Made by a program: the position numbers and the translations under genes
Notes under the pieces: generated by a model
Seen by the model: only the letters and a program-made list of their open reading frames with translations
What the model was told of the DNA's origin: nothing
The model's database searches: none
NCBI GenBank assembly: GCA_945901045.1
Contig: CAMDKK010000003.1
Location: 58,183 to 122,182 of the forward strand
Length of the DNA: 64,000 nt
DNA from: Limnohabitans sp. Rim8
Lineage (GTDB): Bacteria > Pseudomonadota > Gammaproteobacteria > Burkholderiales > Burkholderiaceae_C
Reading direction: 5' to 3'
Shown here: positions 1 through 64,000 of the stretch, in pieces
Layout: each line of letters opens with the position of its first letter
How positions within the stretch are numbered: position 1 is the first letter of the stretch

Positions 1-706
1 CGCCAAGGATGACTACCGGCGCCACGAGACCCCAAATGGCTTCACGCAAGCTGGGCCAAAAAGGTGGTCGCGGCATGGAATTTTCTTCAAGACCAAACCC
101 TTTGATGCGGCTGATTACTACTGCGGGAATGATCAGTGCGAGACCCGCCAGGAGTCCAGGAATCATCCCGGCGGCAAACAGCGCGGGCACGCTGGCATTG
201 GGCACACTGACGCTGTAGACAACGAAGGCGATTGACGGTGGGATGAGAATGTCAGTAGCGGCCGCAGCGCCAACAATGCTGGCCGAGAACGGCGGCGGGT
301 AACCCGCACGCGACATGGCTGCAATCATCACCCCACCCACTGCTGCAGCATTGGCAACTGCCGAACCGCTGATTCCTCCTAGGACCATAGCCACCGCGAT
401 CGCTACCAAGGGCAGCATGCCCGGACCGCGTCCTACACAAGCGATCGCAAAATCGACCAAGCGACGAGCAATTCCGGATCGATCAAAGATCGCGCCGACC
501 AATACGAACATCGGTAAGGCCATCAAGGGATAGGAGGAGATCGAAGCAACTGCATTTTGTGCCGCTGGCAGCAGCCCAAACCAAGGCTGACCTCCATGGG
601 TCAACATCAGCGTGGCCAAGCCTGCTGTTGCCAAAGCCACAGCGACCGGCACACCCAGTGCCATGCACAGGATGAACAAACCAAATAGCACCAAGCCGGC
701 CATCAT
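1..706 (-). CDS. dctM: TRAP transporter large permease DctM (partial, runs off the left edge)
   Basis: Reading the minus strand from an ATG at 706 gives an uninterrupted frame to base 1. It encodes the N-terminal part (about 235 residues) of a very hydrophobic protein with the glycine- and alanine-rich helices of the DctM/SiaM family, for example a segment reading VLGGISGSAVANAAAVGG, which is the conserved GxSGSAxAdaaa region. DctM is the ion-coupled membrane permease of TRAP transporters for C4-dicarboxylates, sialic acid or other organic acids. Its start overlaps the dctQ stop by one base (TGATG), so the two are translationally coupled. The C-terminus, and probably the periplasmic DctP receptor gene, lie outside the window, so substrate cannot be assigned. 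The family call is firm. Confidence 0.9.
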   Translation of the reverse strand, partial: MMAGLVLFGLFILCMALGVPVAVALATAGLATLMLTHGGQPWFGLLPAAQNAVASISSYPLMALPMFVLVGAIFDRSGIARRLVDFAIACVGRGPGMLPLVAIAVAMVLGGISGSAVANAAAVGGVMIAAMSRAGYPPPFSASIVGAAAATDILIPPSIAFVVYSVSVPNASVPALFAAGMIPGLLAGLALIIPAVVISRIKGFGLEENSMPRPPFWPSLREAIWGLVAPVVILG

Positions 707-1215
707 CAAGCGATCCCCCTTCTGAGCCAGCCACCCCAGGCTGCACGCCAGGCCCCCAGCCCGCAGAGCAGTGCGAGCGGTAGGGTCAGCCACCATCTTG
801 GAACATCCAGACTGGACACCTTTTCTTGATAAGCGTATTCACCTATCGCCGTCTTGACGAGCAGCAGCGCCAAAGCCGTCAGAACCAAGGTGGTCAGCCA
901 GACCGATAGCATTCGTAATCGCCGCCGTGTTTGCGTATTTTTGCTGTCGTACAAGAACTCAACCCGTATATGCTGGTCATGGAATGCCGCAGCTGCCGCA
1001 CCCGCAAAAACCAAGAGCAACATCAGAAAAACTGAAACTTCCTCGCTCCATCCGATTGACACGTCAGAGACATAACGCAAGACCACATTGGCGAAGGTGA
1101 TTAAGGTCATGAGCGCGATCGCAACCGTTGCCAATACGTCCTCCAGCCGCCAGGGCCGCGATGTGACCTGTTCGACTTCAGTGCCTATTGGTTCAGATTC
1201 GTTCGACGAAATCAT
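706..1215 (-). CDS. dctQ: TRAP transporter small permease DctQ
   Basis: Encodes 169 residues with four hydrophobic segments, the usual architecture of the DctQ small integral membrane subunit that partners DctM in TRAP transporters. The first helix region (about 27-48) and the second (about 60-78) frame the typical W-x-EE-V-S segment (GWSEEVSVFLMLLLVF), which is the best family signature here. The gene is immediately upstream of dctM with overlapping stop and start. An ATG at 1215 is the only sensible start. A LysR gene lies upstream on the same strand, so it could control transport, but the roughly 155-base gap between them shows no clear operator. Substrate is unknown. Confidence 0.88.
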   Translation of the reverse strand: MISSNESEPIGTEVEQVTSRPWRLEDVLATVAIALMTLITFANVVLRYVSDVSIGWSEEVSVFLMLLLVFAGAAAAAFHDQHIRVEFLYDSKNTQTRRRLRMLSVWLTTLVLTALALLLVKTAIGEYAYQEKVSSLDVPRWWLTLPLALLCGLGAWRAAWGGWLRRGIA

Positions 1216-1371
1216 AAATACCTAGGTTGCGTCCTTGCGAAGGTAGCCGACCTCTGCCGTCATTAACCCGAAGGAATTAGCGTAAGTATTCGAAGCCTGT
1301 AGATCCAAGTCAAACGAAAAATTTTGGCTTGTTTGGTCCATTTTTTCTGGACTGAAGTCGGTGCTTCTTCT

Positions 1372-2304
1372 CTAGGCCCTGATGGGATCCATCCACACCA
1401 GTTCGGGTGATGAATCCTGACAAAACTGCACGCTGACTTCGATCAAAATATCGGACAGCAGGCGTTGAAGCTGACTCTGCGGATCGGATATGTACGTGAC
1501 TTGCATTTCGAGAGGGGGAAAGGAGGTTCCAACCGGGATCATTGTCAGGTTCCCAGCCTGTAAATCCTCTTGGACAAGCACGCCGGGGATGATCGCCACG
1601 CCCAACCCATCCTTCGCCAGACGAATCATGGTTGACAAGGAGGTTCCACAGTACATTCTCCGCGGGCCGCCATGGGGTGCAAACACCGCTTCTGTATTTG
1701 CATGAGGTATGGAGCCATGGCTGAAGGACAGGATTGGGTACTTTGAAAGGTTTTCTACGGTCATGGGCACATTATTTTGAATCAACTGCGGGGATGCCAC
1801 CCAATGACAAGCCATCTGAAAAAGCCGTTGATGAACCGCTCCTGGTGTCGTCTGACCTACCAGCGTTACGGCAAGATCGATACTGCCAAGGGCCAGACGC
1901 TGCATCAGGTTCTGACTGGTGTCAGCCTGCAGATCCAATTCTATTTTTGGATAACGTGTTTCAATCGTTCGAAGAAATAAAGAAAGAATCGCATTGGCCG
2001 CCGTATCGATGATGCCTAGCCTAACGCGGCCACTGAAGGCATCAGAACCCCGGATCGTGGATTGAAAATCACTTTCAAGCTGAAGCAAACGCTCAGCGAT
2101 CGACAGTGCATCACGCCCCTGTTGGGTGAGGCGGATGTTGCGACCCTGACGCTCAAATAACCTAACGCCCAATTCTTCTTCAAGGGACTGAATGCGAGCC
2201 GAAACCGCCGATAAAGTGGAGTTCATCCGCTCAGCCGTCTTGGTGAAACTGCCCAAGCGCGCAATCCACACAAAAGTTTCAAGGAATCTGAGGTTCACAT
2301 GCAT
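1372..2304 (-). CDS. LysR-family transcriptional regulator
   Basis: About 310 residues starting at the ATG at 2304 (MHVNLRFLETF). A longer reading would need a TTG at 2370 and adds 22 residues that do not match the family. Residues 1-62 are a classic LysR winged helix-turn-helix (FLETFVWIARLGSFTKTAE, then SAVSARIQSLEEELGVRLFER), followed by a substrate-binding effector domain of ordinary length. The gene is upstream of and co-directional with dctQM (stop at 1372, dctQ start at 1215), so it may be a regulator of that transporter. LysR regulators more often act on divergent genes, but the divergent side here is a 590-base gap. The inducer is unknown. Confidence 0.9.
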   Translation of the reverse strand: MHVNLRFLETFVWIARLGSFTKTAERMNSTLSAVSARIQSLEEELGVRLFERQGRNIRLTQQGRDALSIAERLLQLESDFQSTIRGSDAFSGRVRLGIIDTAANAILSLFLRTIETRYPKIELDLQADTSQNLMQRLALGSIDLAVTLVGQTTPGAVHQRLFQMACHWVASPQLIQNNVPMTVENLSKYPILSFSHGSIPHANTEAVFAPHGGPRRMYCGTSLSTMIRLAKDGLGVAIIPGVLVQEDLQAGNLTMIPVGTSFPPLEMQVTYISDPQSQLQRLLSDILIEVSVQFCQDSSPELVWMDPIRA

Positions 2305-2896
2305 CGGTCCACGGTCGACTGGCACAAAGTTCAGGACCACCCAGCTTAAGGCGGCGTGTGAAAACTTCAATCTGCAAAGTTGGTTAATTTATCCACGACT
2401 CTAACACTCTTGTATTTAAATCGCAGGGTAAAGATTTTCTAAGGATTCTTCAATTAAATCTATGCCCCAGATTTGTTGCACTCAGCTTATGCCAGCATGT
2501 TTTCAGCAGCGATCCGATATTTTCTAGTTGTTAAGCCTGACTGTCAGGGGATTGGATTTCAACAACTTGTCAACAGATTTACAGTCGGTATTGCAAGGAG
2601 AAGATAGGCAAACCCATTCGCTGCAAAGAAGATTTTTACTGTGTATTTTTTGGTTCTGCTTTGGCTTTACAGAGGGACATCAAAGTCCCTGAACTGAGAC
2701 AGGGTCAGCGCGCTTAGATGGATTACGGATCAAGCTATCATTGGTCAAAATGCAGTAACTTGGTTGTATCTATGGCGCACTGAGATGCCAGTCGTGAAAT
2801 GGGTAGAAGTCGCGCGTTCTTGATTGGTAGGCTGAAATATCCTTACTTACCCTTTAATTCTTTTGCGCAGAATTGATAGATCAGTTGAGGGCGTGA
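2305..2896. other. Gene-poor intergenic stretch
   Basis: Nearly 600 bases between the LysR start and the next plus-strand gene. No frame on either strand carries a convincing protein. The DNA is AT-richer than its neighbours. The only structure noted is a short perfect hairpin, GGGAC-6-GTCCC at about 2674-2689, without a clear T run. It presumably holds the lysR promoter and that of the following gene, but no convincing -35/-10 pair stood out. Confidence 0.5.
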
Positions 2897-3331
2897 ATGG
2901 TAGCCTCTCACATCATGAATTATTATATTTTTATCTATGGAACCTTATTGCCTGGGCTGGGTTTACATCCGCACATGCTTGGCGGATTATGGGTTGCTGA
3001 TGCTCGCTGTCATGCGCATTTGTATGACTTGGGGGAATACCCCGGGATGACACGCTCTATGCCAGGAGACCCATCATGCGTCACTGGTGAGGTATATACA
3101 GTGGATGAGTCTCACTTACATCGACTGGATGAGTTAGAGGGGCTGGTACCCGGAAATGATGAGGCGTCTTTGTATTTACGGCAGCGCATTACCCTTGTCA
3201 ACCCTGGAAATTTGTTGTCTTTTGAGGTTTGGGGTTATTTCTACAACGGCAGTTTGACGGGGTGTCCTCGTATTCATAGCGGGGACTACAAGGAATATTT
3301 ATCTTGCAAATTTTCTGGCCTACGAGAATAA
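2897..3331 (+). CDS. Gamma-glutamylcyclotransferase-like (AIG2/GGCT fold) protein
   Basis: 144 residues. Near the N-terminus is the family hallmark IFIYGTLLPG (nucleotide- or substrate-binding loop Y-G-T/S-L), and in the middle LDELEGLVPG with an acidic residue in the position of the catalytic glutamate of GGCT/GGACT enzymes, followed by Y-L-R-Q, matching the family's YxR pattern. These enzymes release 5-oxoproline from gamma-glutamyl amines or peptides. The ATG at 2897 has a GAGGG about 8 bases upstream; the ATG at 2915 is an alternative. The gene stands alone and is AT-richer than neighbours, suggesting separate acquisition. It lies just upstream of a gamma-glutamylation operon, but about 180 bases separate them and co-transcription is not shown. 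Confidence 0.7.
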   Translation: MVASHIMNYYIFIYGTLLPGLGLHPHMLGGLWVADARCHAHLYDLGEYPGMTRSMPGDPSCVTGEVYTVDESHLHRLDELEGLVPGNDEASLYLRQRITLVNPGNLLSFEVWGYFYNGSLTGCPRIHSGDYKEYLSCKFSGLRE

Positions 3332-3510
3332 AAAAAAAGTCATACCCAGATGATCCTTTTTAAGATGCATATTTGAATAAGATAACCACTTCGACCCATC
3401 ATGCATTTGATACTGTCGTGATCGTGAAAACCCGAGGCGTGTAATGCCTAATCTTGATAGTGTGTGGGTAAGAGAATGATTAACATGTGGAGGAAACTTA
3501 AAGACACTTT

Positions 3511-4239
3511 ATGAACCTGCGTATGGCCGTTTTGCTGACCAACGACGACACCTCGGCATTTGCTTCGCATTTTCCGAACGACGGGCAAAAGGTGGTGGAG
3601 TTTCTTAAACCACTGCGGCCCGAATGGTCGTATGAGGTGGTGTCGGTCAAGGACGGGGTACTGCCCGCCAGATCTCGAGACTTCGACGGCTACGTCATCA
3701 CTGGTAGTCCGGCGTCGGTCAACGACGACAGCTTGCCCTGGGTGAGGCAACTGCTGGATTTCATCCGGGCCGTGCATGCCGCACGCCAACCCTTGGTGGG
3801 CCTGTGCTTTGGCCACCAGGCGGTGGCTCGGGCGTTGGGCGGACTGGTGGGGCGCAATGCCGCGGGCTGGGGCCTTGGCACCGCGCCCACCCAATGGCAT
3901 TTAGATCGCCCCTGGATGACGCCACCCCAAGCCACCACCACCTTGATGGCCGCGCACAACGAACAGGTCATCCGCATGCCTGAAGGCGCGGTGTGTCTGG
4001 GCGGCAGTGAATTTTGCCCCATCGGCTCGATGCAGATCGGCCAGCACATCTGGACCACCCAGTTCCACCCCGAGATGCCGCTGGTGTTCATGCAGGCTTT
4101 GCTCGGCTACCTGACCGACAAGCTCGACGCCGACACGATGGCCCGCGCCCACGCCAGCCTGGCCAACGCCGCCGATGTGCCACTGTTTGGGCAGTGGATG
4201 GTGCAGTTTTTTGATGGTTGTTTTGAAAGAGCGCAATGA
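3511..4239 (+). CDS. Class I glutamine amidotransferase-like hydrolase
   Basis: 242 residues with a complete class I amidotransferase triad: nucleophile Cys99 in GLCFGHQ, and His187/Glu189 in QFHPEM. There is no synthetase domain, so it is a stand-alone hydrolase, as in PuuD or the AtdA2-type proteins of aniline degradation that cleave gamma-glutamyl amides. It is the first gene of an operon; its stop overlaps the P450 start (ATGA). The downstream glutamine synthetase-like ligase and PuuC-like dehydrogenase suggest that it removes glutamate from a gamma-glutamylated intermediate. That role is inferred from context; the fold and active site are seen directly. An SD-like GGAGG sits rather far (16 bases) upstream of the ATG at 3511; an ATG at 3523 is also possible. 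Confidence 0.85.
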   Translation: MNLRMAVLLTNDDTSAFASHFPNDGQKVVEFLKPLRPEWSYEVVSVKDGVLPARSRDFDGYVITGSPASVNDDSLPWVRQLLDFIRAVHAARQPLVGLCFGHQAVARALGGLVGRNAAGWGLGTAPTQWHLDRPWMTPPQATTTLMAAHNEQVIRMPEGAVCLGGSEFCPIGSMQIGQHIWTTQFHPEMPLVFMQALLGYLTDKLDADTMARAHASLANAADVPLFGQWMVQFFDGCFERAQ

Positions 4240-5501
4240 CGGTTTGGAATCCCACCGATGACGGACACGCCGACTTGTCGGACCACGATCGCTATGTGAA
4301 CGGCACGCCGCACAACACCTTCAAGCGCCTGCGCGACGAAGACCCCATGGCCTGGTGCAACTGGGCCGATGGCAAGGGCTTTTGGTCGGTCACGCGGCAT
4401 GCAGATATTTTGGAGCTCAACCGCAACCACCAGCGCCTCAGTTCTGCCCAGGGCATCCGCATGGAAGACCAGTCGCATGAAGAGTACATGGCGCGGCGGA
4501 CCTTTCAAGAGACCGACCCACCCGAGCACACCCGCACCCGCATGTTGGTGGCCAAGGCCTTTTCCAAGCCCATGATGGCGCTCTACGAAGACCAGATCCG
4601 TGAGCTGTGTGTTGGCATCCTTGACCAGGCCCTGGCGTTGGGCGAGTTTGACGCCACGCACCAGATTGCCCGCCAGTTGCCCATGCGCATGCTCGGGCGC
4701 ATCGCGGGCCTGCCCGAGGAGGATCTGGATTGGCTGGTGGACAAGGGCGATGCGCTCATGGCCAACACTGACAGCGACTTCACCAGCCATGTGGTCGACA
4801 AAATGGACACCGAGGCCTACCGCTTCATGCCGTTTCGCTCGCCTGCAGGGGCAGACTTGTATGACTACGCGTCCCAGCTCATGGAGCGCAAGCGCAAAGT
4901 GGGCGACACCAGTGGCGTGCTGCACCTGATCACACAGCCCGACGCCCAGGGTAACGTGATCAGCGACACCGAATTTCGCAACTTCTTTTGTCTGCTGGTG
5001 GCCGCGGGCAACGACACCACGCGCTATTCGATCGCTGCCGCTTTGCACGCGCTGGCCAACCAACCCGGCCTGATGGCGCAGCTCAAGGCGGTGCAGGGCG
5101 AAGCCGCCTGGGAGGGCGTGGCCGACGAGTTCATCCGCTGGGCCTCACCCGCCACGCACTTTCGCCGCACCGCGACCGAAGACTTCGAATACCACGGCAA
5201 GCGCGTCAAGGCGGGCGACAAGGTGCTGCTGTGGTTCATCTCGGGCAACCGCGATGAGCGGGCTTTTGATCGCCCATTCACCGTTGACCTGAACCGGGGC
5301 GTGAACCGCCACCTGTCGTTCGGGCAGGGTGGGGCGCATGCCTGTCTGGGCATGTGGCTGGCACGGCTGGAGTTGCGCGTCTTGATGCAAGAGCTGATCA
5401 AGCGGGTCGACCGCATCGAGCAAACGGGTGAGCACGCCTTTTTGCGATCCAACTTTGTCTCCGGTATCAAACTTTTGCCCGTGCGCATGCACCTGATCTG
5501 A
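4236..5501 (+). CDS. Cytochrome P450
   Basis: 421 residues, normal for a soluble bacterial P450 (class I, needing ferredoxin and reductase). Visible motifs: the I-helix oxygen-activation segment AAGNDTTR, the K-helix ExxR in DEFIRWASP, and the heme-thiolate loop FGQGGAHACLG with Cys370. That loop has one more residue than the commonest FGxGxHxCxG form, as in the CYP125-like FGGTGAHYCIG type. No signal peptide. It is translationally coupled to the upstream amidotransferase and followed 11 bases later by the ligase gene, with a [2Fe-2S] ferredoxin two genes on as the likely electron donor. The substrate is probably an amine or its gamma-glutamyl derivative, judged only from neighbours. No dedicated reductase is encoded in this operon. 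Confidence 0.93.
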   Translation: MTVWNPTDDGHADLSDHDRYVNGTPHNTFKRLRDEDPMAWCNWADGKGFWSVTRHADILELNRNHQRLSSAQGIRMEDQSHEEYMARRTFQETDPPEHTRTRMLVAKAFSKPMMALYEDQIRELCVGILDQALALGEFDATHQIARQLPMRMLGRIAGLPEEDLDWLVDKGDALMANTDSDFTSHVVDKMDTEAYRFMPFRSPAGADLYDYASQLMERKRKVGDTSGVLHLITQPDAQGNVISDTEFRNFFCLLVAAGNDTTRYSIAAALHALANQPGLMAQLKAVQGEAAWEGVADEFIRWASPATHFRRTATEDFEYHGKRVKAGDKVLLWFISGNRDERAFDRPFTVDLNRGVNRHLSFGQGGAHACLGMWLARLELRVLMQELIKRVDRIEQTGEHAFLRSNFVSGIKLLPVRMHLI

Positions 5502-5512
5502 AAGGAACCACC

Positions 5513-6805
5513 ATGTCAAATGCTCAAGAACGCCTGCGGGTGCTGTTTTGTGATCACCTCGCCATTGCGCGGGGCAAATACGTCACCCTCAAGCCTGGAC
5601 AGGGCGGTGGTGCCCGTTTTTGCCGGGGCACTTTTGGCGTCACTTACGAAAAAGAGCTGATCCCGGCCCCAGGTGCGATGGTCATGGAAGGCCTGCCCGA
5701 CATGGAGGCTGTCTACACCCCCGAGGACATTCGCCCCGGCTGGCAGCCCTTCACCCAGGTGGCGGTGGGTGACCTGAAAGCCAACGACGGCACGCCTCTG
5801 CCCATGTGCGGGCGCAGTGCCTTGAAGCGCGCCGTAGCCGACTGGCAGGCCATGGGCTACGAGCCGATGGTGGGCATTGAACTCGAAGCCTTTGCCTTCC
5901 AAATCGAGCCTGACGGCTCGCTCAAACCCTACGACACGCCTGCGGCCCATGTGTATTCCACAGGCCCATTTTCCGACCCGAGGGGCTTCACCGACACCCT
6001 GTGGGAAAAAGCCACGGCAGCGGGCTTTCGCATCGACAGCATGAACACCGAGTACGACGCGCCGCAGTTTGAGTTCACGCTCACCTACGACCGCGCCGTC
6101 AAGGCGGTGGACGACATCTTTTTGTTTCGCCTGCTGGCACGCGAAGTTGCTTTCCAGCACGGCATCGTGCTGACCTTCATGCCCAAGCCGATCCTCACGG
6201 TGGGCGGCAGCGGCGTGCACATCAACTTCAGCCTGCGCGACGGCCAAGGCCACAATGCGATCTCGGGCGGTCACGACGCCAGCCAGTTCAACGCCCTCAC
6301 ACTGGGCTGTACCGCCGGACTCATGCACCACCACCAGGCGCTGGCTGGTTTATTGGCCCCGAGCGCCAACTCTTACCAACGCCTGCAACCGGCCAGTTTG
6401 TCTGGCTTTTGGCAAAACTGGGCGGTGGACCACCGGGGTGTGACCGTGCGCCTGTCGGCCGAAACCGGACCTGGCGCGCGCATTGAGCACCGCATGGGCG
6501 ACGCTGCGGCCAACCCTTACACCCACACGGCTGCAGTGCTCCAAGCGGCTCGCTTGGGCGTGGCCAATGCTTATGCACTCCAACCCTTCGAAACGGGCGA
6601 TTGCCTCGAAAACAAGGACGCCACCCAGAGCGTGCCCGACACTTTGACGGGTGCCCTCGACGCGCTCGAAGCCGACACGGCGCTCACCCAGGCCCTGGGC
6701 GAAGGCCTGGTGGCCAACCATGTGGGCATCAAGCGCCACGAGATCGAGCGCACGGCAGGCTTGGAAGGCGATGCCCTGCGCGACCACTACATCCGATTCA
6801 TCTGA
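5513..6805 (+). CDS. Glutamine synthetase-like gamma-glutamyl-amine ligase
   Basis: 430 residues with a glutamine synthetase catalytic domain: metal-binding acidic motif GIELEAF, the NTEYDAPQFEF segment, and GSGVHINFSL in the ATP/ammonia site region. It resembles the PuuA/IpuC/GlnT class, shorter and more divergent than housekeeping GlnA, and lacks an adenylylation loop I could recognise. Such enzymes use ATP to join glutamate's gamma-carboxylate to an amine (putrescine, isopropylamine, aniline), protecting the amino group for later oxidation. Its place between a P450 and a ferredoxin, with an amidotransferase at the head of the operon, supports that role. A good SD (AAAGGAACCACC) precedes the ATG at 5513. 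The amine is unknown. Confidence 0.85.
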   Translation: MSNAQERLRVLFCDHLAIARGKYVTLKPGQGGGARFCRGTFGVTYEKELIPAPGAMVMEGLPDMEAVYTPEDIRPGWQPFTQVAVGDLKANDGTPLPMCGRSALKRAVADWQAMGYEPMVGIELEAFAFQIEPDGSLKPYDTPAAHVYSTGPFSDPRGFTDTLWEKATAAGFRIDSMNTEYDAPQFEFTLTYDRAVKAVDDIFLFRLLAREVAFQHGIVLTFMPKPILTVGGSGVHINFSLRDGQGHNAISGGHDASQFNALTLGCTAGLMHHHQALAGLLAPSANSYQRLQPASLSGFWQNWAVDHRGVTVRLSAETGPGARIEHRMGDAAANPYTHTAAVLQAARLGVANAYALQPFETGDCLENKDATQSVPDTLTGALDALEADTALTQALGEGLVANHVGIKRHEIERTAGLEGDALRDHYIRFI

Positions 6806-6822
6806 TCAGAAAGAACCCCCCC

Positions 6823-7137
6823 ATGCCCCAAGTGCACTGGATCATGCGCAACGGCGATCGCGTGAGCGACGACGTCAACGAAGGTGTCAACCTGATGGAC
6901 GCCGCCCAGATGAATGGCATCCCCGGTGTGGCGGGCGAGTGCGGCGGTTGTCTGTCATGTGCCACCTGCCACGTCTATGTCGATGAAGCCTGGCTGTCTG
7001 CCTGCCCGCCCATGGAAGAGGTGGAAAATGCCATGCTCGACATCGTCATAGCGCCCCGCCAAAGCGGCAGCCGCCTGAGCTGCCAGCTGATCGCGTCGAG
7101 TGAGTTGAATGGCATCGTGCTGAATGTGCCGGATTGA
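6823..7137 (+). CDS. [2Fe-2S] ferredoxin, putidaredoxin/adrenodoxin type
   Basis: 104 residues starting at the ATG at 6823. The cluster-binding cysteines are visible as C-x5-C-x2-C in GECGGCLSCATC, with the fourth cysteine in RLSCQL near residue 87, the spacing of vertebrate-type P450 ferredoxins. It most likely passes electrons to the P450 two genes upstream. A matching FAD-dependent ferredoxin reductase is absent from the operon. The Fpr-type ferredoxin-NADP reductase at 45-46 kb, or a host enzyme elsewhere, would have to serve. The longer open frame upstream of this ATG overlaps the ligase gene and is not coding. Confidence 0.93.
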   Translation: MPQVHWIMRNGDRVSDDVNEGVNLMDAAQMNGIPGVAGECGGCLSCATCHVYVDEAWLSACPPMEEVENAMLDIVIAPRQSGSRLSCQLIASSELNGIVLNVPD

Positions 7138-7179
7138 ATCTTGATGGACCATTGATGCCTTGAACGGTTGGAAAAAAAA

Positions 7180-8664
7180 TTGAAACAAGAACACATCGAC
7201 GCGCTGCGTCACCAAACCATTCCTGATCAGGGCTTGTTGATCGACGGCCAGCGGGTTTCTGCGGCATCGGGTCAGGCGATGCCGGTGGTTTCGCCCATCG
7301 ACGGGCATACCTTGTGCAGCATCGCTGCTGCCGGTGCCGTGGATGTCGACCGCGCCGTGCAAGCGGCGCGCCGCACTTTTGAGCAAGGCGTGTGGTCGCG
7401 CATGGCACCTGCCGAGCGTAAGAAAATCCTGCTTCGCATTGCCGAACGCATTGAGTCGCACCATGCTGAGTTGGCGGTGCTGGGCGTGCGCGACAACGGC
7501 ACTGAAATTGCCATGGCCTGGAAGGCCGAGCCGGGCAGTGCGGCGGGCACCTTTCGTTATTACGCCGAGTGCGTGGACAAGGTCAACGGCGAGATCGCGC
7601 CCACGCCAGAGGGCACGCTGGGGCTGATCCACAAGGAAGCGGTGGGCGTGGTCGCGGCCATCGTGCCGTGGAACTTTCCACTCATGATCGGCGCCTGGAA
7701 GATCGCCCCCGCGCTGGCGGCGGGCAACTCGGTGGTGCTCAAACCTTCAGAAGACGCATCATTGTCTTTGCTGCGCTTGGCGCAGCTGTGCCTGGATGCG
7801 GGCTTGCCCCCGGGCGTGCTCAACGTGATCACCGGCACAGGCGCAGAAGCGGGGGAGGCGCTGGCGCGGCACATGGATGTGGACCTCTTGGCCTTCACCG
7901 GCTCTGGTCCGGTGGGGCGCTTGCTGCTCAAAGCTTCGGCCGAGTCCAACCTCAAACGGGTTTACCTGGAGCTGGGTGGCAAGTCACCCAATATTGTTTT
8001 TGACGATGCGGCTGATTTGGCGCACGCCGCCAAGGTCTCGGCCATGGGTATTTACCGCAACAGTGGGCAGGTCTGCGTGGCGGGCTCGCGCCTCTTGGTG
8101 CAGCGCTCGGTGCACGACGAATTCGTGGAGCGCGTGCAAAACATTGCCACCAGTTTGCGTGTGGGTGACCCGTTGGATGTGACGACCGAGATTGGTGCGG
8201 TGAGCAGCGCCCGCCAGTTGGCCAAAAACCTGGCGGCGGTGCAGACCGCGCAACAACAGGGCGCCCGTCTGCGCGTGGGTGGCCAGGCTTTGCAGCCGGT
8301 GGCCGGTGGCAGCTACATGGCGCCTGCTTTGTTTGACGGTGTGACGCCCGACATGGCCCTGGCCCGCGAAGAAGTCTTTGGTCCCGTGCTCGCCGTGCTG
8401 CCCTTCAACGACGAAGCCGAGGCCGTTCGCTTGGCCAACGATACGACCTATGGCCTGGCTTCTGCTGTTTGGACGGGCAGCCTTTCGCGTGCCCACCGCA
8501 TGGTGCGCGCCATCAAGGCCGGGGTGGTGCATGTCAACACCTATGGCGGGCCGGACATCACGGTGCCGCTGGGCGGGGTGCGCCAGTCGGGCAACGGGCA
8601 CGACAAGTCGATGCACGCCATGGACAAATACCTGGACCTGAAGACCGCTTGGATTCAGCTCTGA
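7180..8664 (+). CDS. NAD(P)-dependent aldehyde dehydrogenase, PuuC-like
   Basis: About 494 residues, family-typical. Catalytic features: PWNFP and the Rossmann-side KPSE, general base Glu in LELGGKSPN, nucleophile Cys in SGQVCVAGSR, and EEVFGPV. The C-terminal stretch SGNGHDKSMHAMDKYLDLK closely follows that of E. coli PuuC (gamma-glutamyl-gamma-aminobutyraldehyde dehydrogenase), so oxidation of a gamma-glutamylated amino-aldehyde is a reasonable assignment. The start is uncertain because no ATG fits: TTG at 7180 follows GGTTGGA at 7166-7172, and TTG at 7168 is the other option. It lies 42 bases after the ferredoxin and 15 before the aminotransferase. Confidence 0.88.
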   Translation: MKQEHIDALRHQTIPDQGLLIDGQRVSAASGQAMPVVSPIDGHTLCSIAAAGAVDVDRAVQAARRTFEQGVWSRMAPAERKKILLRIAERIESHHAELAVLGVRDNGTEIAMAWKAEPGSAAGTFRYYAECVDKVNGEIAPTPEGTLGLIHKEAVGVVAAIVPWNFPLMIGAWKIAPALAAGNSVVLKPSEDASLSLLRLAQLCLDAGLPPGVLNVITGTGAEAGEALARHMDVDLLAFTGSGPVGRLLLKASAESNLKRVYLELGGKSPNIVFDDAADLAHAAKVSAMGIYRNSGQVCVAGSRLLVQRSVHDEFVERVQNIATSLRVGDPLDVTTEIGAVSSARQLAKNLAAVQTAQQQGARLRVGGQALQPVAGGSYMAPALFDGVTPDMALAREEVFGPVLAVLPFNDEAEAVRLANDTTYGLASAVWTGSLSRAHRMVRAIKAGVVHVNTYGGPDITVPLGGVRQSGNGHDKSMHAMDKYLDLKTAWIQL

Positions 8665-8679
8665 TTTTCAAGGAAAAAA

Positions 8680-10044
8680 GTGAACAACAATCAACTCAAG
8701 GCCGACAACGCCCAATACCTCTGGCACCCGATGGCCCATCCTGGCGCCATGAAAAAAACGGCCCCCGACATCATCGCCAAGGGAGAGGGTTGCTGGATCT
8801 GGGATGTGGACGGCCACAAGATGCTCGATGGCGTGGGCGGCCTGTGGGCCTGCAACCTGGGCCACAGCAACAAACCGGTGCGCGACGCCATCGTGGCGCA
8901 GATGGACGAACTGCCGTTTTACAACGTGTTTCGTGGCACCACCCATGTGCGGGCCATCGAGCTTTCCAAGCGCTTGGTGCAGATGATGCAGCCCGAAGAT
9001 GTGGCCACGGTGATGTTCAGCAATGGCGGTTCGGACGCGGTGGAAGGTGCCCTGAAAGTGGCACGGCAGTACTGGAAACTCAAGGGTCAGGCTGACCGCT
9101 TCAAGTTCATCAGCCTGCGCCAGGGTTACCACGGTGTTCACTTTGGCGGCATGAGCGTGAACGGCAACACCAATTTTCGGCGTGCCTACGAGCCCCTGCT
9201 GCCCGGCTGCTTCCACATCGACACCCCCTGGGCTTACCACAACCCCTACACCGAGGACCCGGTTCGCCTGGGTGAAATCTGCGCTGAGTTGCTCGAGCGC
9301 GAAATCGTGTTTCAGGGGCCGGACACGGTGGCGGCCTTCATTGCCGAGCCGGTGCAGGGCGCGGGTGGGGTGATCGTGCCGCCGCCCAATTACTGGCCGC
9401 TGGTGCGCCAGATTTGCGACAAGTACGGCGTGCTTTTGATCGCCGACGAGGTGGTGACAGGTTTTGGCCGCAGTGGAGAGCTGTTTGGCACCCGCCTGTG
9501 GGGTGTGAACGCCGACATGTGGTGCTTGGCCAAAGGCATTTCTTCAGGCTACATTCCGATGGGGGCCACAGCCATCAACCACCGCATTGCGGACGTGTTT
9601 GACGCTGACACCACGGGCACCGCTTCGGTTTCGCACGGATATACCTACAGTGCGCATCCGGTGGCGGCGGCGGCGGCGTTGGCCACTTTAGAGCAGATTG
9701 AGGTTCTGGACATTCCGGGCAACGCCACCCGGGTGGGTTCGCACCTGCAGGCCCGCTTGCGCAAGCTGGTCGATACCTGCAGTTTTGTGGGGGATGTGCG
9801 TGGTGTGGGCCTGATGCTGGGCATCGAGATGGTGAGCGACAAGGCCAAGCGCACACCGATGACCCGCGCCAGTGACATTCCGGCGCGTGTGGCCAAAGCC
9901 GCTTACAAAGCCGGCCTGATGGTGCGCATTTCGGGGCCGAACTTGATTTTGTCGCCGCCGCTGGTCATCACCCGAGAAGAAGTTGACTTCATGTGCGATG
10001 TGCTTGAGGAGGCCTTTGCTGCTGTTCAAGAAGGCCGCGCATGA
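8680..10044 (+). CDS. Class III PLP-dependent aminotransferase (omega-aminotransferase)
   Basis: 454 residues with the class III fold signature: SNGGSDAVEGALKVAR, GYHG, the IADEVVTGFGRSG aspartate motif that contacts the pyridine nitrogen of PLP, and the Schiff-base lysine in CLAKGISSGYIPMGA. Family members move omega-amino groups of beta-alanine, GABA or polyamines to pyruvate or 2-oxoglutarate. In this operon it would deal with the amino acid left after amidase release, or with the starting amine. The start is a GTG at 8680 with AAGGA six bases upstream. Its stop overlaps the next start by four bases (ATGA). Confidence 0.9.
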   Translation: MNNNQLKADNAQYLWHPMAHPGAMKKTAPDIIAKGEGCWIWDVDGHKMLDGVGGLWACNLGHSNKPVRDAIVAQMDELPFYNVFRGTTHVRAIELSKRLVQMMQPEDVATVMFSNGGSDAVEGALKVARQYWKLKGQADRFKFISLRQGYHGVHFGGMSVNGNTNFRRAYEPLLPGCFHIDTPWAYHNPYTEDPVRLGEICAELLEREIVFQGPDTVAAFIAEPVQGAGGVIVPPPNYWPLVRQICDKYGVLLIADEVVTGFGRSGELFGTRLWGVNADMWCLAKGISSGYIPMGATAINHRIADVFDADTTGTASVSHGYTYSAHPVAAAAALATLEQIEVLDIPGNATRVGSHLQARLRKLVDTCSFVGDVRGVGLMLGIEMVSDKAKRTPMTRASDIPARVAKAAYKAGLMVRISGPNLILSPPLVITREEVDFMCDVLEEAFAAVQEGRA

Positions 10045-11282
10045 AGAGCCCCGTCATCCTGATTGTGGGCACGGTCGATACCAAAAGCGATGAGATCGAT
10101 TTCATGCGTGAGCAGGTGCTGGCCGCAGGGGGGCAGGCTTTGATCATGGATGTGGGGGTGCTGGCCCAAGGGCTGGTGATACCGGACATTGCCAACACCG
10201 ATGTAGCCAAAGCAGCAGGCGTGACGCTGCAGCAGGTAATGGACAGCGGTGACGAGAACAGCGCCATGGCTTTGATGGCACAGGGCGCTAGCCGCCTGGC
10301 CGCGAAACTGCATCGCGAGGGCCGCATGGACGGACTGTTGGTGCTGGGCGGCACCATGGGCACCGATCTGGCGTTGGACGTGGCCAGCAGTTTGCCGTTG
10401 GGGGTGCCCAAGGTGGTGCTTTCCACGGTGGCTTTTTCGCCTTTGTTGCCGCCCGATCGGATGCCGCCTGATTTGATGATGGTGCTGTGGGCGGGCGGGC
10501 TTTACGGGTTGAACAGCTTATGCCAATCTGCTTTGGCGCAAGCCGCAGGGGCGGCGGTGGGGGCGTGCCGCGTGGCACGGGTCCCGCGATTTGAGCGCCC
10601 GGTGGTCGGTATGACTTCCTTGGGGTCGAGTTGTTTGCGGTACATGGTGCACTTGAAGACCGAACTGGACCAGCGCGGGTTTGACCTCGCTGTTTTTCAC
10701 ACCACGGGCATGGGAGGCAGGGCATTTGAATCTCTGGCGGCGCAGGGTCAGTTTGCTTGTGTGATGGATTTCAGCTTGCAGGAGATGGTCAACCAGATGG
10801 GTGGCTCGGTGGTCAGTGCGGGGCCTGATCGCCTGATGGGCGCTGGGCTCAAGGGCGTGCCCATGATCGTGGCCCCTGGGGCTACCGACCTGGTGGACTA
10901 CCCTGCATGGGGCGCAAAGCCGGCCCGGTTTGCGGGGCGCCCATCCCACGATCACAACCGCTTGATCGCCTCGGTTGGCATAGACGTCCCCATGCGCAGA
11001 GAATTTGCCCGTGAGTTGGCGCGTCGTTTAAGACAAGCCCAAGGCCCTGCACATTTGGTTTTGCCTTTGCAGGGTATTGAGGAGTGGGACCGTCCTGGTG
11101 CACCTCTGCATGACCCTGCTGGGCTGGCCGCCCTGTTCGCAGAGTTGGATGTGTGTGACTTGGGCGCTGCGAAATTATCGCGTGTCAATGCGCACATCAA
11201 TGACGCCGCATTTGCTGCCCATGCGCTGACCGTTTTTGATGAATGGCTGGCGCAAGGCCTGATTTCGAAAGTCAGATCATGA
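10041..11282 (+). CDS. Tm-1-like ATP-binding domain protein (UPF0261)
   Basis: 413 residues of the Tm-1-like/UPF0261 family. The N-terminus ILIVGTVDTKSDEIDFMR is the family signature, followed by the GGTMGTDLALDV region and a C-terminal half containing GMTSLGSSCLRYMV and SHDHNRL. The plant relative Tm-1 binds ATP and a viral helicase, but the bacterial biochemical role is not established. It is translationally coupled at both ends (ATGA to the aminotransferase and to the HAD gene), so it belongs to the same pathway. Bacterial copies often sit next to catabolic genes. No function is proposed beyond possible ATP-dependent handling of a pathway intermediate. Confidence 0.8.
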   Translation: MKSPVILIVGTVDTKSDEIDFMREQVLAAGGQALIMDVGVLAQGLVIPDIANTDVAKAAGVTLQQVMDSGDENSAMALMAQGASRLAAKLHREGRMDGLLVLGGTMGTDLALDVASSLPLGVPKVVLSTVAFSPLLPPDRMPPDLMMVLWAGGLYGLNSLCQSALAQAAGAAVGACRVARVPRFERPVVGMTSLGSSCLRYMVHLKTELDQRGFDLAVFHTTGMGGRAFESLAAQGQFACVMDFSLQEMVNQMGGSVVSAGPDRLMGAGLKGVPMIVAPGATDLVDYPAWGAKPARFAGRPSHDHNRLIASVGIDVPMRREFARELARRLRQAQGPAHLVLPLQGIEEWDRPGAPLHDPAGLAALFAELDVCDLGAAKLSRVNAHINDAAFAAHALTVFDEWLAQGLISKVRS

Positions 11283-11929
11283 AACGTGCATTGGTGCTCG
11301 ACTTTGGAGGCGTGATCAGCCGCACTTTGTTTGAAACCCATGCGCTCAGTGAGGCCGCCTTGGGCCTTCCGTCCGGCTCGCTGCAATGGCGGGGGCCGTT
11401 TGCGCCGGAGCAAGATTCGCTTTGGCGCGATATGCAAGCAGACAAGATCAGTGAACGCGATTACTGGGCTGCCCGGACCCGAGAAGTGGGGGCCTTGCTT
11501 GGAGAGACTTGGACACGCATGGAGACTTTTGTGCAGCGTGCACGGGGCGATGACGTGGATGCTGTGATTCGACCCGAAGCCAAGGCTGCGATCGCATTGG
11601 CCAAGGCTTCAGGCTGCAAGTTGGCCATTTTGTCCAATGAGTTGGATTTGTTTTATGGTCAAGGCTTTCGCGCTCGGTTGCCCTTGTTGCAGGCATTTGA
11701 TGTGATTGTGGATGCCAGCCATACCCACATCCTTAAGCCCGATCCGTGTGCGTACCAAATGTGTGCCCATCAGTTAGGCATGGCGTTGCAAGAATGTGTT
11801 TTTGTGGACGATCAGCTGCGCAATGTGCGGGGTGGGCAGTTAGCTGGCATGCAATGCGTTCACTTTGATGTGATGGCGCCGCAGCAGTCTTACCAGCAAG
11901 CCTTGCATTTGCTGGGCATTGCGTTCTGA
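11279..11929 (+). CDS. HAD-superfamily hydrolase
   Basis: 216 residues from the ATG at 11279, which overlaps the preceding stop (ATGA). HAD motif I appears as LDFGGVIS: the nucleophile aspartate is present, but the second acidic residue of DxD is replaced by G as in the D-F-G-G-V subfamily. Motif II is LSNE, motif III is LKPDP, and motif IV is FVDDQLRNV. Such proteins act on phosphate esters or halides; the substrate is unknown. It is the last gene of the P450/gamma-glutamyl operon; about 140 bases then lead to the GntR gene. Confidence 0.85.
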   Translation: MKRALVLDFGGVISRTLFETHALSEAALGLPSGSLQWRGPFAPEQDSLWRDMQADKISERDYWAARTREVGALLGETWTRMETFVQRARGDDVDAVIRPEAKAAIALAKASGCKLAILSNELDLFYGQGFRARLPLLQAFDVIVDASHTHILKPDPCAYQMCAHQLGMALQECVFVDDQLRNVRGGQLAGMQCVHFDVMAPQQSYQQALHLLGIAF

Positions 11930-12050
11930 GTCGCCCTGCGTCTGCGAACTGGTTGAGTCGTCGGGAGTTTGTGAGCTCCAAGGGGAAACCCCTGTGGATT
12001 TGATGCACATCTTTCATAAATTTGCTTTGCAAGGCTTTGCAATTTGATCA

Positions 12051-12066
12051 TAATTACATGTAATTA
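12051..12066. promoter_or_regulatory. Perfect 16-bp palindrome, probable GntR operator
   Basis: TAATTACATGTAATTA, a perfect inverted repeat ending six bases before the GntR start codon. Its position over the likely promoter or leader, and its symmetry, fit autoregulation by the FadR-subfamily regulator that follows. Confidence 0.65.
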
Positions 12067-12072
12067 CAAAAA

Positions 12073-12810
12073 ATGACGAGCTCACTTCAGATGCCGAACT
12101 CCCACAACTCACTGCATGACGAGGTCGCTGAGAGATTGCGCGGGCTGATTTTCTCAGGTGACTTGACGCCAAGTCAGTGGGTGAACGAGGTTCAGCTGTG
12201 TGAAACCTGGGAAATTTCCCGAACCCCGATGCGAGAAGCCCTCAAGGTGCTCACTGCTGAAGGCTTGGTGCGCCATGAGCCGCGCCGAGGTTGTTTTGTC
12301 AATGAGGTGACCGAGCAAGATTTGGATGAAATTTTCCCAGTGATTGCCTTGCTTGAAGGGCGATGTGCGCACGAAGCGGCTTGCCATGCTTCGGATGCAG
12401 ATTTAAAGGCCTTGGCTGCTTTGCATGATCAGTTGCAAGCGCATGAACAGGCTGGTCGTATTCCAGACTACTACGCCACCAACTACACCATTCACGAGTC
12501 GATCATCGCCATGGCGGGCAACAAGTGGCTGGCCATGGCCATTGGAGATTTACGCAAAATACTCAAGCTGGCTCGGTTGCAGCAACTCAATGCTCCGGGC
12601 CGTTTGGCGCAATCTTTGAGCGAACACTTGGCTATTTTTTCTGCCCTGCAAGATCGCAATGCCCTTGCGGCCGAGGAGGCCATGCGCATTCACCTGACCC
12701 GTCAGCGTGAAGCCTTGCGCAGTCTGATGCAAAGTCAATCCTCGCGTTTGTCAAGTTTGATAAAGCCTGACGTTAACCACTTTAATGTACCCAAGGTCTC
12801 GACGACATGA
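12073..12810 (+). CDS. GntR-family regulator (FadR/FCD subfamily), MatR-like
   Basis: 245 residues: N-terminal winged helix-turn-helix (about 13-75, including ISRTPMREALKVL and GLVRHEPRRGCFV) and a C-terminal FCD ligand-binding domain with the metal-binding histidines expected in HESI and in the later SEHLAIFSAL and MRIHL segments. The gene overlaps the malonyl-CoA decarboxylase start by four bases, which ties it to control of malonate use, as MatR/MdcY-type regulators do. A perfect palindrome lies just upstream and probably serves as its operator. Confidence 0.88.
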   Translation: MTSSLQMPNSHNSLHDEVAERLRGLIFSGDLTPSQWVNEVQLCETWEISRTPMREALKVLTAEGLVRHEPRRGCFVNEVTEQDLDEIFPVIALLEGRCAHEAACHASDADLKALAALHDQLQAHEQAGRIPDYYATNYTIHESIIAMAGNKWLAMAIGDLRKILKLARLQQLNAPGRLAQSLSEHLAIFSALQDRNALAAEEAMRIHLTRQREALRSLMQSQSSRLSSLIKPDVNHFNVPKVSTT

Positions 12811-14285
12811 ATACCTCAGAATGGTTCGGCCGCAAAGTAGCCGGATGGTTGCCCGCTGCAAAGCTTGACAAAGCGGCCGCCAAGCTTGCTTCTGAGGCCA
12901 AATTCAAAACGACGACGGCCGTGGCTGAAGATGCCGCACTGCATGTGCGCTCATCGAAAGAAAGGTTGAACGCAAAACTGCGTCAGAAAGAAGAAGCCTT
13001 GTCGCCCCGTGTGCTGCGCCGCACGTTGACCGAGTTGCAAGCGATTGTGGACCCTGGAGTGAGTGAGGTCGAAGGCGGTCGCCGCGCCAAGGGCGTGGCG
13101 CAGTGGTACAGCAAGGCAACGCCTTTGCAAAGACAAGACTGCTGGTTGCTGATGAGTGAGCAATTTGCACCCGATGCGACCAAAGTCAAAGCGGCTCGCG
13201 AACAATATGAAGCCTGTGTAGGCACGCCAGACGAAGGTGTGGCTGAAATACGAATGCGCAAAGCTTTGGTATCGCCTCGAACCCGGCTGTTGCAACGCTT
13301 TGCCGTGTTCCCGGAAGGGATGCGTTTTTTGGTGGATTTGCGCGCGGAGTTGTTGCCTGCACTCAAGGGCAATAAACGGATTTTGGCCTTGGAGGCCGAG
13401 CTTGAAAATTTGTTCACCACCTGGTTCGATGTGGCCTTTTTAGAGTTGCGCCGTATCAGTTGGGATTCGCCGGCCAGTTTGGTGGAAAAGCTGATCAAAT
13501 ACGAAGCCGTGCACGACATCAAAAGCTGGGGAGACGTCAAGAATCGGCTTGACTCGGACCGGCGATGTTATGGTTTTTTTCACCCCCGTCTGCCGGACGA
13601 ACCGCTTATTTTTGTGGAGGTCGCTTTCATGGATGAAATCGCCTCCAGCATCAGTCCTTTGTTGGACGAGTCCGCTGAAGCGGTGGATTTAAGCAAATCA
13701 AAGACCGCTATTTTTTATTCCATCAGCAACACCCAAACCGGACTCAAGGGCGTCAGTTTTGGCGACTCCTTGATCAAGCGGGTGGTTGAAACCCTGCGGG
13801 CTGATTTTCCTAAACTGAAAACCTTTGCGACCTTGTCACCCATGCCGGGATTTCGCCAATGGATGGGCCGTAACGCTTCTCGAATGTTCAATGAGACGCC
13901 CGATAAATTACGCGCTCAATTGGGCCGTGCGGTTGGATTTGAGCCTGCTTCTGCCGAGCACGTCATGTCGGCACTCGATCAAATCACCACTTTGCCGGAG
14001 CGCTCTGCCCTGCGGCAATGGCTGCTCGGTTGTGCCGCATACTATCTCGGGAAAGAGATCACAGAGGGGCGACTTGCCGATCCAGTGGCACGTTTTCATT
14101 TGGGCAACGGCGCAAGGGTCGAACTCATTCATTGGGCTGCCGACCTTTCTGCCAAAGGTGTGAAGCAATCATATGGTCTGATGGTCAACTACCTGTACGA
14201 TTTGCGCAAGATTGACAGTCACCGCAAGATGTTGGAAGCCGGCAAGATCCCTGTTTCGGGCGATGTTCAGAGCCTTTATTTTTGA
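12807..14285 (+). CDS. matA: Malonyl-CoA decarboxylase
   Basis: 492 residues. The protein shows the MCD helical N-terminal domain followed by the acetyltransferase-like catalytic domain: ISNTQTGLKGVSFGDSLIK, LKTFATLSPMPGFRQW with the catalytic serine region, and FHLGNGA carrying the catalytic histidine seen in the human enzyme. It converts malonyl-CoA to acetyl-CoA and CO2. It starts inside the regulator gene (ATGA overlap) and is followed by a solute receptor and a CoA-transferase. A MatB malonyl-CoA synthetase is missing from the cluster, so activation of malonate probably uses the CoA-transferase. The family call is firm. Confidence 0.93.
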   Translation: MNTSEWFGRKVAGWLPAAKLDKAAAKLASEAKFKTTTAVAEDAALHVRSSKERLNAKLRQKEEALSPRVLRRTLTELQAIVDPGVSEVEGGRRAKGVAQWYSKATPLQRQDCWLLMSEQFAPDATKVKAAREQYEACVGTPDEGVAEIRMRKALVSPRTRLLQRFAVFPEGMRFLVDLRAELLPALKGNKRILALEAELENLFTTWFDVAFLELRRISWDSPASLVEKLIKYEAVHDIKSWGDVKNRLDSDRRCYGFFHPRLPDEPLIFVEVAFMDEIASSISPLLDESAEAVDLSKSKTAIFYSISNTQTGLKGVSFGDSLIKRVVETLRADFPKLKTFATLSPMPGFRQWMGRNASRMFNETPDKLRAQLGRAVGFEPASAEHVMSALDQITTLPERSALRQWLLGCAAYYLGKEITEGRLADPVARFHLGNGARVELIHWAADLSAKGVKQSYGLMVNYLYDLRKIDSHRKMLEAGKIPVSGDVQSLYF

Positions 14286-14338
14286 GTTCAACTACTAACC
14301 AGTGAGCAATCACAATGTCAAAAGAGGAGACAAATGCA

Positions 14339-15334
14339 ATGAAAAACTTCAATTCCATGACCGATCGCCGTTCGGTGATCAAGTTCGCTGCCGCTTCTGC
14401 GGTGGGCGCAACTTTGCCCGCTTGGGCCCAATCTGCATGGCCGACCAAGCCGGTGACCTTGATCGTGCCTTTTCCGGCAGGGGGCGGCACAGATGCATTT
14501 GCGCGACCCATGTCGGCCCAATTCTCCCGACTTACCGGCAAGCAATTGATCATCGATAACCGGGGCGGTGCAGGGGGCACTTTGGGCGCTGGCATTGCCG
14601 CCAAGGCGGTACCCGACGGCTACACCTTGTTCATGGGGGCGGTGCATCACACGATTGCACCCTACATGTATGCCAAACTGGACTACGAGTTAGAGCGTGA
14701 TTTGGTCCCGCTGATTCTGCTGGCCAGTGTGCCGCAGGTGTTGGTGGTCAATCCCAAAAAAGTGCCTGTTGCAAATTTCAAAGAGTTCATCGAATTTGTG
14801 AAGAAAAACCCCGGTAAGTTGAACTATGGATCGGCCGGTGGTGGCACTTCGCACCACTTGGCGGGAGAACTGTTCAAGCTCCAGACGCAGACCTTCATCA
14901 CCCACATTCCCTACCGCGGCGCAGGCCCCGCTTTGCAGGACTTGATTGCGGGCAATGTGGACATGATGTTTGATGGCTTGGGTTCTTCGGCTGCCCACAT
15001 CAAAGGTGGACGCATCAAAGCGCTGATGGTCTCTGGTGCCAAGCGAAGCCCTGCCTTTCCAGACGTACCATGCTCCGCTGAATTGGGTTTGCCCGACTAC
15101 ACCGTGACCACTTGGTATGGCCTATGGGCGCCCAAGGGGACGCCAGTGGAGGCGCAAACCCAAGCTGTGGAAGAAGCCCGCAAAGCCTGTCAAACAGACG
15201 AAGCCAAAGCAGTTTGGGCCAACCAAGGCGCAGAGTTTCCGAATTTGACGGGTGCGCAGTTTGACGCCTTCATCAAAACTGAATTGCGTAAATGGGCGCA
15301 AGTGGTCAAGGCTTCGGGCGCTAAATTGGATTGA
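14339..15334 (+). CDS. Bug/TctC-family tripartite tricarboxylate receptor
   Basis: 331 residues from the ATG at 14339, which has GAGGAG nine bases upstream; an earlier in-frame ATG at 14315 lies before that SD. A twin-basic start (DRRSVIKFAAASAVGATLPAWAQ) gives a signal peptide, possibly Tat-type, cut after AWA. The mature protein begins with WPTKPVTLIVPFPAGGGTD, the Bug family signature that coordinates the ligand carboxylate, and contains PDGYTL and IPYRGAGPALQDLIAGNVD. It captures an organic acid in the periplasm, here presumably malonate or a relative given its neighbours. No TctAB membrane genes are adjacent, as is common for orphan Bug genes. Confidence 0.9.
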   Translation: MKNFNSMTDRRSVIKFAAASAVGATLPAWAQSAWPTKPVTLIVPFPAGGGTDAFARPMSAQFSRLTGKQLIIDNRGGAGGTLGAGIAAKAVPDGYTLFMGAVHHTIAPYMYAKLDYELERDLVPLILLASVPQVLVVNPKKVPVANFKEFIEFVKKNPGKLNYGSAGGGTSHHLAGELFKLQTQTFITHIPYRGAGPALQDLIAGNVDMMFDGLGSSAAHIKGGRIKALMVSGAKRSPAFPDVPCSAELGLPDYTVTTWYGLWAPKGTPVEAQTQAVEEARKACQTDEAKAVWANQGAEFPNLTGAQFDAFIKTELRKWAQVVKASGAKLD

Positions 15335-15367
15335 TCTGCCGGGCAGATTTTTTAAAGGATTTTTCAA

Positions 15368-16588
15368 ATGGCAGGACCACTTTCACACATTCGTGTTCTC
15401 GATCTTTCCCGCGTGCTGGCCGGCCCTTGGGCAGGGCAGAATTTGGCTGACCTTGGTGCCGAGGTGATCAAGGTGGAGCGGCCTAAGATCGGCGATGACT
15501 CCCGGGCTTTTGGCCCACCCTGGATCAAGGATGCCGAAGGACAGGACACGCGTGAGTCGGCCTATTACACCTCCGCCAACCGAGGTAAAAAGTCCATCAC
15601 CCTGAACATCTCAGACCCCCAGGGGCAGGCTATAGTTCGCGAACTGACTGAACGCGCAGATGTACTGATCGAGAACTATAAATTCGGAGACCTCGCGCGT
15701 TACGGCTTGGGTTATGAAGATCTTGCAAAAATCAACCCGCGCTTGATCTACTGCTCGGTGACAGGCTTTGGCCAAACCGGCCCCTACCGTGAACACCCGG
15801 GCTACGATTTCATGATCCAAGGCATGGGCGGCATGATGAGCGTCACCGGCGAACCCGATGAAGCTCCTGGCGGCGGCCCACAGAGAGCAGGTGTGCCAGT
15901 GGCCGATATCATCACGGGCATGTATGCGTCGATCGCGATTTGTGCCGCCATTGCCAACCGTGCAGAAACGGGCAAGGGACAGCACCTTGATCTGGCGCTG
16001 CTGGATTCACAAATCGCCTTGATGAGTTACCAGAACAGCAATTACTTTGCCACAGGCAAACCGCCCTCGCGCATTGGTAACTTGCATCCGAACATCGTGC
16101 CTTACCAGCCTTTCAAAACAGCCGATGGCAGCGTCATCCTCGCATGCGGCAATGACAACCTTTTCCGTAAGTTTTGCGCAATGGCGGGTTGCACTGAACT
16201 GGCCGAGGACGCCCGCTTTTCAAGCAATGGCAAACGCGTCGAAAACCGGGTTGAGATCACCCGCTTGTTGCAAGCTATTTTCTCCACACGCAAGACCAAA
16301 GACTGGGTTGAAGCACTCGAAGCTGCTGGGGTGCCCAATGGGCCTATCAATAACATCGCGCAAGTGTTCGAAGAAGACCAGGTCAAAGCACGCAAGATCA
16401 AAATCGAACTCGACCATCCTGTTGCCGGCAAGATGCCCTTGGTGGCCAGTCCCATGCGCTTTTCTGGCACACCCATCGAGCACAAACTCGCGCCGCCCAC
16501 CCTGGGGCAGCACACCGAGGAAGTGTTGCGCGCCCTGGGCAAGGGCGACGCAGACATCGCCAGATTGCGCGGCGAAGGCATCGTCTAA
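15368..16588 (+). CDS. Family III CoA-transferase (CaiB/Frc type)
   Basis: 406 residues. N-terminal LDLSRVLAGPWAGQNLADLGAEVIK is the family signature; ENYKFGDLARYGLGY and GYDFMIQGMGG (the latter holding the conserved catalytic aspartate after GY) follow. Enzymes of this class move CoA between carboxylic acids through an aspartyl thioester. Placed at the end of a malonyl-CoA decarboxylase operon, it most simply charges malonate with CoA from acetyl-CoA or succinyl-CoA. Formyl- or oxalyl-CoA chemistry cannot be excluded from sequence alone. It converges on uspA with only 24 bases between the stops. Confidence 0.88.
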   Translation: MAGPLSHIRVLDLSRVLAGPWAGQNLADLGAEVIKVERPKIGDDSRAFGPPWIKDAEGQDTRESAYYTSANRGKKSITLNISDPQGQAIVRELTERADVLIENYKFGDLARYGLGYEDLAKINPRLIYCSVTGFGQTGPYREHPGYDFMIQGMGGMMSVTGEPDEAPGGGPQRAGVPVADIITGMYASIAICAAIANRAETGKGQHLDLALLDSQIALMSYQNSNYFATGKPPSRIGNLHPNIVPYQPFKTADGSVILACGNDNLFRKFCAMAGCTELAEDARFSSNGKRVENRVEITRLLQAIFSTRKTKDWVEALEAAGVPNGPINNIAQVFEEDQVKARKIKIELDHPVAGKMPLVASPMRFSGTPIEHKLAPPTLGQHTEEVLRALGKGDADIARLRGEGIV

Positions 16589-16612
16589 TTCAAGAAGACA
16601 TGCTGGCTGTGG

Positions 16613-17056
16613 TCAGCGCAAAACCAGCACAGGAATGTGTGAGTGTGTCAACACTTGTTGGGTTTCGCTGCCCAATAGCAGGCGTTTGATGCCCTTGCGC
16701 CCATGAGAGGCCATGATGATCAAGTCGGCATTGTGCTTTTTGGCTGCGGAAATGATCGCATCCGACACCACATCCGATTTGGTGGTGATGCCCTTGGCTT
16801 GTACGGTTTTGCTTTTTGCCGACTTTACTATCGCATCGACTGTTTCTTGTGCAGCAACGGCCCACTGTTTTTCCACGCGGCTCACATCTTCAATTGACAG
16901 CGGGATACTGCCTTCAAAATAAGCTTGAGGGTAGCAAGGAAACACTTTTATTGCGATCAGTTCCGCACCGCAAGTGGCTGCCATGCCTATGGCACTGGTC
17001 ACTGCTTTTTTTGAAAGCGTAGAGCCATCGGTAGCCACAAGAATTCGTTTGTACAT
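16613..17056 (-). CDS. Universal stress protein UspA family
   Basis: 147 residues with the Usp fold: N-terminal YKRILVATDGSTLSKKA and C-terminal ASHGRKGIKRLLLGSETQQVLTHSHIPVLVL, whose G-2x-G-9x-G(S/T) pattern is that of ATP-binding members. It has a near-ideal SD (AAGGAGAT). The FNR box at 17118-17131 is centred about 68 bases upstream of its ATG. With a class II FNR promoter (-41.5) this puts the transcript start near 17083 and a TAACCT -10 at about 17096-17091, so it is probably induced when oxygen falls, together with the divergent cco genes. Confidence 0.92.
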   Translation of the reverse strand: MYKRILVATDGSTLSKKAVTSAIGMAATCGAELIAIKVFPCYPQAYFEGSIPLSIEDVSRVEKQWAVAAQETVDAIVKSAKSKTVQAKGITTKSDVVSDAIISAAKKHNADLIIMASHGRKGIKRLLLGSETQQVLTHSHIPVLVLR

Positions 17057-17117
17057 GCTGATCTCCTTAGCGAGTTATGAAAGAAGCCTCAGGTTACGCT
17101 TGTATAAAGCCTGCGTC

Positions 17118-17131
17118 TTGACTTAGATCAA
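17118..17131. promoter_or_regulatory. FNR/Anr box shared by uspA and ccoI
   Basis: TTGACTTAGATCAA: one mismatch from the TTGAT-N4-ATCAA consensus. It lies between the divergent uspA and ccoI genes. The spacing suits a uspA transcript well. For ccoI it would place the start of transcription at about 17166, on or next to the proposed start codon. Confidence 0.8.
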
Positions 17132-17165
17132 GTTGATGTCAACTGTTTTCATTTATGGTGATCGC

Positions 17166-19460
17166 ATGTTGACCAACACAGTCGCCCCCTTGACTTTGCT
17201 CGACGATCCCCAGGAGTGGTCGACATTCAGTCATTTAGTTCGGATGCAATCCCATGTTTGGCAATCCAGTGTTGTTTTCGAAGGCATGCATTGCGCTGCC
17301 TGCGCCATCGCCGTTGAAGATGCGTTGCGCAAGGTATCCGGCGTAGGCGCTGTTCAAATCAGTGGGGCCAGTCATCGCGGATTGATCGAATGGAGCGATA
17401 AACAAACACGTCCATCAGAATGGATGGCGGCGGCCATGAATGCGGGTTACAGGGTGGTTCCAGCCAATGACGCCGTTGCCCATGAGCACCGCCGTTCAGA
17501 TGCCAGACAACTGTTATGGCGCTGGGGTGTCGCAGGTCTTTGCATGATGCAGGTCATGATGTATGCCACGCCAGCCTACCTGTCTAAACCGGGTGACATC
17601 ACGCCAGAGATGGTGCAATTATTGCGTTGGGCCTCTTGGGTTCTGTCCTTGCCAGTGATGTTTTTTTCAAGCCGGCACTTCTTTGCCAGTGCTTGGCATG
17701 AATTGAATCAAAGCCGAATCAGCATGGATTTGCCGGTGGCTATCGGAATTGGGGTTACCTTTATAGTCAGCTCTTGGGGTACCTTTGAGCCTGCGGGACC
17801 ATTTGGCGGCGAGGTTTATTTCGATTCCCTAACGATGTTCGTTTTTTTCTTGTTGACAGGACGCTGGCTTGAAATGCGTTTACGTCATCGAACTGCCGGT
17901 GCGTTGGAGGCTGTCATGAACCGACTGCCCGAAAGCGTCAACAGAAAGACGAGCAGTGGTCAGTGGGAGCGCATAGCCATTCGGCGTTTGGTGATAGGGG
18001 ACGTTATTCAAATTTTGCCTGGTGAGACCATTGCTGCCGATGGCACCGTTCTCGATGGGCTCTCTCATGTGGACGAAGCTTTGCTGACTGGCGAGTCAAG
18101 GCCCTTGTCACGCGGTGTTGGCAGCACTGTGATTGCGGCCAGTCACAACCTTTCTTCACCGATTCAGGTCCTTGTCACCCAAGTTGGAGCGGCCACGCGA
18201 TTTGCCCAAATCGTGGCCTTGATGGAGAGTGCGTCGGTGTCAAAACCTGAGATCGCCTTGGCAGCTGACCGGTGGGCTAAACCGTTTTTATGGTTTGTGT
18301 TGCTGTCTTCATTGGGCGCGGCCATTTATGGTTGGCCGCAAAGCCCTGCCCATGCGCTGATGGTGGCTGTCGCGGTGTTGGTGGTGACCTGTCCCTGCGC
18401 TTTGTCATTGGCTGCACCAGCAGCCATGTTGGCCAGTGCGGGAGCGCTGGCGCGCAGTGGTGTCTTGGTGCGCAAGTTACAGGGTTTACAAGCTTTGGCC
18501 TCGATTGATACCGTCGTATTTGACAAAACCGGCACCCTTACCCAGGATGCTTTTGCATTGGTCGATGTGCAAACGCGAGAGGGACTTGGCCCTGCGCAGG
18601 CTTTGTTCTGGGCAGCTGCTCTGGCGCGTCACTCCTTGCATCCTGTGTCGCGGTCCCTGAGTGCGGCGTCGCGTCAAGAGGCGGCAAAGAACCAACAACT
18701 GGAAGAGTGGGAATCTTTGCAAGTGAGCAACATGCAAGAAATAGCGGGGGAGGGTGTTGAAGGGGAGATTAGCCATGTGTCTCAGCCGAACCTGTTTGTT
18801 CCAAAAGGCAAGCTGCGATTAGGCTCTGGGCGTTTTTGCGGTGTTAATTTGGCTGAAGCCCCTTTTTTGCGGGCTGTGTTGGCCGACGAAACAGGATGGC
18901 TGGCCACCTTTGAATTACAAGAAGAAATTCGCAGCGATGCCCGAGAAACGGTGCAGGACTTCATCAAGCAAGGATTGCATGTGATGCTCTTGTCTGGAGA
19001 TGGCGACGCAGCGGTCCAGAAAGTGGCCCAAGCTGTAGGCATTACCGATGCGCGTGGAGGCTGTAGCCCCCAAGATAAATTGACAGTGCTTCAGAGACTT
19101 CAATCACAAGGCCATCAGGTCGCCATGGTCGGCGATGGGCTGAATGATGGTCCTGTACTGGCTGGCGCCAACGTTTCCTTTGCCTTGGGGCATGCCGCAC
19201 CTTTTGCGCAATCCAAAGCTGATTTCGTATTACTGGGCGCTCAGCTGGGTGTTTTGGTATCGGTTTGGGCACACAGTCGTTTGACCCTGCGCGTGGTCCA
19301 TCAAAATTTGGCGTGGGCTGCCATTTACAACGCCACTTGTGTCCCTTTGGCGATCTTAGGCTGTTTGCCGGCCTGGCTGGCTGGCTTGGGTATGGCATTG
19401 AGCTCCTTGTGTGTCGTACTCAATGCCTTGCGCTTGTCAACTGACTTGAAGCTCAACTGA
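17166..19460 (+). CDS. ccoI: Cbb3-type copper-translocating P-type ATPase CcoI/FixI
   Basis: About 764 residues. Ordered features: N-terminal heavy-metal domain with GMHCAAC (about 40-46), eight membrane segments, the ion-site motif CPC (about 409) in VTCPCALSLA, phosphorylation motif DKTGTLT (about 453), and hinge GDGLNDGPV (about 657). This subfamily (CopA2/FixI) exports copper to the periplasm for cbb3 oxidase assembly. The frame is open from 17133, but that start overlaps the FNR box. ATG 17166 is preferred, and even then the leader would be very short if the FNR promoter is used. Followed 11 bases later by ccoS. Confidence 0.93.
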   Translation: MLTNTVAPLTLLDDPQEWSTFSHLVRMQSHVWQSSVVFEGMHCAACAIAVEDALRKVSGVGAVQISGASHRGLIEWSDKQTRPSEWMAAAMNAGYRVVPANDAVAHEHRRSDARQLLWRWGVAGLCMMQVMMYATPAYLSKPGDITPEMVQLLRWASWVLSLPVMFFSSRHFFASAWHELNQSRISMDLPVAIGIGVTFIVSSWGTFEPAGPFGGEVYFDSLTMFVFFLLTGRWLEMRLRHRTAGALEAVMNRLPESVNRKTSSGQWERIAIRRLVIGDVIQILPGETIAADGTVLDGLSHVDEALLTGESRPLSRGVGSTVIAASHNLSSPIQVLVTQVGAATRFAQIVALMESASVSKPEIALAADRWAKPFLWFVLLSSLGAAIYGWPQSPAHALMVAVAVLVVTCPCALSLAAPAAMLASAGALARSGVLVRKLQGLQALASIDTVVFDKTGTLTQDAFALVDVQTREGLGPAQALFWAAALARHSLHPVSRSLSAASRQEAAKNQQLEEWESLQVSNMQEIAGEGVEGEISHVSQPNLFVPKGKLRLGSGRFCGVNLAEAPFLRAVLADETGWLATFELQEEIRSDARETVQDFIKQGLHVMLLSGDGDAAVQKVAQAVGITDARGGCSPQDKLTVLQRLQSQGHQVAMVGDGLNDGPVLAGANVSFALGHAAPFAQSKADFVLLGAQLGVLVSVWAHSRLTLRVVHQNLAWAAIYNATCVPLAILGCLPAWLAGLGMALSSLCVVLNALRLSTDLKLN

Positions 19461-19471
19461 AAGTTTGATGC

Positions 19472-19609
19472 ATGGATATTTTGTTTTTATTAATTCCTTT
19501 GTCCGTCGCATTGGTGTTTGTCATTTTGGCGGGCTTGTGGTGGGCCATTTACCGTGGACAATTTGAGGACTTAGAAGCCGAAGGCGAGCGAATTTTGCGT
19601 GACGATTGA
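19472..19609 (+). CDS. ccoS: Cbb3 oxidase maturation protein CcoS
   Basis: 45 codons, easily missed. It reads MDILFLLIPLSVALVF, then a single membrane helix ending in WWAIYRGQFEDLE and an acidic tail EGERILRDD. This is the standard CcoS layout: one N-terminal helix followed by the conserved W-x3-xGQFDDLExxxxRIL pattern. CcoS is needed for inserting heme and copper into CcoN. The start ATG at 19472 lies 11 bases after ccoI, and the stop codon lies inside the ccoN FNR box. Confidence 0.9.
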   Translation: MDILFLLIPLSVALVFVILAGLWWAIYRGQFEDLEAEGERILRDD

Positions 19610-19619
19610 TCTAAATCAA
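19606..19619 (+). promoter_or_regulatory. FNR/Anr box and class II promoter of ccoNOQP
   Basis: TTGATCTAAATCAA matches the FNR consensus at all ten conserved positions. Its centre (19612.5) is 41.5 bases before a predicted start near 19654, with CATACT at 19642-19647 as the -10 element. That leaves a 22-base leader to the ccoN ATG at 19676 with an AGAAGAGG SD. The box overlaps the ccoS stop codon. Confidence 0.88.
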
Positions 19620-19675
19620 GAATTTTATTTTGTAAGTTGCCCATACTCAACTTGACTTTTCAAGAAGAGGCAAAA

Positions 19676-21112
19676 ATGAAATTTGCGAATGCGCAAGCCA
19701 CTGTCTACAACGACACCGTTGTTCGGCAGTTCGCCATCATGACGGTGGTATGGGGCGTTGTGGGCATGTTGGTGGGGGTGATCATTGCTGCCCAGTTGGC
19801 ATGGCCTGAATTGAATTTTGGTATTGCTTGGTTGAGCTACGGTCGCTTGCGACCCTTGCATACCAACGCCGTGATTTTTGCATTCGGTGGATGCGGCTTG
19901 TTTGCCAGCGCGTACTATGTTGCGCAGCGCACATGCAATGTACGACTGTTCGGCGATAGATTGGCCGCTTTCACCTTTTGGGGTTGGCAACTGGTGATTG
20001 TGCTTGCCGCCATTTCATTGCCTATGGGTTACACCAGTGGTAAAGAATACGCTGAGCTTGAATGGCCAATTGATATCCTGATCACTTTGGTCTGGGTGAG
20101 CTTTGCCATTGTTTTTTTTGGCACTTTGGGCACCCGCAAGGTGCGCCACATTTACGTCGCGAATTGGTTCTTTGGCGCCTTCATCATTGCCGTAGCCCTG
20201 CTGCATTTGGTCAACAGTGCGGCTTTGCCCGTGGGCTTTATGAAATCCTATTCGGCCTATGCCGGTGTGCAAGATGCCATGGTGCAGTGGTGGTATGGCC
20301 ACAATGCAGTGGGTTTCTTTTTGACCGCAGGCTTTTTGGGCATGATGTATTACTTCATCCCCAAGCAAGCTGAGCGACCCGTTTACTCGTATCGCTTGTC
20401 GATTGTGCACTTCTGGGCCTTGATTTTTACGTACATGTGGGCGGGCCCTCACCACCTGCACTACACCGCTTTGCCAGATTGGACGCAGTCCGTAGGCATG
20501 GTTTTCTCTTTGATTTTGTTGGCGCCCAGCTGGGGCGGCATGATCAATGGCGTCATGACCCTGTCTGGCGCATGGCACAAGTTGCGTGATGACCCGATCT
20601 TGCGATTTTTGATCGTGTCTCTGTCTTTCTATGGCATGTCGACCTTCGAAGGTCCGATGATGTCTATCAAAACAGTCAATGCGTTATCTCACTATACCGA
20701 TTGGACCGTAGGCCATGTGCACTCGGGTGCCTTGGGTTGGGTAGGGCTGGTGACCATGGGCTCCATGTACTACCTGATTCCGCGTCTCTTTGGCAAAAAG
20801 CAGATGTACAGCGTCAAAGCCATTGAAATGCATTTCTGGGCAGCCACGATTGGCATCGTGATTTACATCGCAGCCATGTGGATTGCCGGTGTCATGCAGG
20901 GCTTGATGTGGCGTGCGGTCAATACAGACGGAACCTTGACTTACACCTTTGTCGAATCCGTCAAAGCCACCTTCCCGTTCTATGTGTTGCGCTTGATTGG
21001 CGGGCTTTTGTACCTTGGCGGCATGCTGCTGATGCTCTGGAACACACTCAAAACTGCGACAAACGGTCGTTCAGTGGACGTCCAGATCCCCGTTCTCACC
21101 GCACACGCTTAA
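19676..21112 (+). CDS. ccoN: Cbb3-type cytochrome c oxidase subunit I CcoN
   Basis: 478 residues, about 12 membrane helices. Heme and CuB histidine motifs are present: [43 protein letters not shown] and [11 protein letters not shown], with the Y-x4-H-type cross-link region expected in the cbb3 family. It is the catalytic subunit reducing oxygen with high affinity. ATG 19676 is chosen over the upstream TTG because of the SD five bases before it and the [13 protein letters not shown] start. First gene of ccoNOQP. Confidence 0.97.
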
Positions 21113-21124
21113 GGAGTGACCAGC

Positions 21125-21754
21125 ATGTCAAATATCAACAAAACGGGCGGCGGTCTGTCCCATGAAAAGATTGAAACCAACAATTTCTTGATGATCGTCT
21201 TGATCCTTTTGGTTCTTCTGTTTGGTGGCTTGGTCGAAATCGTGCCCTTGTTCTTCCAAAAGTCATTGACTGAGCCTACACCAGGCCTCAAGCCCTACAC
21301 CGCCTTGCAGGTGCTAGGACGTGATATCTACGTGCGCGAAGGTTGCTACAACTGCCACTCGCAAATGATCCGTCCCTTTCGTGCCGAAACTTTGCGCTAC
21401 GGACCTTACTCCGTAGCAGGTGAGTCGGTGTACGACCGCCCCTTCCAATGGGGCAGCAAGCGAACTGGCCCAGACCTTGCCAGGGTGGGTGGTAAGTACA
21501 GCGATGAATGGCATCGCATTCATTTGATCAATCCGCGCGATGTGGTGCCGGAGTCGAACATGCCCGCGTATTCATGGCTGGAAAAGAGTCCTGTGGATGC
21601 AGCGAGCTTGCCTACGCACATGAAAGGCCTGCGCACTTTAGGGGCACCTTATTCGGATGAAGAAATCGCTCAAGCCTCGGCCAACGTCAAAGGCAAGAAC
21701 GAATTGGATGCGGTAATCGCTTACCTGCAGATTTTAGGTATTCACCGTAAATAA
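21125..21754 (+). CDS. ccoO: Cbb3-type oxidase monoheme subunit CcoO
   Basis: 209 residues from ATG 21125 (SD AAGGAG eight bases upstream). It has one N-terminal membrane anchor (about 20-42), then the heme c site [12 protein letters not shown], with a distal methionine expected in the NMPAYSW segment. It hands electrons from CcoP/cytochrome c to CcoN. Twelve bases separate it from ccoN and ten from ccoQ. Confidence 0.96.
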
Positions 21755-21763
21755 GGAGTGACC

Positions 21764-21904
21764 GTGGACATCAATACCCTGCGCGCCTGGGTCACCGTGC
21801 TCACTTTTGTGGTGTTCATGGGCATTGTGATTTGGGCTTGTTCGCGCCGTAATCAAGCGGCTTTTGAAGAAGCAGCCCAATTGCCTTTTCGCCAAGATGA
21901 CTGA
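21764..21904 (+). CDS. ccoQ: Cbb3-type oxidase subunit CcoQ
   Basis: 46 codons from a GTG at 21764 with AAGGAGTG upstream. It encodes a single membrane helix (about 9-25, WVTVLTFVVFMGIVIWA) followed by a short charged tail ending in PFRQDD, the usual CcoQ/FixQ layout (an N-terminal helix, then a cytosolic tail with conserved LPF). CcoQ stabilises the CcoP-CcoNO complex. It lies exactly between ccoO and ccoP, as expected. Confidence 0.88.
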   Translation: MDINTLRAWVTVLTFVVFMGIVIWACSRRNQAAFEEAAQLPFRQDD

Positions 21905-21940
21905 AGCCATTGAGCGATATGACGACAAAAAGGATTCTGA

Positions 21941-22870
21941 ATGAGTGACTTTACAAGCAATTTTTGGTCAGTGTATGTGGCGGGCATTTCGCTGGTTGGC
22001 ATTTTGGCTTGCTTGCTGCTGCTGTGGTTCAGCGGCAAGGCCAAAGCCATGACCGGTAATGACAACACCACCGGGCACGTGTGGGATGGTGATCTGCGCG
22101 AAATGAACAATCCCCTTCCCCGTTGGTGGGTCGGCTTGTTCATCATCACTGTTGTGTTTTCTTTGATGTACTTGGTTTTGTATCCTGGATTGGGTAACTT
22201 TACAGGCCAATTCGGTTGGACATCGGTGGGCCAGTACGAGGCTGAAGTGGCTCAAGGCAACAAAGAAGTAGAGCCCATCTATGCTCGATTTGCTGGTATG
22301 CCCCTCGAAAATGTAGCGAAAGATCCTCAAGCTATGGCCATTGGAGACCGCCTGTTCATGAACAACTGTGCACAGTGCCATGGCTCCGATGCGCGTGGCA
22401 GCAAAGGCTTTCCCAATTTGACAGATGCCGATTGGTTGCACGGCGGTGCGCCAGACAAGATCAAGGAAAGCCTGATCAAAGGGCGCATTGGTCAGATGCC
22501 TCCCATGGCGGCTGCTGTGGGCACACCTGACGATGTCCGCAATGTGGCGCATTATGTGCTCAGTCTCTCCGGCAGTCCTAACGATTCACTGCGCGCTTCA
22601 CTGGGTAAATCCAAGTTTGGAGCCTGTGCCGCTTGTCACGGCATGGACGGCAAAGGGAATCAAGCCTTGGGCGCACCTGACTTGAGCGACAACATCTGGT
22701 TGCACGGTTGGGGGGAGGCCGCAATTGTGGACAAAATCAACAATGGCAAAGTAAACCAGATGCCTGCACAAGCTGACAAGTTGACCGATGGGCAAATTCA
22801 TGTACTGGCCTCCTATGTCTGGGGTTTGTCCAACAAAGCTGCTGTTGCGGTTGCGCCTGCTGCCAAATAA
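21941..22870 (+). CDS. ccoP: Cbb3-type oxidase diheme subunit CcoP
   Basis: 309 residues with two membrane helices at the N-terminus (about 10-30 and 62-82), flanking the conserved HVWDGDLREMNNPLPRWW. Two periplasmic cytochrome c domains follow, with CAQCH (about 146) and CAACH (about 231). It accepts electrons from soluble cytochrome c. It ends the ccoNOQP operon; ccoG starts 15 bases later. Confidence 0.96.
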   Translation: MSDFTSNFWSVYVAGISLVGILACLLLLWFSGKAKAMTGNDNTTGHVWDGDLREMNNPLPRWWVGLFIITVVFSLMYLVLYPGLGNFTGQFGWTSVGQYEAEVAQGNKEVEPIYARFAGMPLENVAKDPQAMAIGDRLFMNNCAQCHGSDARGSKGFPNLTDADWLHGGAPDKIKESLIKGRIGQMPPMAAAVGTPDDVRNVAHYVLSLSGSPNDSLRASLGKSKFGACAACHGMDGKGNQALGAPDLSDNIWLHGWGEAAIVDKINNGKVNQMPAQADKLTDGQIHVLASYVWGLSNKAAVAVAPAAK

Positions 22871-22885
22871 ACAGCAGATTGTTGG

Positions 22886-24349
22886 ATGAATCAAGCTTTG
22901 AAAATAAATACTGAACCTACCCCAAGGGTGATCCCTGTCCATCCCGTGGTAATGGCGGTTGAGGACGAATCAGACGAAAACAGTTCGCTGTATATCGCGC
23001 ATCAAAAAATCTATCCTCGCAGCGTCACGGGCATTTTTGCCAAGTGGCGGTGGGTCATGGTGGTGATCACGCAACTTGTTTTTTATGGCCTACCCTGGTT
23101 CGAATGGGGGAAGCGACAAGCGGTGCTTTTTGATCTCGGTGCTAGGCGGTTTTATATTTTTGGCATTGTCTTGTATCCGCAAGACTTTATCTATTTGACC
23201 TCCTTGCTCGTGATTTCCGCGCTGTCCTTGTTTTTGTTTACAGCAATTGCGGGTAGATTGTGGTGCGGTTATGCATGTCCACAGACTGTGTACAGCGAAA
23301 TTTTCATATGGATAGAACGCAAGGTTGAAGGTGATCGCAGTGCCCGTATCCGCTTGGATGATTCGGCCATGTCGCTCGAGAAATTGGTCAAAAAATGGTA
23401 CAAACATTTTTTGTGGATCAGCTTGTCGATGTGGACGGGCTTTACTTTTGTGGGCTACTTCACGCCTATCCATGACTTGGGGATGGAATTTTTCTTGGGG
23501 CACATGTCGTCATGGGAGATTTTCTGGGTCTTCTTTTATGGCTTTGCCACCTACGGCAATGCAGGCTTTATGCGTGAGCAAGTGTGCAAGTACATGTGCC
23601 CTTATGCGCGGTTTCAGAGTGCCATGTTCGACAAAGACACCTTGATCGTTACCTACGATGAACAGCGCGGAGAGTTGCGTGGTGCACGCAATAAAAAAGC
23701 AGATTTTGCGACTTTGAAATTAGGTGCGTGCGTTGATTGCACGTTGTGCGTTCAAGTGTGTCCCACGGGCATTGATATTCGCAATGGACTGCAATACGAA
23801 TGCATTGGCTGTGGAGCATGTGCAGATGTGTGCGATATCGTGATGGACAAAATGGGTTATTCACGGGGCTTGGTCAAATATTCCACGCAGCACGCCATGA
23901 AGCAAGGCTGGACACACGCACAAGTTGTGCGCCGGGTTTTCAGACCGCGTGTGTTGATATACACAGGCATTTTGTTGGTCATTGTCATCGGTGCGGGAGT
24001 GAGCTTGGCCTTGCGCAGTCCCTTTAAAGTCGATGTGGTGCGCGATCGCGCATCCTTGGCGCGTATCGTTTCAGATGGAAAAATAGAGAACAACTACCGT
24101 TTACAGATCATGAATGCGGCAGAGCACGAGCAGCGCTTTACCCTTGCAGCAACAGGCGTCCCGGGGTTGACTTTGGTGACCGATGACCAGGTCATCGTCG
24201 AATCGACCGAGTCCAAATGGATTTCGGTCCGTTTGCAAGTGCCCTACGATGCGATTGCTGCGGGCTCACATCCGATTCATTTCAGCATCACCTCGAGTTC
24301 GCCAAGTGAAAAAATTGTAGAAAAATCTGTTTTTTTGGTGCCCCACTGA
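22886..24349 (+). CDS. ccoG: Cytochrome oxidase accessory protein CcoG/FixG
   Basis: 487 residues: four to five membrane helices, a polyferredoxin-like domain with CGYACPQTVYSE, REQVCKYMCPYARFQ and two [4Fe-4S] motifs (CVDCTLCVQVCP, CIGCGACADVCD), and a C-terminal periplasmic Ig-like domain. CcoG takes part in copper reduction for CuB assembly in cbb3 oxidase. It follows ccoP by 15 bases and precedes ccoH. Confidence 0.95.
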   Translation: MNQALKINTEPTPRVIPVHPVVMAVEDESDENSSLYIAHQKIYPRSVTGIFAKWRWVMVVITQLVFYGLPWFEWGKRQAVLFDLGARRFYIFGIVLYPQDFIYLTSLLVISALSLFLFTAIAGRLWCGYACPQTVYSEIFIWIERKVEGDRSARIRLDDSAMSLEKLVKKWYKHFLWISLSMWTGFTFVGYFTPIHDLGMEFFLGHMSSWEIFWVFFYGFATYGNAGFMREQVCKYMCPYARFQSAMFDKDTLIVTYDEQRGELRGARNKKADFATLKLGACVDCTLCVQVCPTGIDIRNGLQYECIGCGACADVCDIVMDKMGYSRGLVKYSTQHAMKQGWTHAQVVRRVFRPRVLIYTGILLVIVIGAGVSLALRSPFKVDVVRDRASLARIVSDGKIENNYRLQIMNAAEHEQRFTLAATGVPGLTLVTDDQVIVESTESKWISVRLQVPYDAIAAGSHPIHFSITSSSPSEKIVEKSVFLVPH

Positions 24350-24371
24350 AGGACGCCTGATTTTTGAAAGT

Positions 24372-24647
24372 ATGCCGAAAATGTCAACTTCAACTTCAAT
24401 TGCAAACATCCCCGATCAGGCGGCCCCGCCTTGGTGGAAATTTGGACATGTGTGGATGGTGATTGCCGGCCCTGCTGTGGTGGTTGTAGCCAGTTTCATG
24501 ACCTTGTATTTGGCATTGAGTTCGCCCAATACGGTGCTAGAAACAGAATCTGTTGCACAAAGTCACACAGGTACCGGTGCGCGTTTGGCGCCCGCCATGA
24601 CGGCGCGCAATCATGCCGCAACAGGTGTGGTGCCAGTCAAGCCCTGA
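24372..24647 (+). CDS. ccoH: Cbb3 oxidase assembly protein CcoH/FixH-like
   Basis: 91 residues. PPWWKFGHVWMVIAGPAVVVVASFMTLYLAL forms one membrane helix preceded by the W-x-G-x-W pattern typical of short betaproteobacterial FixH proteins, followed by a low-complexity periplasmic tail. FixH/CcoH acts in cbb3 assembly next to CcoI. Position directly after ccoG supports the call; the sequence alone is weakly diagnostic. Confidence 0.78.
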   Translation: MPKMSTSTSIANIPDQAAPPWWKFGHVWMVIAGPAVVVVASFMTLYLALSSPNTVLETESVAQSHTGTGARLAPAMTARNHAATGVVPVKP

Positions 24648-24692
24648 CACCCGACCACAACAGAGGCAAGTTATGAACAAAAAGGATGCAAA

Positions 24693-24929
24693 ATGTTGGC
24701 TCAAAGAATGATGTGGATAGCTTGGCCGGCTTTTTTAGTGGCCGGTATGTTGGAAACTTTGGTTTTTGCGGTCCTCGATCCGCAAGACCTTCAGTGGTTT
24801 GGCCGTCCCTTGCCACTTTCTCGGCAAGCCGTTTACAGCCTGTCTTTCTTTGTTTTTTGGATTCTGGCCATGGTCTCGAGTGGCTTGACCACCTTGCTTG
24901 CGGCATCGTCTGCCGATGACCATCAGTGA
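24693..24929 (+). CDS. Small two-helix membrane protein of the cco locus
   Basis: 78 residues with two hydrophobic segments (about 5-27 and 48-70) separated by a DPQDLQWFGRPL loop. SD AAAGGAT precedes the ATG. I do not recognise a named family, but similar short membrane proteins follow ccoGH in Burkholderiales as I recall, so a role in oxidase assembly or the membrane environment is plausible. Its 3' end overlaps the fnr stop by seven bases on the opposite strand. Confidence 0.7.
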   Translation: MLAQRMMWIAWPAFLVAGMLETLVFAVLDPQDLQWFGRPLPLSRQAVYSLSFFVFWILAMVSSGLTTLLAASSADDHQ

Positions 24930-25645
24930 CATGCCTGCTGGTTATTCACCAATTGCTGTAGGGCCGCAGTATCCAAAATCCGAACATGCCGTTGTTTGAC
25001 TTCGACGGTTCCTTCATCCACAAATTTGGAAAAGGTGCGGCTGACAGTTTCAAGCTTGAGTCCCAAGTAACTGCCAATTTCTTCGCGGGTCATTCGCAGA
25101 ATCAGTTCAGATTGCGAAAAACCGCGTGCATGCAATCGTTGAACCAGATTCAATAAAAATGCCGCCAAGCGCTCTTCAGCCCGCATGCTGCCCAGCAACA
25201 ACATGACACCGTGCTCACGCACGATTTCTCGGCTCATGATTTTGTGTACGTGGTGCTGAAGAGAAGTCACTTCGCGCGACAGTTCTTCGATTTTGTCAAA
25301 AGGCATGACGCAAACTTCGGCGTCTTCCAAAGCGACCGCATCACAGGAGTGAAAGTCGTTGACGATGCCGTCCAGGCCCATGATTTCGCCTGCCATTTGG
25401 AAACCCGTGACTTGGTCTCGGCCATCTTCAGTCGCCATGCAGGTTTTGAAAAAACCGGTGCGTATCGCATACAGGGAGCTGAACTTTTCGCCGTTGCGGA
25501 AAAGTGTCTCATTGCGCTTGACTTTGCGTCGCGTACCGATCAAGTCATCGATCCGCTGGAGCTCTGGTTCGCTCAACCCCACGGGCATGCACAGTTCGCG
25601 CATATTGCAGTTGCTGCAAGCAACTTTGATGGCGTGTGGTGTCAT
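24923..25645 (-). CDS. fnr: Oxygen-sensing regulator FNR/Anr
   Basis: 240 residues from ATG 25645; the longer frame begins with an unlikely TTG. Cysteines 10, 13 and 19 (ACSNCNMRELC) plus Cys101 (FHSCDAV) are the ligands of the oxygen-labile [4Fe-4S] cluster. A cNMP-type sensor domain follows, then a C-terminal helix-turn-helix (MTREEIGSYLGLKLETVSRTFSKF) whose E-x2-S-R residues read TTGAT half-sites. It is the evident activator of the boxes at 17118, 19606 and 25771. An FNR box also lies upstream of its own gene, shared with hemN. Confidence 0.96.
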   Translation of the reverse strand: MTPHAIKVACSNCNMRELCMPVGLSEPELQRIDDLIGTRRKVKRNETLFRNGEKFSSLYAIRTGFFKTCMATEDGRDQVTGFQMAGEIMGLDGIVNDFHSCDAVALEDAEVCVMPFDKIEELSREVTSLQHHVHKIMSREIVREHGVMLLLGSMRAEERLAAFLLNLVQRLHARGFSQSELILRMTREEIGSYLGLKLETVSRTFSKFVDEGTVEVKQRHVRILDTAALQQLVNNQQACH

Positions 25646-25770
25646 GGTGTCATGCCCCTGAAAATACAGCAAATTGATGGAAGTCCCGTTTTCATTCTAG
25701 TCCTTGAACCCACCCAAGAATGACCTGTTCATGGTGGATGGTCATGCATTCCTCCTTAATTGCCATTGAG

Positions 25771-25784
25771 TTGATTTGCGTCAA
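25771..25784. promoter_or_regulatory. FNR box between fnr and hemN
   Basis: TTGATTTGCGTCAA, one mismatch from TTGAT-N4-ATCAA. For hemN a class II promoter would start near 25819, 22 bases before the ATG. For fnr the start would be near 25736, with a leader of about 90 bases. Autoregulation of fnr and induction of hemN are both expected. Confidence 0.78.
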
Positions 25785-25840
25785 TGTTTTTACCCTTGGA
25801 GGAGGGCACAGTGGGTAGGCGATAAAAAATCAGAGGATAA

Positions 25841-27229
25841 ATGCAAATGGTGAGGATCACGCCCGAATTACTGACCCGGTTTGATGTGCCCGGGCCTCGC
25901 TACACCTCTTACCCGACGGCGGATCGATTTGTAGAAGCGTTTGGCAGTGCAGACTATGTTCAAGCGCTCGAAATGCGAAGGGATGTCTCTCCCAACCGCG
26001 CCATGCCTTTGTCTGTGTATGTTCATATTCCGTTCTGTGAATCTTTGTGCTACTACTGTGCTTGCAACAAAATCATCACCAAGCACCCCGAGCAGGCCCT
26101 GGTCTATTTGGACTATTTGGCGCGCGAAGTGGCCTTGCATGTCAAGCATGTGGGCAAAGGGCAGCCAGTCAGTCAGTTGCATCTGGGGGGCGGGACACCC
26201 ACATTTTTGAGTGATGCGCAATTGAAGGCATTGGTGGCGATGCTCAAAAGCAACTTCAATATCGTGCCGGGCGGTGAATGCGCCATCGAAGTGGACCCGC
26301 GCACGGTGGACGCGCACCGTTTATCGGTGCTGGCAGACTTGGGCTTCAATCGCTTGAGTTTGGGAGTGCAAGATTTTGACCCCAAAGTTCAGGAGGCAGT
26401 GCACCGCATTCAACCTGCACAGCAGGTGTTTGATTTGGTGGCACAAGCCCGCAAAATTGGGTTTGAATCCATCAATGTCGACCTGATCTATGGTTTGCCG
26501 CATCAGACGCCCGAGTCTTTTGACCGCACTTTGGCGCAGATCAATGCGCTGCGACCGGACCGTATTGCGTTGTATGCGTATGCCCATTTGCCTGCACGTT
26601 TTAAACCCCAGCGGCGCATCATCTCAGCTGATTTGCCCATGCCCAGTGAAAAAGTCGCCATGTTGGCTAGGTCGCTGGCCTCACTGAAAGAAGCCGGCTA
26701 CGTGTATGTCGGCATGGACCACTTCGCCTTGTCGGATGACGCCTTGGCCATAGCCAAAAGACAAGGCCGACTGCACCGTAACTTTCAAGGCTACAGCACC
26801 CAGCCTGATTGCGATTTGATCGCTTTGGGCGTGTCGGCCATAGGTCGGGTGGGGGCTACCTACAGCCAGAACGCCAAAACATTGAGTGAATACTATGACC
26901 TGATCGATCAAAGCCAATTGCCCGTGGTGCGTGGCTTGGTGTTGAGTCGCGACGATATGATCCGCCGCGCTGTGATCATGGCGATCATGTGCCAGGGGCA
27001 ATTGCAATTCGAATCGATCAACCTTGCTTGGCTCATTGATTTCAAATCCTATTTCAAATCTGAAATGACCCACTTGGAAGAGATCCAATCCCAAGGGCTT
27101 TTAGAGGTGTCAGATGCAGGGATCAAGGTCACACCCATAGGCTGGTTCTTTGTGCGTGGCGTGGCCATGTCGTTTGACCGCTATTTGCAGGCCAACGCCA
27201 ACCGGACGCGTTTTTCTAAAATCATCTGA
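25841..27229 (+). CDS. hemN: Oxygen-independent coproporphyrinogen III oxidase HemN
   Basis: 462 residues. Radical-SAM motif CESLCYYCAC (Cys66, 70, 73) in HIPFCESLCYYCACNKII, then GGGTPTFL and a C-terminal HemN domain. It decarboxylates two propionates of coproporphyrinogen III without oxygen, supplying heme under the same low-oxygen conditions in which cbb3 oxidase is made. The SD AGAGGAT precedes ATG 25841. The FNR box upstream supports oxygen control. The length and CxxxCxxC motif distinguish it from HemW. Confidence 0.95.
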   Translation: MQMVRITPELLTRFDVPGPRYTSYPTADRFVEAFGSADYVQALEMRRDVSPNRAMPLSVYVHIPFCESLCYYCACNKIITKHPEQALVYLDYLAREVALHVKHVGKGQPVSQLHLGGGTPTFLSDAQLKALVAMLKSNFNIVPGGECAIEVDPRTVDAHRLSVLADLGFNRLSLGVQDFDPKVQEAVHRIQPAQQVFDLVAQARKIGFESINVDLIYGLPHQTPESFDRTLAQINALRPDRIALYAYAHLPARFKPQRRIISADLPMPSEKVAMLARSLASLKEAGYVYVGMDHFALSDDALAIAKRQGRLHRNFQGYSTQPDCDLIALGVSAIGRVGATYSQNAKTLSEYYDLIDQSQLPVVRGLVLSRDDMIRRAVIMAIMCQGQLQFESINLAWLIDFKSYFKSEMTHLEEIQSQGLLEVSDAGIKVTPIGWFFVRGVAMSFDRYLQANANRTRFSKII

Positions 27230-27238
27230 GTCGTTTCG

Positions 27239-27913
27239 GTGTCCAGTTCCCTGGCCGTGACGGCCTTTCTCATGGGCTTGGCTGGTGGACCGCATTGTGT
27301 GGCCATGTGTGGCGTCGTCTGTGCGGGCATAGGGCAGGCAGCCGGTGTGAGCGCTTCGCGTTCGATGCTGAGTTTCCAAATCGGACGTTTGGTGGGGTAC
27401 AGCTTGATGGGTGGGTTGGCGGCAGCCAGCGTCAGCGCGTTGGGCTGGCTGACGGTTCAGTCTGCAGCCATTCGCCCATTGTGGTCCATGCTGCATGTGG
27501 CTGCGCTGGTGTTGGGTTGTTTGCTCTTATTGCAAGGGCGTCAACCTTTGTGGTTGGATGCTGTGGCGCAAAGGATTTGGCATCAGGTCAGGGTCTGGGG
27601 CGGGCGTTATGGCCAAGCGACGCCCATGGTGATGGGCACCCTCTGGGCGCTGATGCCTTGTGGCTTGTTGTATTCGGCAGTCATATTGGCTGCCTTGACG
27701 GCTAATGTATCAGATGGCGCCATGAGCATGGTCTTGTTTGCACTGGGCAGCAGCGTGAGTTTATGGTCCGGACCTTGGTTGTTCCTGCAACTCAAAAAAA
27801 TGGGCGATGGCAGTTTGGGCATTCGCATCGCTGGTTTGAGCCTGGTCGTGATTTCAGTCGTGTCTCTTTGGATGGGATTGGTGAACAACCAAGCCCCTTG
27901 GTGCGCCGTTTAA
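27239..27913 (+). CDS. Sulfite exporter TauE/SafE-like (COG2836) membrane protein
   Basis: 224 residues, six predicted membrane helices, starting at a GTG (27239) ten bases after hemN. The N-terminal GLAGGPHCVAMCGVVCAG carries the H-C-x3-C-G motif of the COG2836 'cytochrome biogenesis-like' family. A second conserved site, ALMPCGLLYSAV, is also present. Members are often found beside cco genes and are thought to act in copper or thiol handling for cytochrome oxidase assembly. The two cysteine motifs are seen; the role is inferred from location. Confidence 0.82.
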   Translation: MSSSLAVTAFLMGLAGGPHCVAMCGVVCAGIGQAAGVSASRSMLSFQIGRLVGYSLMGGLAAASVSALGWLTVQSAAIRPLWSMLHVAALVLGCLLLLQGRQPLWLDAVAQRIWHQVRVWGGRYGQATPMVMGTLWALMPCGLLYSAVILAALTANVSDGAMSMVLFALGSSVSLWSGPWLFLQLKKMGDGSLGIRIAGLSLVVISVVSLWMGLVNNQAPWCAV

Positions 27914-27943
27914 GGCTTCAGTTCTAACTGTTGATCCTGCGGG

Positions 27944-28756
27944 TCAAACCATGCTCATCCCTTTGTTGAACATGTAGGCGGCAAGAAAAACCAAGAAGAA
28001 GGAAAACACCTGTTTCAGTTTTTTCACAGGCAGTCGGTGTGCAGCGCGCGCACCAAAGGGTGCCGTCACAACGCTGAAGCAGGCAATGACCAACATGCCA
28101 GGTACCCAGATATAGCCAAAGGCGCCAGGCGGCAGGTTGTCGAGTTTCATTCCACTGATGACAAAGCCGGTGACATTTGCAAGTGCAATCGGAAAACCCA
28201 AAGCCGCACTGGTGCCGATGGCGTTATGAATGGCAACGTTACACCACATCATTAAAGGCACGCTGACGAAAGCACCGCCAGCCCCGACCAAGCCAGAGAG
28301 CATGCCGATGAATCCACCCATTCCCAATTGACCTGCAAAACCAGGCATTTGCCGAGAAGGCTTAGGTTTCTTGTCCATGAACATTTGAAAGGCGGAATAA
28401 GCGACAAACACTCCGAACAAAATGGCCAAAGTGGTGCCCTTGATCTCCACAAAAATCCAAAGACTTGCCACTGCACTGCCCAGCACGATGCCTGGCGCCA
28501 AACCTTTGACCAAGTCCCAACGCACAGCGCCAAGTCTGTGGTGCGTTCGCAAGCTTGATATGGATGTGAACAAAATGGTTGACATGGAAGTGACAATGGC
28601 CATTTTGATGGACAAGTCTTGAGAAACACCCATGTTGCTGAGCATGTAGGTCAATACGGGAACCATCATCAGGCCGCCACCCAAGCCCAATAAACCAGCC
28701 ATAAAGCCCACAACTGCGCCTATCAGGCCCAGCTCTAAAAAGATTTGAAGTGCCAT
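27944..28756 (-). CDS. TauE/SafE-family anion permease
   Basis: 270 residues with the two-fold repeated TauE/SafE architecture: GFMAGLLGLGGGLMMVPVL in the first half and GMLSGLVGAGGAFVSVPLMMW in the second, about eight membrane helices. Family members export sulfite, sulfoacetate or other small organic anions. It is seven bases downstream of the acyl-CoA synthetase gene, so the two likely form one operon. The substrate may be related to the ligase's carboxylate, which is speculation. Confidence 0.9.
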   Translation of the reverse strand: MALQIFLELGLIGAVVGFMAGLLGLGGGLMMVPVLTYMLSNMGVSQDLSIKMAIVTSMSTILFTSISSLRTHHRLGAVRWDLVKGLAPGIVLGSAVASLWIFVEIKGTTLAILFGVFVAYSAFQMFMDKKPKPSRQMPGFAGQLGMGGFIGMLSGLVGAGGAFVSVPLMMWCNVAIHNAIGTSAALGFPIALANVTGFVISGMKLDNLPPGAFGYIWVPGMLVIACFSVVTAPFGARAAHRLPVKKLKQVFSFFLVFLAAYMFNKGMSMV

Positions 28757-28762
28757 GCTGCC

Positions 28763-30280
28763 TTAAGCAAGTCCGAGCTTTTGTGCCATTCCAATGCGCT
28801 GCAATTTGCCTGTTGCACCTTTGGGAATATCGTCCATCAGTAAAACTTTACGCGGAACTTTGAAGTCGGCCAAGCGTGTGGCCGTGTATTCACGAAGTTC
28901 TTTTTCAGTCGCCGTCATGCCCTCTCGCAGAACCACTGCGGCGCCCACTTCCTCGCCCAATTTGTCATGGGGAATACCAAAACACACAACCTGCGCTACG
29001 GCAGGATGGTCCATCAGGACTTCGTCGACCTCACGAGGGCTGATTTTTTCTCCACCGCGGTTGATGATTTCTTTGAGCCTTCCCGTGATGCTGACATAAG
29101 CTTGTTCATCCATGACACCTTGGTCACCCGTTCTGAACCACCCATTGGTGAAAGCTTCTGCGTTGGCTTTGTCGTTGTTCTCGTAGCCTGGCGTCACATT
29201 GCTGCCGCGAATCACGATTTCTCCAGTGCTCCCTGTCGGCATCAAGTCACCCTCTGGATTCATGATGGCAATCTCCGGTCCCGCGGCCAAGCCGACTGTG
29301 CCGGGCTTTCTTTGGCCAGGGGGAAGGGGGTTGCAAGCCATTTGGTGAGCCGCTTCGGTCATGCCGTAGGCTTCAATGACAGGTGCTTTGAAGGTGGTTT
29401 CTAGCTCTGCTAAAACCTGCGGTGGTAATGAGGATGAAGATGACCGAATGAAACGAAGCGGAACCTTGGCAATCACCGCTTTGTTGTTGGCTGACCTGGA
29501 CAAAATAGCTTGATGCATGGTCGGTACGGCCGTATACCAAGTGGGCTTGACTTCATCCATTTGGCTGAAAAACTTCAAAGCATTGAAGCCGCTGGTGCAA
29601 TAGACTTCGCCTCCTTGAGACAGCGGTGCCAAGATGCCAGCGATCAGGCCGTGAATGTGAAACAGTGGCATCACATTCAGCCCCCGGTCTTGGTTGCTAA
29701 AGTGTGTGCTGTGCGCGATGTTTTGTGCTGATGCACTCACATTAAGATGTGTCAGTGGAACAATTTTGGGACGTGAGGTGGTGCCAGAAGTGTGGAGTAC
29801 CAAGGCGACATCCTCAGCTTGGGCGTGGCCTGGAAACTTCGCCGCTTGGGGGGTCAGACTGTCCATGTTGAGCGTGAATGAACCCGCACCCAGTGCGGGC
29901 GTGGGCAGCAGCTCAATGAGTGCGATGCCCATTTTTGCCGCAACAGCAACAGCAGGGCTGCTGGAGCCTTTTTCAACCACCAAGGCTTTGGCGTTCAAGT
30001 CGTTCAGGTAAAACTCGAACTCATCCGCACGGTAGCTGGGGTTCAAAGGTGCTGACGTAGCGCAGCAAGCCACAGTGACAAAACTGGCTGCCATTTCCGC
30101 ACCATTGGGCAAAACCAAAGCCACACGATCGTGTCGACCAATACCAAATTTGTTGAACTCTGTTTGGACGTACTCACGCAGTTGGCGTAAAGCTGAAAAA
30201 GTAAGGGGCGCGCTTTGGGCCGCAGTCAAACAAGCAGACTGGGCATTTCCAGTCGACAGAAGTTCAATCAGGGTTTTCAT
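28763..30280 (-). CDS. Acyl-CoA synthetase of the AAE3/PCS60 (oxalate-CoA ligase) type
   Basis: 505 residues of the ANL superfamily: P-loop LHTSGTTSRPKIVPLTHLN, MPLFHIHGLIAG, YGMTEAAHQM, GWFRTGDQG, INRGGEKISPREVDE and the catalytic lysine in KGATGKLQR. The LPLFHxHGL, WYTAVPTxHQ and RSxSxSL segments follow plant AAE3 and yeast Pcs60, which make oxalyl-CoA. Oxalate is therefore a specific candidate substrate, though other small acids are possible. It is divergent from a tctCBA transporter, which could import the substrate, and is followed by a TauE/SafE permease. Confidence 0.85.
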   Translation of the reverse strand: MKTLIELLSTGNAQSACLTAAQSAPLTFSALRQLREYVQTEFNKFGIGRHDRVALVLPNGAEMAASFVTVACCATSAPLNPSYRADEFEFYLNDLNAKALVVEKGSSSPAVAVAAKMGIALIELLPTPALGAGSFTLNMDSLTPQAAKFPGHAQAEDVALVLHTSGTTSRPKIVPLTHLNVSASAQNIAHSTHFSNQDRGLNVMPLFHIHGLIAGILAPLSQGGEVYCTSGFNALKFFSQMDEVKPTWYTAVPTMHQAILSRSANNKAVIAKVPLRFIRSSSSSLPPQVLAELETTFKAPVIEAYGMTEAAHQMACNPLPPGQRKPGTVGLAAGPEIAIMNPEGDLMPTGSTGEIVIRGSNVTPGYENNDKANAEAFTNGWFRTGDQGVMDEQAYVSITGRLKEIINRGGEKISPREVDEVLMDHPAVAQVVCFGIPHDKLGEEVGAAVVLREGMTATEKELREYTATRLADFKVPRKVLLMDDIPKGATGKLQRIGMAQKLGLA

Positions 30281-30388
30281 TTTTTTAAGGGAATAAAAAG
30301 AGTAATTTTTTTGAAATTAATGCTCGACAAAGTCGCGTCAAGTATATTACGATACCTTTAGGTTTAAATAAATACCAAGGAGTTCAAT

Positions 30389-31399
30389 ATGAATAATCGT
30401 CGATGGATAACCCTCAAAACAGCTGCCTTGGTCGCCAGCAGCGCCCTTTGCGTGAACGCTTTCGCTCAGTCTAATTGGGAGCCCACCAAAAGCGTTGAGT
30501 TCATTGTGCCAGCAGGTACTGGCGGTGGCGCTGATCAAATGGCGCGTTTTCTTCAAGGAGTTATCTCCAAACACAAACTCATGAATCAACCTCTGGTGGT
30601 GGTCAACAAATCTGGTGGTGCAGGGGCAGAAGGGTTTTTGGATGCCAAAGGGGCTCGCCCAGATGGGCACAAGATCATCATCACGCTGTCAAATTTATTC
30701 ACCACGCCATTGGCCACGGGCGTCCCCTTCAATTGGAAGGACCTGACGCCTGTGGCCATGTTGGCACTTGATGAGTTTGTCCTCTGGGTCAATGCCGACT
30801 CACCCTATAAAACGGTGGCCGACTTCACCAAGGCCATGAAGCAAGCTGAATCTGGCAAATACAAAATGGGCGGAACGGGGTCCAAACAAGAGGACCAGAT
30901 CATCACCGTGGCCATTGAAAAAGCCACAGACAAAAAGATGATTTTCATCCCTTTCAAAGGGGGGGGTGACGTGGCGGTTCAACTGGTGGGCAAACACGTG
31001 GACACCACGGTGAACAACCCCATTGAAGCGGTGGCACATTGGAAGGGCGGAACTTTAAGGGCGCTGTGTGTATTTGATGCAAAGGTCATGCCTTACCCGA
31101 AAAAAATCACCGCCACACAGTCTTGGAAAGACATTCCCACTTGCAAATCGCAAGGTCTCGATGTGGAGTACTTGATGTTGCGCGGCATTTTCATGCCGCC
31201 TAAAACCACGCCAGCGCAAGTGGCTTATTACACCGATGTTTTCCAAAAAGTACGCCAGCTCCCTGAGTGGAAAGAATTCATGGAGACCGGCGCTTTCAAG
31301 GACACTTTCATGAAGGACCAGGAATTTCAAGACTGGTTGCTGAAAGCGGAAGTGGAGCATTTCCGTCTCATGCGTGAAGCCGGCTTCTTGGCCAAATAA
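30389..31399 (+). CDS. tctC: TctC/Bug-family periplasmic receptor
   Basis: 336 residues with a signal peptide (basic start MNNRRWITLKT, hydrophobic core, cleavage near AFAQS). The mature start WEPTKSVEFIVPAGTGGGADQ and the later NKSGGAGAEGFLDAKGARPDGHK are Bug signatures. It binds an organic acid and delivers it to TctAB. It leads the tctCBA operon, with an SD AAGGAG before ATG 30389, and is divergent from the AAE3-like ligase over a 108-base AT-rich spacer. Confidence 0.92.
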   Translation: MNNRRWITLKTAALVASSALCVNAFAQSNWEPTKSVEFIVPAGTGGGADQMARFLQGVISKHKLMNQPLVVVNKSGGAGAEGFLDAKGARPDGHKIIITLSNLFTTPLATGVPFNWKDLTPVAMLALDEFVLWVNADSPYKTVADFTKAMKQAESGKYKMGGTGSKQEDQIITVAIEKATDKKMIFIPFKGGGDVAVQLVGKHVDTTVNNPIEAVAHWKGGTLRALCVFDAKVMPYPKKITATQSWKDIPTCKSQGLDVEYLMLRGIFMPPKTTPAQVAYYTDVFQKVRQLPEWKEFMETGAFKDTFMKDQEFQDWLLKAEVEHFRLMREAGFLAK

Positions 31400-31419
31400 G
31401 AATTCTGAAGGATCTCATC

Positions 31420-31917
31420 ATGAAAACAGGTTCACACCTGCAAATGCGGTGGATGGAGTTGTTGGTGGCTTCGTGCTTTGTGGGGGTGGGCTTGTTGGTG
31501 ATCACAGACAGTATTCGCGTAGGCAACGCATGGGGCAGTGATGGCCCCGAGCCTGGCTACTTTCCGTTCTACATTGGCTGCCTTTTGTTGGGCGGCGCGG
31601 TTTGGGTTATTTTGCAAACCTTGCTTGCTTGGAAACAAGACGGTGGCAAAGAAGTGTTTGCCGAAAAGCATGAGTTCAATTTGATGTTGTTGATGCTCAT
31701 CCCAACTGCTGTTTTCACGGCCGCTATCTTTGTGTTGGGAATTTATGTCGCCTCACTTATTTTCGTTGCCGCCTTTATGGTCTGGCAAGGCAAATACAGT
31801 TATTTCAAATCCATCACAGTAGGCGCGGGCATCAGCGCAGCATTGTTTCTGCTGTTTGAAATTTGGTTTTTACTGCCATTGCCAAAAGGCTTGATTGAAA
31901 CTTGGTTGGGCTATTGA
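31420..31917 (+). CDS. tctB: Tripartite tricarboxylate transporter small subunit TctB
   Basis: 165 residues with four hydrophobic segments, the TctB layout: the first helix, then the family's GPGYFP motif in variant form (GPEPGYFPFYIG), and a final helix ending LLPLPKGLIETWLG (typical LPxGxL end). It is the small membrane subunit pairing with TctA. 20 bases after tctC and 2 before tctA. Confidence 0.9.
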   Translation: MKTGSHLQMRWMELLVASCFVGVGLLVITDSIRVGNAWGSDGPEPGYFPFYIGCLLLGGAVWVILQTLLAWKQDGGKEVFAEKHEFNLMLLMLIPTAVFTAAIFVLGIYVASLIFVAAFMVWQGKYSYFKSITVGAGISAALFLLFEIWFLLPLPKGLIETWLGY

Positions 31918-31919
31918 TC

Positions 31920-33410
31920 ATGGAAGAACTCAATAACCTGTTTCAGGGCTTTGCAGTGGCCTTGACACTGCCCAATATTGGCTTCATGTTCATTGGTATT
32001 TTTTTGGGTGTGTTAATTGGTGTGTTACCAGGTTTGGGCGGTGCCAACGGCGTGGCCATTCTCTTGCCACTCACCTTTGGCATGTCACCCACTTCTGCCA
32101 TCATCATGTTGTCTTGCATTTACTGGGGTGCATTGTTTGGCGGGGCGATTACTTCCATTCTTTTCAATATCCCCGGCGAGCCTTGGTCGGTGGCAACCAC
32201 GTTTGATGGCTACCCCATGGCTCAAAAGGGCAAGGCCGCGCAGGCTTTAACCGCGGCCTTCACGTCCTCATTTGTGGGCGCTTTGGTGGCTGTGCTCATG
32301 GTGACATTTTTGGCACCTGTGGTGGCTAAATTTGCCCTTAATTTCGGGCCGCCTGAGTTCTTTGCCGTTCAGTTGCTCACTTTTGCGAGTTTCATTGGCA
32401 TGAGCAAAGAACCGCCCGTCAAAACCTTGATGGCCATGATGCTCGGTTTTGCTTTGGCTGCCGTGGGCTTGGACAGCGTGACTGGTACATTGCGCATGAC
32501 CTATGGCCAAGAAAGTTTACTGAAAGGCTTTGACTTTTTGGTTGCAGTGATTGGCCTTTTTGGCATCGGCGAAATTTTGCTTACCATGGAGGAGGGCCTT
32601 GCCTTCAAAGGACACAAGGGTCGCATCAGCCTGAAAGACGTTCTCGACACATGGAAAGAACTGCCCAAATACTGGGCCACGTCCTTGCGCGCTTGTTTGA
32701 TTGGTTGCTGGATGGGCATCACCCCTGGGGGTGCCACACCGGCCTCGTTCATGAGTTACGGAACTGCAAAGCGTCTTGCCAAACATCCGGAAGAATTTGG
32801 CAAGGGTGCCATTGAGGGGGTGATTGCTCCTGAAACAGCTGCCCATGCTGCGGGCACCAGCGCCTTGCTGCCCATGTTGACGCTGGGTATTCCTGGCTCA
32901 CCCACCGCCGCCGTGTTGTTGGGGGGGCTGTTGATATGGGGCCTGCAACCGGGTCCCTTGTTGTTCACTGAACAAAAAGACTTTGTCTGGGGCCTGATCG
33001 CCTCAATGTATTTGGGCAACATTGTGGGCTTGATTGTGGTTTTGACCACCGTGCCGTGGTGGGCCGCCATTCTCAGAATTCCATTCTCGATCATTGCGCC
33101 CGTCATTGTGGTGATTTGTGCCGTGGGTGCCTACACGGTTCACAACAGCATGCTGGATGTCGTTTTGATGTTGGTCTTTGGCTTGATGGGTTATGCCTTT
33201 AAAAAGCTCAAATACCCTATGGCACCTCTGGTCTTGGCCTTGGTGCTGGGTGACATGGCAGAAACCAGCTTCAGACAGTCCATGCTCATTTCCAAAGGCA
33301 GCTTGGAAATTTTTGTGAGCACACCTTTGGCCGGTACGATAACGGGCTTGGCCCTCATCATGCTTTTGTGGCCAGTGCTTGGCCTCTTGAAAAAACTCAG
33401 TCTAGGCTAA
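31920..33410 (+). CDS. tctA: Tripartite tricarboxylate transporter large permease TctA
   Basis: 496 residues from ATG 31920. About 11-12 membrane helices with conserved GVLPGLGGANGVAILLPLTFG near the N-terminus and the mirror motif IGCWMGITPGGATPASFMSYG in the middle; LGIPGSPTAAVLLGGLLIWGLQPGP also matches the family. This is the ion-coupled permease for the acid bound by TctC. Its last 14 bases overlap the 3' end of the convergent reductase gene. Confidence 0.94.
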   Translation: MEELNNLFQGFAVALTLPNIGFMFIGIFLGVLIGVLPGLGGANGVAILLPLTFGMSPTSAIIMLSCIYWGALFGGAITSILFNIPGEPWSVATTFDGYPMAQKGKAAQALTAAFTSSFVGALVAVLMVTFLAPVVAKFALNFGPPEFFAVQLLTFASFIGMSKEPPVKTLMAMMLGFALAAVGLDSVTGTLRMTYGQESLLKGFDFLVAVIGLFGIGEILLTMEEGLAFKGHKGRISLKDVLDTWKELPKYWATSLRACLIGCWMGITPGGATPASFMSYGTAKRLAKHPEEFGKGAIEGVIAPETAAHAAGTSALLPMLTLGIPGSPTAAVLLGGLLIWGLQPGPLLFTEQKDFVWGLIASMYLGNIVGLIVVLTTVPWWAAILRIPFSIIAPVIVVICAVGAYTVHNSMLDVVLMLVFGLMGYAFKKLKYPMAPLVLALVLGDMAETSFRQSMLISKGSLEIFVSTPLAGTITGLALIMLLWPVLGLLKKLSLG

Positions 33411-34401
33411 GTCCCTTGCCCTTTTTCAACACACTCTGCTCGAGCAAACGTGTCATGGCGTAAACAGAGTCGAGTGTGGGCGTGGGTATGTTGCAAATAC
33501 GGCCCAGCTCAATCACGCTGCCTAAGAGCGCCTCTAACTCCAAAGCCTTGCCGTGTTCAATGTCTTGCAGCATGGAGGTTTTGTGGGCGCCTACAGCTTG
33601 TGCGCCTGCAATCCGTTTGTCAATGCTGATTTTGAATTGAACGCCTAGCTTTTCCCCCACGGTTTGAGCTTCCGCCATCATGCGTGCTGCCAAATTGCGT
33701 GTGAGATCAAAATTGCAAATTTCTTCCAGCGTGGCGTGCGTCAGGGCGGACACCGGGTTGAAAGTCAGGTTGCCCCACAGTTTGACCCACAACTCGCTGC
33801 GAATGTCTGTAGACACTGGTGTCTTGAATCCTGCGGCAATCATGGCCTGGGCCAATAAAGTGACGCGCGCTGATTTTTCGCCACTGGGTTCGCCCAAGGT
33901 AAACCGATTGCCTTCAATCAGTTTGACAATACCGGGCGCAACCAATTCGGCGGCTGGATACACAACGGCACCTATGACCCGGTGCGGGCCGATGTGTTGC
34001 CATTGAGCGCCGCCTGGATCAATGGAGCTCAGTTGACGGTTTTGATAGTCGCCCACCAGGTTGTAAAAGTACCACCAAGGCACTCCGTTTTGGAGGGTCA
34101 CTACTGCTGTATTTTCATGACACAGCCGTCCAATTTGTTCAGCAACAGGGCTGACCTGATGCGACTTCATGGTTAAGAACACATAGTCGTGAGGCGTGGC
34201 CTCGTCGATGGTGCAGGCCTTAACATGTGGGGCGTGCAGCGATGAGCCGTCTTCTAAAGTCAGTGTCATGCCATTCGCTTGTATGGCTTTGAGGTTTTCA
34301 CCGCGCGCAATGAAAGTGACATGGCAACCCGACAAGGCCAGCTTCACACCGAGGTAACCCCCAATCGCGCCTGCGCCCACAATGGCAATGTTCAAACTCA
34401 T
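33397..34401 (-). CDS. Ketopantoate reductase-family (PanE/ApbA) dehydrogenase
   Basis: 334 residues: N-terminal Rossmann motif IAIVGAGAIGGYLG for NADPH, TLQNGVPWW around the substrate site, and the C-terminal helical domain with SMLQDIEHGKALELEAL (the conserved SMxQDxxxGRxTEIDxLxG pattern). The family includes PanE, but many members next to catabolic genes reduce other 2-oxo acids. Its start overlaps the FAH gene stop by four bases, so the pair likely works on one pathway, perhaps on the acid imported by tctCBA. It is not claimed to be the pantothenate enzyme. Confidence 0.85.
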   Translation of the reverse strand: MSLNIAIVGAGAIGGYLGVKLALSGCHVTFIARGENLKAIQANGMTLTLEDGSSLHAPHVKACTIDEATPHDYVFLTMKSHQVSPVAEQIGRLCHENTAVVTLQNGVPWWYFYNLVGDYQNRQLSSIDPGGAQWQHIGPHRVIGAVVYPAAELVAPGIVKLIEGNRFTLGEPSGEKSARVTLLAQAMIAAGFKTPVSTDIRSELWVKLWGNLTFNPVSALTHATLEEICNFDLTRNLAARMMAEAQTVGEKLGVQFKISIDKRIAGAQAVGAHKTSMLQDIEHGKALELEALLGSVIELGRICNIPTPTLDSVYAMTRLLEQSVLKKGKGLSLD

Positions 34402-35171
34402 GCTGACGCTTTCATCGTGTTAGAGAGGGTGCCAATGCCTTCAATAGACACTTCGACAACAGCATCATTTTGCCAAGGCATCGCCCCTAAGGAGGTGCCG
34501 CAAGAAATAAGATCACCCGGCTCCAAAGTCATGCCTCTGGACAGTTTGGCGACCAATTCTTGGGGTGAGAAAAACATGTCACTGAGCGCATAATTTTGGC
34601 GCTCTCGTCCGTTAATTTTGGCTGTGACAAAAGCATTTTTGCAATCCAAGTCGGTTTCAATCCAAGGTCCGAAAGGGGTAAATCCATCAAAATTTTTGGC
34701 GCGCGTCCATTGTTCAAAGCTGGCGTCTGAGCGCAGTAATTCAACGGCTGTAACGTCGTTTACACACGTATAGCCAAAAATATACCGATTGGCTTCATCG
34801 ATTGGAATGTCGCGTCCGCGTTGCCCAATCACAATGCCCAGTTCGGCTTCGTAAATTACGCGCCCTGCATCTTCTTTTGGCCGCATCACAGCTTGAAGAT
34901 GATGGGAATAGGAGTTCGGTGATTTGAGAAAGTAAAGCGGTTCGGCGGGGGCGGTCCAGCCGTTCTTTTCTGCCGCGGTTTTGAAATTATTCCAAAGTGC
35001 TAAAACTTTGGAAGGCTTGCAAGGCGCCAAAATCTCGACTTCAGAGAATCGCAAGGTGTCACCTGTGGGTTGGGGGTCTTCAAACAGGTGGCCTTGATGA
35101 ACATGGATGGTTTCATCCACCAATCGACCCAAGCCAATTTGGCCTTGGTGAGCATAGCGCAGCCACCTCAT
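34398..35171 (-). CDS. Fumarylacetoacetate hydrolase (FAH) family protein
   Basis: 257 residues from ATG 35171; the longer frame starts inside 6S RNA and is rejected. FAH-fold metal motif: YEAELGIVIGQRGRDIP with the conserved E-x-E pattern, then NDVTAVELLR and TPFGPWIET. Family members hydrolyse C-C bonds of acylpyruvates, or decarboxylate or isomerise 2-oxo-hydroxy acids. Translationally coupled to the PanE-like gene. In E. coli the gene after 6S RNA is ygfA, so this arrangement differs. Confidence 0.87.
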   Translation of the reverse strand: MRWLRYAHQGQIGLGRLVDETIHVHQGHLFEDPQPTGDTLRFSEVEILAPCKPSKVLALWNNFKTAAEKNGWTAPAEPLYFLKSPNSYSHHLQAVMRPKEDAGRVIYEAELGIVIGQRGRDIPIDEANRYIFGYTCVNDVTAVELLRSDASFEQWTRAKNFDGFTPFGPWIETDLDCKNAFVTAKINGRERQNYALSDMFFSPQELVAKLSRGMTLEPGDLISCGTSLGAMPWQNDAVVEVSIEGIGTLSNTMKASA

Positions 35172-35207
35172 GCAGTTTTTCCCCAGTGAATAAAAAATGA
35201 TGTGAAA

Positions 35208-35385
35208 AAGGTGTCTGCAATGCCACCGGACCCTCATCCTGAACCGGGGGTTCAGGTGGGCGAGGGCAGACTGACGTTGGGTTCATCTAACGCGAGATGA
35301 TCACGCTCACCAGTCAATGTACCAAGCCCGAGCTCGTGGAGCATTGGTTCAAGGAAATATAAGACCCGGCATGCACTGCAGACGT
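35208..35385 (-). ncRNA. ssrS: 6S RNA
   Basis: About 175 nt on the minus strand directly downstream of zapA, the position 6S RNA takes in many proteobacteria. The 5' end (about 35384-35364) begins GTCTGCAGTGC and pairs with the 3' end (35213-35233), whose complement begins GTCTGCAATGC, giving the long closing stem. Near the 3' side a CACCTGAACC...GGTTCAGG hairpin followed by GGTGGCATTGCAG resembles the E. coli 6S 3' arm. A TACAAT -10 lies at 35395-35390, and a T-rich run follows the 3' stem. It sequesters sigma-70 RNA polymerase in stationary phase. The bulge boundaries were not folded by software. Confidence 0.87.
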
Positions 35386-35420
35386 CACAATTGTAGGCCA
35401 ATGTGGCTTAACAATGCGTG

Positions 35421-35762
35421 TTAAATAAGTTGCCCGTCACGACTCAGCGCTTGGTCCAAGCGCTTGAGTAATTGGCTTAAGTGAGCCGATTGCGCATCCG
35501 ACACAGGGGCAACGCTGGGCGGCAAGGTGTTCAGGGCTGTGCCGGGCACGGCCGCTATAGCTTCATTGGCATCAAAAGCCAAATTCAAGGCGGCCAATAC
35601 AGCAATTTTGTCCCGGGCTTTGATTTTGCCGGCATCGCGAATTTTGCACATGGCCAGATCCACCTTGACCACCGCTGCCAGCAACTGGGGCTCACCGCCT
35701 TCAGGGCAGCCCAGCAAGTAGCTTTGACCCATGATTTGGACTTCCACTTGTTTTGTCGTCAT
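35421..35762 (-). CDS. zapA: Cell division protein ZapA
   Basis: 113 residues: N-terminal VEVQIMGQSYLLGCPEGGEPQLLAAV is the ZapA signature, followed by the IRDAGKIKARDKIAVLAALNLAFD segment and a short helical tail. ZapA binds FtsZ and stabilises the Z ring. Its start overlaps the upstream ZapB-like gene by four bases, and 6S RNA follows, the conserved order. Confidence 0.94.
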   Translation of the reverse strand: MTTKQVEVQIMGQSYLLGCPEGGEPQLLAAVVKVDLAMCKIRDAGKIKARDKIAVLAALNLAFDANEAIAAVPGTALNTLPPSVAPVSDAQSAHLSQLLKRLDQALSRDGQLI

Positions 35763-35980
35763 GGTGCAGTGTCCGAAGCAGGCGTGGCGGGCAAACGATC
35801 GATCAACACATCCACCCTTGCGCGGGCAGCGGCCAGTCGAGACTTGAGCAAATCGCGCTCTTGCGCCAATGCAGAAACTTGCTGCCTTAGCAAATCGTTG
35901 GTGCGTGCGAGCTCTTCGTGTCGAAGCAATAAGTGCTCAACACGTTCAGCAATCAGGTCAATGGTTTGGTTGTTTGTCAT
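35759..35980 (-). CDS. ZapB-like coiled-coil protein (TIGR02449 type)
   Basis: 73 residues from ATG 35980, almost wholly predicted coiled coil: IAERVEHLLLRHEELARTNDLLRQQ, then LAQERDLLKSRLAAARARVDVLIDRLP. The LPATP end and position before zapA match the small TIGR02449 proteins regarded as ZapB-like division factors. It is divergent from the cobalamin riboswitch across a roughly 30-base spacer that carries a TACAAT element on each strand. Confidence 0.82.
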   Translation of the reverse strand: MTNNQTIDLIAERVEHLLLRHEELARTNDLLRQQVSALAQERDLLKSRLAAARARVDVLIDRLPATPASDTAP

Positions 35981-36044
35981 GGCCGACAAAAAGTGAATAC
36001 CCGTATTGTAGGGTTGAAGCCAGAATCCTACTTACAATCCAACG

Positions 36045-36262
36045 TGTTGGTGCTCGCGGCGTGGTTCACATGCCGCAGTTCAACGGGAAGCAGGAGGGTC
36101 GCGTCGCTCGCTCGACAAAACCTCACCTGCGCTGCCCCCGCAACGGTCAAGCGGACGAACTTCACAGTTCTGTCTCTGTCAACATGCCACTGGTCGCCTT
36201 GAACAAGCAACTGGGAAGGCGACAGAGGTCGTCTCCGCCAGCCCGGATACCGGCCAACAAGG
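36045..36262 (+). promoter_or_regulatory. Cobalamin (adenosylcobalamin) riboswitch
   Basis: Contains the full conserved core: GGGAAGCAGG near 36085, GCTGCCCCCGCAACGGTCA at 36131-36149, and the B12 box formed by GCCACTGG (36186), GGGAAGGCGAC (36212) and AGCCCGGATACCGGCC (36240-36255). It starts shortly after a TACAAT -10 at 36033-36038. It lies about 85 bases before btuB and should repress the whole vitamin B12 uptake operon when adenosylcobalamin is plentiful. Confidence 0.95.
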
Positions 36263-36345
36263 TGGCGGTGCGTCTAAAACGTGCTGCTTGAACGTCCATG
36301 CACTGTCGGGGAAGGCGGTGAGGACACACAACTTGTTTGTTTCTT

Positions 36346-38220
36346 ATGAAAAATCGTTTGATTCGTCCGCGTGGCTTTGCGCCTGCGGTGTCTGTCCTTG
36401 CCTTGTCATTGCTTGTCAGCCAGGCCCATTCGCTTGAACTCAATCCCGTGGTCGTATCGGCAACGCGTACAGAGCAAGCCCTGTCCGAGGTCTTGAGTTC
36501 GGTGTCCGTGATCACGCGGCAAGAGATTGAAAAATCGCAGGCCCCCAGCTTGGCTGATTTGTTGCAAGGGGAAACGGGGTTTGAGTTCGGTCGCAATGGG
36601 GGGCCGGGCAGCACCACCTCGTTTTTCTTGCGAGGGCAAAACAGCATCAACGTGGTGGTGTTAATTGATGGGGTGCGTTCTCAGGTTGACGGTATTGGTG
36701 CGTTGCAAGTCACCGACATGCCTTTGGCGCAAATTGAGCGCATTGAAATTTTGCGCGGCAACGCCAGCGCCTTGTACGGCGATGCCGCTGTGGGCGGTGT
36801 GATCAGTATTTGGACGCGTCAAGGAAAGGGTGAACCCGCCGCCTACGGCTCGGTCATGCTGGGGTCGCGCAATACCTACGGTATGCATGCGGGTGTGGGT
36901 GGCACTGTCAATGACCTCAGCTTTAATGTGCAAGGCGGTCGTTCGGGCAGTGATGGTTTTTCTGCAATGATTCCCTCGATGAATGCACGCGTCAACCCCG
37001 ACAACGATGGTTACATCAAGGAGTACGTTTCAGCCAAGTTAGACAAAAAAATAGATGCCGATTTCAACATGGGTTTACGTCTGCAATCGACGCGCGCCAA
37101 GGCTGACTATGACAGTGGGTCATCGTTTGCGGGCGACAAGCCCAGCGACATTAACCTGTTGAAGAGCCACAACGATCAAGCCAGCTTGTACGCTCGCAAG
37201 GCCATCACGGATCACTGGGTGTCTGCGCTGGATTTTTCACATTCTTCCTTGGGTTACGAAAACACAAAAAACAGCACCTTGCTCAACGACGGAACCTTGA
37301 AGGGGACCCAAGATGCGCTGAGATGGTTCAATACTGTCCAAGCGCGGACTCAGTCCAGCATAAGTTTTGGCATTGACAAGTCCATCGACCAGTACAGCGC
37401 CAGTGGCAATTATGGGTATGGCATGCGCCGTGAAGGCATGGGCTATTTCGCAGGTTTGACAGAAAAAATGGACCGCTGGACTTTCCAGGTCAATGCGCGG
37501 CGCGATCAAATTCAGTTAAGCCGAACGGACGACTATGGCACGGTCAGCAGCGTCCAAAACATCAACTCTGGTTTGCTGGGTTTGGGTTATTCATTGACTC
37601 CAGCTTGGCGTTTGACGGCGACTGTCTCTTCAGGATTCCGTGCGCCTACAGCCTATGAAGTTTCCACCAATACGCAGGTTAAATCCGAAAATTACGCATC
37701 CAAAGAAGTGGGTGCGAGCTACGCTACAGGCGACGCACTGGCCCGTTTGGTGTATTTCCAGACAGATACCCGTGATGCGATCGATTACGACAAAAATTAC
37801 CGTGCAGTGAACATCGGTCAAACCGAAAACACAGGCCTGGAAGCGACTTTGCGATCGCAGTGGATGGGCAACAACATCAAAGCTTCTATGGTCAATCAAG
37901 ATCCGCGGAACGTGACTTTGGGCATGCCACAGGCCCGCAGAGCCAAGACTTACGGCTCTCTCGATATTTCTCGCCCTCTGGCGGGCTACGATATTGGCGC
38001 CAAGTTGTATGCATCGGGTGAACGCAAAGACAGCCCCTACTCGTCCACCATGTTGGGCGGATATTCTGTTTTGTCTTTCTATGCGAGTCAAAAGATCGAT
38101 GAGCGCTGGTCTGCGCGTGTGCGCTTGGAAAATGTCTTCGACAAGCAGTACCAGCTGGCCTCCGGCTACAACACCCCGGGTCGCGGTTTGTTTGCGACTT
38201 TGCGATACAGTCCAAAGTGA
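36346..38220 (+). CDS. btuB: TonB-dependent cobalamin receptor BtuB
   Basis: 624 residues with a signal peptide (about 1-26, ending QAHS). A TonB box lies near NPVVVSATRTEQ, the plug domain includes FFLRGQNSINVVVLIDGVR and RIEILRGNASALYGDAAVGGVI, and the 22-stranded barrel ends ARVRLENVFDKQYQLASGYNTPGRGLFATLRY. It transports B12 across the outer membrane. ATG 36346 is chosen because the earlier frame start at 36337 is a TTG. It heads the riboswitch-controlled operon, and its stop overlaps the next gene (TGATG). Confidence 0.93.
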   Translation: MKNRLIRPRGFAPAVSVLALSLLVSQAHSLELNPVVVSATRTEQALSEVLSSVSVITRQEIEKSQAPSLADLLQGETGFEFGRNGGPGSTTSFFLRGQNSINVVVLIDGVRSQVDGIGALQVTDMPLAQIERIEILRGNASALYGDAAVGGVISIWTRQGKGEPAAYGSVMLGSRNTYGMHAGVGGTVNDLSFNVQGGRSGSDGFSAMIPSMNARVNPDNDGYIKEYVSAKLDKKIDADFNMGLRLQSTRAKADYDSGSSFAGDKPSDINLLKSHNDQASLYARKAITDHWVSALDFSHSSLGYENTKNSTLLNDGTLKGTQDALRWFNTVQARTQSSISFGIDKSIDQYSASGNYGYGMRREGMGYFAGLTEKMDRWTFQVNARRDQIQLSRTDDYGTVSSVQNINSGLLGLGYSLTPAWRLTATVSSGFRAPTAYEVSTNTQVKSENYASKEVGASYATGDALARLVYFQTDTRDAIDYDKNYRAVNIGQTENTGLEATLRSQWMGNNIKASMVNQDPRNVTLGMPQARRAKTYGSLDISRPLAGYDIGAKLYASGERKDSPYSSTMLGGYSVLSFYASQKIDERWSARVRLENVFDKQYQLASGYNTPGRGLFATLRYSPK

Positions 38221-39029
38221 TGACTTCGCTTGCCCTTGGCCCCCAGCGCATTGTTTGCCTCACCGAAGAGGCGACCGAGTGGCTGTACCTGTTGGGCCAA
38301 GAGCAGCGCATTGTGGGTATTTCTGGCTACACGGTGCGCCCGCGCCGTGCGCGTTTGGAAAAGCCCAAGGTGAGTGCTTTTTTGACGGCCAAGATCGACA
38401 AGATCTTGGCCTTGCAGCCTGACTGTGTGTTCGGCTTTTCTGATTTGCAGGCCGACATTGCGGCCTTGCTGATCCGCGCCGGGGTGCAGGTGACGATTTT
38501 CAATCAACGCAGTGTGGACGAAATTTTTGCCATGCTGTACCAAGTTGCGGCCATGGTGGGCCAGGCCGAAGAAGGACTGGCGCTGCTGCAGACCTGGCGA
38601 GCAGAACTTGACGCTATTGCTCAGCAAGCGGCGAGTTTCAAACGCCGCCCCAAGGTGTTTTTTGAAGAATGGGATACGCCGCACATCAGCGGCATCCGCT
38701 GGGTTTCTGAGCTGATGGGCATTGCCGGTGGCGACGATATTTTTCCGGAGCTGGCCGTGATGCCCATGGGCAAAGACCGCATCATTGCCGAGGGCCAGAC
38801 CATTGTTGACCGCGCCCCTGACATCATCATTGGCTCGTGGTGCGGCAAGAAGTTTCGCCCCGACACTGTGGCGGCCAGGCCAGGCTGGCAAGATGTGCCG
38901 GCTGTGCGCACGGGGCATATTTTTGAAATCAAGTCCGCCGACATTTTGCAACCCGGCCCGGCTGCATTGACCGATGGTGTGGCCCAGTTGCACCGCATCA
39001 TGGCGCAGTGGGAGGCTGAGCATGCTTAA
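38220..39029 (+). CDS. Cobalamin-binding protein without signal peptide (BtuF-like)
   Basis: 269 residues of the periplasmic-binding-protein type III (BtuF/FhuD) fold: RIVCLTEEATEWLYLLG, IVGISGYTVRPRRARLEKPKVSAF, the long linking helix, and APDIIIGSWCGKKF. It begins directly in the mature fold with no hydrophobic leader, so unlike the next gene product it may stay in the cytoplasm, or its leader has been lost. A B12-binding role follows from the operon. The start ATG 38220 overlaps the btuB stop. Two such proteins in one operon is unusual. Confidence 0.82.
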   Translation: MTSLALGPQRIVCLTEEATEWLYLLGQEQRIVGISGYTVRPRRARLEKPKVSAFLTAKIDKILALQPDCVFGFSDLQADIAALLIRAGVQVTIFNQRSVDEIFAMLYQVAAMVGQAEEGLALLQTWRAELDAIAQQAASFKRRPKVFFEEWDTPHISGIRWVSELMGIAGGDDIFPELAVMPMGKDRIIAEGQTIVDRAPDIIIGSWCGKKFRPDTVAARPGWQDVPAVRTGHIFEIKSADILQPGPAALTDGVAQLHRIMAQWEAEHA

Positions 39030-39897
39030 GCTGCGCAGCTTGGCTTGGGTGTTTTTTGTGCTGTGCACAGGCCTGGCCCAAGCCGTCACTGTGCGTGACG
39101 ACCGCCAGCAAGAAGTCAGCTTCAGCCAAGCGCCTGCGCGCATCGTGAGTTTGTTGCCCTCGCTCACCGAAACCGTGTGCGCACTCGGAGAGTGCCGCAA
39201 ACTGGTGGGGCTGGACCGTTATTCCAATTGGCCTGCCTCGGTACGGCAACTGCCCCGCTTGGGCGGTGGGTTGGACCCGAACATTGAGCTTGTGGTGGCG
39301 CAGCGACCCGACCTGGTGCTGATGGCCACTTCCGCGCGCGGCGCGGAGCGCCTGCAAGCCTTGGGCATCACGGTGCTGGCGCTAGAACCTCGTACCCATG
39401 CCGACTTGCAGCGTGTGATCAACACCTTGGCGCAGGTCTTGGGCGTGCCGGCCTCGGAGAGCGAGCGTTTATGGCGCGAGATCAATTCCGGCGTTCTGGC
39501 TGCGGCGCAGTCGCTGCCTTCGCAAGCCAAGGGCCAAAAGGTCTATGTCGAAGTCAGCCCGGCACCTTACGGCGCCAGCGAGTCTTCTTTCATTGGCGAG
39601 ACCCTCATGCTGATGGGCTTGCGCAACATCTTGCCGGGGAACCTGGGGCCGTTCCCCAAAATCAATCCTGAATTTGTCGTGCGCGCGCAGCCCGACATCA
39701 TCATGGCGGGCGACAGCAGCCGCGCCAGCATGCTGCAGCGCCCTGGCTGGTCACAGCTCAAGGTGATTCAGTTCGACCAAGTGTGTGTCTTCAACACCGA
39801 CGAATCCGACATGCTGGTGCGCGCCGGCCCTCGCATGGCCGAGGGCGCGCGCTTGATGGCGCAATGCATTGCGCGCAGCCAAGGCAGCAAGCCATGA
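39022..39897 (+). CDS. btuF: Vitamin B12 ABC transporter substrate-binding protein BtuF
   Basis: 291 residues from ATG 39022, which overlaps the previous gene by eight bases. A clear signal peptide (LKLRSLAWVFFVLCTGLAQA) precedes VTVRDDRQQEVSFSQAPARIVSLLPSLTE, the usual start of BtuF/FhuD proteins. Later, GGGLDPNIELVVAQRPDLV and ESSFIGETLMLMGLRN are family features. It delivers cobalamin to BtuCD. The longer frame from 38974 lies inside the preceding gene. Confidence 0.92.
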   Translation: MLKLRSLAWVFFVLCTGLAQAVTVRDDRQQEVSFSQAPARIVSLLPSLTETVCALGECRKLVGLDRYSNWPASVRQLPRLGGGLDPNIELVVAQRPDLVLMATSARGAERLQALGITVLALEPRTHADLQRVINTLAQVLGVPASESERLWREINSGVLAAAQSLPSQAKGQKVYVEVSPAPYGASESSFIGETLMLMGLRNILPGNLGPFPKINPEFVVRAQPDIIMAGDSSRASMLQRPGWSQLKVIQFDQVCVFNTDESDMLVRAGPRMAEGARLMAQCIARSQGSKP

Positions 39898-40898
39898 CGA
39901 AGCCCTTGAAGCCTTGGGTGCTCAGTTTGCTGCTGGTGCTCCTCGGCTGGGCGGGCGTGGCTTTGGGCAGCGCCATGGGCAGCACCGGCTGGGAGCCTTG
40001 GTGGCAAGCCCTGCACGACCCGGTGTCGTGGCAAATTGTGTGGGACATTCGGCTGCCGCGTTCGCTCGGCGCTTGGGCGGGTGGGGCCTTGTTGGGCTTG
40101 GCCGGTGCTTTGGCACAGGGCTTGTTTCGCAACCCGCTGGCGGACCCGTATTTGCTGGGCAGTGCCTCGGGTGCATCCCTGGGCGTGGCCATTTATCTGA
40201 GTTTATTCGGCGGCAGTACCTTGGCCAGTGGCTGGTGGGTGCGCTTGGGGCTCACGGGTGCGGCTTTCGTGGGCGCTGTGTTGGCCGTGTTGCTGACGTT
40301 GGTGTTAGCGCGCGGCGTACAGCACACCTTGCGCTTGCTGCTGGCGGGCGTGATTGTAGGCGTGGTGTTGGGTGCCGTGACCTCATTTTTGAGTTTGTGG
40401 CGGCCTGAGGTGTGGCAAGGCATGCAGGGTTTCATGTTGGGCTCGACCGGCTTTATCGGCTGGACCGCTTGCATGCTGCTGTGCGCCGTGTGGGTGGTGT
40501 GTGTTGCATTGGCTTTGACCATGGCCCGCGTGTTGGACGCCTTGACCTTGGGAGAAAACACCGCGCTCAGCCTGGGTGTGCCTTTGGCGCCTGCGCGCAT
40601 GCTGCTGGTGGGTGTAATGTCTTTGGCCACAGGCACGGCTGTGGCCCAAATGGGTTTGATTGCCTTTGTCGGCTTGGCAGCGCCGCACCTGGTGCGTGCC
40701 ATGGTGCGCGCCACCCATGGCTGGTCGCTGCTTTTGTCGGCGCTGGCCGGCGGGTTGTTGCTGTTATTGGCCGACCTGCTGGCGCGTGGTTTGATTGCGC
40801 CGCAAGAAATGCCCGTGGGTGTGCTCACTGCCGTGCTGGGCGGCGGCTATTTGCTCTGGCGCATGTCGCGCATGACCTCCACCGGGGCCCGCGCATGA
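39894..40898 (+). CDS. btuC: Vitamin B12 ABC transporter permease BtuC
   Basis: 334 residues from ATG 39894 (ATGA overlap with btuF). FecCD/BtuC family: WDIRLPRSLGAWAGGALLGLAGALAQGLFRNPLADPYLLGSASGASLGV is the highly conserved N-terminal block, and GLIAFVGLAAPHLVR the cytoplasmic coupling loop. About ten membrane helices. It overlaps the ATPase gene start by four bases. Its operon position defines cobalamin rather than siderophore as substrate. Confidence 0.94.
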   Translation: MTKPLKPWVLSLLLVLLGWAGVALGSAMGSTGWEPWWQALHDPVSWQIVWDIRLPRSLGAWAGGALLGLAGALAQGLFRNPLADPYLLGSASGASLGVAIYLSLFGGSTLASGWWVRLGLTGAAFVGAVLAVLLTLVLARGVQHTLRLLLAGVIVGVVLGAVTSFLSLWRPEVWQGMQGFMLGSTGFIGWTACMLLCAVWVVCVALALTMARVLDALTLGENTALSLGVPLAPARMLLVGVMSLATGTAVAQMGLIAFVGLAAPHLVRAMVRATHGWSLLLSALAGGLLLLLADLLARGLIAPQEMPVGVLTAVLGGGYLLWRMSRMTSTGARA

Positions 40899-41674
40899 AG
40901 GCCGCATTGCAAGTCCACGCTCTGCGTGTGCGCCTGGGTGAGCAAGAAGTTTTGCATGGTATTGACCTGTCGATTGCGGCTGGACGTTGGACCTGCGTCG
41001 TGGGGCCTAACGGCGCTGGCAAGTCCACCTTGCTCAAGGCCTTGGCGGGCTTGCTGCCACCATCGCAACAGATTTCAGGCCAGGTGCATTGGCTGGGCCA
41101 AGCTTTGGTGGCCATTGATCGGCGCGAGCGCGCCCGGCAGCTTTCATGGCTGGGGCAGGGCGAGTCGGCGTCTGACGATTTGCGTGTGTGGGACGTGGCC
41201 ATGCTTGGCCGCTTGCCCCATCAGGACTGGCTGGCCGCGCCCACGGCGCAAGACCACGCTATGGTCGAGGCTGCACTCAAGGCCACGCAAGCTTGGGATT
41301 GGCGTGAAAGGGCGCTGGGGCAATTGTCTGGCGGCGAGCGTCAGCGCGTGTTGTTGGCGCGCGCCTTGGCGGTGAATGCCCGCATCATGTTGATGGACGA
41401 GCCCCTGGCCAACCTGGACCCGCCGCACCAAGTGGACTGGCTCGAGCAAGTGCAGTGCCTTTTGGCTCAAGGCACGACGGTGGTCAGCGTGTTGCACGAG
41501 ATTGGCATGGCGTTGCATGCCGACGACATGGTGGTGATGCAGGCCGGGCAGATCGTGCACCATGGCGCTTGCGCAGACGCAGCCACACAGCGCGCCATTG
41601 AGTCGGTGTTTGATCAGCGCATCGCCATCCACCCGTTGGCCGGGCAATGGGTGGCGCTGCCCAAGTCAGGATGA
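40895..41674 (+). CDS. btuD: Vitamin B12 ABC transporter ATPase BtuD
   Basis: 259 residues from ATG 40895. Walker A GPNGAGKST (about 44-52), the signature LSGGERQRV, Walker B IMLMDEPLANLD and the switch histidine in SVLHEIG are all intact. Powers BtuC. A longer frame extends upstream over btuC, but the ATGA junction marks the true start. The cobQ start comes one base after the stop. Confidence 0.94.
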   Translation: MKAALQVHALRVRLGEQEVLHGIDLSIAAGRWTCVVGPNGAGKSTLLKALAGLLPPSQQISGQVHWLGQALVAIDRRERARQLSWLGQGESASDDLRVWDVAMLGRLPHQDWLAAPTAQDHAMVEAALKATQAWDWRERALGQLSGGERQRVLLARALAVNARIMLMDEPLANLDPPHQVDWLEQVQCLLAQGTTVVSVLHEIGMALHADDMVVMQAGQIVHHGACADAATQRAIESVFDQRIAIHPLAGQWVALPKSG

Positions 41675-41675
41675 C

Positions 41676-43274
41676 ATGAGCGCACGATGCATCATGGTGC
41701 TGGGCACCTCCAGCGGGGCCGGCAAGAGTTGGCTGACCACCGCGCTGTGCCGTCATTACGCGCGTCAGGGCCTGAAGGTGGCGCCTTTCAAAGCGCAGAA
41801 CATGAGCAACAACGCGAGGGTTGTAGCCCCCACGCTCCCCACTGCGTGTGGTTCGCTGCCCCCCGGGGGGGCGCTTGCCTGCTTGGGGCGGCCCGGCGCA
41901 GGCTCGGTTGTAGCCCCCACGCTCCCCGCACTGCGTGAGTGGGGTGAAATTGGCAGCGCCCAATATTTTCAGGCTTTGGCCGCTCAGGCTGAACCCGATG
42001 TGCGTATGAATCCCTTGCTGCTCAAGCCTGAGTCGGACACACGCAGCCAAGTCGTGTTGCTCGGCAAGGTCAGCACCAGTTTGAGTGAGACCCCTTGGCG
42101 TGATCGCAGCGAGATGGTCTGGCCGCACATTGCCGCCGCCCTGGACGAACTGATCGCCGAAAACGACGTGGTGGTGATTGAAGGCGCGGGCTCGCCCGCC
42201 GAGATCAATTTGATGGACAGCGACATCGTCAACCTGCGCGTGGCGCGGCATGCCAATGCGCAGTGCCTGTTGGTGACCGACATCGACAAGGGCGGGGCAT
42301 TCGCTCATTTGTACGGCACTTGGGCTTTGCTGCCGCCTGAAGACCAGCAGCGCATTCAAGGTTTTGTGCTGAATAAATTTCGCGGCGACGCCAGCCTTTT
42401 GGCCCCGGCCCCCGAGATGCTGCAAAACCTCACCGGCGTGCCCACCGTGGCCGTGCTGCCGATGTGGTGGCAACATGGTTTGCCTGAAGAAGACGGGTTT
42501 TTTAACCACCGCTCTGATGCCATGAGAAGTGCCAGCGCAAACGGTGTGGCGGCGAAAACCCTGGCCGTGATCGCTTACCCGCGCATCAGCAACCTCGATG
42601 AATTTCAGCCCCTGCACAACGTACCCGGTGTACGGCTGATGTGGGTGCGCAATCCGGACGATCTGGCGGGCTTGCACGCTGCAGACTGGGTCATCTTGCC
42701 CGGTAGTAAGCACACCAGCGCCGACCTGGCCTGGGTGCGCCAGCAGGGTCTGGACGCGGCCGTGGCGCGCCATGCAGCGCAGGGTGGGGCGGTGCTGGGG
42801 ATTTGCGGCGGCTTGCAAATGCTGGGCGAAGCGCTGATTGACACCCACGGCGTCGACGGGAATGCGCCGGGCCTGGGTTTGCTGCCACTGGTCACACAGT
42901 TTGCGCAAGACAAAACCGTCACCAAAACAGCGGCGCAGTTTGGCCCGGTGGGCGGTCCCTGGTCCGCCTTGAGCGGTGTGCACCTCCAAGGCTACGAAAT
43001 TCACCACGGTCAATCCCAGGGCCACAGCGCGATGCTGGCAGGCGGCGCGGTGCTGCACGAAGTGATCCCAGGTCTGGCTTGGCAAAACGGCGAGGGTCAT
43101 GTGCTGGGCACCTACTTGCATGGCTTGTTTGAAAGCCCTGCCGTGCTGCAGGCACTTTTTGGCGCACAGGTACCTACGTTGGAGACGGTGTTTGACGGCT
43201 TGGCCGATTTCATCGAACAGCACTTTGAGGCCGGTGTGTTGCACCGGCTCATTGAACCGGTGCACAGGGCGTAA
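41676..43274 (+). CDS. cobQ: Cobyric acid synthase CobQ, with an in-frame repeat insertion
   Basis: 532 residues. N-terminal dethiobiotin-synthetase-like ATPase (MVLGTSSGAGKSWLTTALCR, then FKAQNMSNNARV), GEIGSAQ, VIEGAGSPAEINL, and a C-terminal amidotransferase domain with catalytic Cys in LGICGGLQMLGE and His in LQGYEIHHG. The enzyme amidates four side chains of adenosylcobyrinic acid diamide. Between NNARV and GEIGSAQ, normally joined by only two or three residues, about 39 extra residues rich in P, G, L and A are encoded by a GC-rich repeat (see the repeat entry). Without it the length would be about 493, typical for CobQ. The frame is preserved, so activity may survive. Confidence 0.92.
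   Translation: MSARCIMVLGTSSGAGKSWLTTALCRHYARQGLKVAPFKAQNMSNNARVVAPTLPTACGSLPPGGALACLGRPGAGSVVAPTLPALREWGEIGSAQYFQALAAQAEPDVRMNPLLLKPESDTRSQVVLLGKVSTSLSETPWRDRSEMVWPHIAAALDELIAENDVVVIEGAGSPAEINLMDSDIVNLRVARHANAQCLLVTDIDKGGAFAHLYGTWALLPPEDQQRIQGFVLNKFRGDASLLAPAPEMLQNLTGVPTVAVLPMWWQHGLPEEDGFFNHRSDAMRSASANGVAAKTLAVIAYPRISNLDEFQPLHNVPGVRLMWVRNPDDLAGLHAADWVILPGSKHTSADLAWVRQQGLDAAVARHAAQGGAVLGICGGLQMLGEALIDTHGVDGNAPGLGLLPLVTQFAQDKTVTKTAAQFGPVGGPWSALSGVHLQGYEIHHGQSQGHSAMLAGGAVLHEVIPGLAWQNGEGHVLGTYLHGLFESPAVLQALFGAQVPTLETVFDGLADFIEQHFEAGVLHRLIEPVHRA
41819..41940. repeat. GC-rich palindromic repeat inserted in cobQ
   Basis: A 22-base unit GGTTGTAGCCCCCACGCTCC(+CC) occurs twice, at 41819-41840 and 41906-41927, exactly 87 bases (29 codons) apart. 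Between them is a strong palindrome, GCCCCCC/GGGGGGGC, at 41858-41872; after the second copy CACGC...GCGTG can pair. This has the character of the dispersed palindromic repeats I recall from Comamonadaceae intergenic regions, here inside a coding sequence and a multiple of three in length. No second copy was noticed elsewhere in this window. Confidence 0.8.
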
Positions 43275-43332
43275 CGCTCGGCCTCTTCAGCGCGATACCC
43301 GCCGCTGGCGCGCGGATGGGTTGGCAGCGTAG

Positions 43333-44529
43333 TCAATGACCGCTGAGGACGACTGGAATTTCTTCGGCCGGGGGCGTGTTGCGGCTGCGGCCACAGCGCA
43401 CGATACCGTCGATCATGACCATGCCCACGCCAGGAATATCGCCCAGTTGCACGCTCTCGAGCAAAGTTTTACCTGCCGTGTGCTGGGCGCGGTCCATGAA
43501 GACAAAGTCGGCAGCGCGTCCGACTTCGATCAGGCCGCAGTTGAGATTGCGAATGCGCGCTGTGTTGCCGGTGGCAAAGCAAAACACCAATTCTGCGGGG
43601 ATGTTGGCCAGGCTCGACAGCAGCGCCACCATACGCAGCATGCCCAGCGGTTGCACGCCCGAACCCGCAGGCCCGTCGGTGCCGAGGATCACGCGATGCG
43701 GGCACTTGAGTTCCAGTGCGGCCTTGGCGGCGGCGATGGCCACGCGCTCATTGCCGTTGTGTACGATTTCAATGGCGCGCGAAGACTTTTCGCACAGCTC
43801 ACACACATGGGCTTCAGGCAAAGAGGTGTGGCCGCCGTTGATGTGGCCGATCACGTCAGCATCGGCTTCCAGCACCACGTCTTTGTCGATCATGCCCGAG
43901 CCCGGGATGGACGGACCACCCGTGTGGATTGTGCTCTGAATGCCGTACTTGCGCGCCCAGGCCACCATCTCTTTGGCTTCGTAGCCTGCCTTCACGGAGC
44001 CCAGACCCACCTCGCCGAGCAAGCTCACGCCGGCCTCAGCCAGTTCTTTGAAGTCCTGCTCGGTCATGCCTTTTTCGATGATGGGCGCACCCGCAATCAC
44101 CTTCACGCCGCCAGGGCGAAAATTGTCAAAAGCGCGCTGCGCCGTGATGGCCAGCGCTTTGAGGCCGACGATGTCTTTGGGGCGCCCTGGCAAATGCACT
44201 TCACCGGCAGAGACCATGGTGGTCACGCCACCGTTCATGGTCGAGTCGATCCAGCCGATTTGGTTTTGGCGTGGTGTCCAATCACCAAAAACCGGATGCA
44301 CATGGCTGTCGATCAGGCCAGGGCAAACGCAGGTTTGTCGTGCGTCAATGACTGTTTGCGCGCCCTCCAGATCGCAATCTTTCTCGCGGCCCACCGCGGT
44401 GATCAGGCCGTTGTCGACGACGATGGTGTCGGCTTGCAAAATGGGTTGATCAATGTCGCCTGAAAGCAGCAAGCCGATGTTTTTAATTACGACTTTGCCA
44501 GAAGAGCCAATGGTAGCGATGTCAGCCAT
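43333..44529 (-). CDS. ena: Enamidase (1,4,5,6-tetrahydro-6-oxonicotinate amidohydrolase)
   Basis: 398 residues of the amidohydrolase superfamily. Metal-site motifs: PGLIDSHVHP and TDGP near the C-terminus, with HTGG and GHINGGH supplying further histidines. Long stretches follow Eubacterium barkeri enamidase as I recall it, for example GGVTTMVSAGEVHLPGRPKD, GVKVIAGAPIIEKGMTEQDF and GDIPGVGMVMIDG...SRNTPPAEE. It opens the ring of tetrahydro-6-oxonicotinate, giving 2-formylglutarate and ammonia. It is the last gene of a minus-strand operon with tetR and fpr, opposite the reductase that makes its substrate. Confidence 0.88.
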   Translation of the reverse strand: MADIATIGSSGKVVIKNIGLLLSGDIDQPILQADTIVVDNGLITAVGREKDCDLEGAQTVIDARQTCVCPGLIDSHVHPVFGDWTPRQNQIGWIDSTMNGGVTTMVSAGEVHLPGRPKDIVGLKALAITAQRAFDNFRPGGVKVIAGAPIIEKGMTEQDFKELAEAGVSLLGEVGLGSVKAGYEAKEMVAWARKYGIQSTIHTGGPSIPGSGMIDKDVVLEADADVIGHINGGHTSLPEAHVCELCEKSSRAIEIVHNGNERVAIAAAKAALELKCPHRVILGTDGPAGSGVQPLGMLRMVALLSSLANIPAELVFCFATGNTARIRNLNCGLIEVGRAADFVFMDRAQHTAGKTLLESVQLGDIPGVGMVMIDGIVRCGRSRNTPPAEEIPVVLSGH

Positions 44530-44540
44530 GAAAAAACTCC

Positions 44541-45242
44541 TTAGTGAGCAGGTTGGACGGCCGGGTTCACGACGCGGAACACGGTGTCAAGGACAAAAGA
44601 TTTCCATTGCGCCACGGCCTGTGGGGCGTCGACGTTCTCACCCAAAAAGGCCGTCAAGGTGAAGCGGTTGGACATGTAGAAATAGCCGGTGGCGGCAATC
44701 AGCAAATAGACGTCACGGGCAGAAATATCCGCACGGAACAGACCTTGCGCTACACCGGATTGCAAGATGTCGCCAATCACCGAAATGGCCGGAGACGAGT
44801 ACTCCTTGGCCCGCAGCGATTTGACGATGTGCTTGCCTTTGTGCAGGTTTTCGGTGTTCAGCAGGGTGACAAATTCGGGGTGTGCGCGGTAGTAGTCGAG
44901 CACAAAGTGCACCACCTGTTCCAGCGCTGCCAGCGGTTGGCTCACGTCCAAGGCCAACTCGGCTTCGGCATCGTTCATGCGTCGGTAAATAGTTTCTAGG
45001 ACTTCGATGAACAAGCCTTCCTTGCTGCCGAAGTAGTAGTAAATCATACGGTCATAGGACTTGGCCAAGCGTGAAATTTTTTCCACGCTGCCGCCGTCAT
45101 AGCCATGCTGGGCAAACACTTTGATGGCAGCGCGCAAAATGCTTTCGCGTGTTTGCTGTGCGCTGTGTTCGCGCACGCCCGCCGTGCGTTTGCCGCTCGG
45201 CTTGGCCAAGCGGGTTTGAGGTTGGCGTGCTGCAGTGACCAT
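44541..45242 (-). CDS. TetR-family regulator
   Basis: 233 residues. The N-terminal helix-turn-helix (about 29-75: QQTRESILRAAIKVFAQHGYDGGSVEKISRLAKSYDRMIYYYFGSKEGL) is typical TetR, with an R-M-I/V-Y-Y-Y-F subtype as in RutR-like regulators; the C-terminal ligand domain is about 150 residues. It lies between enamidase and ferredoxin reductase genes and most likely controls the divergent promoters at 46.0-46.2 kb, where a large inverted repeat is present. Confidence 0.9.
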   Translation of the reverse strand: MVTAARQPQTRLAKPSGKRTAGVREHSAQQTRESILRAAIKVFAQHGYDGGSVEKISRLAKSYDRMIYYYFGSKEGLFIEVLETIYRRMNDAEAELALDVSQPLAALEQVVHFVLDYYRAHPEFVTLLNTENLHKGKHIVKSLRAKEYSSPAISVIGDILQSGVAQGLFRADISARDVYLLIAATGYFYMSNRFTLTAFLGENVDAPQAVAQWKSFVLDTVFRVVNPAVQPAH

Positions 45243-45248
45243 GGTGGT

Positions 45249-46022
45249 TTATTTTTCGACGAATGCCCGTTCAATCACAAAATCACCTGGGGTGCTGGTG
45301 TTGCCTTCGACAAAGCCTTGGGCCTCCAGCATGAGCTTGAGGTCATTGAGCATGCCCGGACTGCCACACAACATCACCCGGTCTTGCTGTTGACTCAAGG
45401 GCGGCAAGCCCATGTCTTTGAACAGTTTGCCATTTTCAATCAGTGCCGTCACACGGCCCATGTTGCGGTAAGTCTCGCGGGTGACTGTGGGGTAGTAGCG
45501 TAATTGCTGGCTGATCATTTCGCCCAAGAATTCATGTTGGGGTAAGTGGTCCACGATCAAGTCGTGGTAGGCCAACTCGTCAACTTGCCGTACACCATGC
45601 ACCACCACCACACTTTCGAATTTGGCATAGGTCTCAGGGTCGCGAATGATGCTCAAAAACGGCGCTAACCCCGTGCCGGTGGACAGCAAGTACAGGCGCT
45701 TGGCCGGCGTCAGGTAATCGATCAGCAGGGTCCCTGTGGGTTTCTTGCCCACGATCAGGGTGTCACCCACCTGGATGTGTTGCAGGCGTGAGGTGAGCGG
45801 GCCTTCCTCGACCTTGATGCTCAAAAATTCAAGGTGCTCTTCGTAATTGGGGCTGGCGATGCTGTAGGCCCGCAGCAGAGGTTTGTCGTTCACGCGCAGG
45901 CCAATCATGGTGAAGTGGCCATTGGAAAATCGCAGCGAAGGGTCGCGCGTGGTGGTGAAAGTGAACAGACGGTCTGTCCAGTGGTGCACGCTCAGCACCC
46001 GCTCTTCGTTGAAAGCACTCAT
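45249..46022 (-). CDS. fpr: Ferredoxin-NADP+ reductase (Fpr type)
   Basis: 257 residues. FAD site RAYSIASPNYEEHLEF and the GPLTSRLQHIQVGD region; NADP site STGTGLAPFLSIIRDPET and CGSPGM; C-terminal FVEK, as in the bacterial FprA subclass whose last residues stack near the flavin. It carries electrons between NADPH and ferredoxin. Beside the 6-hydroxynicotinate reductase gene it likely supplies reduced ferredoxin for that step, replacing the fermentative electron supply in clostridia. A housekeeping role cannot be excluded. Confidence 0.92.
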   Translation of the reverse strand: MSAFNEERVLSVHHWTDRLFTFTTTRDPSLRFSNGHFTMIGLRVNDKPLLRAYSIASPNYEEHLEFLSIKVEEGPLTSRLQHIQVGDTLIVGKKPTGTLLIDYLTPAKRLYLLSTGTGLAPFLSIIRDPETYAKFESVVVVHGVRQVDELAYHDLIVDHLPQHEFLGEMISQQLRYYPTVTRETYRNMGRVTALIENGKLFKDMGLPPLSQQQDRVMLCGSPGMLNDLKLMLEAQGFVEGNTSTPGDFVIERAFVEK

Positions 46023-46132
46023 GTTGGTTCAAGCTTGTGGTTAAGGCTGCAAGGGACGATCAAGCCAGTGCAGCATGGGTTAGGAGAAATACGGTTGCGC
46101 AGCAAAACAGGATGCGTTATATTGACTTTTCA

Positions 46133-46170
46133 TGTAGTGATCACAACATTTTTGTTTTGTGAATGCTACA
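46133..46170. promoter_or_regulatory. Large inverted repeat, probable TetR operator
   Basis: TGTAG-N4-CACAA (46133-46146) is mirrored by TTGTG-N4-CTACA (46157-46170), ten bases apart. The left arm also centres on a TGATCA core. A TTGACT at 46122-46127 could be the -35 of the reductase promoter, so binding here would block transcription. It sits between the two divergent operons of the heterocycle cluster. Confidence 0.72.
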
Positions 46171-46228
46171 CAAATTGAAGCCGACGTGCAAGTGTGCACA
46201 TCGGTGATCTGGACATGCTTAACCTGAG

Positions 46229-47824
46229 ATGACCGAACACTCTAAAACCGATGGACTGCCCAGCACCGAGGTGCCTGCATCACCGCAGGTGCTCGAGCGT
46301 GCCAAGCTGCGCAATGAGCGCATGAGTGGCGCCAAAATTGAATGCAACGCCTGCCCGGTGTTGTGTCAAATCTCTGCGGGGCGCGTAGGCGCCTGCGACC
46401 GTTACGCCAACCGCGACGGCTTTTTGGTGCGCGTGGATCCGGTGGTGTTCCTGCGCCGCACGTTGGCGCAAGATGAACCCCTGTTGGTGCCCTTTGCCCC
46501 ACGTGGCGGCGATCAAGATTCGGTGCCTTGGAATGGTGATCTGCTTCACGCTGATCAGGTGTTTGTCACTGGCGTGGGCTCGTCCACCACCTACCCTGAC
46601 TACAAACCCGCGCCCTTCATCGTGTCGTCCCAGGTCAAGGGGGTGGACATGGTGACCGTGGTGACCGAAGGCATCTTCAGTTATTGCAGCATCAAAGTGA
46701 AGATCGATACCGACCGCTATTTGGGCGCTGAACAAGCCAATGTGCGCATGAAAGGCGAGGTGGTAGGCCATGTCACCACGGCAGAGTATGGCTCTCAAAT
46801 GTTGTCCCTGGGCGGTGTGCACCACTTGACGGGGGGCAGTAAAAAAGAAGGCCGCGTGACAGTCGACATGATGCAAGCCTTGGGTAACAAACAGGCGGTG
46901 GCGTTGACCATTGATGGGGGTGCCCAGTTGGTCATTCAGGCGGGATGCGCACCGATCGTCAATGGCGTCGAAGAGCAGCGCATGCGGGTGGGCTGCGGCT
47001 CTGCGGTGGTCGGTATTTTTGCGCGCCAGTTTTGTGGCTTGGTGGACGAGGTGGTGGTGCTGGACGACCACATCACTGGTGTTTTGACCGAGCACCAAGC
47101 CGGCCGCTGCCTGGACATGAAGCCCTCCGGCATTGAAATGGGAGGGCGTAAATCCACGCCAGGGCGTTACTTCCAAGTGGCCAATCCTGGCAATGGCTGG
47201 GGTGGCACTGACATTGCAGATCCTTTGTCGATCATCGAGGGCTGGGACCCCGAGGTGGTCTGGCCCGGCTTGCGCTTGCTGATGACCTCCACCACGGGTG
47301 AGCACGCGGCTTGGTATGTGCTCGATGACAAACTCCAACCGGTTGAGCAAAACATGCCGGCCGAGGTGCGAGCCATCGTGGACCGCATTGGCGAAAACTG
47401 CGAACCTTCACTTTGCAGCGTGATGTTTTTGGGTGGCGCCGGAGGCAGTCTGCGCGCCGGCGTCACAGAAAATCCGGTCTTGCTGACCCGCGCCATCAAA
47501 CAAGCACTGGTCAATGTGACCTGCGGCGGCGCGCCTGCCTTTGTCTGGCCTGGCGGTGGTATCACCGTGATGTCCGACGTGTTGCGCATGCCTGACAACA
47601 GCTTTGGCACCGTGCCGACGCCGGCCATCATTGCACCCATTGAATTCAGCATGCGCTTGTCGGATTACCAAGCCTTGGGTGGGCACATGACTCATGTGCG
47701 ATCACTCGAGGATGTGTTGCGTCACGGCGCCTGGCACAACGAGGGTGCGCCGACCGCGCTGCAATGGTCCGAACTGCCGCAAGACAACAGTTGGCCACTC
47801 GGGCAAGCCCCGATGCTGGGTTAA
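46229..47824 (+). CDS. hnr: 6-Hydroxynicotinate reductase-like iron-sulfur protein
   Basis: 531 residues. An N-terminal cysteine cluster, IECNACPVLCQISAGRVGACDRY (Cys39, 42, 46, 56), should hold a [4Fe-4S] centre. The remainder contains several glycine-rich blocks (GVGSSTTYPDYKPAPFIVSSQVKGVDMVTVVTEG, GGAGGSLRAGVTENPVLLT, WPGGGITVMSDV). I recognise it as the HNR family of nicotinate fermentation, which reduces 6-hydroxynicotinate to tetrahydro-6-oxonicotinate with ferredoxin electrons. The pairing with enamidase, Fpr and a NicAB-like hydroxylase makes the assignment coherent. The ATG at 46229 is the first of the divergent plus-strand operon. Confidence 0.83.
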   Translation: MTEHSKTDGLPSTEVPASPQVLERAKLRNERMSGAKIECNACPVLCQISAGRVGACDRYANRDGFLVRVDPVVFLRRTLAQDEPLLVPFAPRGGDQDSVPWNGDLLHADQVFVTGVGSSTTYPDYKPAPFIVSSQVKGVDMVTVVTEGIFSYCSIKVKIDTDRYLGAEQANVRMKGEVVGHVTTAEYGSQMLSLGGVHHLTGGSKKEGRVTVDMMQALGNKQAVALTIDGGAQLVIQAGCAPIVNGVEEQRMRVGCGSAVVGIFARQFCGLVDEVVVLDDHITGVLTEHQAGRCLDMKPSGIEMGGRKSTPGRYFQVANPGNGWGGTDIADPLSIIEGWDPEVVWPGLRLLMTSTTGEHAAWYVLDDKLQPVEQNMPAEVRAIVDRIGENCEPSLCSVMFLGGAGGSLRAGVTENPVLLTRAIKQALVNVTCGGAPAFVWPGGGITVMSDVLRMPDNSFGTVPTPAIIAPIEFSMRLSDYQALGGHMTHVRSLEDVLRHGAWHNEGAPTALQWSELPQDNSWPLGQAPMLG

Positions 47825-47834
47825 GGCGCGAATC

Positions 47835-48755
47835 GTGAGTGCTTCTCGTCAACGCTTGTCTGAGGGCCGCTGGCATTTTCAGCATGGCCCCATGGACATC
47901 GTGATCGGTGCCGACCCCTTGGGCCCCGCAGGTCAAGGGGCGCTCGCCGAGGCGCACGAACATGCGTGGGCGCGGTTTGTGCCCCTGCTGTCAGAACTAA
48001 TGGATGAATGGGCCTTGCTGCGTTTGCCGGTGCAGGCAGGGCACCCTTGTCCATTGCAAGGCGGGGTGGCGCGTCGCATGTGGCAAGCCTGCTTGCCTTG
48101 GGCGGCGCAGCAGTTCATCACGCCCATGGCGGCGGTGGCAGGCAGCGTCGCCCAAGAGCTGATCCGAAGCTATGAACGCCCTGGCGTGGCCCGTGCTTGG
48201 GTGAACAATGGCGGCGACATCGCCTTGCACCTGACGCCCGGGCAGTCTGCCCGCGTGGGCTTGTATGCCGACCTGGCACGTTTGCAAGCGCACGAATGCA
48301 TGCAGGGATTGAGCCTAGATGGTGCATTTGAAGTCACGCACACCATGCCCGTGCGTGGCGTGGCCACCAGCGGTTGGCGTGGCCGCAGCTTTTCATTCGG
48401 TATTGCCGACAGCGTGACGGTGTTGGCCGCCACCGCCGCGCAAGCCGACGCGGCAGCCAGCATCATCGCCAATGCGGTGAATGTGGAGCATGCGGGGATC
48501 GTGCGTCAGTCGGCCCAGACTTTGCGTGATATGACCGATTTGGGTGACTTGGCCGTCACCGTGGATGTGCCTCGCTTGCCTGTGGCCTGGGTGCAGCAAG
48601 CCTTGCAATCCGGTTTGCAATGTGCGCGAGAATGCCAAGCTGAGGGTTTTATATCAGGAGCGGTATTGGTGTGCCAAGGGCAGTCCCTGAAACTGCCGAT
48701 GTTTTCGGGGAACGCGTCTGTTTTTTTTCAAGACGAGGGCTTGGCTTTGGCCTGA
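47835..48755 (+). CDS. UPF0280 family protein (ApbE-like fold)
   Basis: 306 residues from a GTG at 47835 (AAGG upstream); the longer frame is inside hnr. The sequence shows UPF0280/ApbE-related features: AGSVAQELIRSY, WVNNGGDIALHL, and the GVATSGWRGRSFSFGIADSVTVLA block, which resembles the product-release and metal loop of ApbE flavin transferases. The biochemical function is not established. It lies 10 bases after hnr, so a role in maturing that enzyme (for example attaching a flavin) or in the following ring-cleavage steps is possible. Confidence 0.75.
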   Translation: MSASRQRLSEGRWHFQHGPMDIVIGADPLGPAGQGALAEAHEHAWARFVPLLSELMDEWALLRLPVQAGHPCPLQGGVARRMWQACLPWAAQQFITPMAAVAGSVAQELIRSYERPGVARAWVNNGGDIALHLTPGQSARVGLYADLARLQAHECMQGLSLDGAFEVTHTMPVRGVATSGWRGRSFSFGIADSVTVLAATAAQADAAASIIANAVNVEHAGIVRQSAQTLRDMTDLGDLAVTVDVPRLPVAWVQQALQSGLQCARECQAEGFISGAVLVCQGQSLKLPMFSGNASVFFQDEGLALA

Positions 48756-48775
48756 GAAATGTTTATGGTGATGCA

Positions 48776-49420
48776 ATGATTGAAATAAGACGTGTCTTTA
48801 CCCAAGTGGAAGAAATCTTTCACGAGTTCGGCCCTGTGCCTGAACAAGCTTTGCTGCGCGGCGCGATCGGTGCGGTGCTGACCAACCCTTATGCCGGCCG
48901 TTATGAGGCGAACATCTTGCCCATGATGGATGCGCTGCAAGACGTGGGCATTGACATGGCACGCCGTTTGCTCGCCGCCATGGATGTGCCTGCCGAGCGC
49001 ATTGCCACCTACGGCAAAGGCGCGATTGTGGGCGAACATGGCGAGCTCGAGCATGGCGCACTGTGGCACGTGCCTGGGGGTTATGCCATGCGCGAGTTGT
49101 TGGGCTGGAAGGGCGACCGCGAAGCCTACAAAAGCGGCAAGGTCGACGACAAGCCAACGGGTCAACCGGCCAATGCCTTGTCCATCGTGCCTTCGACCAA
49201 AAAAGTGGGGCCTCCGGGCGCTGCGCTCGACCTGCCGCTGACCAATATCAACGCTTCTTATGTGCGCGGCCAGTTCGACGCCATGGAAGTACGGGTGCCC
49301 GGTTCGCCGCTGCCCGATGAAATCGTCTTTATCCTCGCCATGACCACCGGTTACCGCATCCACGCCCGTGTAGGCGGGTTGCGCGCCGAGGACATCAGCC
49401 AGTGGAACGGCTTGCGCTGA
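48776..49420 (+). CDS. DUF1185 'amino acid synthesis' family protein, paralogue 1
   Basis: 214 residues from ATG 48776; the longer frame overlaps the UPF0280 gene. Contains LTNPYAGRYEANILPMM, TYGKGAIVGEHGELEHGALWHVPGG, PLTNINASYVRGQFDAMEVRV and RVGGLRAEDI, all shared with the gene that follows. The family has known structures but no proved reaction as far as I recall. The conserved E-x-x-H-x-A/G-A segment may hold catalytic residues. Twenty bases downstream of UPF0280 in the heterocycle operon, it may act on 2-formylglutarate or another late intermediate. Confidence 0.75.
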   Translation: MIEIRRVFTQVEEIFHEFGPVPEQALLRGAIGAVLTNPYAGRYEANILPMMDALQDVGIDMARRLLAAMDVPAERIATYGKGAIVGEHGELEHGALWHVPGGYAMRELLGWKGDREAYKSGKVDDKPTGQPANALSIVPSTKKVGPPGAALDLPLTNINASYVRGQFDAMEVRVPGSPLPDEIVFILAMTTGYRIHARVGGLRAEDISQWNGLR

Positions 49421-49459
49421 TTTCCAACTTAGCCCACAGAACCTCAGGAGACTTCAGCG

Positions 49460-50044
49460 ATGAGCGCCAACATTCGAAAAATAATTGTCCAAGTGGACGA
49501 GATCCGTCAAGAAATGGGTCGTGCCGTTTCCCCACCTACGCGCCGCGCCCTGGCCATGGCGGTGATCGCCAACCCCTATGCCGGTCGCTACAGCGAAAAC
49601 CTGGACGAGCTGATCGCCATCGGTGAAGAGTTGGGCGCGTTGCTCGGCCAAAAATGTGTTCAAGCTTTAAGCATCGAGCCCAGCCAAGCGCAAAGCTATG
49701 GTAAGGCCGCGATCGTGGGCGAAGCTGGTGAGCTCGAACATGCGGCCGCCATATTGCATCCTAAATTGGGTGCACCGCTGCGCGCGGCAGTTGAAAAAGG
49801 CGCCGCCTTGGTACCCTCAGCGAAAAAGCGCGGCGGCATGGGAACGACCATCGATGTGCCCTTGGGTCACAAAGATGCCGCCTTTGTGCGCAGCCATTTC
49901 GATGCCATGGAAGCACGCGTGAGCGATGCACCGCGGGCACAAGAAATTGTGGTTGCAGTGGTCGTTACCGACAGCGGTCGCCCTTTGCCCCGCATTGGCG
50001 GTTTGCAAGCGCAGGACATTCAAGGTCAGGACGGTTTGCGCTGA
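49460..50044 (+). CDS. DUF1185 'amino acid synthesis' family protein, paralogue 2
   Basis: 194 residues with a good SD (CAGGAGA). It repeats the motifs of paralogue 1: NPYAGRYSENL, SYGKAAIVGEAGELEHAAAILHP, PLGHKDAAFVRSHFDAMEARV and RIGGLQAQDI, but lacks the 25-residue middle insertion around WKGDREAYKSGK. The two are therefore diverged tandem copies and may form a hetero-oligomer. Function unknown; location in the operon ties it to heterocycle use. Forty-five bases later the transporter genes begin. Confidence 0.75.
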   Translation: MSANIRKIIVQVDEIRQEMGRAVSPPTRRALAMAVIANPYAGRYSENLDELIAIGEELGALLGQKCVQALSIEPSQAQSYGKAAIVGEAGELEHAAAILHPKLGAPLRAAVEKGAALVPSAKKRGGMGTTIDVPLGHKDAAFVRSHFDAMEARVSDAPRAQEIVVAVVVTDSGRPLPRIGGLQAQDIQGQDGLR

Positions 50045-50089
50045 AACGCAAGCCTATTTTTTGTTTTAACCCACCCCAGGAGATTCTCC

Positions 50090-51295
50090 ATGAAAGCAGT
50101 CAACACCCTTCGTCGCGCCATGGCGCTGACGGCCCTGACTTGGGCGGCCTTGCCCGCGCAGGCCCAAAACATGATCAAAATCGGCGAGATCAACAGCTAC
50201 AAAGCCCAACCCGCATTTTTGGAACCCTACAAAAAAGGCATGGAGTTGGCCATTGACGAAATCAATGCGACCGGTGGCGTCATGGGTAAAAAGTTTGAGC
50301 TCATCACCCGAGATGACAACGCCAACCCGGGCGATGCTGTGCGTGTGGCCGAAGAACTGATCTCGCGCGAAAAAATTGACGTGCTGACCGGCACCTTCTT
50401 GTCCAACACCGGTTTGGCCGTGGCCGACTTTGCCAAACAAAAGAAAGCTTTTTTCTTGGCCGGTGAGCCTTTGACCGACAAGCTCACATGGCAAGGTGGC
50501 AACGCCTACACCTACCGTTTGCGTCCTGGCACCTATATGCAAGCGGCCATGCTGGTGCCTGAGGCGGTCAAGCTGAAGAAAAAGCGCTGGGCGGTGGTTT
50601 ACCCCAACTACGAATACGGTCAATCGGCTGCAGCAGCGTTCAAAAACTTGCTCAAAGCAGCCCAACCCGACGTTGAGTTTGTGGCTGAACAGGCCCCGCC
50701 CTTGGGCAAACTCGATGCAGGCAGTGTGGTGCAAGCCCTGGCGGATGCCAAACCTGATGCCATCTACAACGTCTTGTTTGGTGCCGACCTGTCCAAGTTC
50801 GTGCGTGAAGGCAACACCCGCGGTTTATTCCAAGGCCGCGAAGTGGTCAGCATGTTGACCGGTGAGCCCGAGTATCTCGACCCTCTGAAAGACGAAACCC
50901 CCAATGGTTGGATCGTGACCGGCTACCCTTGGAGTTCGCACAACACGACCGAGCATAAAGCGTTCTTGCAGTCGTACCAAGCCAAGTTCAAAGACTATCC
51001 ACGTCTGGGCTCGGTGGTGGGTTACGTGATGATCAAATCGGTCGCAGCCGGGGTGGCGAAAGCCCAAAGCACCGACTCTGAAAAGTTGCGCGTGGCCTTT
51101 GCTGGGCTGCAGGTGGACACGCCTTTCGGCAAAATCACTTACCGCGCTGAAGACCACCAGTCCACCATGGGCGCTTTTGTGGGCCGCACCAAAAATGACA
51201 ACGGCAAAGGCGTGATGGTGGATGCCCGTTACCTGGACGGGGCACTGTACCAACCGCCAGCTGCTGAAGTGAAAAAATCACGCGCGGCAGACTGA
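50090..51295 (+). CDS. ABC transporter substrate-binding protein, branched-chain amino acid (LivJ) type
   Basis: 401 residues with a signal peptide (MKAVNTLRRAMALTALTWAALPAQA). The mature part has the type I periplasmic-binding fold: IKIGEINSYKAQPAFLEPYKKGMELAIDEINATGGVMGKK, DDNANPGDAVRVAEELISREKIDVLTGTFLSNTGLAVADFA. Such receptors in catabolic operons often bind aromatic acids rather than leucine, so nicotinate or a hydroxylated derivative is a fair guess. SD CCAGGAGA. A hairpin follows in the gap before the permease gene. Confidence 0.9.
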   Translation: MKAVNTLRRAMALTALTWAALPAQAQNMIKIGEINSYKAQPAFLEPYKKGMELAIDEINATGGVMGKKFELITRDDNANPGDAVRVAEELISREKIDVLTGTFLSNTGLAVADFAKQKKAFFLAGEPLTDKLTWQGGNAYTYRLRPGTYMQAAMLVPEAVKLKKKRWAVVYPNYEYGQSAAAAFKNLLKAAQPDVEFVAEQAPPLGKLDAGSVVQALADAKPDAIYNVLFGADLSKFVREGNTRGLFQGREVVSMLTGEPEYLDPLKDETPNGWIVTGYPWSSHNTTEHKAFLQSYQAKFKDYPRLGSVVGYVMIKSVAAGVAKAQSTDSEKLRVAFAGLQVDTPFGKITYRAEDHQSTMGAFVGRTKNDNGKGVMVDARYLDGALYQPPAAEVKKSRAAD

Positions 51296-51325
51296 CAACT
51301 TCACTTCTCCCCTCTGTGACCTCAA

Positions 51326-51352
51326 GCCCCTTTGGATCGGGTTCCAAGGGGG
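51326..51352 (+). terminator. Hairpin between receptor and permease genes (attenuator-like)
   Basis: CCCCTTTGGA (51327-51336) pairs with TCCAAGGGGG (51343-51352) around a six-base loop, followed by a modest T run at about 51368-51374. This would protect or partly terminate the mRNA, giving more receptor than permease. Confidence 0.55.
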
Positions 51353-51389
51353 TTGTCATGCTCAGAATTTTTCTCGAAATGATCCTTTC

Positions 51390-53300
51390 ATGAGTTTTTC
51401 CGGATTTTTCGTTCAGCTTTTAAATGGGCTTGCAGCGGCGTCTTCGCTGTTTTTTGTGGCGGCGGGTTTGTCCTTGATTTTTGGTGTCACGCGCATTGTT
51501 AATTTTGCGCATGGCTCCTTTTTCATGGCTGGCATTTACATCGCCTACACGGTAGTGGACCGCTTGGCGGGCAGCATCGGCTTTTGGCCGTCGATCGCGC
51601 TGGCGGCTCTGGCGGTGGGCGTGCTGGGGGCCTTCATAGAGATGCTGCTGCTGCGCCGCATTTACAAAGCGCCTGAACTGTTTCAGCTGCTGGCCACCTT
51701 CGCTTTGGTGCTGGTCCTGAAAGACGCGATGCTGTGGCTCTGGGGGCCTGAAGAGTTGCTTGGCCCTCGTGCGCCGGGTCTGGCCGGTTCGGTGTCTATT
51801 TTGGGGCGGCAATTCCCGACTTACGATTTGTTTTTGATTGTGGCGGGGCCCGTGGTGTTGGCGCTGCTGTGGTTGCTGCTTACCCGGACCCGTTTGGGCA
51901 CCTTGGTGCGGGCGGCTACGCAAGACCGCGAGATGGTCAGCGCCTTGGGCGTCAATCAAGCTTGGTTGTTCACAGCGGTGTTCGCTTTAGGCGCGCTTTT
52001 GGCCGGTTTGGGCGGCGCCTTGCAGTTGCCGCGTGAACCCGCGAATTTGGAAATGGATTTGAACATCATCGGCGCCGCCTTTGTGGTGGTGGTGGTGGGC
52101 GGCATGGGCTCGATTCCGGGTGCGTATTTGGCGGCGTTGCTGATCGCCGAAGTCAAGGCTGTGTGCATTTGGCTGGGCATGGTCGATGTGTTCGGCGTCG
52201 CAGTTTCATTCTCCAAACTCACCTTGGTGGTGGACTTTGTGGTGATGGCCGTGGTGCTGGTGTGGCGGCCTTGGGGCTTGCTGGGCAAACCGCAGGCCCC
52301 GAGCCGTTATATTGGCTTGCGTGAGGAGCCTCTGCGCCCCGCCAGCAAGGGCTATGTGGGGGTGGCCGCGCTGCTGGGTCTGGTGCTGGTAATCATGCCT
52401 TGGCTCACCGCCAGTTCGCCTTACACCACGGTGTTGCTGATTGATTTGTTGATTGCGGCCCTGTTTGCGGCCAGCCTGCACTTCATCATGGGGCCGGCGG
52501 GCATGCATTCCTTTGGCCATGCCGCCTATTTTGGTTTGGGCGCATATGGCGCAGCACTGTTGGTGCGCTCGTTGGGCTTGTCGATGGAAATGGCCTTGCT
52601 GGCGGCGCCCTTGGTGGCCGCTTTGGGGGCCTTGGTGTTTGGCTGGTTTGCCGTGCGCTTGTCCGGCGTGTACCTGGCCATGCTGACTTTGGCATTTGCC
52701 CAAATTACGTGGGCGGTGACCTTTCAATGGGACAGCTTTACCGGGGGGAGCAATGGCCTGACCGGCGTCTGGCCGTCTGAGCTCTTCAGCGATAAGCGCA
52801 TGTACTACTGGCTGACTTTGTGCTTGGTGATGGCGGGTGTAGTGTGGCTGCGCCGGGTGTTGTTTTCGCCCTTTGGCTATGCGCTGCGCGCCGGACGCGA
52901 TTCGTTGCTGCGTGCCGATGCGATCGGCATCGACGTCAAGCGCATGCAGTGGTTGGCCTTCATTTTGGCGGGGGGCGTGGCCGGTTTGGCGGGGGCTTTG
53001 TATGCCTTTTCCAAAGGCAGCATCTCGCCCGAAACCATGAGCGTGGGCAAGTCGGTGGACGGCTTGGTCATGGTGTTGCTGGGCGGTATTCAAACCTTGG
53101 CGGGTCCGGTGGTGGGGGCCTTCAGCTTCACTTGGTTGCATGACGTGGTGGCGCGCAACACCGATTACTGGCGCGCCATGTTGGGCTCCGTGATTTTGAT
53201 TTTGGTGTTGTTGTTCCCGCAAGGCATTGCCGGATCGGTGCAGTTGTTGTGGGAACGCCTGCGCCACAAAACCTCGCCGCAAGAGGGAGCCGCACGATGA
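51390..53300 (+). CDS. Fused branched-chain-type ABC permease LivH-LivM
   Basis: 636 residues combining two permease domains. Residues 1-300 are LivH-like (AAGLSLIFGVTRIVNFAHGSFFMAGIY, QDREMVSALGVNQAWLFTAVFALGALLAGLGGAL, GGMGSIPGAYLAALLIAEV). Residues about 315-636 are LivM-like (GMHSFGHAAYFGLGAYGAALLV, RAGRDSLLRADAIGIDVKRMQWLAFILAGGVAGLAGALYAF, GGIQTLAGPVVGAF). Usually these are separate proteins; fused versions do occur. It overlaps the ATPase start by four bases. Confidence 0.93.
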   Translation: MSFSGFFVQLLNGLAAASSLFFVAAGLSLIFGVTRIVNFAHGSFFMAGIYIAYTVVDRLAGSIGFWPSIALAALAVGVLGAFIEMLLLRRIYKAPELFQLLATFALVLVLKDAMLWLWGPEELLGPRAPGLAGSVSILGRQFPTYDLFLIVAGPVVLALLWLLLTRTRLGTLVRAATQDREMVSALGVNQAWLFTAVFALGALLAGLGGALQLPREPANLEMDLNIIGAAFVVVVVGGMGSIPGAYLAALLIAEVKAVCIWLGMVDVFGVAVSFSKLTLVVDFVVMAVVLVWRPWGLLGKPQAPSRYIGLREEPLRPASKGYVGVAALLGLVLVIMPWLTASSPYTTVLLIDLLIAALFAASLHFIMGPAGMHSFGHAAYFGLGAYGAALLVRSLGLSMEMALLAAPLVAALGALVFGWFAVRLSGVYLAMLTLAFAQITWAVTFQWDSFTGGSNGLTGVWPSELFSDKRMYYWLTLCLVMAGVVWLRRVLFSPFGYALRAGRDSLLRADAIGIDVKRMQWLAFILAGGVAGLAGALYAFSKGSISPETMSVGKSVDGLVMVLLGGIQTLAGPVVGAFSFTWLHDVVARNTDYWRAMLGSVILILVLLFPQGIAGSVQLLWERLRHKTSPQEGAAR

Positions 53301-54067
53301 GCAATGCACTCTTGCAAGTGAAGAATCTGGGCAAGTCCTTTGGTGGGGTCAAGGCGGTGGACGGCATCAGCTTTGATCTGGCCCCAGGCGAATTGTTGGC
53401 CTTGATCGGGCCCAACGGCGCGGGCAAGTCCACCACCTTTAACATGGTGAACGGGCAGCTGCGCGCCGATCAAGGCTCCATTCTGCTGCTGGGCCAAGAG
53501 CTGGTGGGGTGCAAGCCGCGCGCCATTTGGCGTCAGGGCGTGGGACGTACTTTTCAGATTGCCGAAACCTTCGCCTCGCTCACTGTGGTGGAAAACGTGC
53601 AAATGGCGCTGCTCTCGCATGACGACTTGCTGCTGTCGATGTGGCGGCGTGCGGCCGACCACCGCCGGGGCGACGCGCTGGCCCTGCTGGATCAGGTGGG
53701 CATGAAGCCCCAGGCCGACCGGCCCTGCAACGTGTTGGCCTATGGCGACGTCAAGCGCGTCGAGTTGGCTGTGGCCATGGCCAACAGCCCCAAACTGCTG
53801 TTGATGGACGAGCCCACCGCCGGAATGGCGCCCAAAGAGCGCAAAGACTTGATGGCGCTGACCAAAGAACTGGTGGTGCAACGCGGCATGGCCGTGCTGT
53901 TCACCGAGCACAGCATGGACGTGGTCTTTGCCTATGCCGACCGCATGATCGTGCTGGCCCGTGGCCGCTTGATCGCTGAGGGCAAGCCGCTGGAAATTCG
54001 TGATCACCCCAAGGTGCAAGAAGTTTATTTCGGCACTGGGAAGACTTTTGAGAAATCCTCCACATGA
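53297..54067 (+). CDS. Branched-chain-type ABC transporter ATPase LivG
   Basis: 256 residues from ATG 53297 (overlapping the permease stop). Walker A GPNGAGKSTTFN, Q-loop region GRTFQIAETFASLTVVENVQ, and Walker B LLLMDEPTAGMAP. The signature is degenerate: where LSGGQ/LSYGEQ is expected the sequence reads VLAYGDVKRVELA, as in the LivG subfamily with LAYGxxRxLE. Switch region TEHSMDVVF. Pairs with LivF. Confidence 0.93.
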   Translation: MSNALLQVKNLGKSFGGVKAVDGISFDLAPGELLALIGPNGAGKSTTFNMVNGQLRADQGSILLLGQELVGCKPRAIWRQGVGRTFQIAETFASLTVVENVQMALLSHDDLLLSMWRRAADHRRGDALALLDQVGMKPQADRPCNVLAYGDVKRVELAVAMANSPKLLLMDEPTAGMAPKERKDLMALTKELVVQRGMAVLFTEHSMDVVFAYADRMIVLARGRLIAEGKPLEIRDHPKVQEVYFGTGKTFEKSST

Positions 54068-54798
54068 GCGCATCCGACATCTTGCTTGAAGCCAAGGGCC
54101 TGGCCGCTTGGTATGGCGCAGCCCAAATTTTGTACGACGTGGACTTGCAAGTGCGCCGCGGCGAAGTGGTGGCCCTTATGGGGCGCAACGGCGCGGGCAA
54201 GTCCACCACGCTCAAAGCCTTGATCGGCATGCTGGCGCGCAGACGTGGACAAGTGACTTTCATGGGCCATGACCTCTCGCACAGCGAGCCGCACCACGCG
54301 GCCCGCTTGGGCCTGGGCTTTGTGCCCGAGGACCGGCGCATATTCACCGACCTCACCGTCATGGAAAATCTGGAGGTCGGTAAGCAGAAGGTGCGGCAAT
54401 GGCCTGATGGCAAGGTGGCGCCTCATTGGACGCCTGAGCGCTTGTTTGAACTCTTTCCCAACCTGGGTGAAATGCCGCAACGCCCCGGCGGCAGCATGAG
54501 TGGCGGTGAACAACAAATGCTGACCGTGGCCCGTACCTTAATGGGCAATCCCTTTTTGGTCTTGCTCGACGAGCCCTCTGAAGGCGTAGCGCCGGTCATT
54601 GTGGAGCAAATGGCGCACATGATTCTGGCGCTCAAAGCCCAGGGCGTGAGCATCTTGCTGTCCGAGCAAAACATGCATTTTGCAGAGTTGGTTTCCGACC
54701 GGGCCTATGTGCTTGAAAAAGGCCAAATCCGCTACCAAGCCAGCATGCAGGATTTAGCCGCCAATGAAGAAGTCCGGCGCAATTACCTCAGCGTTTGA
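54064..54798 (+). CDS. Branched-chain-type ABC transporter ATPase LivF
   Basis: 244 residues, ATG overlapping livG by four bases. Walker A GRNGAGKSTTLKAL, GLGFVPEDRRIFTDLTVMENL (typical LivF), signature MSGGEQQML, Walker B FLVLLDEPSEGVAP, and switch LSEQNMHFA. It ends 15 bases before the hydroxylase small subunit gene, so uptake and first oxidation are co-transcribed. Confidence 0.94.
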   Translation: MSASDILLEAKGLAAWYGAAQILYDVDLQVRRGEVVALMGRNGAGKSTTLKALIGMLARRRGQVTFMGHDLSHSEPHHAARLGLGFVPEDRRIFTDLTVMENLEVGKQKVRQWPDGKVAPHWTPERLFELFPNLGEMPQRPGGSMSGGEQQMLTVARTLMGNPFLVLLDEPSEGVAPVIVEQMAHMILALKAQGVSILLSEQNMHFAELVSDRAYVLEKGQIRYQASMQDLAANEEVRRNYLSV

Positions 54799-54813
54799 AC
54801 TTCGGCGCACGCT

Positions 54814-55308
54814 ATGTATCCCCCAACAGTCTTACAGGTCAATCAAGTTCGGTGCGAACTGCCGCAGGCTGCGGGCCGCGCCAATTTGCTTCAGGTCCTG
54901 CGCAATGACTTGCAACTCAATGGCCCTAAATTCGGCTGCGGTTTGGGGGAGTGCGGCGCTTGCACCGTGTGGGTCGATGGTGTGGCCGCTCGGGCCTGTG
55001 TGATTCCTGCCCACGGCGTGGCCGGACGCGAGATCACCACTTTGGAGGGCTTGACCCCATTGCACGGCGTGGCGGGAGAGTTGCATCCGGTGCAACAAGC
55101 TTTTGTCGATGCCCAAGCGGCGCAGTGCGGTTACTGCCTCAATGGCATGGTGATGATGGCTGCGGCGTTGCTGGCACGCGAGCCCAATCCCAGTGAGGCC
55201 GATGTGCGCCGCGAACTGTCGGGTAATTTATGCCGCTGCGGCACGCACATTGAAATTGTGCATGCGGTGCTGTTGGCGGCCAAGCGGATGAAGGAGTCCA
55301 CCGCATGA
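54814..55308 (+). CDS. nicA: Nicotinate dehydrogenase-like small subunit, two [2Fe-2S] clusters
   Basis: 164 residues of the xanthine-oxidase-family iron-sulfur subunit: plant-type cluster cysteines in KFGCGLGECGACTVWVDG and RAC, then the helical domain cluster CGYCLNGM and GNLCRCGTH. It carries electrons from the molybdenum centre to the cytochrome c part of the large subunit. No separate FAD subunit is encoded, as in the Pseudomonas putida NicAB system. Its stop overlaps the large-subunit start by four bases. The molecular family is certain; nicotinate as substrate is inferred from hnr and ena. Confidence 0.9.
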   Translation: MYPPTVLQVNQVRCELPQAAGRANLLQVLRNDLQLNGPKFGCGLGECGACTVWVDGVAARACVIPAHGVAGREITTLEGLTPLHGVAGELHPVQQAFVDAQAAQCGYCLNGMVMMAAALLAREPNPSEADVRRELSGNLCRCGTHIEIVHAVLLAAKRMKESTA

Positions 55309-58300
55309 CGCGCCGTGCCGAGCAAGCTCAGCGCCGAGCAGATTTTCATGCCGCACAAGGCGTGCTGCTGATCACCCGTGAGCCGCCGCCCGCGCCGCCA
55401 ACCGTCCAAGGCCAGCCCTTGGCCGTGCCGAGTAATCCGGCGGAGGGCGTTGAAATTTTGCTGGCCGTGTGGGACGACGGCAGTGTCACCGCGCTGAACG
55501 GCCATGTCGACCTGGGCACCGGCATTCGCACGGCCTTGTCGCAATTGGTGGCCGACGAGTTGGATGTGGACATGGCCGATGTGCACATGGTGCTGGGCAG
55601 CACCACGCTGGCACCCAACCAGGGCGCGACCATTGCCAGTGCTTCGCTGCAAATTCATTCAGCCCCCTTGCGCGCCGCGGCGGCCCAGGCGCGTGCCTGG
55701 TTGTTGGCCCGTGCAGCGCAGCAACTGAACGTCTTGCCCAGCGCGCTGCAAGTGCAAGGCGGTGTGGTGACGGTACAAGCCGAGCCGACGCGCCAGTGCC
55801 GCTTGGGCGAGCTGCTCACGGGCCAGCATGTGGCGCTGACTTTGGCGCTCGCCACGCCACTCAAAGCTGCCAGTGAACACCGTGTCATCGGTCAGTCGGT
55901 GGATCGTGTGGACATTCCGGCCAAGGTCACGGGCGGGCAGGTGTATGTGCACGACATGCGGGTGCCCGGCATGCTGCATGGGCGCGTGGTGCGCCCGCCC
56001 TATGCCGGGGCGGACCATGGTGACTTCATCGGCAATACGCTGGAGTCGGTGGACGAGTCGTCGATCGCGCACATCCCTGGCGTGCGCGCGGTGGTGGTGA
56101 TTCATGACTTTGTCGGCGTAGTGGCCGAGCGCGAAGAACAAGCCGAGCAAGCCATGCGCGAATTGCGCGTGCAGTGGAAAGACTGGCCCGGTCTGCCGCC
56201 CCTGGGTGACTTGCAGCAGGCACTGCGCAACAACCCGTCTACCCAGCGCCGCTTGGTCGATGAAGGCGATGTGGACGGCGCCCTGGCCCAAGCTGCGCAG
56301 CGCTTGTCGCGGACCTATGTCTGGCCTTACCAGTTGCATGCGTCGATCGGACCGTCCTGCGCCTTGGCGCAATGGCATGGGGACGCCGTGCCAGGTGAGC
56401 CCAATTTGACCGTCTGGGCGGGCACGCAAAACCCGCATGTGCTGCGTGCGGACTTGGCCAAGCTGCTGGGCTTGAATGAGATTGTGGTCGACGTGTTGCG
56501 CATGGAAGCTGCAGGCTGCTACGGCCGCAATGGCGCCGACGATGTGGCCGCCGATGCAGCGCTGTTGGCCCGCGCGGTGGGCGCGCCGGTGCGGGTCCAG
56601 CTCACTCGCGAACAAGAACACGCCTGGGAGCCCAAGGGCGCAGCGCAGCTCATGGATGTGCGCGGCGGGCTGAACGCAGACGGCACGGTCGCAGCTTACG
56701 ATTTTGAAACCAGTTACCCCTCCAACGGCGCACCTACTTTGGCCTTGCTGCTGACGCGCACTGTCGAGCCCTTGGCGCAGGCCTATGAGATGGGCGACCG
56801 CACCGCGCGCCCACCTTATGCCTTTGAGAACCTGCGCGTCAGCGTCAACGACATGGCGCCCATCTTGCGGGCTTCGTGGTTGCGTGGTGTGTCGGCTTTG
56901 CCCAACTCGTTTGCGCACGAAAGTTATATCGACGAGCTGGCCGCTGCCGCCGGGGTCGATCCGGTTGAGTTTCGTTTGCAGTACCTGCAAGACCCCCGCG
57001 CATCTGAGTTGCTGGCCGCCACGGCCGAGCGTGCGGGCTGGCAGGCTCGAACGGCGCCGCGCCAACACACTGTGGAAGGTACGGGCGGTGACGTTTTGCG
57101 CGGCCAAGGCGTGGCCTATGCGCGGTATGTGCACAGCAAATGGCCGGGATTTGGCGCGGCCTGGGCCGCCTGGGTGGCCGACGTGGAGGTGAATCGCCGC
57201 ACGGGTGAGGTGCATGTGAGCCGCGTGGTGGTCGGTCACGACGCAGGCATGATGATCAACCCGGCCGGCGTTCAGCAGCAGATTCATGGCAATGTGCTGC
57301 AAACCACCAGCCGCGCCCTGAAAGAAGAACTGCAAATTGAGCCGCGTAAAAATACAGTGGCCACGCAGGAGTGGGGCAGTTATCCGATTTTGAATTTCCG
57401 CGATGTGCCGGTGATCGAGGTGGTGACACTGCCGCGCCAAAACGAAGCGCCTTTGGGGGCAGGGGAGTCGTCCTCGGTGCCGGGCACGGCAGCCATTGCG
57501 AATGCCATTTTTGATGCCACAGGCGTGCGCTTTCGAGAGCCACCGTTCACGCCTGAGCGCGTGCGCGCCGCTTTGCAAAGTCAAGCCATTTCACCTGAAG
57601 TGACTCCGTCTGAAAAGACCACTCAACCCCCGACCCCGTTGATACCCGAAGGCGTGCGTTGGCCCTTGTCATTGCCGCGCTGGTCGCGCGTGGGTGCCTT
57701 GCTCGCGGGCCTGATCGGCACGACCATGGCCTTGCTGGGTGGGCGCGCGGTCATTGCGCCGCTTCACTACAGCCCCAGCGCGCTGTACACCGCTGAGACG
57801 ATCGAGCGTGGCCGGCAACTGGCCGCAGTGGGCAACTGTGTGGTCTGTCATACGGCACCCGGCGGCATAGCCAATGCCGGGGGCCGCGCCATGCGCACGC
57901 CGTTTGGCACCATTTACACCACCAACCTCACGCCCGATCCTGCGCACGGCATCGGGCAATGGTCCTTCAGCGCGTTTCAGCGCGCCATGCGCGAAGGCAT
58001 TTCGCGCGACGGGCGTCACCTGTACCCGGCGTTTCCTTTCACGTCCTTCGCCAAAATGAACGACGACGATCTGGTCGCGCTCTATGGCTACCTGATGGCG
58101 CAACCGGCAGTGGCCTCGGCGCCGCCCAAAACAGCGCTGGCTTTTCCGTTCAACCAACGCGCCTTCATGGCCAGTTGGAACGGTTTGTTTCATGACCCTC
58201 AACCCTTTGTGCCAACGCCAGGTCAATCGGTGGAATGGAACCGTGGCGCTTACCTGGTGGATGGCGTGGGCCATTGCGGCGCCTGCCACACACCGCGCAA

Positions 58301-58973
58301 TGCCTTGGGTGCAGAGCGCAGCGGAGCGGCGTACTTGAGTGGGGCCATGGTGGACGGTTGGGAAGCCCCGGCCTTGACCGCGCTGTCACGCGCGCCCGTG
58401 CCGTGGAGCGCCGACGAGTTTTACCACTACCTGCGCAATGGCCACACCGAGCACCACGGCATGGCGGCAGGCACCATGGCGCCGGTGGTGCAGCAATTGG
58501 CGCAAGTGCCGGATGCTGACATCCGCGCCATGGCCACTTACTTGGCCAGCTTCAACCAGCCGGCCACCGACACCGCCATCGCCGCCCAAGCCAAGCTGCT
58601 GGTGCAACAAGCGGCCGAGCAGCGCAGCAAGTTGGTGGGCAGTTCCGGTCAGCGAATGTTCGAAGGCGCTTGCAGTGCCTGTCACCACGAAGGAGACGGC
58701 CCCAAACTGCTGGGGGTGAACCGCCCCTTGGCGCTCAACACCAATTTGCACAGCACCCAGCCCGACAACCTGCTGCGCGTGATTTTGGACGGCGTGCAAG
58801 ACGTGCCCGGCCCGGATGTGGGCTTTATGCCCGGCTTTCGCCACGCCTTGAACGATGCACAAATCGCCGACTTGGCGCGCTATATGCGTCAGCGTTATGC
58901 GCCGGCACAGCCCGCCTGGTCAGACCTTGAAAGCGCGGTAGCCCGGGTGCGTTCGACCCTCAGCGCCCACTGA
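55305..58973 (+). CDS. nicB: Nicotinate dehydrogenase-like molybdopterin subunit fused to triheme cytochrome c
   Basis: 1222 residues. Residues about 1-760 form a molybdopterin-binding aldehyde oxidase/IorB-type domain (GHVDLGTGIRTALSQLVADELDV, RMEAAGCYGRNGADDVAADAALLA, APLGAGESSSVPGTAAIANAIFDATGVR with the conserved C-terminal glutamate loop). A linker with one membrane segment (about 783-815) leads to three cytochrome c sites: CVVCH (about 845), CGACH (about 991) and CSACH (about 1123). P. putida NicB has the same build, hydroxylating nicotinate at C6 with electrons going to cytochrome c. The domain order implies a periplasmic or membrane-facing heme part, although no N-terminal export signal is evident. 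Confidence 0.9.
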   Translation: MTRRAEQAQRRADFHAAQGVLLITREPPPAPPTVQGQPLAVPSNPAEGVEILLAVWDDGSVTALNGHVDLGTGIRTALSQLVADELDVDMADVHMVLGSTTLAPNQGATIASASLQIHSAPLRAAAAQARAWLLARAAQQLNVLPSALQVQGGVVTVQAEPTRQCRLGELLTGQHVALTLALATPLKAASEHRVIGQSVDRVDIPAKVTGGQVYVHDMRVPGMLHGRVVRPPYAGADHGDFIGNTLESVDESSIAHIPGVRAVVVIHDFVGVVAEREEQAEQAMRELRVQWKDWPGLPPLGDLQQALRNNPSTQRRLVDEGDVDGALAQAAQRLSRTYVWPYQLHASIGPSCALAQWHGDAVPGEPNLTVWAGTQNPHVLRADLAKLLGLNEIVVDVLRMEAAGCYGRNGADDVAADAALLARAVGAPVRVQLTREQEHAWEPKGAAQLMDVRGGLNADGTVAAYDFETSYPSNGAPTLALLLTRTVEPLAQAYEMGDRTARPPYAFENLRVSVNDMAPILRASWLRGVSALPNSFAHESYIDELAAAAGVDPVEFRLQYLQDPRASELLAATAERAGWQARTAPRQHTVEGTGGDVLRGQGVAYARYVHSKWPGFGAAWAAWVADVEVNRRTGEVHVSRVVVGHDAGMMINPAGVQQQIHGNVLQTTSRALKEELQIEPRKNTVATQEWGSYPILNFRDVPVIEVVTLPRQNEAPLGAGESSSVPGTAAIANAIFDATGVRFREPPFTPERVRAALQSQAISPEVTPSEKTTQPPTPLIPEGVRWPLSLPRWSRVGALLAGLIGTTMALLGGRAVIAPLHYSPSALYTAETIERGRQLAAVGNCVVCHTAPGGIANAGGRAMRTPFGTIYTTNLTPDPAHGIGQWSFSAFQRAMREGISRDGRHLYPAFPFTSFAKMNDDDLVALYGYLMAQPAVASAPPKTALAFPFNQRAFMASWNGLFHDPQPFVPTPGQSVEWNRGAYLVDGVGHCGACHTPRNALGAERSGAAYLSGAMVDGWEAPALTALSRAPVPWSADEFYHYLRNGHTEHHGMAAGTMAPVVQQLAQVPDADIRAMATYLASFNQPATDTAIAAQAKLLVQQAAEQRSKLVGSSGQRMFEGACSACHHEGDGPKLLGVNRPLALNTNLHSTQPDNLLRVILDGVQDVPGPDVGFMPGFRHALNDAQIADLARYMRQRYAPAQPAWSDLESAVARVRSTLSAH

Positions 58974-59223
58974 GTCCGACTTTGAGTTCGATCAGCGCCT
59001 CAACTGGTGACCGTGCAAAAAGGTGATTCTGTCTCGCTGACGGCCAGCTGTGCGCCCTGCACACCCGGCGCACCGCTAAGCCCTCTTGTGAACAGCGCAT
59101 TTTGGGGGTTGATCGGCAAGGCTGGATCGGCAAGGTACGGCCTGACTGGGGCGACGACAAGGGTTTCTATATGGGTTGAGGGCTCTTTCAAAGGGCTCTT
59201 CCAAGTTGCGATACTTGGCCACA

Positions 59224-59597
59224 TGCGGTTGAAATGCCTATCCGTCTCGGCCATACGCGCGGCTCTAGAAAGTGAAGCCGCCCAGTTCGGCTGGCCAACC
59301 ATGCATGCACAGCTGGCGCTGCCTGACCCGATCAGCTCAGCACGATTGCTGCCAAACGATGCCCATCGCGAACAGCGTGCGCTGGAGGTGTATCGCATTT
59401 CCGGTAGGCCACTATCGTCATTCCAATTATCGAATCTGCATGCACAAAATGCTACTGACAATATAGCCAAGCGCCAACTGACGTGGCTGCGATCAAACCG
59501 TGAAAAGCAGGCGGTGGCCTGTGACGCGCCAAGTGCGCTGGATCAGGTCTCAAGCACCCTAGCAGGCTGGTTGAATCAAGACAAAACCACCCTTTAA
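59224..59597 (+). CDS. Hypothetical protein (uncertain)
   Basis: 124 codons from an ATG at 59224; the frame is open from 59007 but the upstream part looks non-coding. The product has a helical, ordinary composition, with [25 protein letters not shown] in the middle, and no motif I recognise. A competing minus-strand frame covers 59000-59470. It lies between the hydroxylase and a PLP enzyme and ends 25 bases before the latter, so it could be a small co-transcribed gene or a remnant. Confidence 0.35.
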
Positions 59598-59622
59598 AAA
59601 TCGTTTTTCAACCAAGGCTTCT

Positions 59623-60696
59623 ATGACCACTGCAGCACGCAATCACCACTCTGACTCTTGGCTCAGCACTGCGATGGCACGCATTGATGCCGATTTTCAG
59701 CGCAGCGCAGACACACATTTGATCCCGCTGCCGCTGACCGCACTGAGCCAGCACGGGATTGATTTGTACCTGAAGGACGAGTCCACCCACCCCACAGGTA
59801 GCTTAAAGCACCGGTTGGCGCGCTCGCTGTTTTTGTACGCACTGTGCAATGGCTGGTTGACTGAAAAAACCACCATTGTGGAAGCCTCCAGCGGTTCCAC
59901 CGCAGTGAGCGAGGCGTATTTTGCGCGGCTGCTGGATTTGCCCTTTATCGCGGTGATGCCGAAAAGCACCTCGCCCCAGAAAGTCGCGCAAATCGAGTTT
60001 TACGGCGGACGCTGCCATTTTGTGAACAGTTCCGGCATGGTTTATGAGGCTGCGCGGGGGTTGGCAGCACAGGCAGGCGGCCATTACATGGACCAATTCA
60101 CCTACGCCGAGCGCGCCACCGACTGGCGTGGCAACAACAACATCGCGCAAAGCATGTTTGAGCAGATGGCGCATGAACGCCACCCCATACCGCGCTGGAT
60201 TGTGGTGGGCGCAGGCACAGGAGGCACCAGCGCCACGGTGGGGCGCTATGTGCGCTACATGCGCTACGCCACCCAGCTGTGTGTGGCCGACCCACAAGGT
60301 TCGGTCTTCGGCGCTTACCACCGTTCGGGAGATACCAGCTTGACCGCGCCTGGCTCGCGCATTGAAGGCATTGGCAGGCCTCGGGTGGAGCCGAGCTTTA
60401 TCCGCAGCTTGGTGGACACCATGCTGGAGGTGCCAGACACGGATTCTGTGGTGGCGATGCGGTCTTTGAGCGCGCTGCTGGGGCGCAAAGTCGGCCCGTC
60501 CACGGGGACGAACTTTGTCGGCATGCTGCAATTGGCATCGGAGATGAGGTTGAGAGGGGAAACGGGCTCGATTTTGTCGCTCTTGTGCGATTCAGGCGAG
60601 CGCTATCTGAGCACGTATTACGACGCTGACTGGGTGCAGCAGAACCTGGGCGACTGCAGCAGCTCAGAATTTGATGTGCAAGCCCTGATCGGCTGA
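59623..60696 (+). CDS. PLP-dependent cysteine synthase/desulfhydrase family enzyme (Cds1-like)
   Basis: 357 residues of the fold-type II (tryptophan synthase beta-like) family. The PLP lysine is in [14 protein letters not shown]; the phosphate-binding loop is [19 protein letters not shown]; the substrate loop is [17 protein letters not shown]. The S-L-K-H-R-L pattern and overall length recall mycobacterial Cds1 (L-cysteine desulfhydrase) more than housekeeping CysK, which usually reads SVKDR. Likely cytosolic, making H2S or handling cysteine. Not obviously part of the heterocycle operon. Confidence 0.85.
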
Positions 60697-60880
60697 AAAC
60701 GCCCTGCAAAACGTTTTATGGGGTATTCGTCCCCCAAATAGTTCCCCGCTAAGAATGCACTGTCGAATAGTTTGAATAGTTTGATGCTCCATCCAATGCC
60801 CCTAAAGCAACGGTAGCATTGACTTTTAATTGCTCGGCATGCATCGCTGGGTCCTACCCGAGGCATTCTGAGCTAAACAC

Positions 60881-61072
60881 CTGAACATCAAGCTCCCCCG
60901 CGCCAAGCTCGGAGCCCAACACATTGCCCCGGCGCGTGGACCGCTCCTGTGGGACAACTGCGATGCACAGGCGGATGAGGGTGTGACGATCGAGCCGGAC
61001 TGGGCAACTGACTGGGATGGGACAGCACAACCGGCCCCCGATTACGAGGTCAATCAGCGCACAGGTTGGTGA
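60881..61072 (+). pseudogene. C-terminal fragment of an unidentified GC-rich gene
   Basis: An open frame with no start reads LNIKLPRAKLGAQHIAPARG, then PLLWDNCDAQAD, and ends PAPDYEVNQRTGW with a stop at 61070-61072; an in-frame stop lies at 60869-60871. Tryptophan- and aspartate-rich ends of this kind look like a real protein tail, not random DNA. The 5' part is gone. Family not recognised. Confidence 0.4.
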
Positions 61073-61129
61073 TTGCTTGAGGCTGCGGATCAGGCTCGCT
61101 GCGGGATGTCCCTGCGCCCGGTACTCTCC

Positions 61130-61181
61130 GCATACCGCATACCGCATACCGCACATCACACATCACACATCACACATCACT
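61130..61181. repeat. Two adjacent heptanucleotide tandem repeats
   Basis: GCATACC is repeated about three times (61130-61152), immediately followed by CACATCA repeated four times (61153-61181). The repeats do not lie in a convincing gene. Seven-base units are prone to slippage and copy-number change. Confidence 0.85.
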
Positions 61182-61416
61182 ATCCTTAACACCAAACCCT
61201 GGTGGTGAATCTGGGAAAACCTGGCACAGGGGGTGGAAAATTACGTGTTTCACGCGGATTCAGGGCGCATTCATCTGTTTATCTGGATATCCTGAAAATG
61301 TTTTTTGGTGAAGTAAAATTTTATAACTAATACAGTTTAGTAGGCAATAAATACAAATTTTAGAGGATTTCCAATCTTTATATTTTGTGTTTTGTCTTGT
61401 TTTAATTTACATTTTT

Positions 61417-61432
61417 ACACATTGTATTGTGT
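61417..61432. promoter_or_regulatory. Inverted repeat in vapBC promoter (candidate VapB operator)
   Basis: ACACA-TTGTAT-TGTGT, with a further TTGTGTGAAAA just downstream mirroring TTTTACACA. It lies about 50 bases before the antitoxin start in AT-rich DNA, a usual place for antitoxin autoregulation. Confidence 0.5.
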
Positions 61433-61480
61433 GGATTGTTGTGTGAAAATAGCAAAAACCCAATAAAAAGGACATAAAAA

Positions 61481-61699
61481 ATGGCTACCAACTTAGCTTT
61501 AGACGACGGTTTGATCGAAGAAGCACGTCAGCTCGGCGGCCATCGTACCAAGAAAGACGTTGTCACTCAGGCTTTGCTGGAGTACGTGCAGCGCCGTAAG
61601 CAGTTGAAATTGCTCGATTTTTTCGGTATGGTCGAGTATGACGATGACTACGACTACAAGGCGCAGCAGTCAGTCACCCGTTCACCGACACCCGTGTAA
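61481..61699 (+). CDS. vapB: Type II antitoxin VapB
   Basis: 72 residues. MATNLALDDGLIEEARQLGGHRTKKDVVTQALLEYVQRRKQ is a ribbon-helix-helix-like DNA-binding domain of the VapB (DUF2191-type) family. The acidic, aspartate- and tyrosine-rich tail (MVEYDDDYDYKAQ) would wrap the toxin. SD AAAAGGAC lies about nine bases upstream. The toxin gene follows after nine bases. Confidence 0.9.
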   Translation: MATNLALDDGLIEEARQLGGHRTKKDVVTQALLEYVQRRKQLKLLDFFGMVEYDDDYDYKAQQSVTRSPTPV

Positions 61700-61708
61700 T
61701 TTATCGGA

Positions 61709-62134
61709 ATGAAAGTACTGGTTGACACTTCGGTTTGGTCGCTCGCGCTGCGCCGTCCTAAAAATGTAGCTCTCAGCCCAGAGCAGAAAACCGTTGTCAC
61801 CGCACTGGCAGACCTGATGCAAGATGGCCGCGCCGTGATGATGGGGGCGATTCGGCAAGAACTGCTCAGCGGCATCAAAACGCTGGCAGGATTTGACACC
61901 CTAAAAAGCACGCTCAGCGCTTTTGAAGATGTGCCATTGACGATGACAGATTACGAAAAAGCGGCTCAAGTCTTCAATACCTGCCGCACCAATGGGGTGC
62001 AAGGCTCAAATACGAATTTTTTGATCTGCGCGGTGTCAATCAACCACAAATTACCGATTTTCAGCATTGATAATGATTTTTTGAACTATCAGAAGTGCTT
62101 GCCGGTGTTACTTTATTCACTACAAATTAAATAG
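61709..62134 (+). CDS. vapC: PIN-domain toxin VapC with a substituted active-site residue
   Basis: 141 residues. The PIN motif residues are Asp6 (VDTSVW), Glu51 (RQELLSG) and Asp121 (FSIDNDF). The position normally holding an aspartate in the T-D-F-L-I segment is Asn103 (GSNTNFLIC; codon AAT at 62015-62017). VapC toxins cut tRNA or rRNA using these acidic residues to bind Mg2+. The change may weaken or abolish activity. It is directly downstream of vapB. Confidence 0.88.
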   Translation: MKVLVDTSVWSLALRRPKNVALSPEQKTVVTALADLMQDGRAVMMGAIRQELLSGIKTLAGFDTLKSTLSAFEDVPLTMTDYEKAAQVFNTCRTNGVQGSNTNFLICAVSINHKLPIFSIDNDFLNYQKCLPVLLYSLQIK

Positions 62135-62855
62135 TACTTATTGGTGACTGTAGATTCGGCCCTATGAAGTCTTGAATTCCTGGTGATTCCGCCCATAGCA
62201 AAACACCAGTGGGTGCTGTCTGTCCCCAAGCTTGGCATTTTCTTGCTTTGCCTGCCCGCCGACGGCAGCCAGATGCACAAATCTGGACATAACAATCCGT
62301 TGAAGTTCTCGTTGCAACCGCTCTGCCAGCTGCAATGAGGTTCAGCAAACTAGAGCTGAATGCCAAAGGTCTGATCAATGTTCGATGGTCTGCAAACGAG
62401 GTTGTTTGCCATAAGCCTTCTAAACGAGTCATCTGGATGCGAATCCAAGATGCCAAAGCCTCCTCACTGAGCTCGCCTGCGGCAAGCAACAAGATCGTTT
62501 GCGTTGCCTCTGGCTGTGAGGCGGTGAGGCGATAACCATTCAGACGCAAAGACAAACCCAGCGCCAAAAAAGCAGTCCTCTTGTTGCCATCTGCGAAGGG
62601 GTGAATCTTTGCCAATTCAAAAGCATAAGCGGCGGCAATATCAGCCACATCTGGCGAGCCGTAATGGGCCAGTTGTTCTGGGTGTGAAAGAGCGCTGCCC
62701 AGTAGCCCTTCATCACGTAAACCTGCAAGTCCACCAAATTGCACCAAGCACATGGCGTGTAAACGAACCAATGCTTCGCGCTGTATCCAGCGCCACTGCA
62801 TCACTTGACCAGCACTGTTAGCGCAAAAAGACAAAATATTAAGCTTCTTAATCAC
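62127..62855 (-). CDS. Doc/Fic-family toxin with abnormal C-terminal extension
   Basis: 242 residues from a GTG at 62855 (SD AAGGAA); an ATG at 62801 gives the usual Doc start (MQWRWIQREALVRLHAM). Fic motif HPFADGNKRTAF at about 85-96 is intact. The Doc fold should end near residue 145 (SWIRIQMTRL). The last ~97 residues have no Doc counterpart, are rich in cysteine, arginine and serine, and run antisense into the 3' end of vapC, so they look like read-through after loss of the normal stop. Doc phosphorylates EF-Tu. No intact Phd-type antitoxin gene precedes it. Confidence 0.8.
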   Translation of the reverse strand: MIKKLNILSFCANSAGQVMQWRWIQREALVRLHAMCLVQFGGLAGLRDEGLLGSALSHPEQLAHYGSPDVADIAAAYAFELAKIHPFADGNKRTAFLALGLSLRLNGYRLTASQPEATQTILLLAAGELSEEALASWIRIQMTRLEGLWQTTSFADHRTLIRPLAFSSSLLNLIAAGRAVATRTSTDCYVQICASGCRRRAGKARKCQAWGQTAPTGVLLWAESPGIQDFIGPNLQSPISTI

Positions 62856-62856
62856 T

Positions 62857-62997
62857 TTATTTCCTTCTGCTGTTGATATAGCGGTATTGGTCTAACAGGC
62901 TGCCGTAAGTCACCACCAATGCAGGCGGCATACTGCCCAGATTGGTTGACAAGTAACTTTCTGAAGTCTTCGGCCGCAACTGACTGCAAAACTCAGA
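62857..62997 (-). pseudogene. Short open frame ending at the doc ribosome-binding site (possible antitoxin or gene remnant)
   Basis: 46 codons with no start, ending SLLDQYRYINSRRK and stop TAA two bases before the doc GTG. It contains ESYLSTNLGSMPPALVV. The compact spacing is typical of an upstream partner gene, but the 5' part is missing and the family is not recognised. Confidence 0.3.
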
Positions 62998-63043
62998 TCA
63001 GCGCTGGGTGTTGGCCTGAAATGAATTTTGCAGGGATGACTCA

Positions 63044-63385
63044 TTAGTTGTGTTGGCATTTGGATACGTGCTTTGGGCCCTCGTTACGCCAAGCCAAAAT
63101 AATGTCCTCTGGACTCACAAGCAATGAATAGCGGCAATCGGTGTATAAGTTGGCCCACGCAGAAATGTAGTAGCGTACGTTTGGCTCTTCTGATTCTTTT
63201 TTGTAATAAAGGGGTTCGTCACCTCGCGTTGCCCATTGGTATCGATTTCCTACGATTGAGTAATAAGACGGGTGAATAATCGTCATCTCCCGCCCATCTT
63301 TATCCTTGACTTGCACCCATCGTTTTTCTGGTCGCGGGGGGGTGGTGTCACGGATCGGCATTATGGAGCCAGGCATGATCGCCAT
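63044..63385 (-). CDS. Hypothetical protein
   Basis: 113 residues with a plausible globular composition (PEKRWVQVKDKDGREMTIIHPSYYSIVGNRYQWATRGDEPLYYKK, SPEDIILAWRNEG) and no motif I know. It starts one base after the broken istB frame ends, so the IS-end sequence may supply or replace its original start. Three ATGs near the N-terminus leave the true start open. Low-GC accessory context. Confidence 0.5.
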   Translation of the reverse strand: MAIMPGSIMPIRDTTPPRPEKRWVQVKDKDGREMTIIHPSYYSIVGNRYQWATRGDEPLYYKKESEEPNVRYYISAWANLYTDCRYSLLVSPEDIILAWRNEGPKHVSKCQHN

Positions 63386-63996
63386 TTAGGAGCCACTTTT
63401 TTTGAGTAATTTAGGGCTTTTCGAATGGGTTAATTGACGGTTTATTTTGCCCTTTTTTTGGGCCGTTTGTAATGTGAATTTTGGCGCCACTTTGGGCGTC
63501 CTGTAAGACTGGCCTTGTAGCACCAAGCAGCAGGCGTTATGCTGCAATCGATCTAAAGTGGCCGAGGCTAATAACGGATTTGATGGAACGCTTGATCCCA
63601 CTCATTGAAGTCCAAATTGCTGGTAACGATGGTGCTCGTGTTTTCATATCGCTCAGCAATGATGTCATGCAAGTCCTCGTCCTCTGGCGCACGCAGCGGC
63701 TTTAAGCCAAAGTCATCAATGATCAACAAAGTGGCCTTCGCGAGCATTTTCAAGCGGCGTTTGTAGTTCCCCGTGGCCTTGCCAATCTGCATGCTGTAAG
63801 CGACCTCATCGCTCACCAGCGTATCCAGGAATTCGCTGTAAGCCATCCTGGCCTCTAAGGCCTGGCGGTTTCTCGCCTCTAGTGACTGGAGCATTCCAGT
63901 TAGGCGTAGTTGTTTGAGTTGGTGGTCCAACTGCGGAAAGTGATTCATGGGCTTCAAGCCTCCTTTGGGGTTAATGCAGCAGGTGGGTTGCTCCAT
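63386..63996 (-). pseudogene. istB: IS21-family istB, internally deleted and frameshifted
   Basis: The N-terminus MNHFPQLDHQLKQLRLTGMLQSLEARNRQ and the later LLIIDDFGLKPLRAPEDEDLHDIIAERYE are IstB. The central region with the Walker A P-loop is missing: SDEVA joins directly to the ATGNYKRRL segment, a loss of roughly 90-100 residues. A one-base deletion near 63585 then shifts the frame after EWDQAF; the tail continues in another frame as SNPLLASATLDRLQHNACCLVLQGQSYRTPK. The encoded helper ATPase cannot work. IstA would lie beyond the right edge. Confidence 0.88.
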
Positions 63997-64000
63997 CAGT

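Follow-up and report, generated by a model that had tools for sequence, protein, structure and literature searches.

A probable Azorhizobium-type nicotinate catabolic cluster in Limnohabitans sp. Rim8 and the UPF0280 gene beside its 6-hydroxynicotinate reductase homologue

Which pathway is encoded at positions 43333-58973 of the window, the whole 64,000-nucleotide stretch of Limnohabitans sp. Rim8 DNA that was analysed: a new hybrid route, as the preliminary description implied, or one already known? The fermentation of nicotinate by Eubacterium barkeri, reportedly described by Alhapel et al. in 2006, employs a nicotinate hydroxylase of the FAD/Se four-subunit type. The locus resembles this system in its homologues of 6-hydroxynicotinate reductase (HNR) and enamidase but differs in its cytochrome-linked hydroxylase. 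In Pseudomonas putida, the nic genes encode the maleamate pathway, with a NicAB hydroxylase and ring oxygenation by NicC and NicX. The hydroxylase of the locus has a NicAB-like architecture, whereas HNR and enamidase homologues replace the NicC/NicX ring oxygenation. Nicotinate degradation in Azorhizobium is said to have been described by Kitts et al. in 1989 and 1992, as cited by a later paper. The locus is very probably an aerobic nicotinate catabolic cluster of this Azorhizobium type, whose characteristic gene set we found complete: an ABC importer accompanies the genes for HNR, enamidase and a Mo hydroxylase.

The enamidase homologue is an amidohydrolase (43333-44529, minus strand; Pfam Amidohydro_1). 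Its top PDB match by phmmer was the E. barkeri structure 2vun, titled 'ENAMIDASE', with an E-value of 2.4e-109 over residues 11-391, while the second-best match reached 8.7e-05. It retains the D-x-H-x-H, HTGG, HINGG and G-x-D stretches of 2vun, which we take to be metal ligands. The protein is presumed to open the 1,4,5,6-tetrahydro-6-oxonicotinate ring by hydrolysis.

Neither Pfam nor NCBIfam matched the HNR homologue (46229-47824, plus strand) at E ≤ 0.001, and its profile found nothing credible in the PDB (best E 0.28). Its identity is supported by homology, alignments and conserved gene context; in 26 plasmid records the homologue was annotated as '6-hydroxynicotinate reductase' in 17, as 'hypothetical protein' in three and left unannotated in six. 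The comparison with E. barkeri HNR is taken from the literature, where an excerpt of PMC3511419 reports 42% identity for the homologue of strain SG-6C. In our alignments, C39, C42, C46 and C56 form a Cx2Cx3Cx9C motif, and C153, C256 and C391 are conserved. Relatives are encoded in at least 595 GTDB stretches, and the nearest named ones point to the Burkholderiales as the probable order of the genome; among viral contigs, none of the 50 pattern matches was confirmed. We claim no fold for HNR because its AF2 model was too weak (pLDDT 63.9) and gave no Foldseek match at E ≤ 0.001. A relationship to ApbE found no support, with hhalign probabilities of 0.5 against ApbE and 0.16 against UPF0280.

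The hydroxylase comprises a NicA-like [2Fe-2S] subunit (54814-55308, plus strand; Fer2_2, 2.1e-27) followed by a NicB-like subunit (55305-58973, plus strand; MoCoBD_1/2 and Cytochrom_C) in which a molybdopterin-binding part and a tri-heme cytochrome c form one fused protein; the CXXCH motif occurs in it three times, at residues 845, 991 and 1123. We take such a pairing of a [2Fe-2S] subunit with a Mo subunit bearing cytochrome c domains to mark a NicAB-type nicotinate dehydrogenase, and no FAD subunit of the E. barkeri type was found among the cluster ORFs scanned. Matches to NicB-like enzymes occur in 1223 plasmid records, and with so many relatives the substrate of the hydroxylase is uncertain.

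Between the enamidase and HNR genes, on the minus strand, lie a TetR-family regulator (44541-45242; TetR_N, TetR_C_29) and an Fpr-like ferredoxin-NADP+ reductase (FNR; 45249-46022), which matches NCBIfam PRK10926 at 3.4e-44 and 151 bits, under the equivalog cut-off of 390. Judging by its position, FNR would supply HNR with electrons from NADPH/ferredoxin. It was present in 62/80 GTDB, 14/40 second-set and 5/8 plasmid HNR loci, and in 61 of the 80 GTDB loci it adjoins HNR divergently. The importer genes, all on the plus strand, encode a substrate-binding protein (50090-51295; Peripla_BP_6, 2.3e-68), a permease with fused UrtB-like and UrtC-like halves (51390-53300) and two ATPases (53249-54067, start provisional, and 54064-54798); the importer is of the broad urea/branched-chain type. 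The enamidase and HNR homologues, the three-heme NicAB-like hydroxylase, FNR and the importer named in the preliminary description were all confirmed at their positions, as was the cbb3 oxidase that it placed in the window (ccoN, scoring 788 bits where the cut-off is 583, together with ccoO and ccoG).

Three further genes on the plus strand, absent from the text of that description, lie between HNR and the importer. The first (47835-48755) encodes an ApbE-superfamily protein, UPF0280 (also DUF375); its GTG start was picked by homology, and the listed ORF begins at 47694. The other two are AA_synth (PF06684, DUF1185) paralogues at 48776-49420 (1.6e-61; ATG 48776 is the inferred start of an ORF listed from 48671) and at 49460-50044 (1.4e-72; 2qtp, 2.4e-85).

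How would these proteins work together? The ABC importer would take up nicotinate or a related pyridinecarboxylate, and the NicAB-like hydroxylase would form 6-hydroxynicotinate, its c-type hemes relaying the electrons into respiration. With FNR and ferredoxin as its electron supply, HNR would then reduce the ring to 1,4,5,6-tetrahydro-6-oxonicotinate, which the enamidase homologue would hydrolyse to 2-formylglutarate, to be processed further via glutarate and glutaryl-CoA. A cluster of like kind was described in 2012 in Azorhizobium and Bradyrhizobiaceae; excerpts of that paper (PMC3511419) cite an aerobic route via tetrahydro-oxonicotinate to glutarate and report the transient appearance of 6-hydroxynicotinate in strain SG-6C, and excerpts of PMC9304392 treat a cluster and route of this kind. 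The hybrid route of oxidation followed by reduction is plausible, and homology and conserved context support its gene identities and three steps, but not, as far as these excerpts go, the novelty implied for it. Recognising the pathway as a known one keeps it from being wrongly presented as a new hybrid. In the window, FNR and TetR genes neighbour HNR, AA_synth is present in two copies and the permease is fused; these are its differences from the Azorhizobium caulinodans/Bradyrhizobiaceae SG-6C cluster, though they may be shared.

The E. barkeri route continues with hydroxymethylglutarate dehydrogenase, methyleneglutarate mutase and later enzymes. The late enzymes of its B12 branch were not seen among the cluster genes; these would be dispensable for the Azorhizobium route because it goes through glutarate. 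The genome encodes a strong glutaryl-CoA dehydrogenase (2.8e-188 to 3eom), which fits the glutarate route and is not specific to it, and directly beside its gene there was no match to the PF02515 CoA-transferase family. The genome also holds 26 matches to FAD_binding_3, among which a NicC might lie.

Is the UPF0280 gene more than a neighbour? The order enamidase-TetR-FNR-HNR-UPF0280 was observed in 51/80 related GTDB loci (some of the others end at contig ends), in 5/40 loci of a second genome set and in 1/8 plasmid loci; it was also seen in a named Comamonadaceae plasmid. Such recurrence is not due to chance. In 127 of 128 loci, UPF0280 lies downstream of HNR on the same strand; the remaining locus, L048, breaks off at its contig end. 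The hydroxylase and the ring opener around the pair vary. One of the HNR loci, L096, belongs to the laboratory strain Paraburkholderia xenovorans LB400. Moreover, the 38 of 397 Pseudomonadota genomes with HNR are the same 38 that carry UPF0280 above the cut-off. The window protein scored 362 bits against the curated cut-off of 290 (NF003322, PRK04334.1-2). One UPF0280 gene without HNR, on a plasmid of Hydrogenophaga BPS33, looks like a cut-off cluster fragment, since it sits in repeated sequence immediately behind an IS1071 transposase.

The UPF0280 protein has an ApbE fold. Its profile matched ApbE with an hhalign probability of 96.1%, and its AF2 model (pLDDT 93.1) gave Foldseek matches to ApbE, FmnB and Ftp (7esb, 3.3e-05; 1vrm, 1.7e-04; other ApbE chains), with modest TM-scores and large rmsd. 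The window protein stayed below the Pfam PF02424 cut-off (16.1 against 25.6 bits); 43 of 50 UPF0280 members matched this family at E ≤ 0.1 (best 1.3e-6). With ApbE, FmnB and Ftp it shares the NxGGD, ATSG and AD-T motifs and apparent equivalents of the triad Ser and Asp. Unlike theirs, its gene stands directly after HNR, in which no target motif was recognised.

ApbE is an FMN transferase that moves FMN from FAD to a protein Thr or Ser. E. barkeri HNR, and we assume this of that enzyme only, carries a covalent flavin, which makes UPF0280 the best candidate, by sequence and model, for a flavin-related maturation partner that installs it. Encoded directly 3' of HNR, it would most likely handle the HNR flavin, by attachment or insertion. 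On a more specific reading, slightly less likely than not, UPF0280 would act in the cytoplasm as a His-less, ApbE-type flavin transferase or flavin-insertion factor dedicated to HNR, maturing it at a non-canonical site. UPF0280, HNR and AA_synth would then form a portable ring-reduction module that bacteria combine with various hydroxylases and with a ring opener that is either enamidase or of the HyuA/HyuB type. The tight link matters because it proposes both a function for the UPF0280 family and the way in which HNR acquires its covalently held flavin. The name 'UPF0280' was not found in the literature searched, and matches to 'DUF375' look like longer DUF375x names. DVU1097, MJ1526 and any pairing of HNR with flavinylation were absent from the matches listed.

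UPF0280 might instead be a non-catalytic FAD/AMP-binding chaperone or an HNR subunit, which we regard as possible if rather doubtful. The ApbE catalytic-His loop (H-x-x-DPxTG; the Vc His257 position) aligns to a gap in UPF0280, and the flavinylation motif D-x-x-[ST]-G-[AS]-[ST], slightly looser than the canonical ApbE target D-x-x-[ST]-G-A-[ST], occurred in 0/127 HNR and 0/293 AA_synth/FNR tblastn stretches, which are stretches and not whole ORFs. However, NxGGD, ATSG and the apparent Ser and Asp equivalents S179 and D205 are present in 96/96 rows, and the conserved R12 (96/96) and H14 (93/96) might, speculatively, replace the lost His. It is unlikely that the adjacency reflects operon conservation only, with no tie to the HNR flavin: AA_synth, with no known flavin role, is linked almost as tightly (37/38 HNR genomes), and UPF0280 below the cut-off occurs in two methanogen controls and two HNR-less proteobacteria, but AA_synth also occurs in 37 HNR-less genomes (74/397 overall), whereas UPF0280 above the cut-off occurs in none, and ApbE above the cut-off is lacking in 11 of the 30 HNR genomes examined.

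Some HNR modules carry HyuA/HyuB instead of enamidase, and all four combinations of two hydroxylase types with two ring openers were seen, so substrates may vary; on the module view, '6-hydroxynicotinate reductase' labels may cover several of them. That the window cluster itself acts on a different N-heteroaromatic (another pyridinecarboxylate or a 2-pyridone) by Mo hydroxylation, ring reduction and lactam hydrolysis is nevertheless improbable: these combinations and the broad importer type would allow it, but the enamidase homologue closely resembles the enzyme characterised from E. barkeri, and the excerpts of PMC3511419 connect a similar gene set with the use of nicotinate by SG-6C and Azorhizobium. 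Three HNR loci (L183, L189 and L193) have neither enamidase nor HyuAB, and among ten selected ORFs of these loci one Amidase (PF01425), in L193, is a candidate for a third ring opener.

The cluster at 43333-58973 carries on its reverse strand, in this order, genes for an enamidase homologue, a TetR regulator and a ferredoxin-NADP reductase (FNR, 45249-46022). The forward strand follows with a 6-hydroxynicotinate reductase homologue (HNR, 46229-47824), a protein of the UPF0280 family (DUF375, 47835-48755), two AA_synth proteins (PF06684), an ABC importer (binding protein, fused permease and two ATPases), and the [2Fe-2S] and Mo subunits of a hydroxylase, the latter with three c-type heme motifs. 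This confirms the enamidase, HNR, FNR, importer and tri-heme hydroxylase genes named in the preliminary description. The best PDB match of the enamidase was the E. barkeri structure 2vun (2.4e-109 vs 8.7e-05 for the second-best, a hydantoinase), which bears out its assignment. The HNR homologue gave no match in Pfam or NCBIfam and no credible match in PDB; 17 of its 26 plasmid homologues are annotated as 6-hydroxynicotinate reductase. The cbb3 oxidase was also found, with ccoN, ccoO and ccoG within 19637-24349. Adjoining the enamidase, the stretch 36337-43274 encodes cobalamin-related proteins: a BtuB-like receptor, periplasmic binding proteins, an ABC ATPase and cobyric acid synthase.

The Azorhizobium hydroxylase reportedly feeds into a respiratory chain with c-type cytochrome, and the first three genes of the E. 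barkeri pathway have reportedly been found in nine Proteobacteria. The cluster had been described as a hybrid nicotinate route, in which cytochrome-linked hydroxylation precedes clostridial-type ring reduction and hydrolytic opening. This pathway reading is sound, but its novelty does not hold, since PMC3511419 already presents such a cluster for Azorhizobium, Bradyrhizobium japonicum, Rhodopseudomonas palustris HaA2 and strain SG-6C. There, genes for the first three steps lie with an ABC transporter, as in our cluster, and with two proteins of unknown function. The same paper notes transient 6-hydroxynicotinate in SG-6C and cites Azorhizobium work on reduction to tetrahydro-oxonicotinate with exit via glutarate. 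PMC9304392 gives E. barkeri and Azorhizobium the same route, and PMC10331938 describes several nicotinate dehydrogenases with cytochrome c and others with a flavoprotein subunit. The genome encodes glutaryl-CoA dehydrogenase, which fits an exit through glutarate without being specific to it. This type of cluster is already known; the part worth following is the link to UPF0280.

UPF0280 scored above the cut-off in the same 38 of 397 Pseudomonadota genomes (20 of 231 genera) as HNR; the sets were matched up by eye, and the initial scoring covered the top three (HNR) or five (UPF0280) candidates in most genomes, so weak relatives could escape. Weak UPF0280 matches far under the cut-off occurred outside the 38 in genomes G294 and G371, and two methanogens among the 14 control genomes had a match below it. 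The HNR match of G075 is split across two frames, and the UPF0280 match of G384 contains a stop. AA_synth was present in 37 of the 38 (absent in G192), yet in 74 of 397 overall. We then compared 128 loci (8 plasmid, 80 GTDB and 40 from further genomes). UPF0280 lay downstream of HNR on the same strand in 127, the sole exception (L048) being a locus where the contig ends. It was the next match in 125, a MarR-like match intervening in loci L022 and L181, and the gap between tblastn matches was -127 to 549 bases (median 18). Because the loci are related, these counts are not independent and the genus figure is fairer. Among plasmid records, 26 had HNR and 27 UPF0280, the extra one being Hydrogenophaga sp. 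BPS33 plasmid NZ_CP044550.1 (L269), where HNR is absent. Its UPF0280 gene comes immediately after an IS1071 transposase, within a repeat found at four places on the plasmid.

The GTDB contig scan gave at least 595 HNR relatives, of which the best 80, Burkholderiales or betaproteobacterial judging by title, were kept. In the 50 of these loci longer than 21 kb we found enamidase in 48, FNR in 37 and UPF0280 in all. The order enamidase-TetR-FNR-HNR-UPF0280 occurred in 51/80 GTDB loci, 5/40 loci of further genomes and 1/8 plasmid loci, and is therefore mainly a Burkholderiales arrangement. The cluster is patchy among relatives, since only 9 of 60 related genomes (own included) and 7 of 36 within the genus have HNR.

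HNR, UPF0280 and, in most cases, AA_synth form a core around which the other enzymes vary. The hydroxylase belongs to a NicAB-like or an FAD/Mo type, and ring opening falls to enamidase or to HyuA/HyuB of the hydantoinase/oxoprolinase type. All four combinations were found: NicAB with enamidase (locus L018) or HyuAB (L021, L176), and FAD/Mo with enamidase (L023, L025) or HyuAB (L019, L024, L190). None of 125 tabulated loci had enamidase together with both HyuA and HyuB, and one (L103) had enamidase with a HyuA-like match. HyuA and HyuB matches without enamidase occurred in L019, L020, L021, L022, L024, L176, L181, L185, L188, L190 and L191, which suggests a non-homologous ring opener or a different substrate. 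In a 37-locus phylum sample, enamidase was found in 15, HyuA in 9, both in none and neither in 13, the last perhaps partly due to the 20-kb stretch length; the chance of such non-overlap is 0.004 for independent loci, which these related loci are not. PMC2954203 ties AA_synth to amino-acid metabolism via fold and gene neighbours, and the HNR neighbourhood is an additional clue to its role.

UPF0280 is a member of the ApbE superfamily. Aligned to an ApbE profile built from 13 sequences, its profile reached a probability of 96.1, with E 3.1e-9 in one pair, and the NxGGD, ATSG, SVTV and AD-T stretches coincided; HNR control alignments gave 0.5 and 0.16. Pfam ApbE matched 43 of 50 UPF0280 proteins at E <= 0.1 (best 1.3e-6), and our protein at 0.0082, under the family cut-off. 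With its AF2 model, which is good (pLDDT 93.1, pTM 0.91), Foldseek returned its own family first (2o34, DUF375) and only ApbE, FmnB or Ftp chains at ranks 3-41 (E 3.3e-05 to 1.7e-02). The TM-scores of these were only 0.27-0.54 with large rmsd, and therefore the domains are differently arranged or the match is partial. The ApbE triad is Asp285-Ser241-His257, according to the review PMC12052999. Read from the aligned motifs, S179 and D205, kept in 96/96 rows, are the apparent equivalents of Ser241 and Asp285. UPF0280 thus resembles ApbE in the NxGGD, ATSG and AD-T motifs and the apparent Ser/Asp pair, whereas the catalytic-His loop belongs to ApbE and aligns to a gap in UPF0280. R12 (96/96) and H14 (93/96) are also conserved.

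The E. barkeri HNR reportedly holds a covalent flavin. We propose that UPF0280 would act as the flavin transferase or insertion factor of HNR. The ApbE target motif was found in 0 of 127 HNR stretches, and a search of the own genome gave no ApbE match. ApbE was likewise missing above the cut-off from 10 of the 29 further HNR genomes examined, which leaves UPF0280 as the sole ApbE-like candidate observed in these and in the own genome. The remaining 19 encode a canonical ApbE, which could be an alternative to UPF0280 there. Our literature search, which covered mainly open papers, gave no paper that names UPF0280 and none that pairs it with ApbE.

Beyond the cluster, the ORF at 59007-59597 has only a partial match to MiaA (IPP transferase, residues 64-143) and may be a gene fragment. 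The neighbouring 59623-60696 encodes an L-cysteine desulfhydrase Cds1-like protein just under the cut-off (553.6 bits vs 600), and 62127-62855 a Fic/DOC-family protein of the death-on-curing type.
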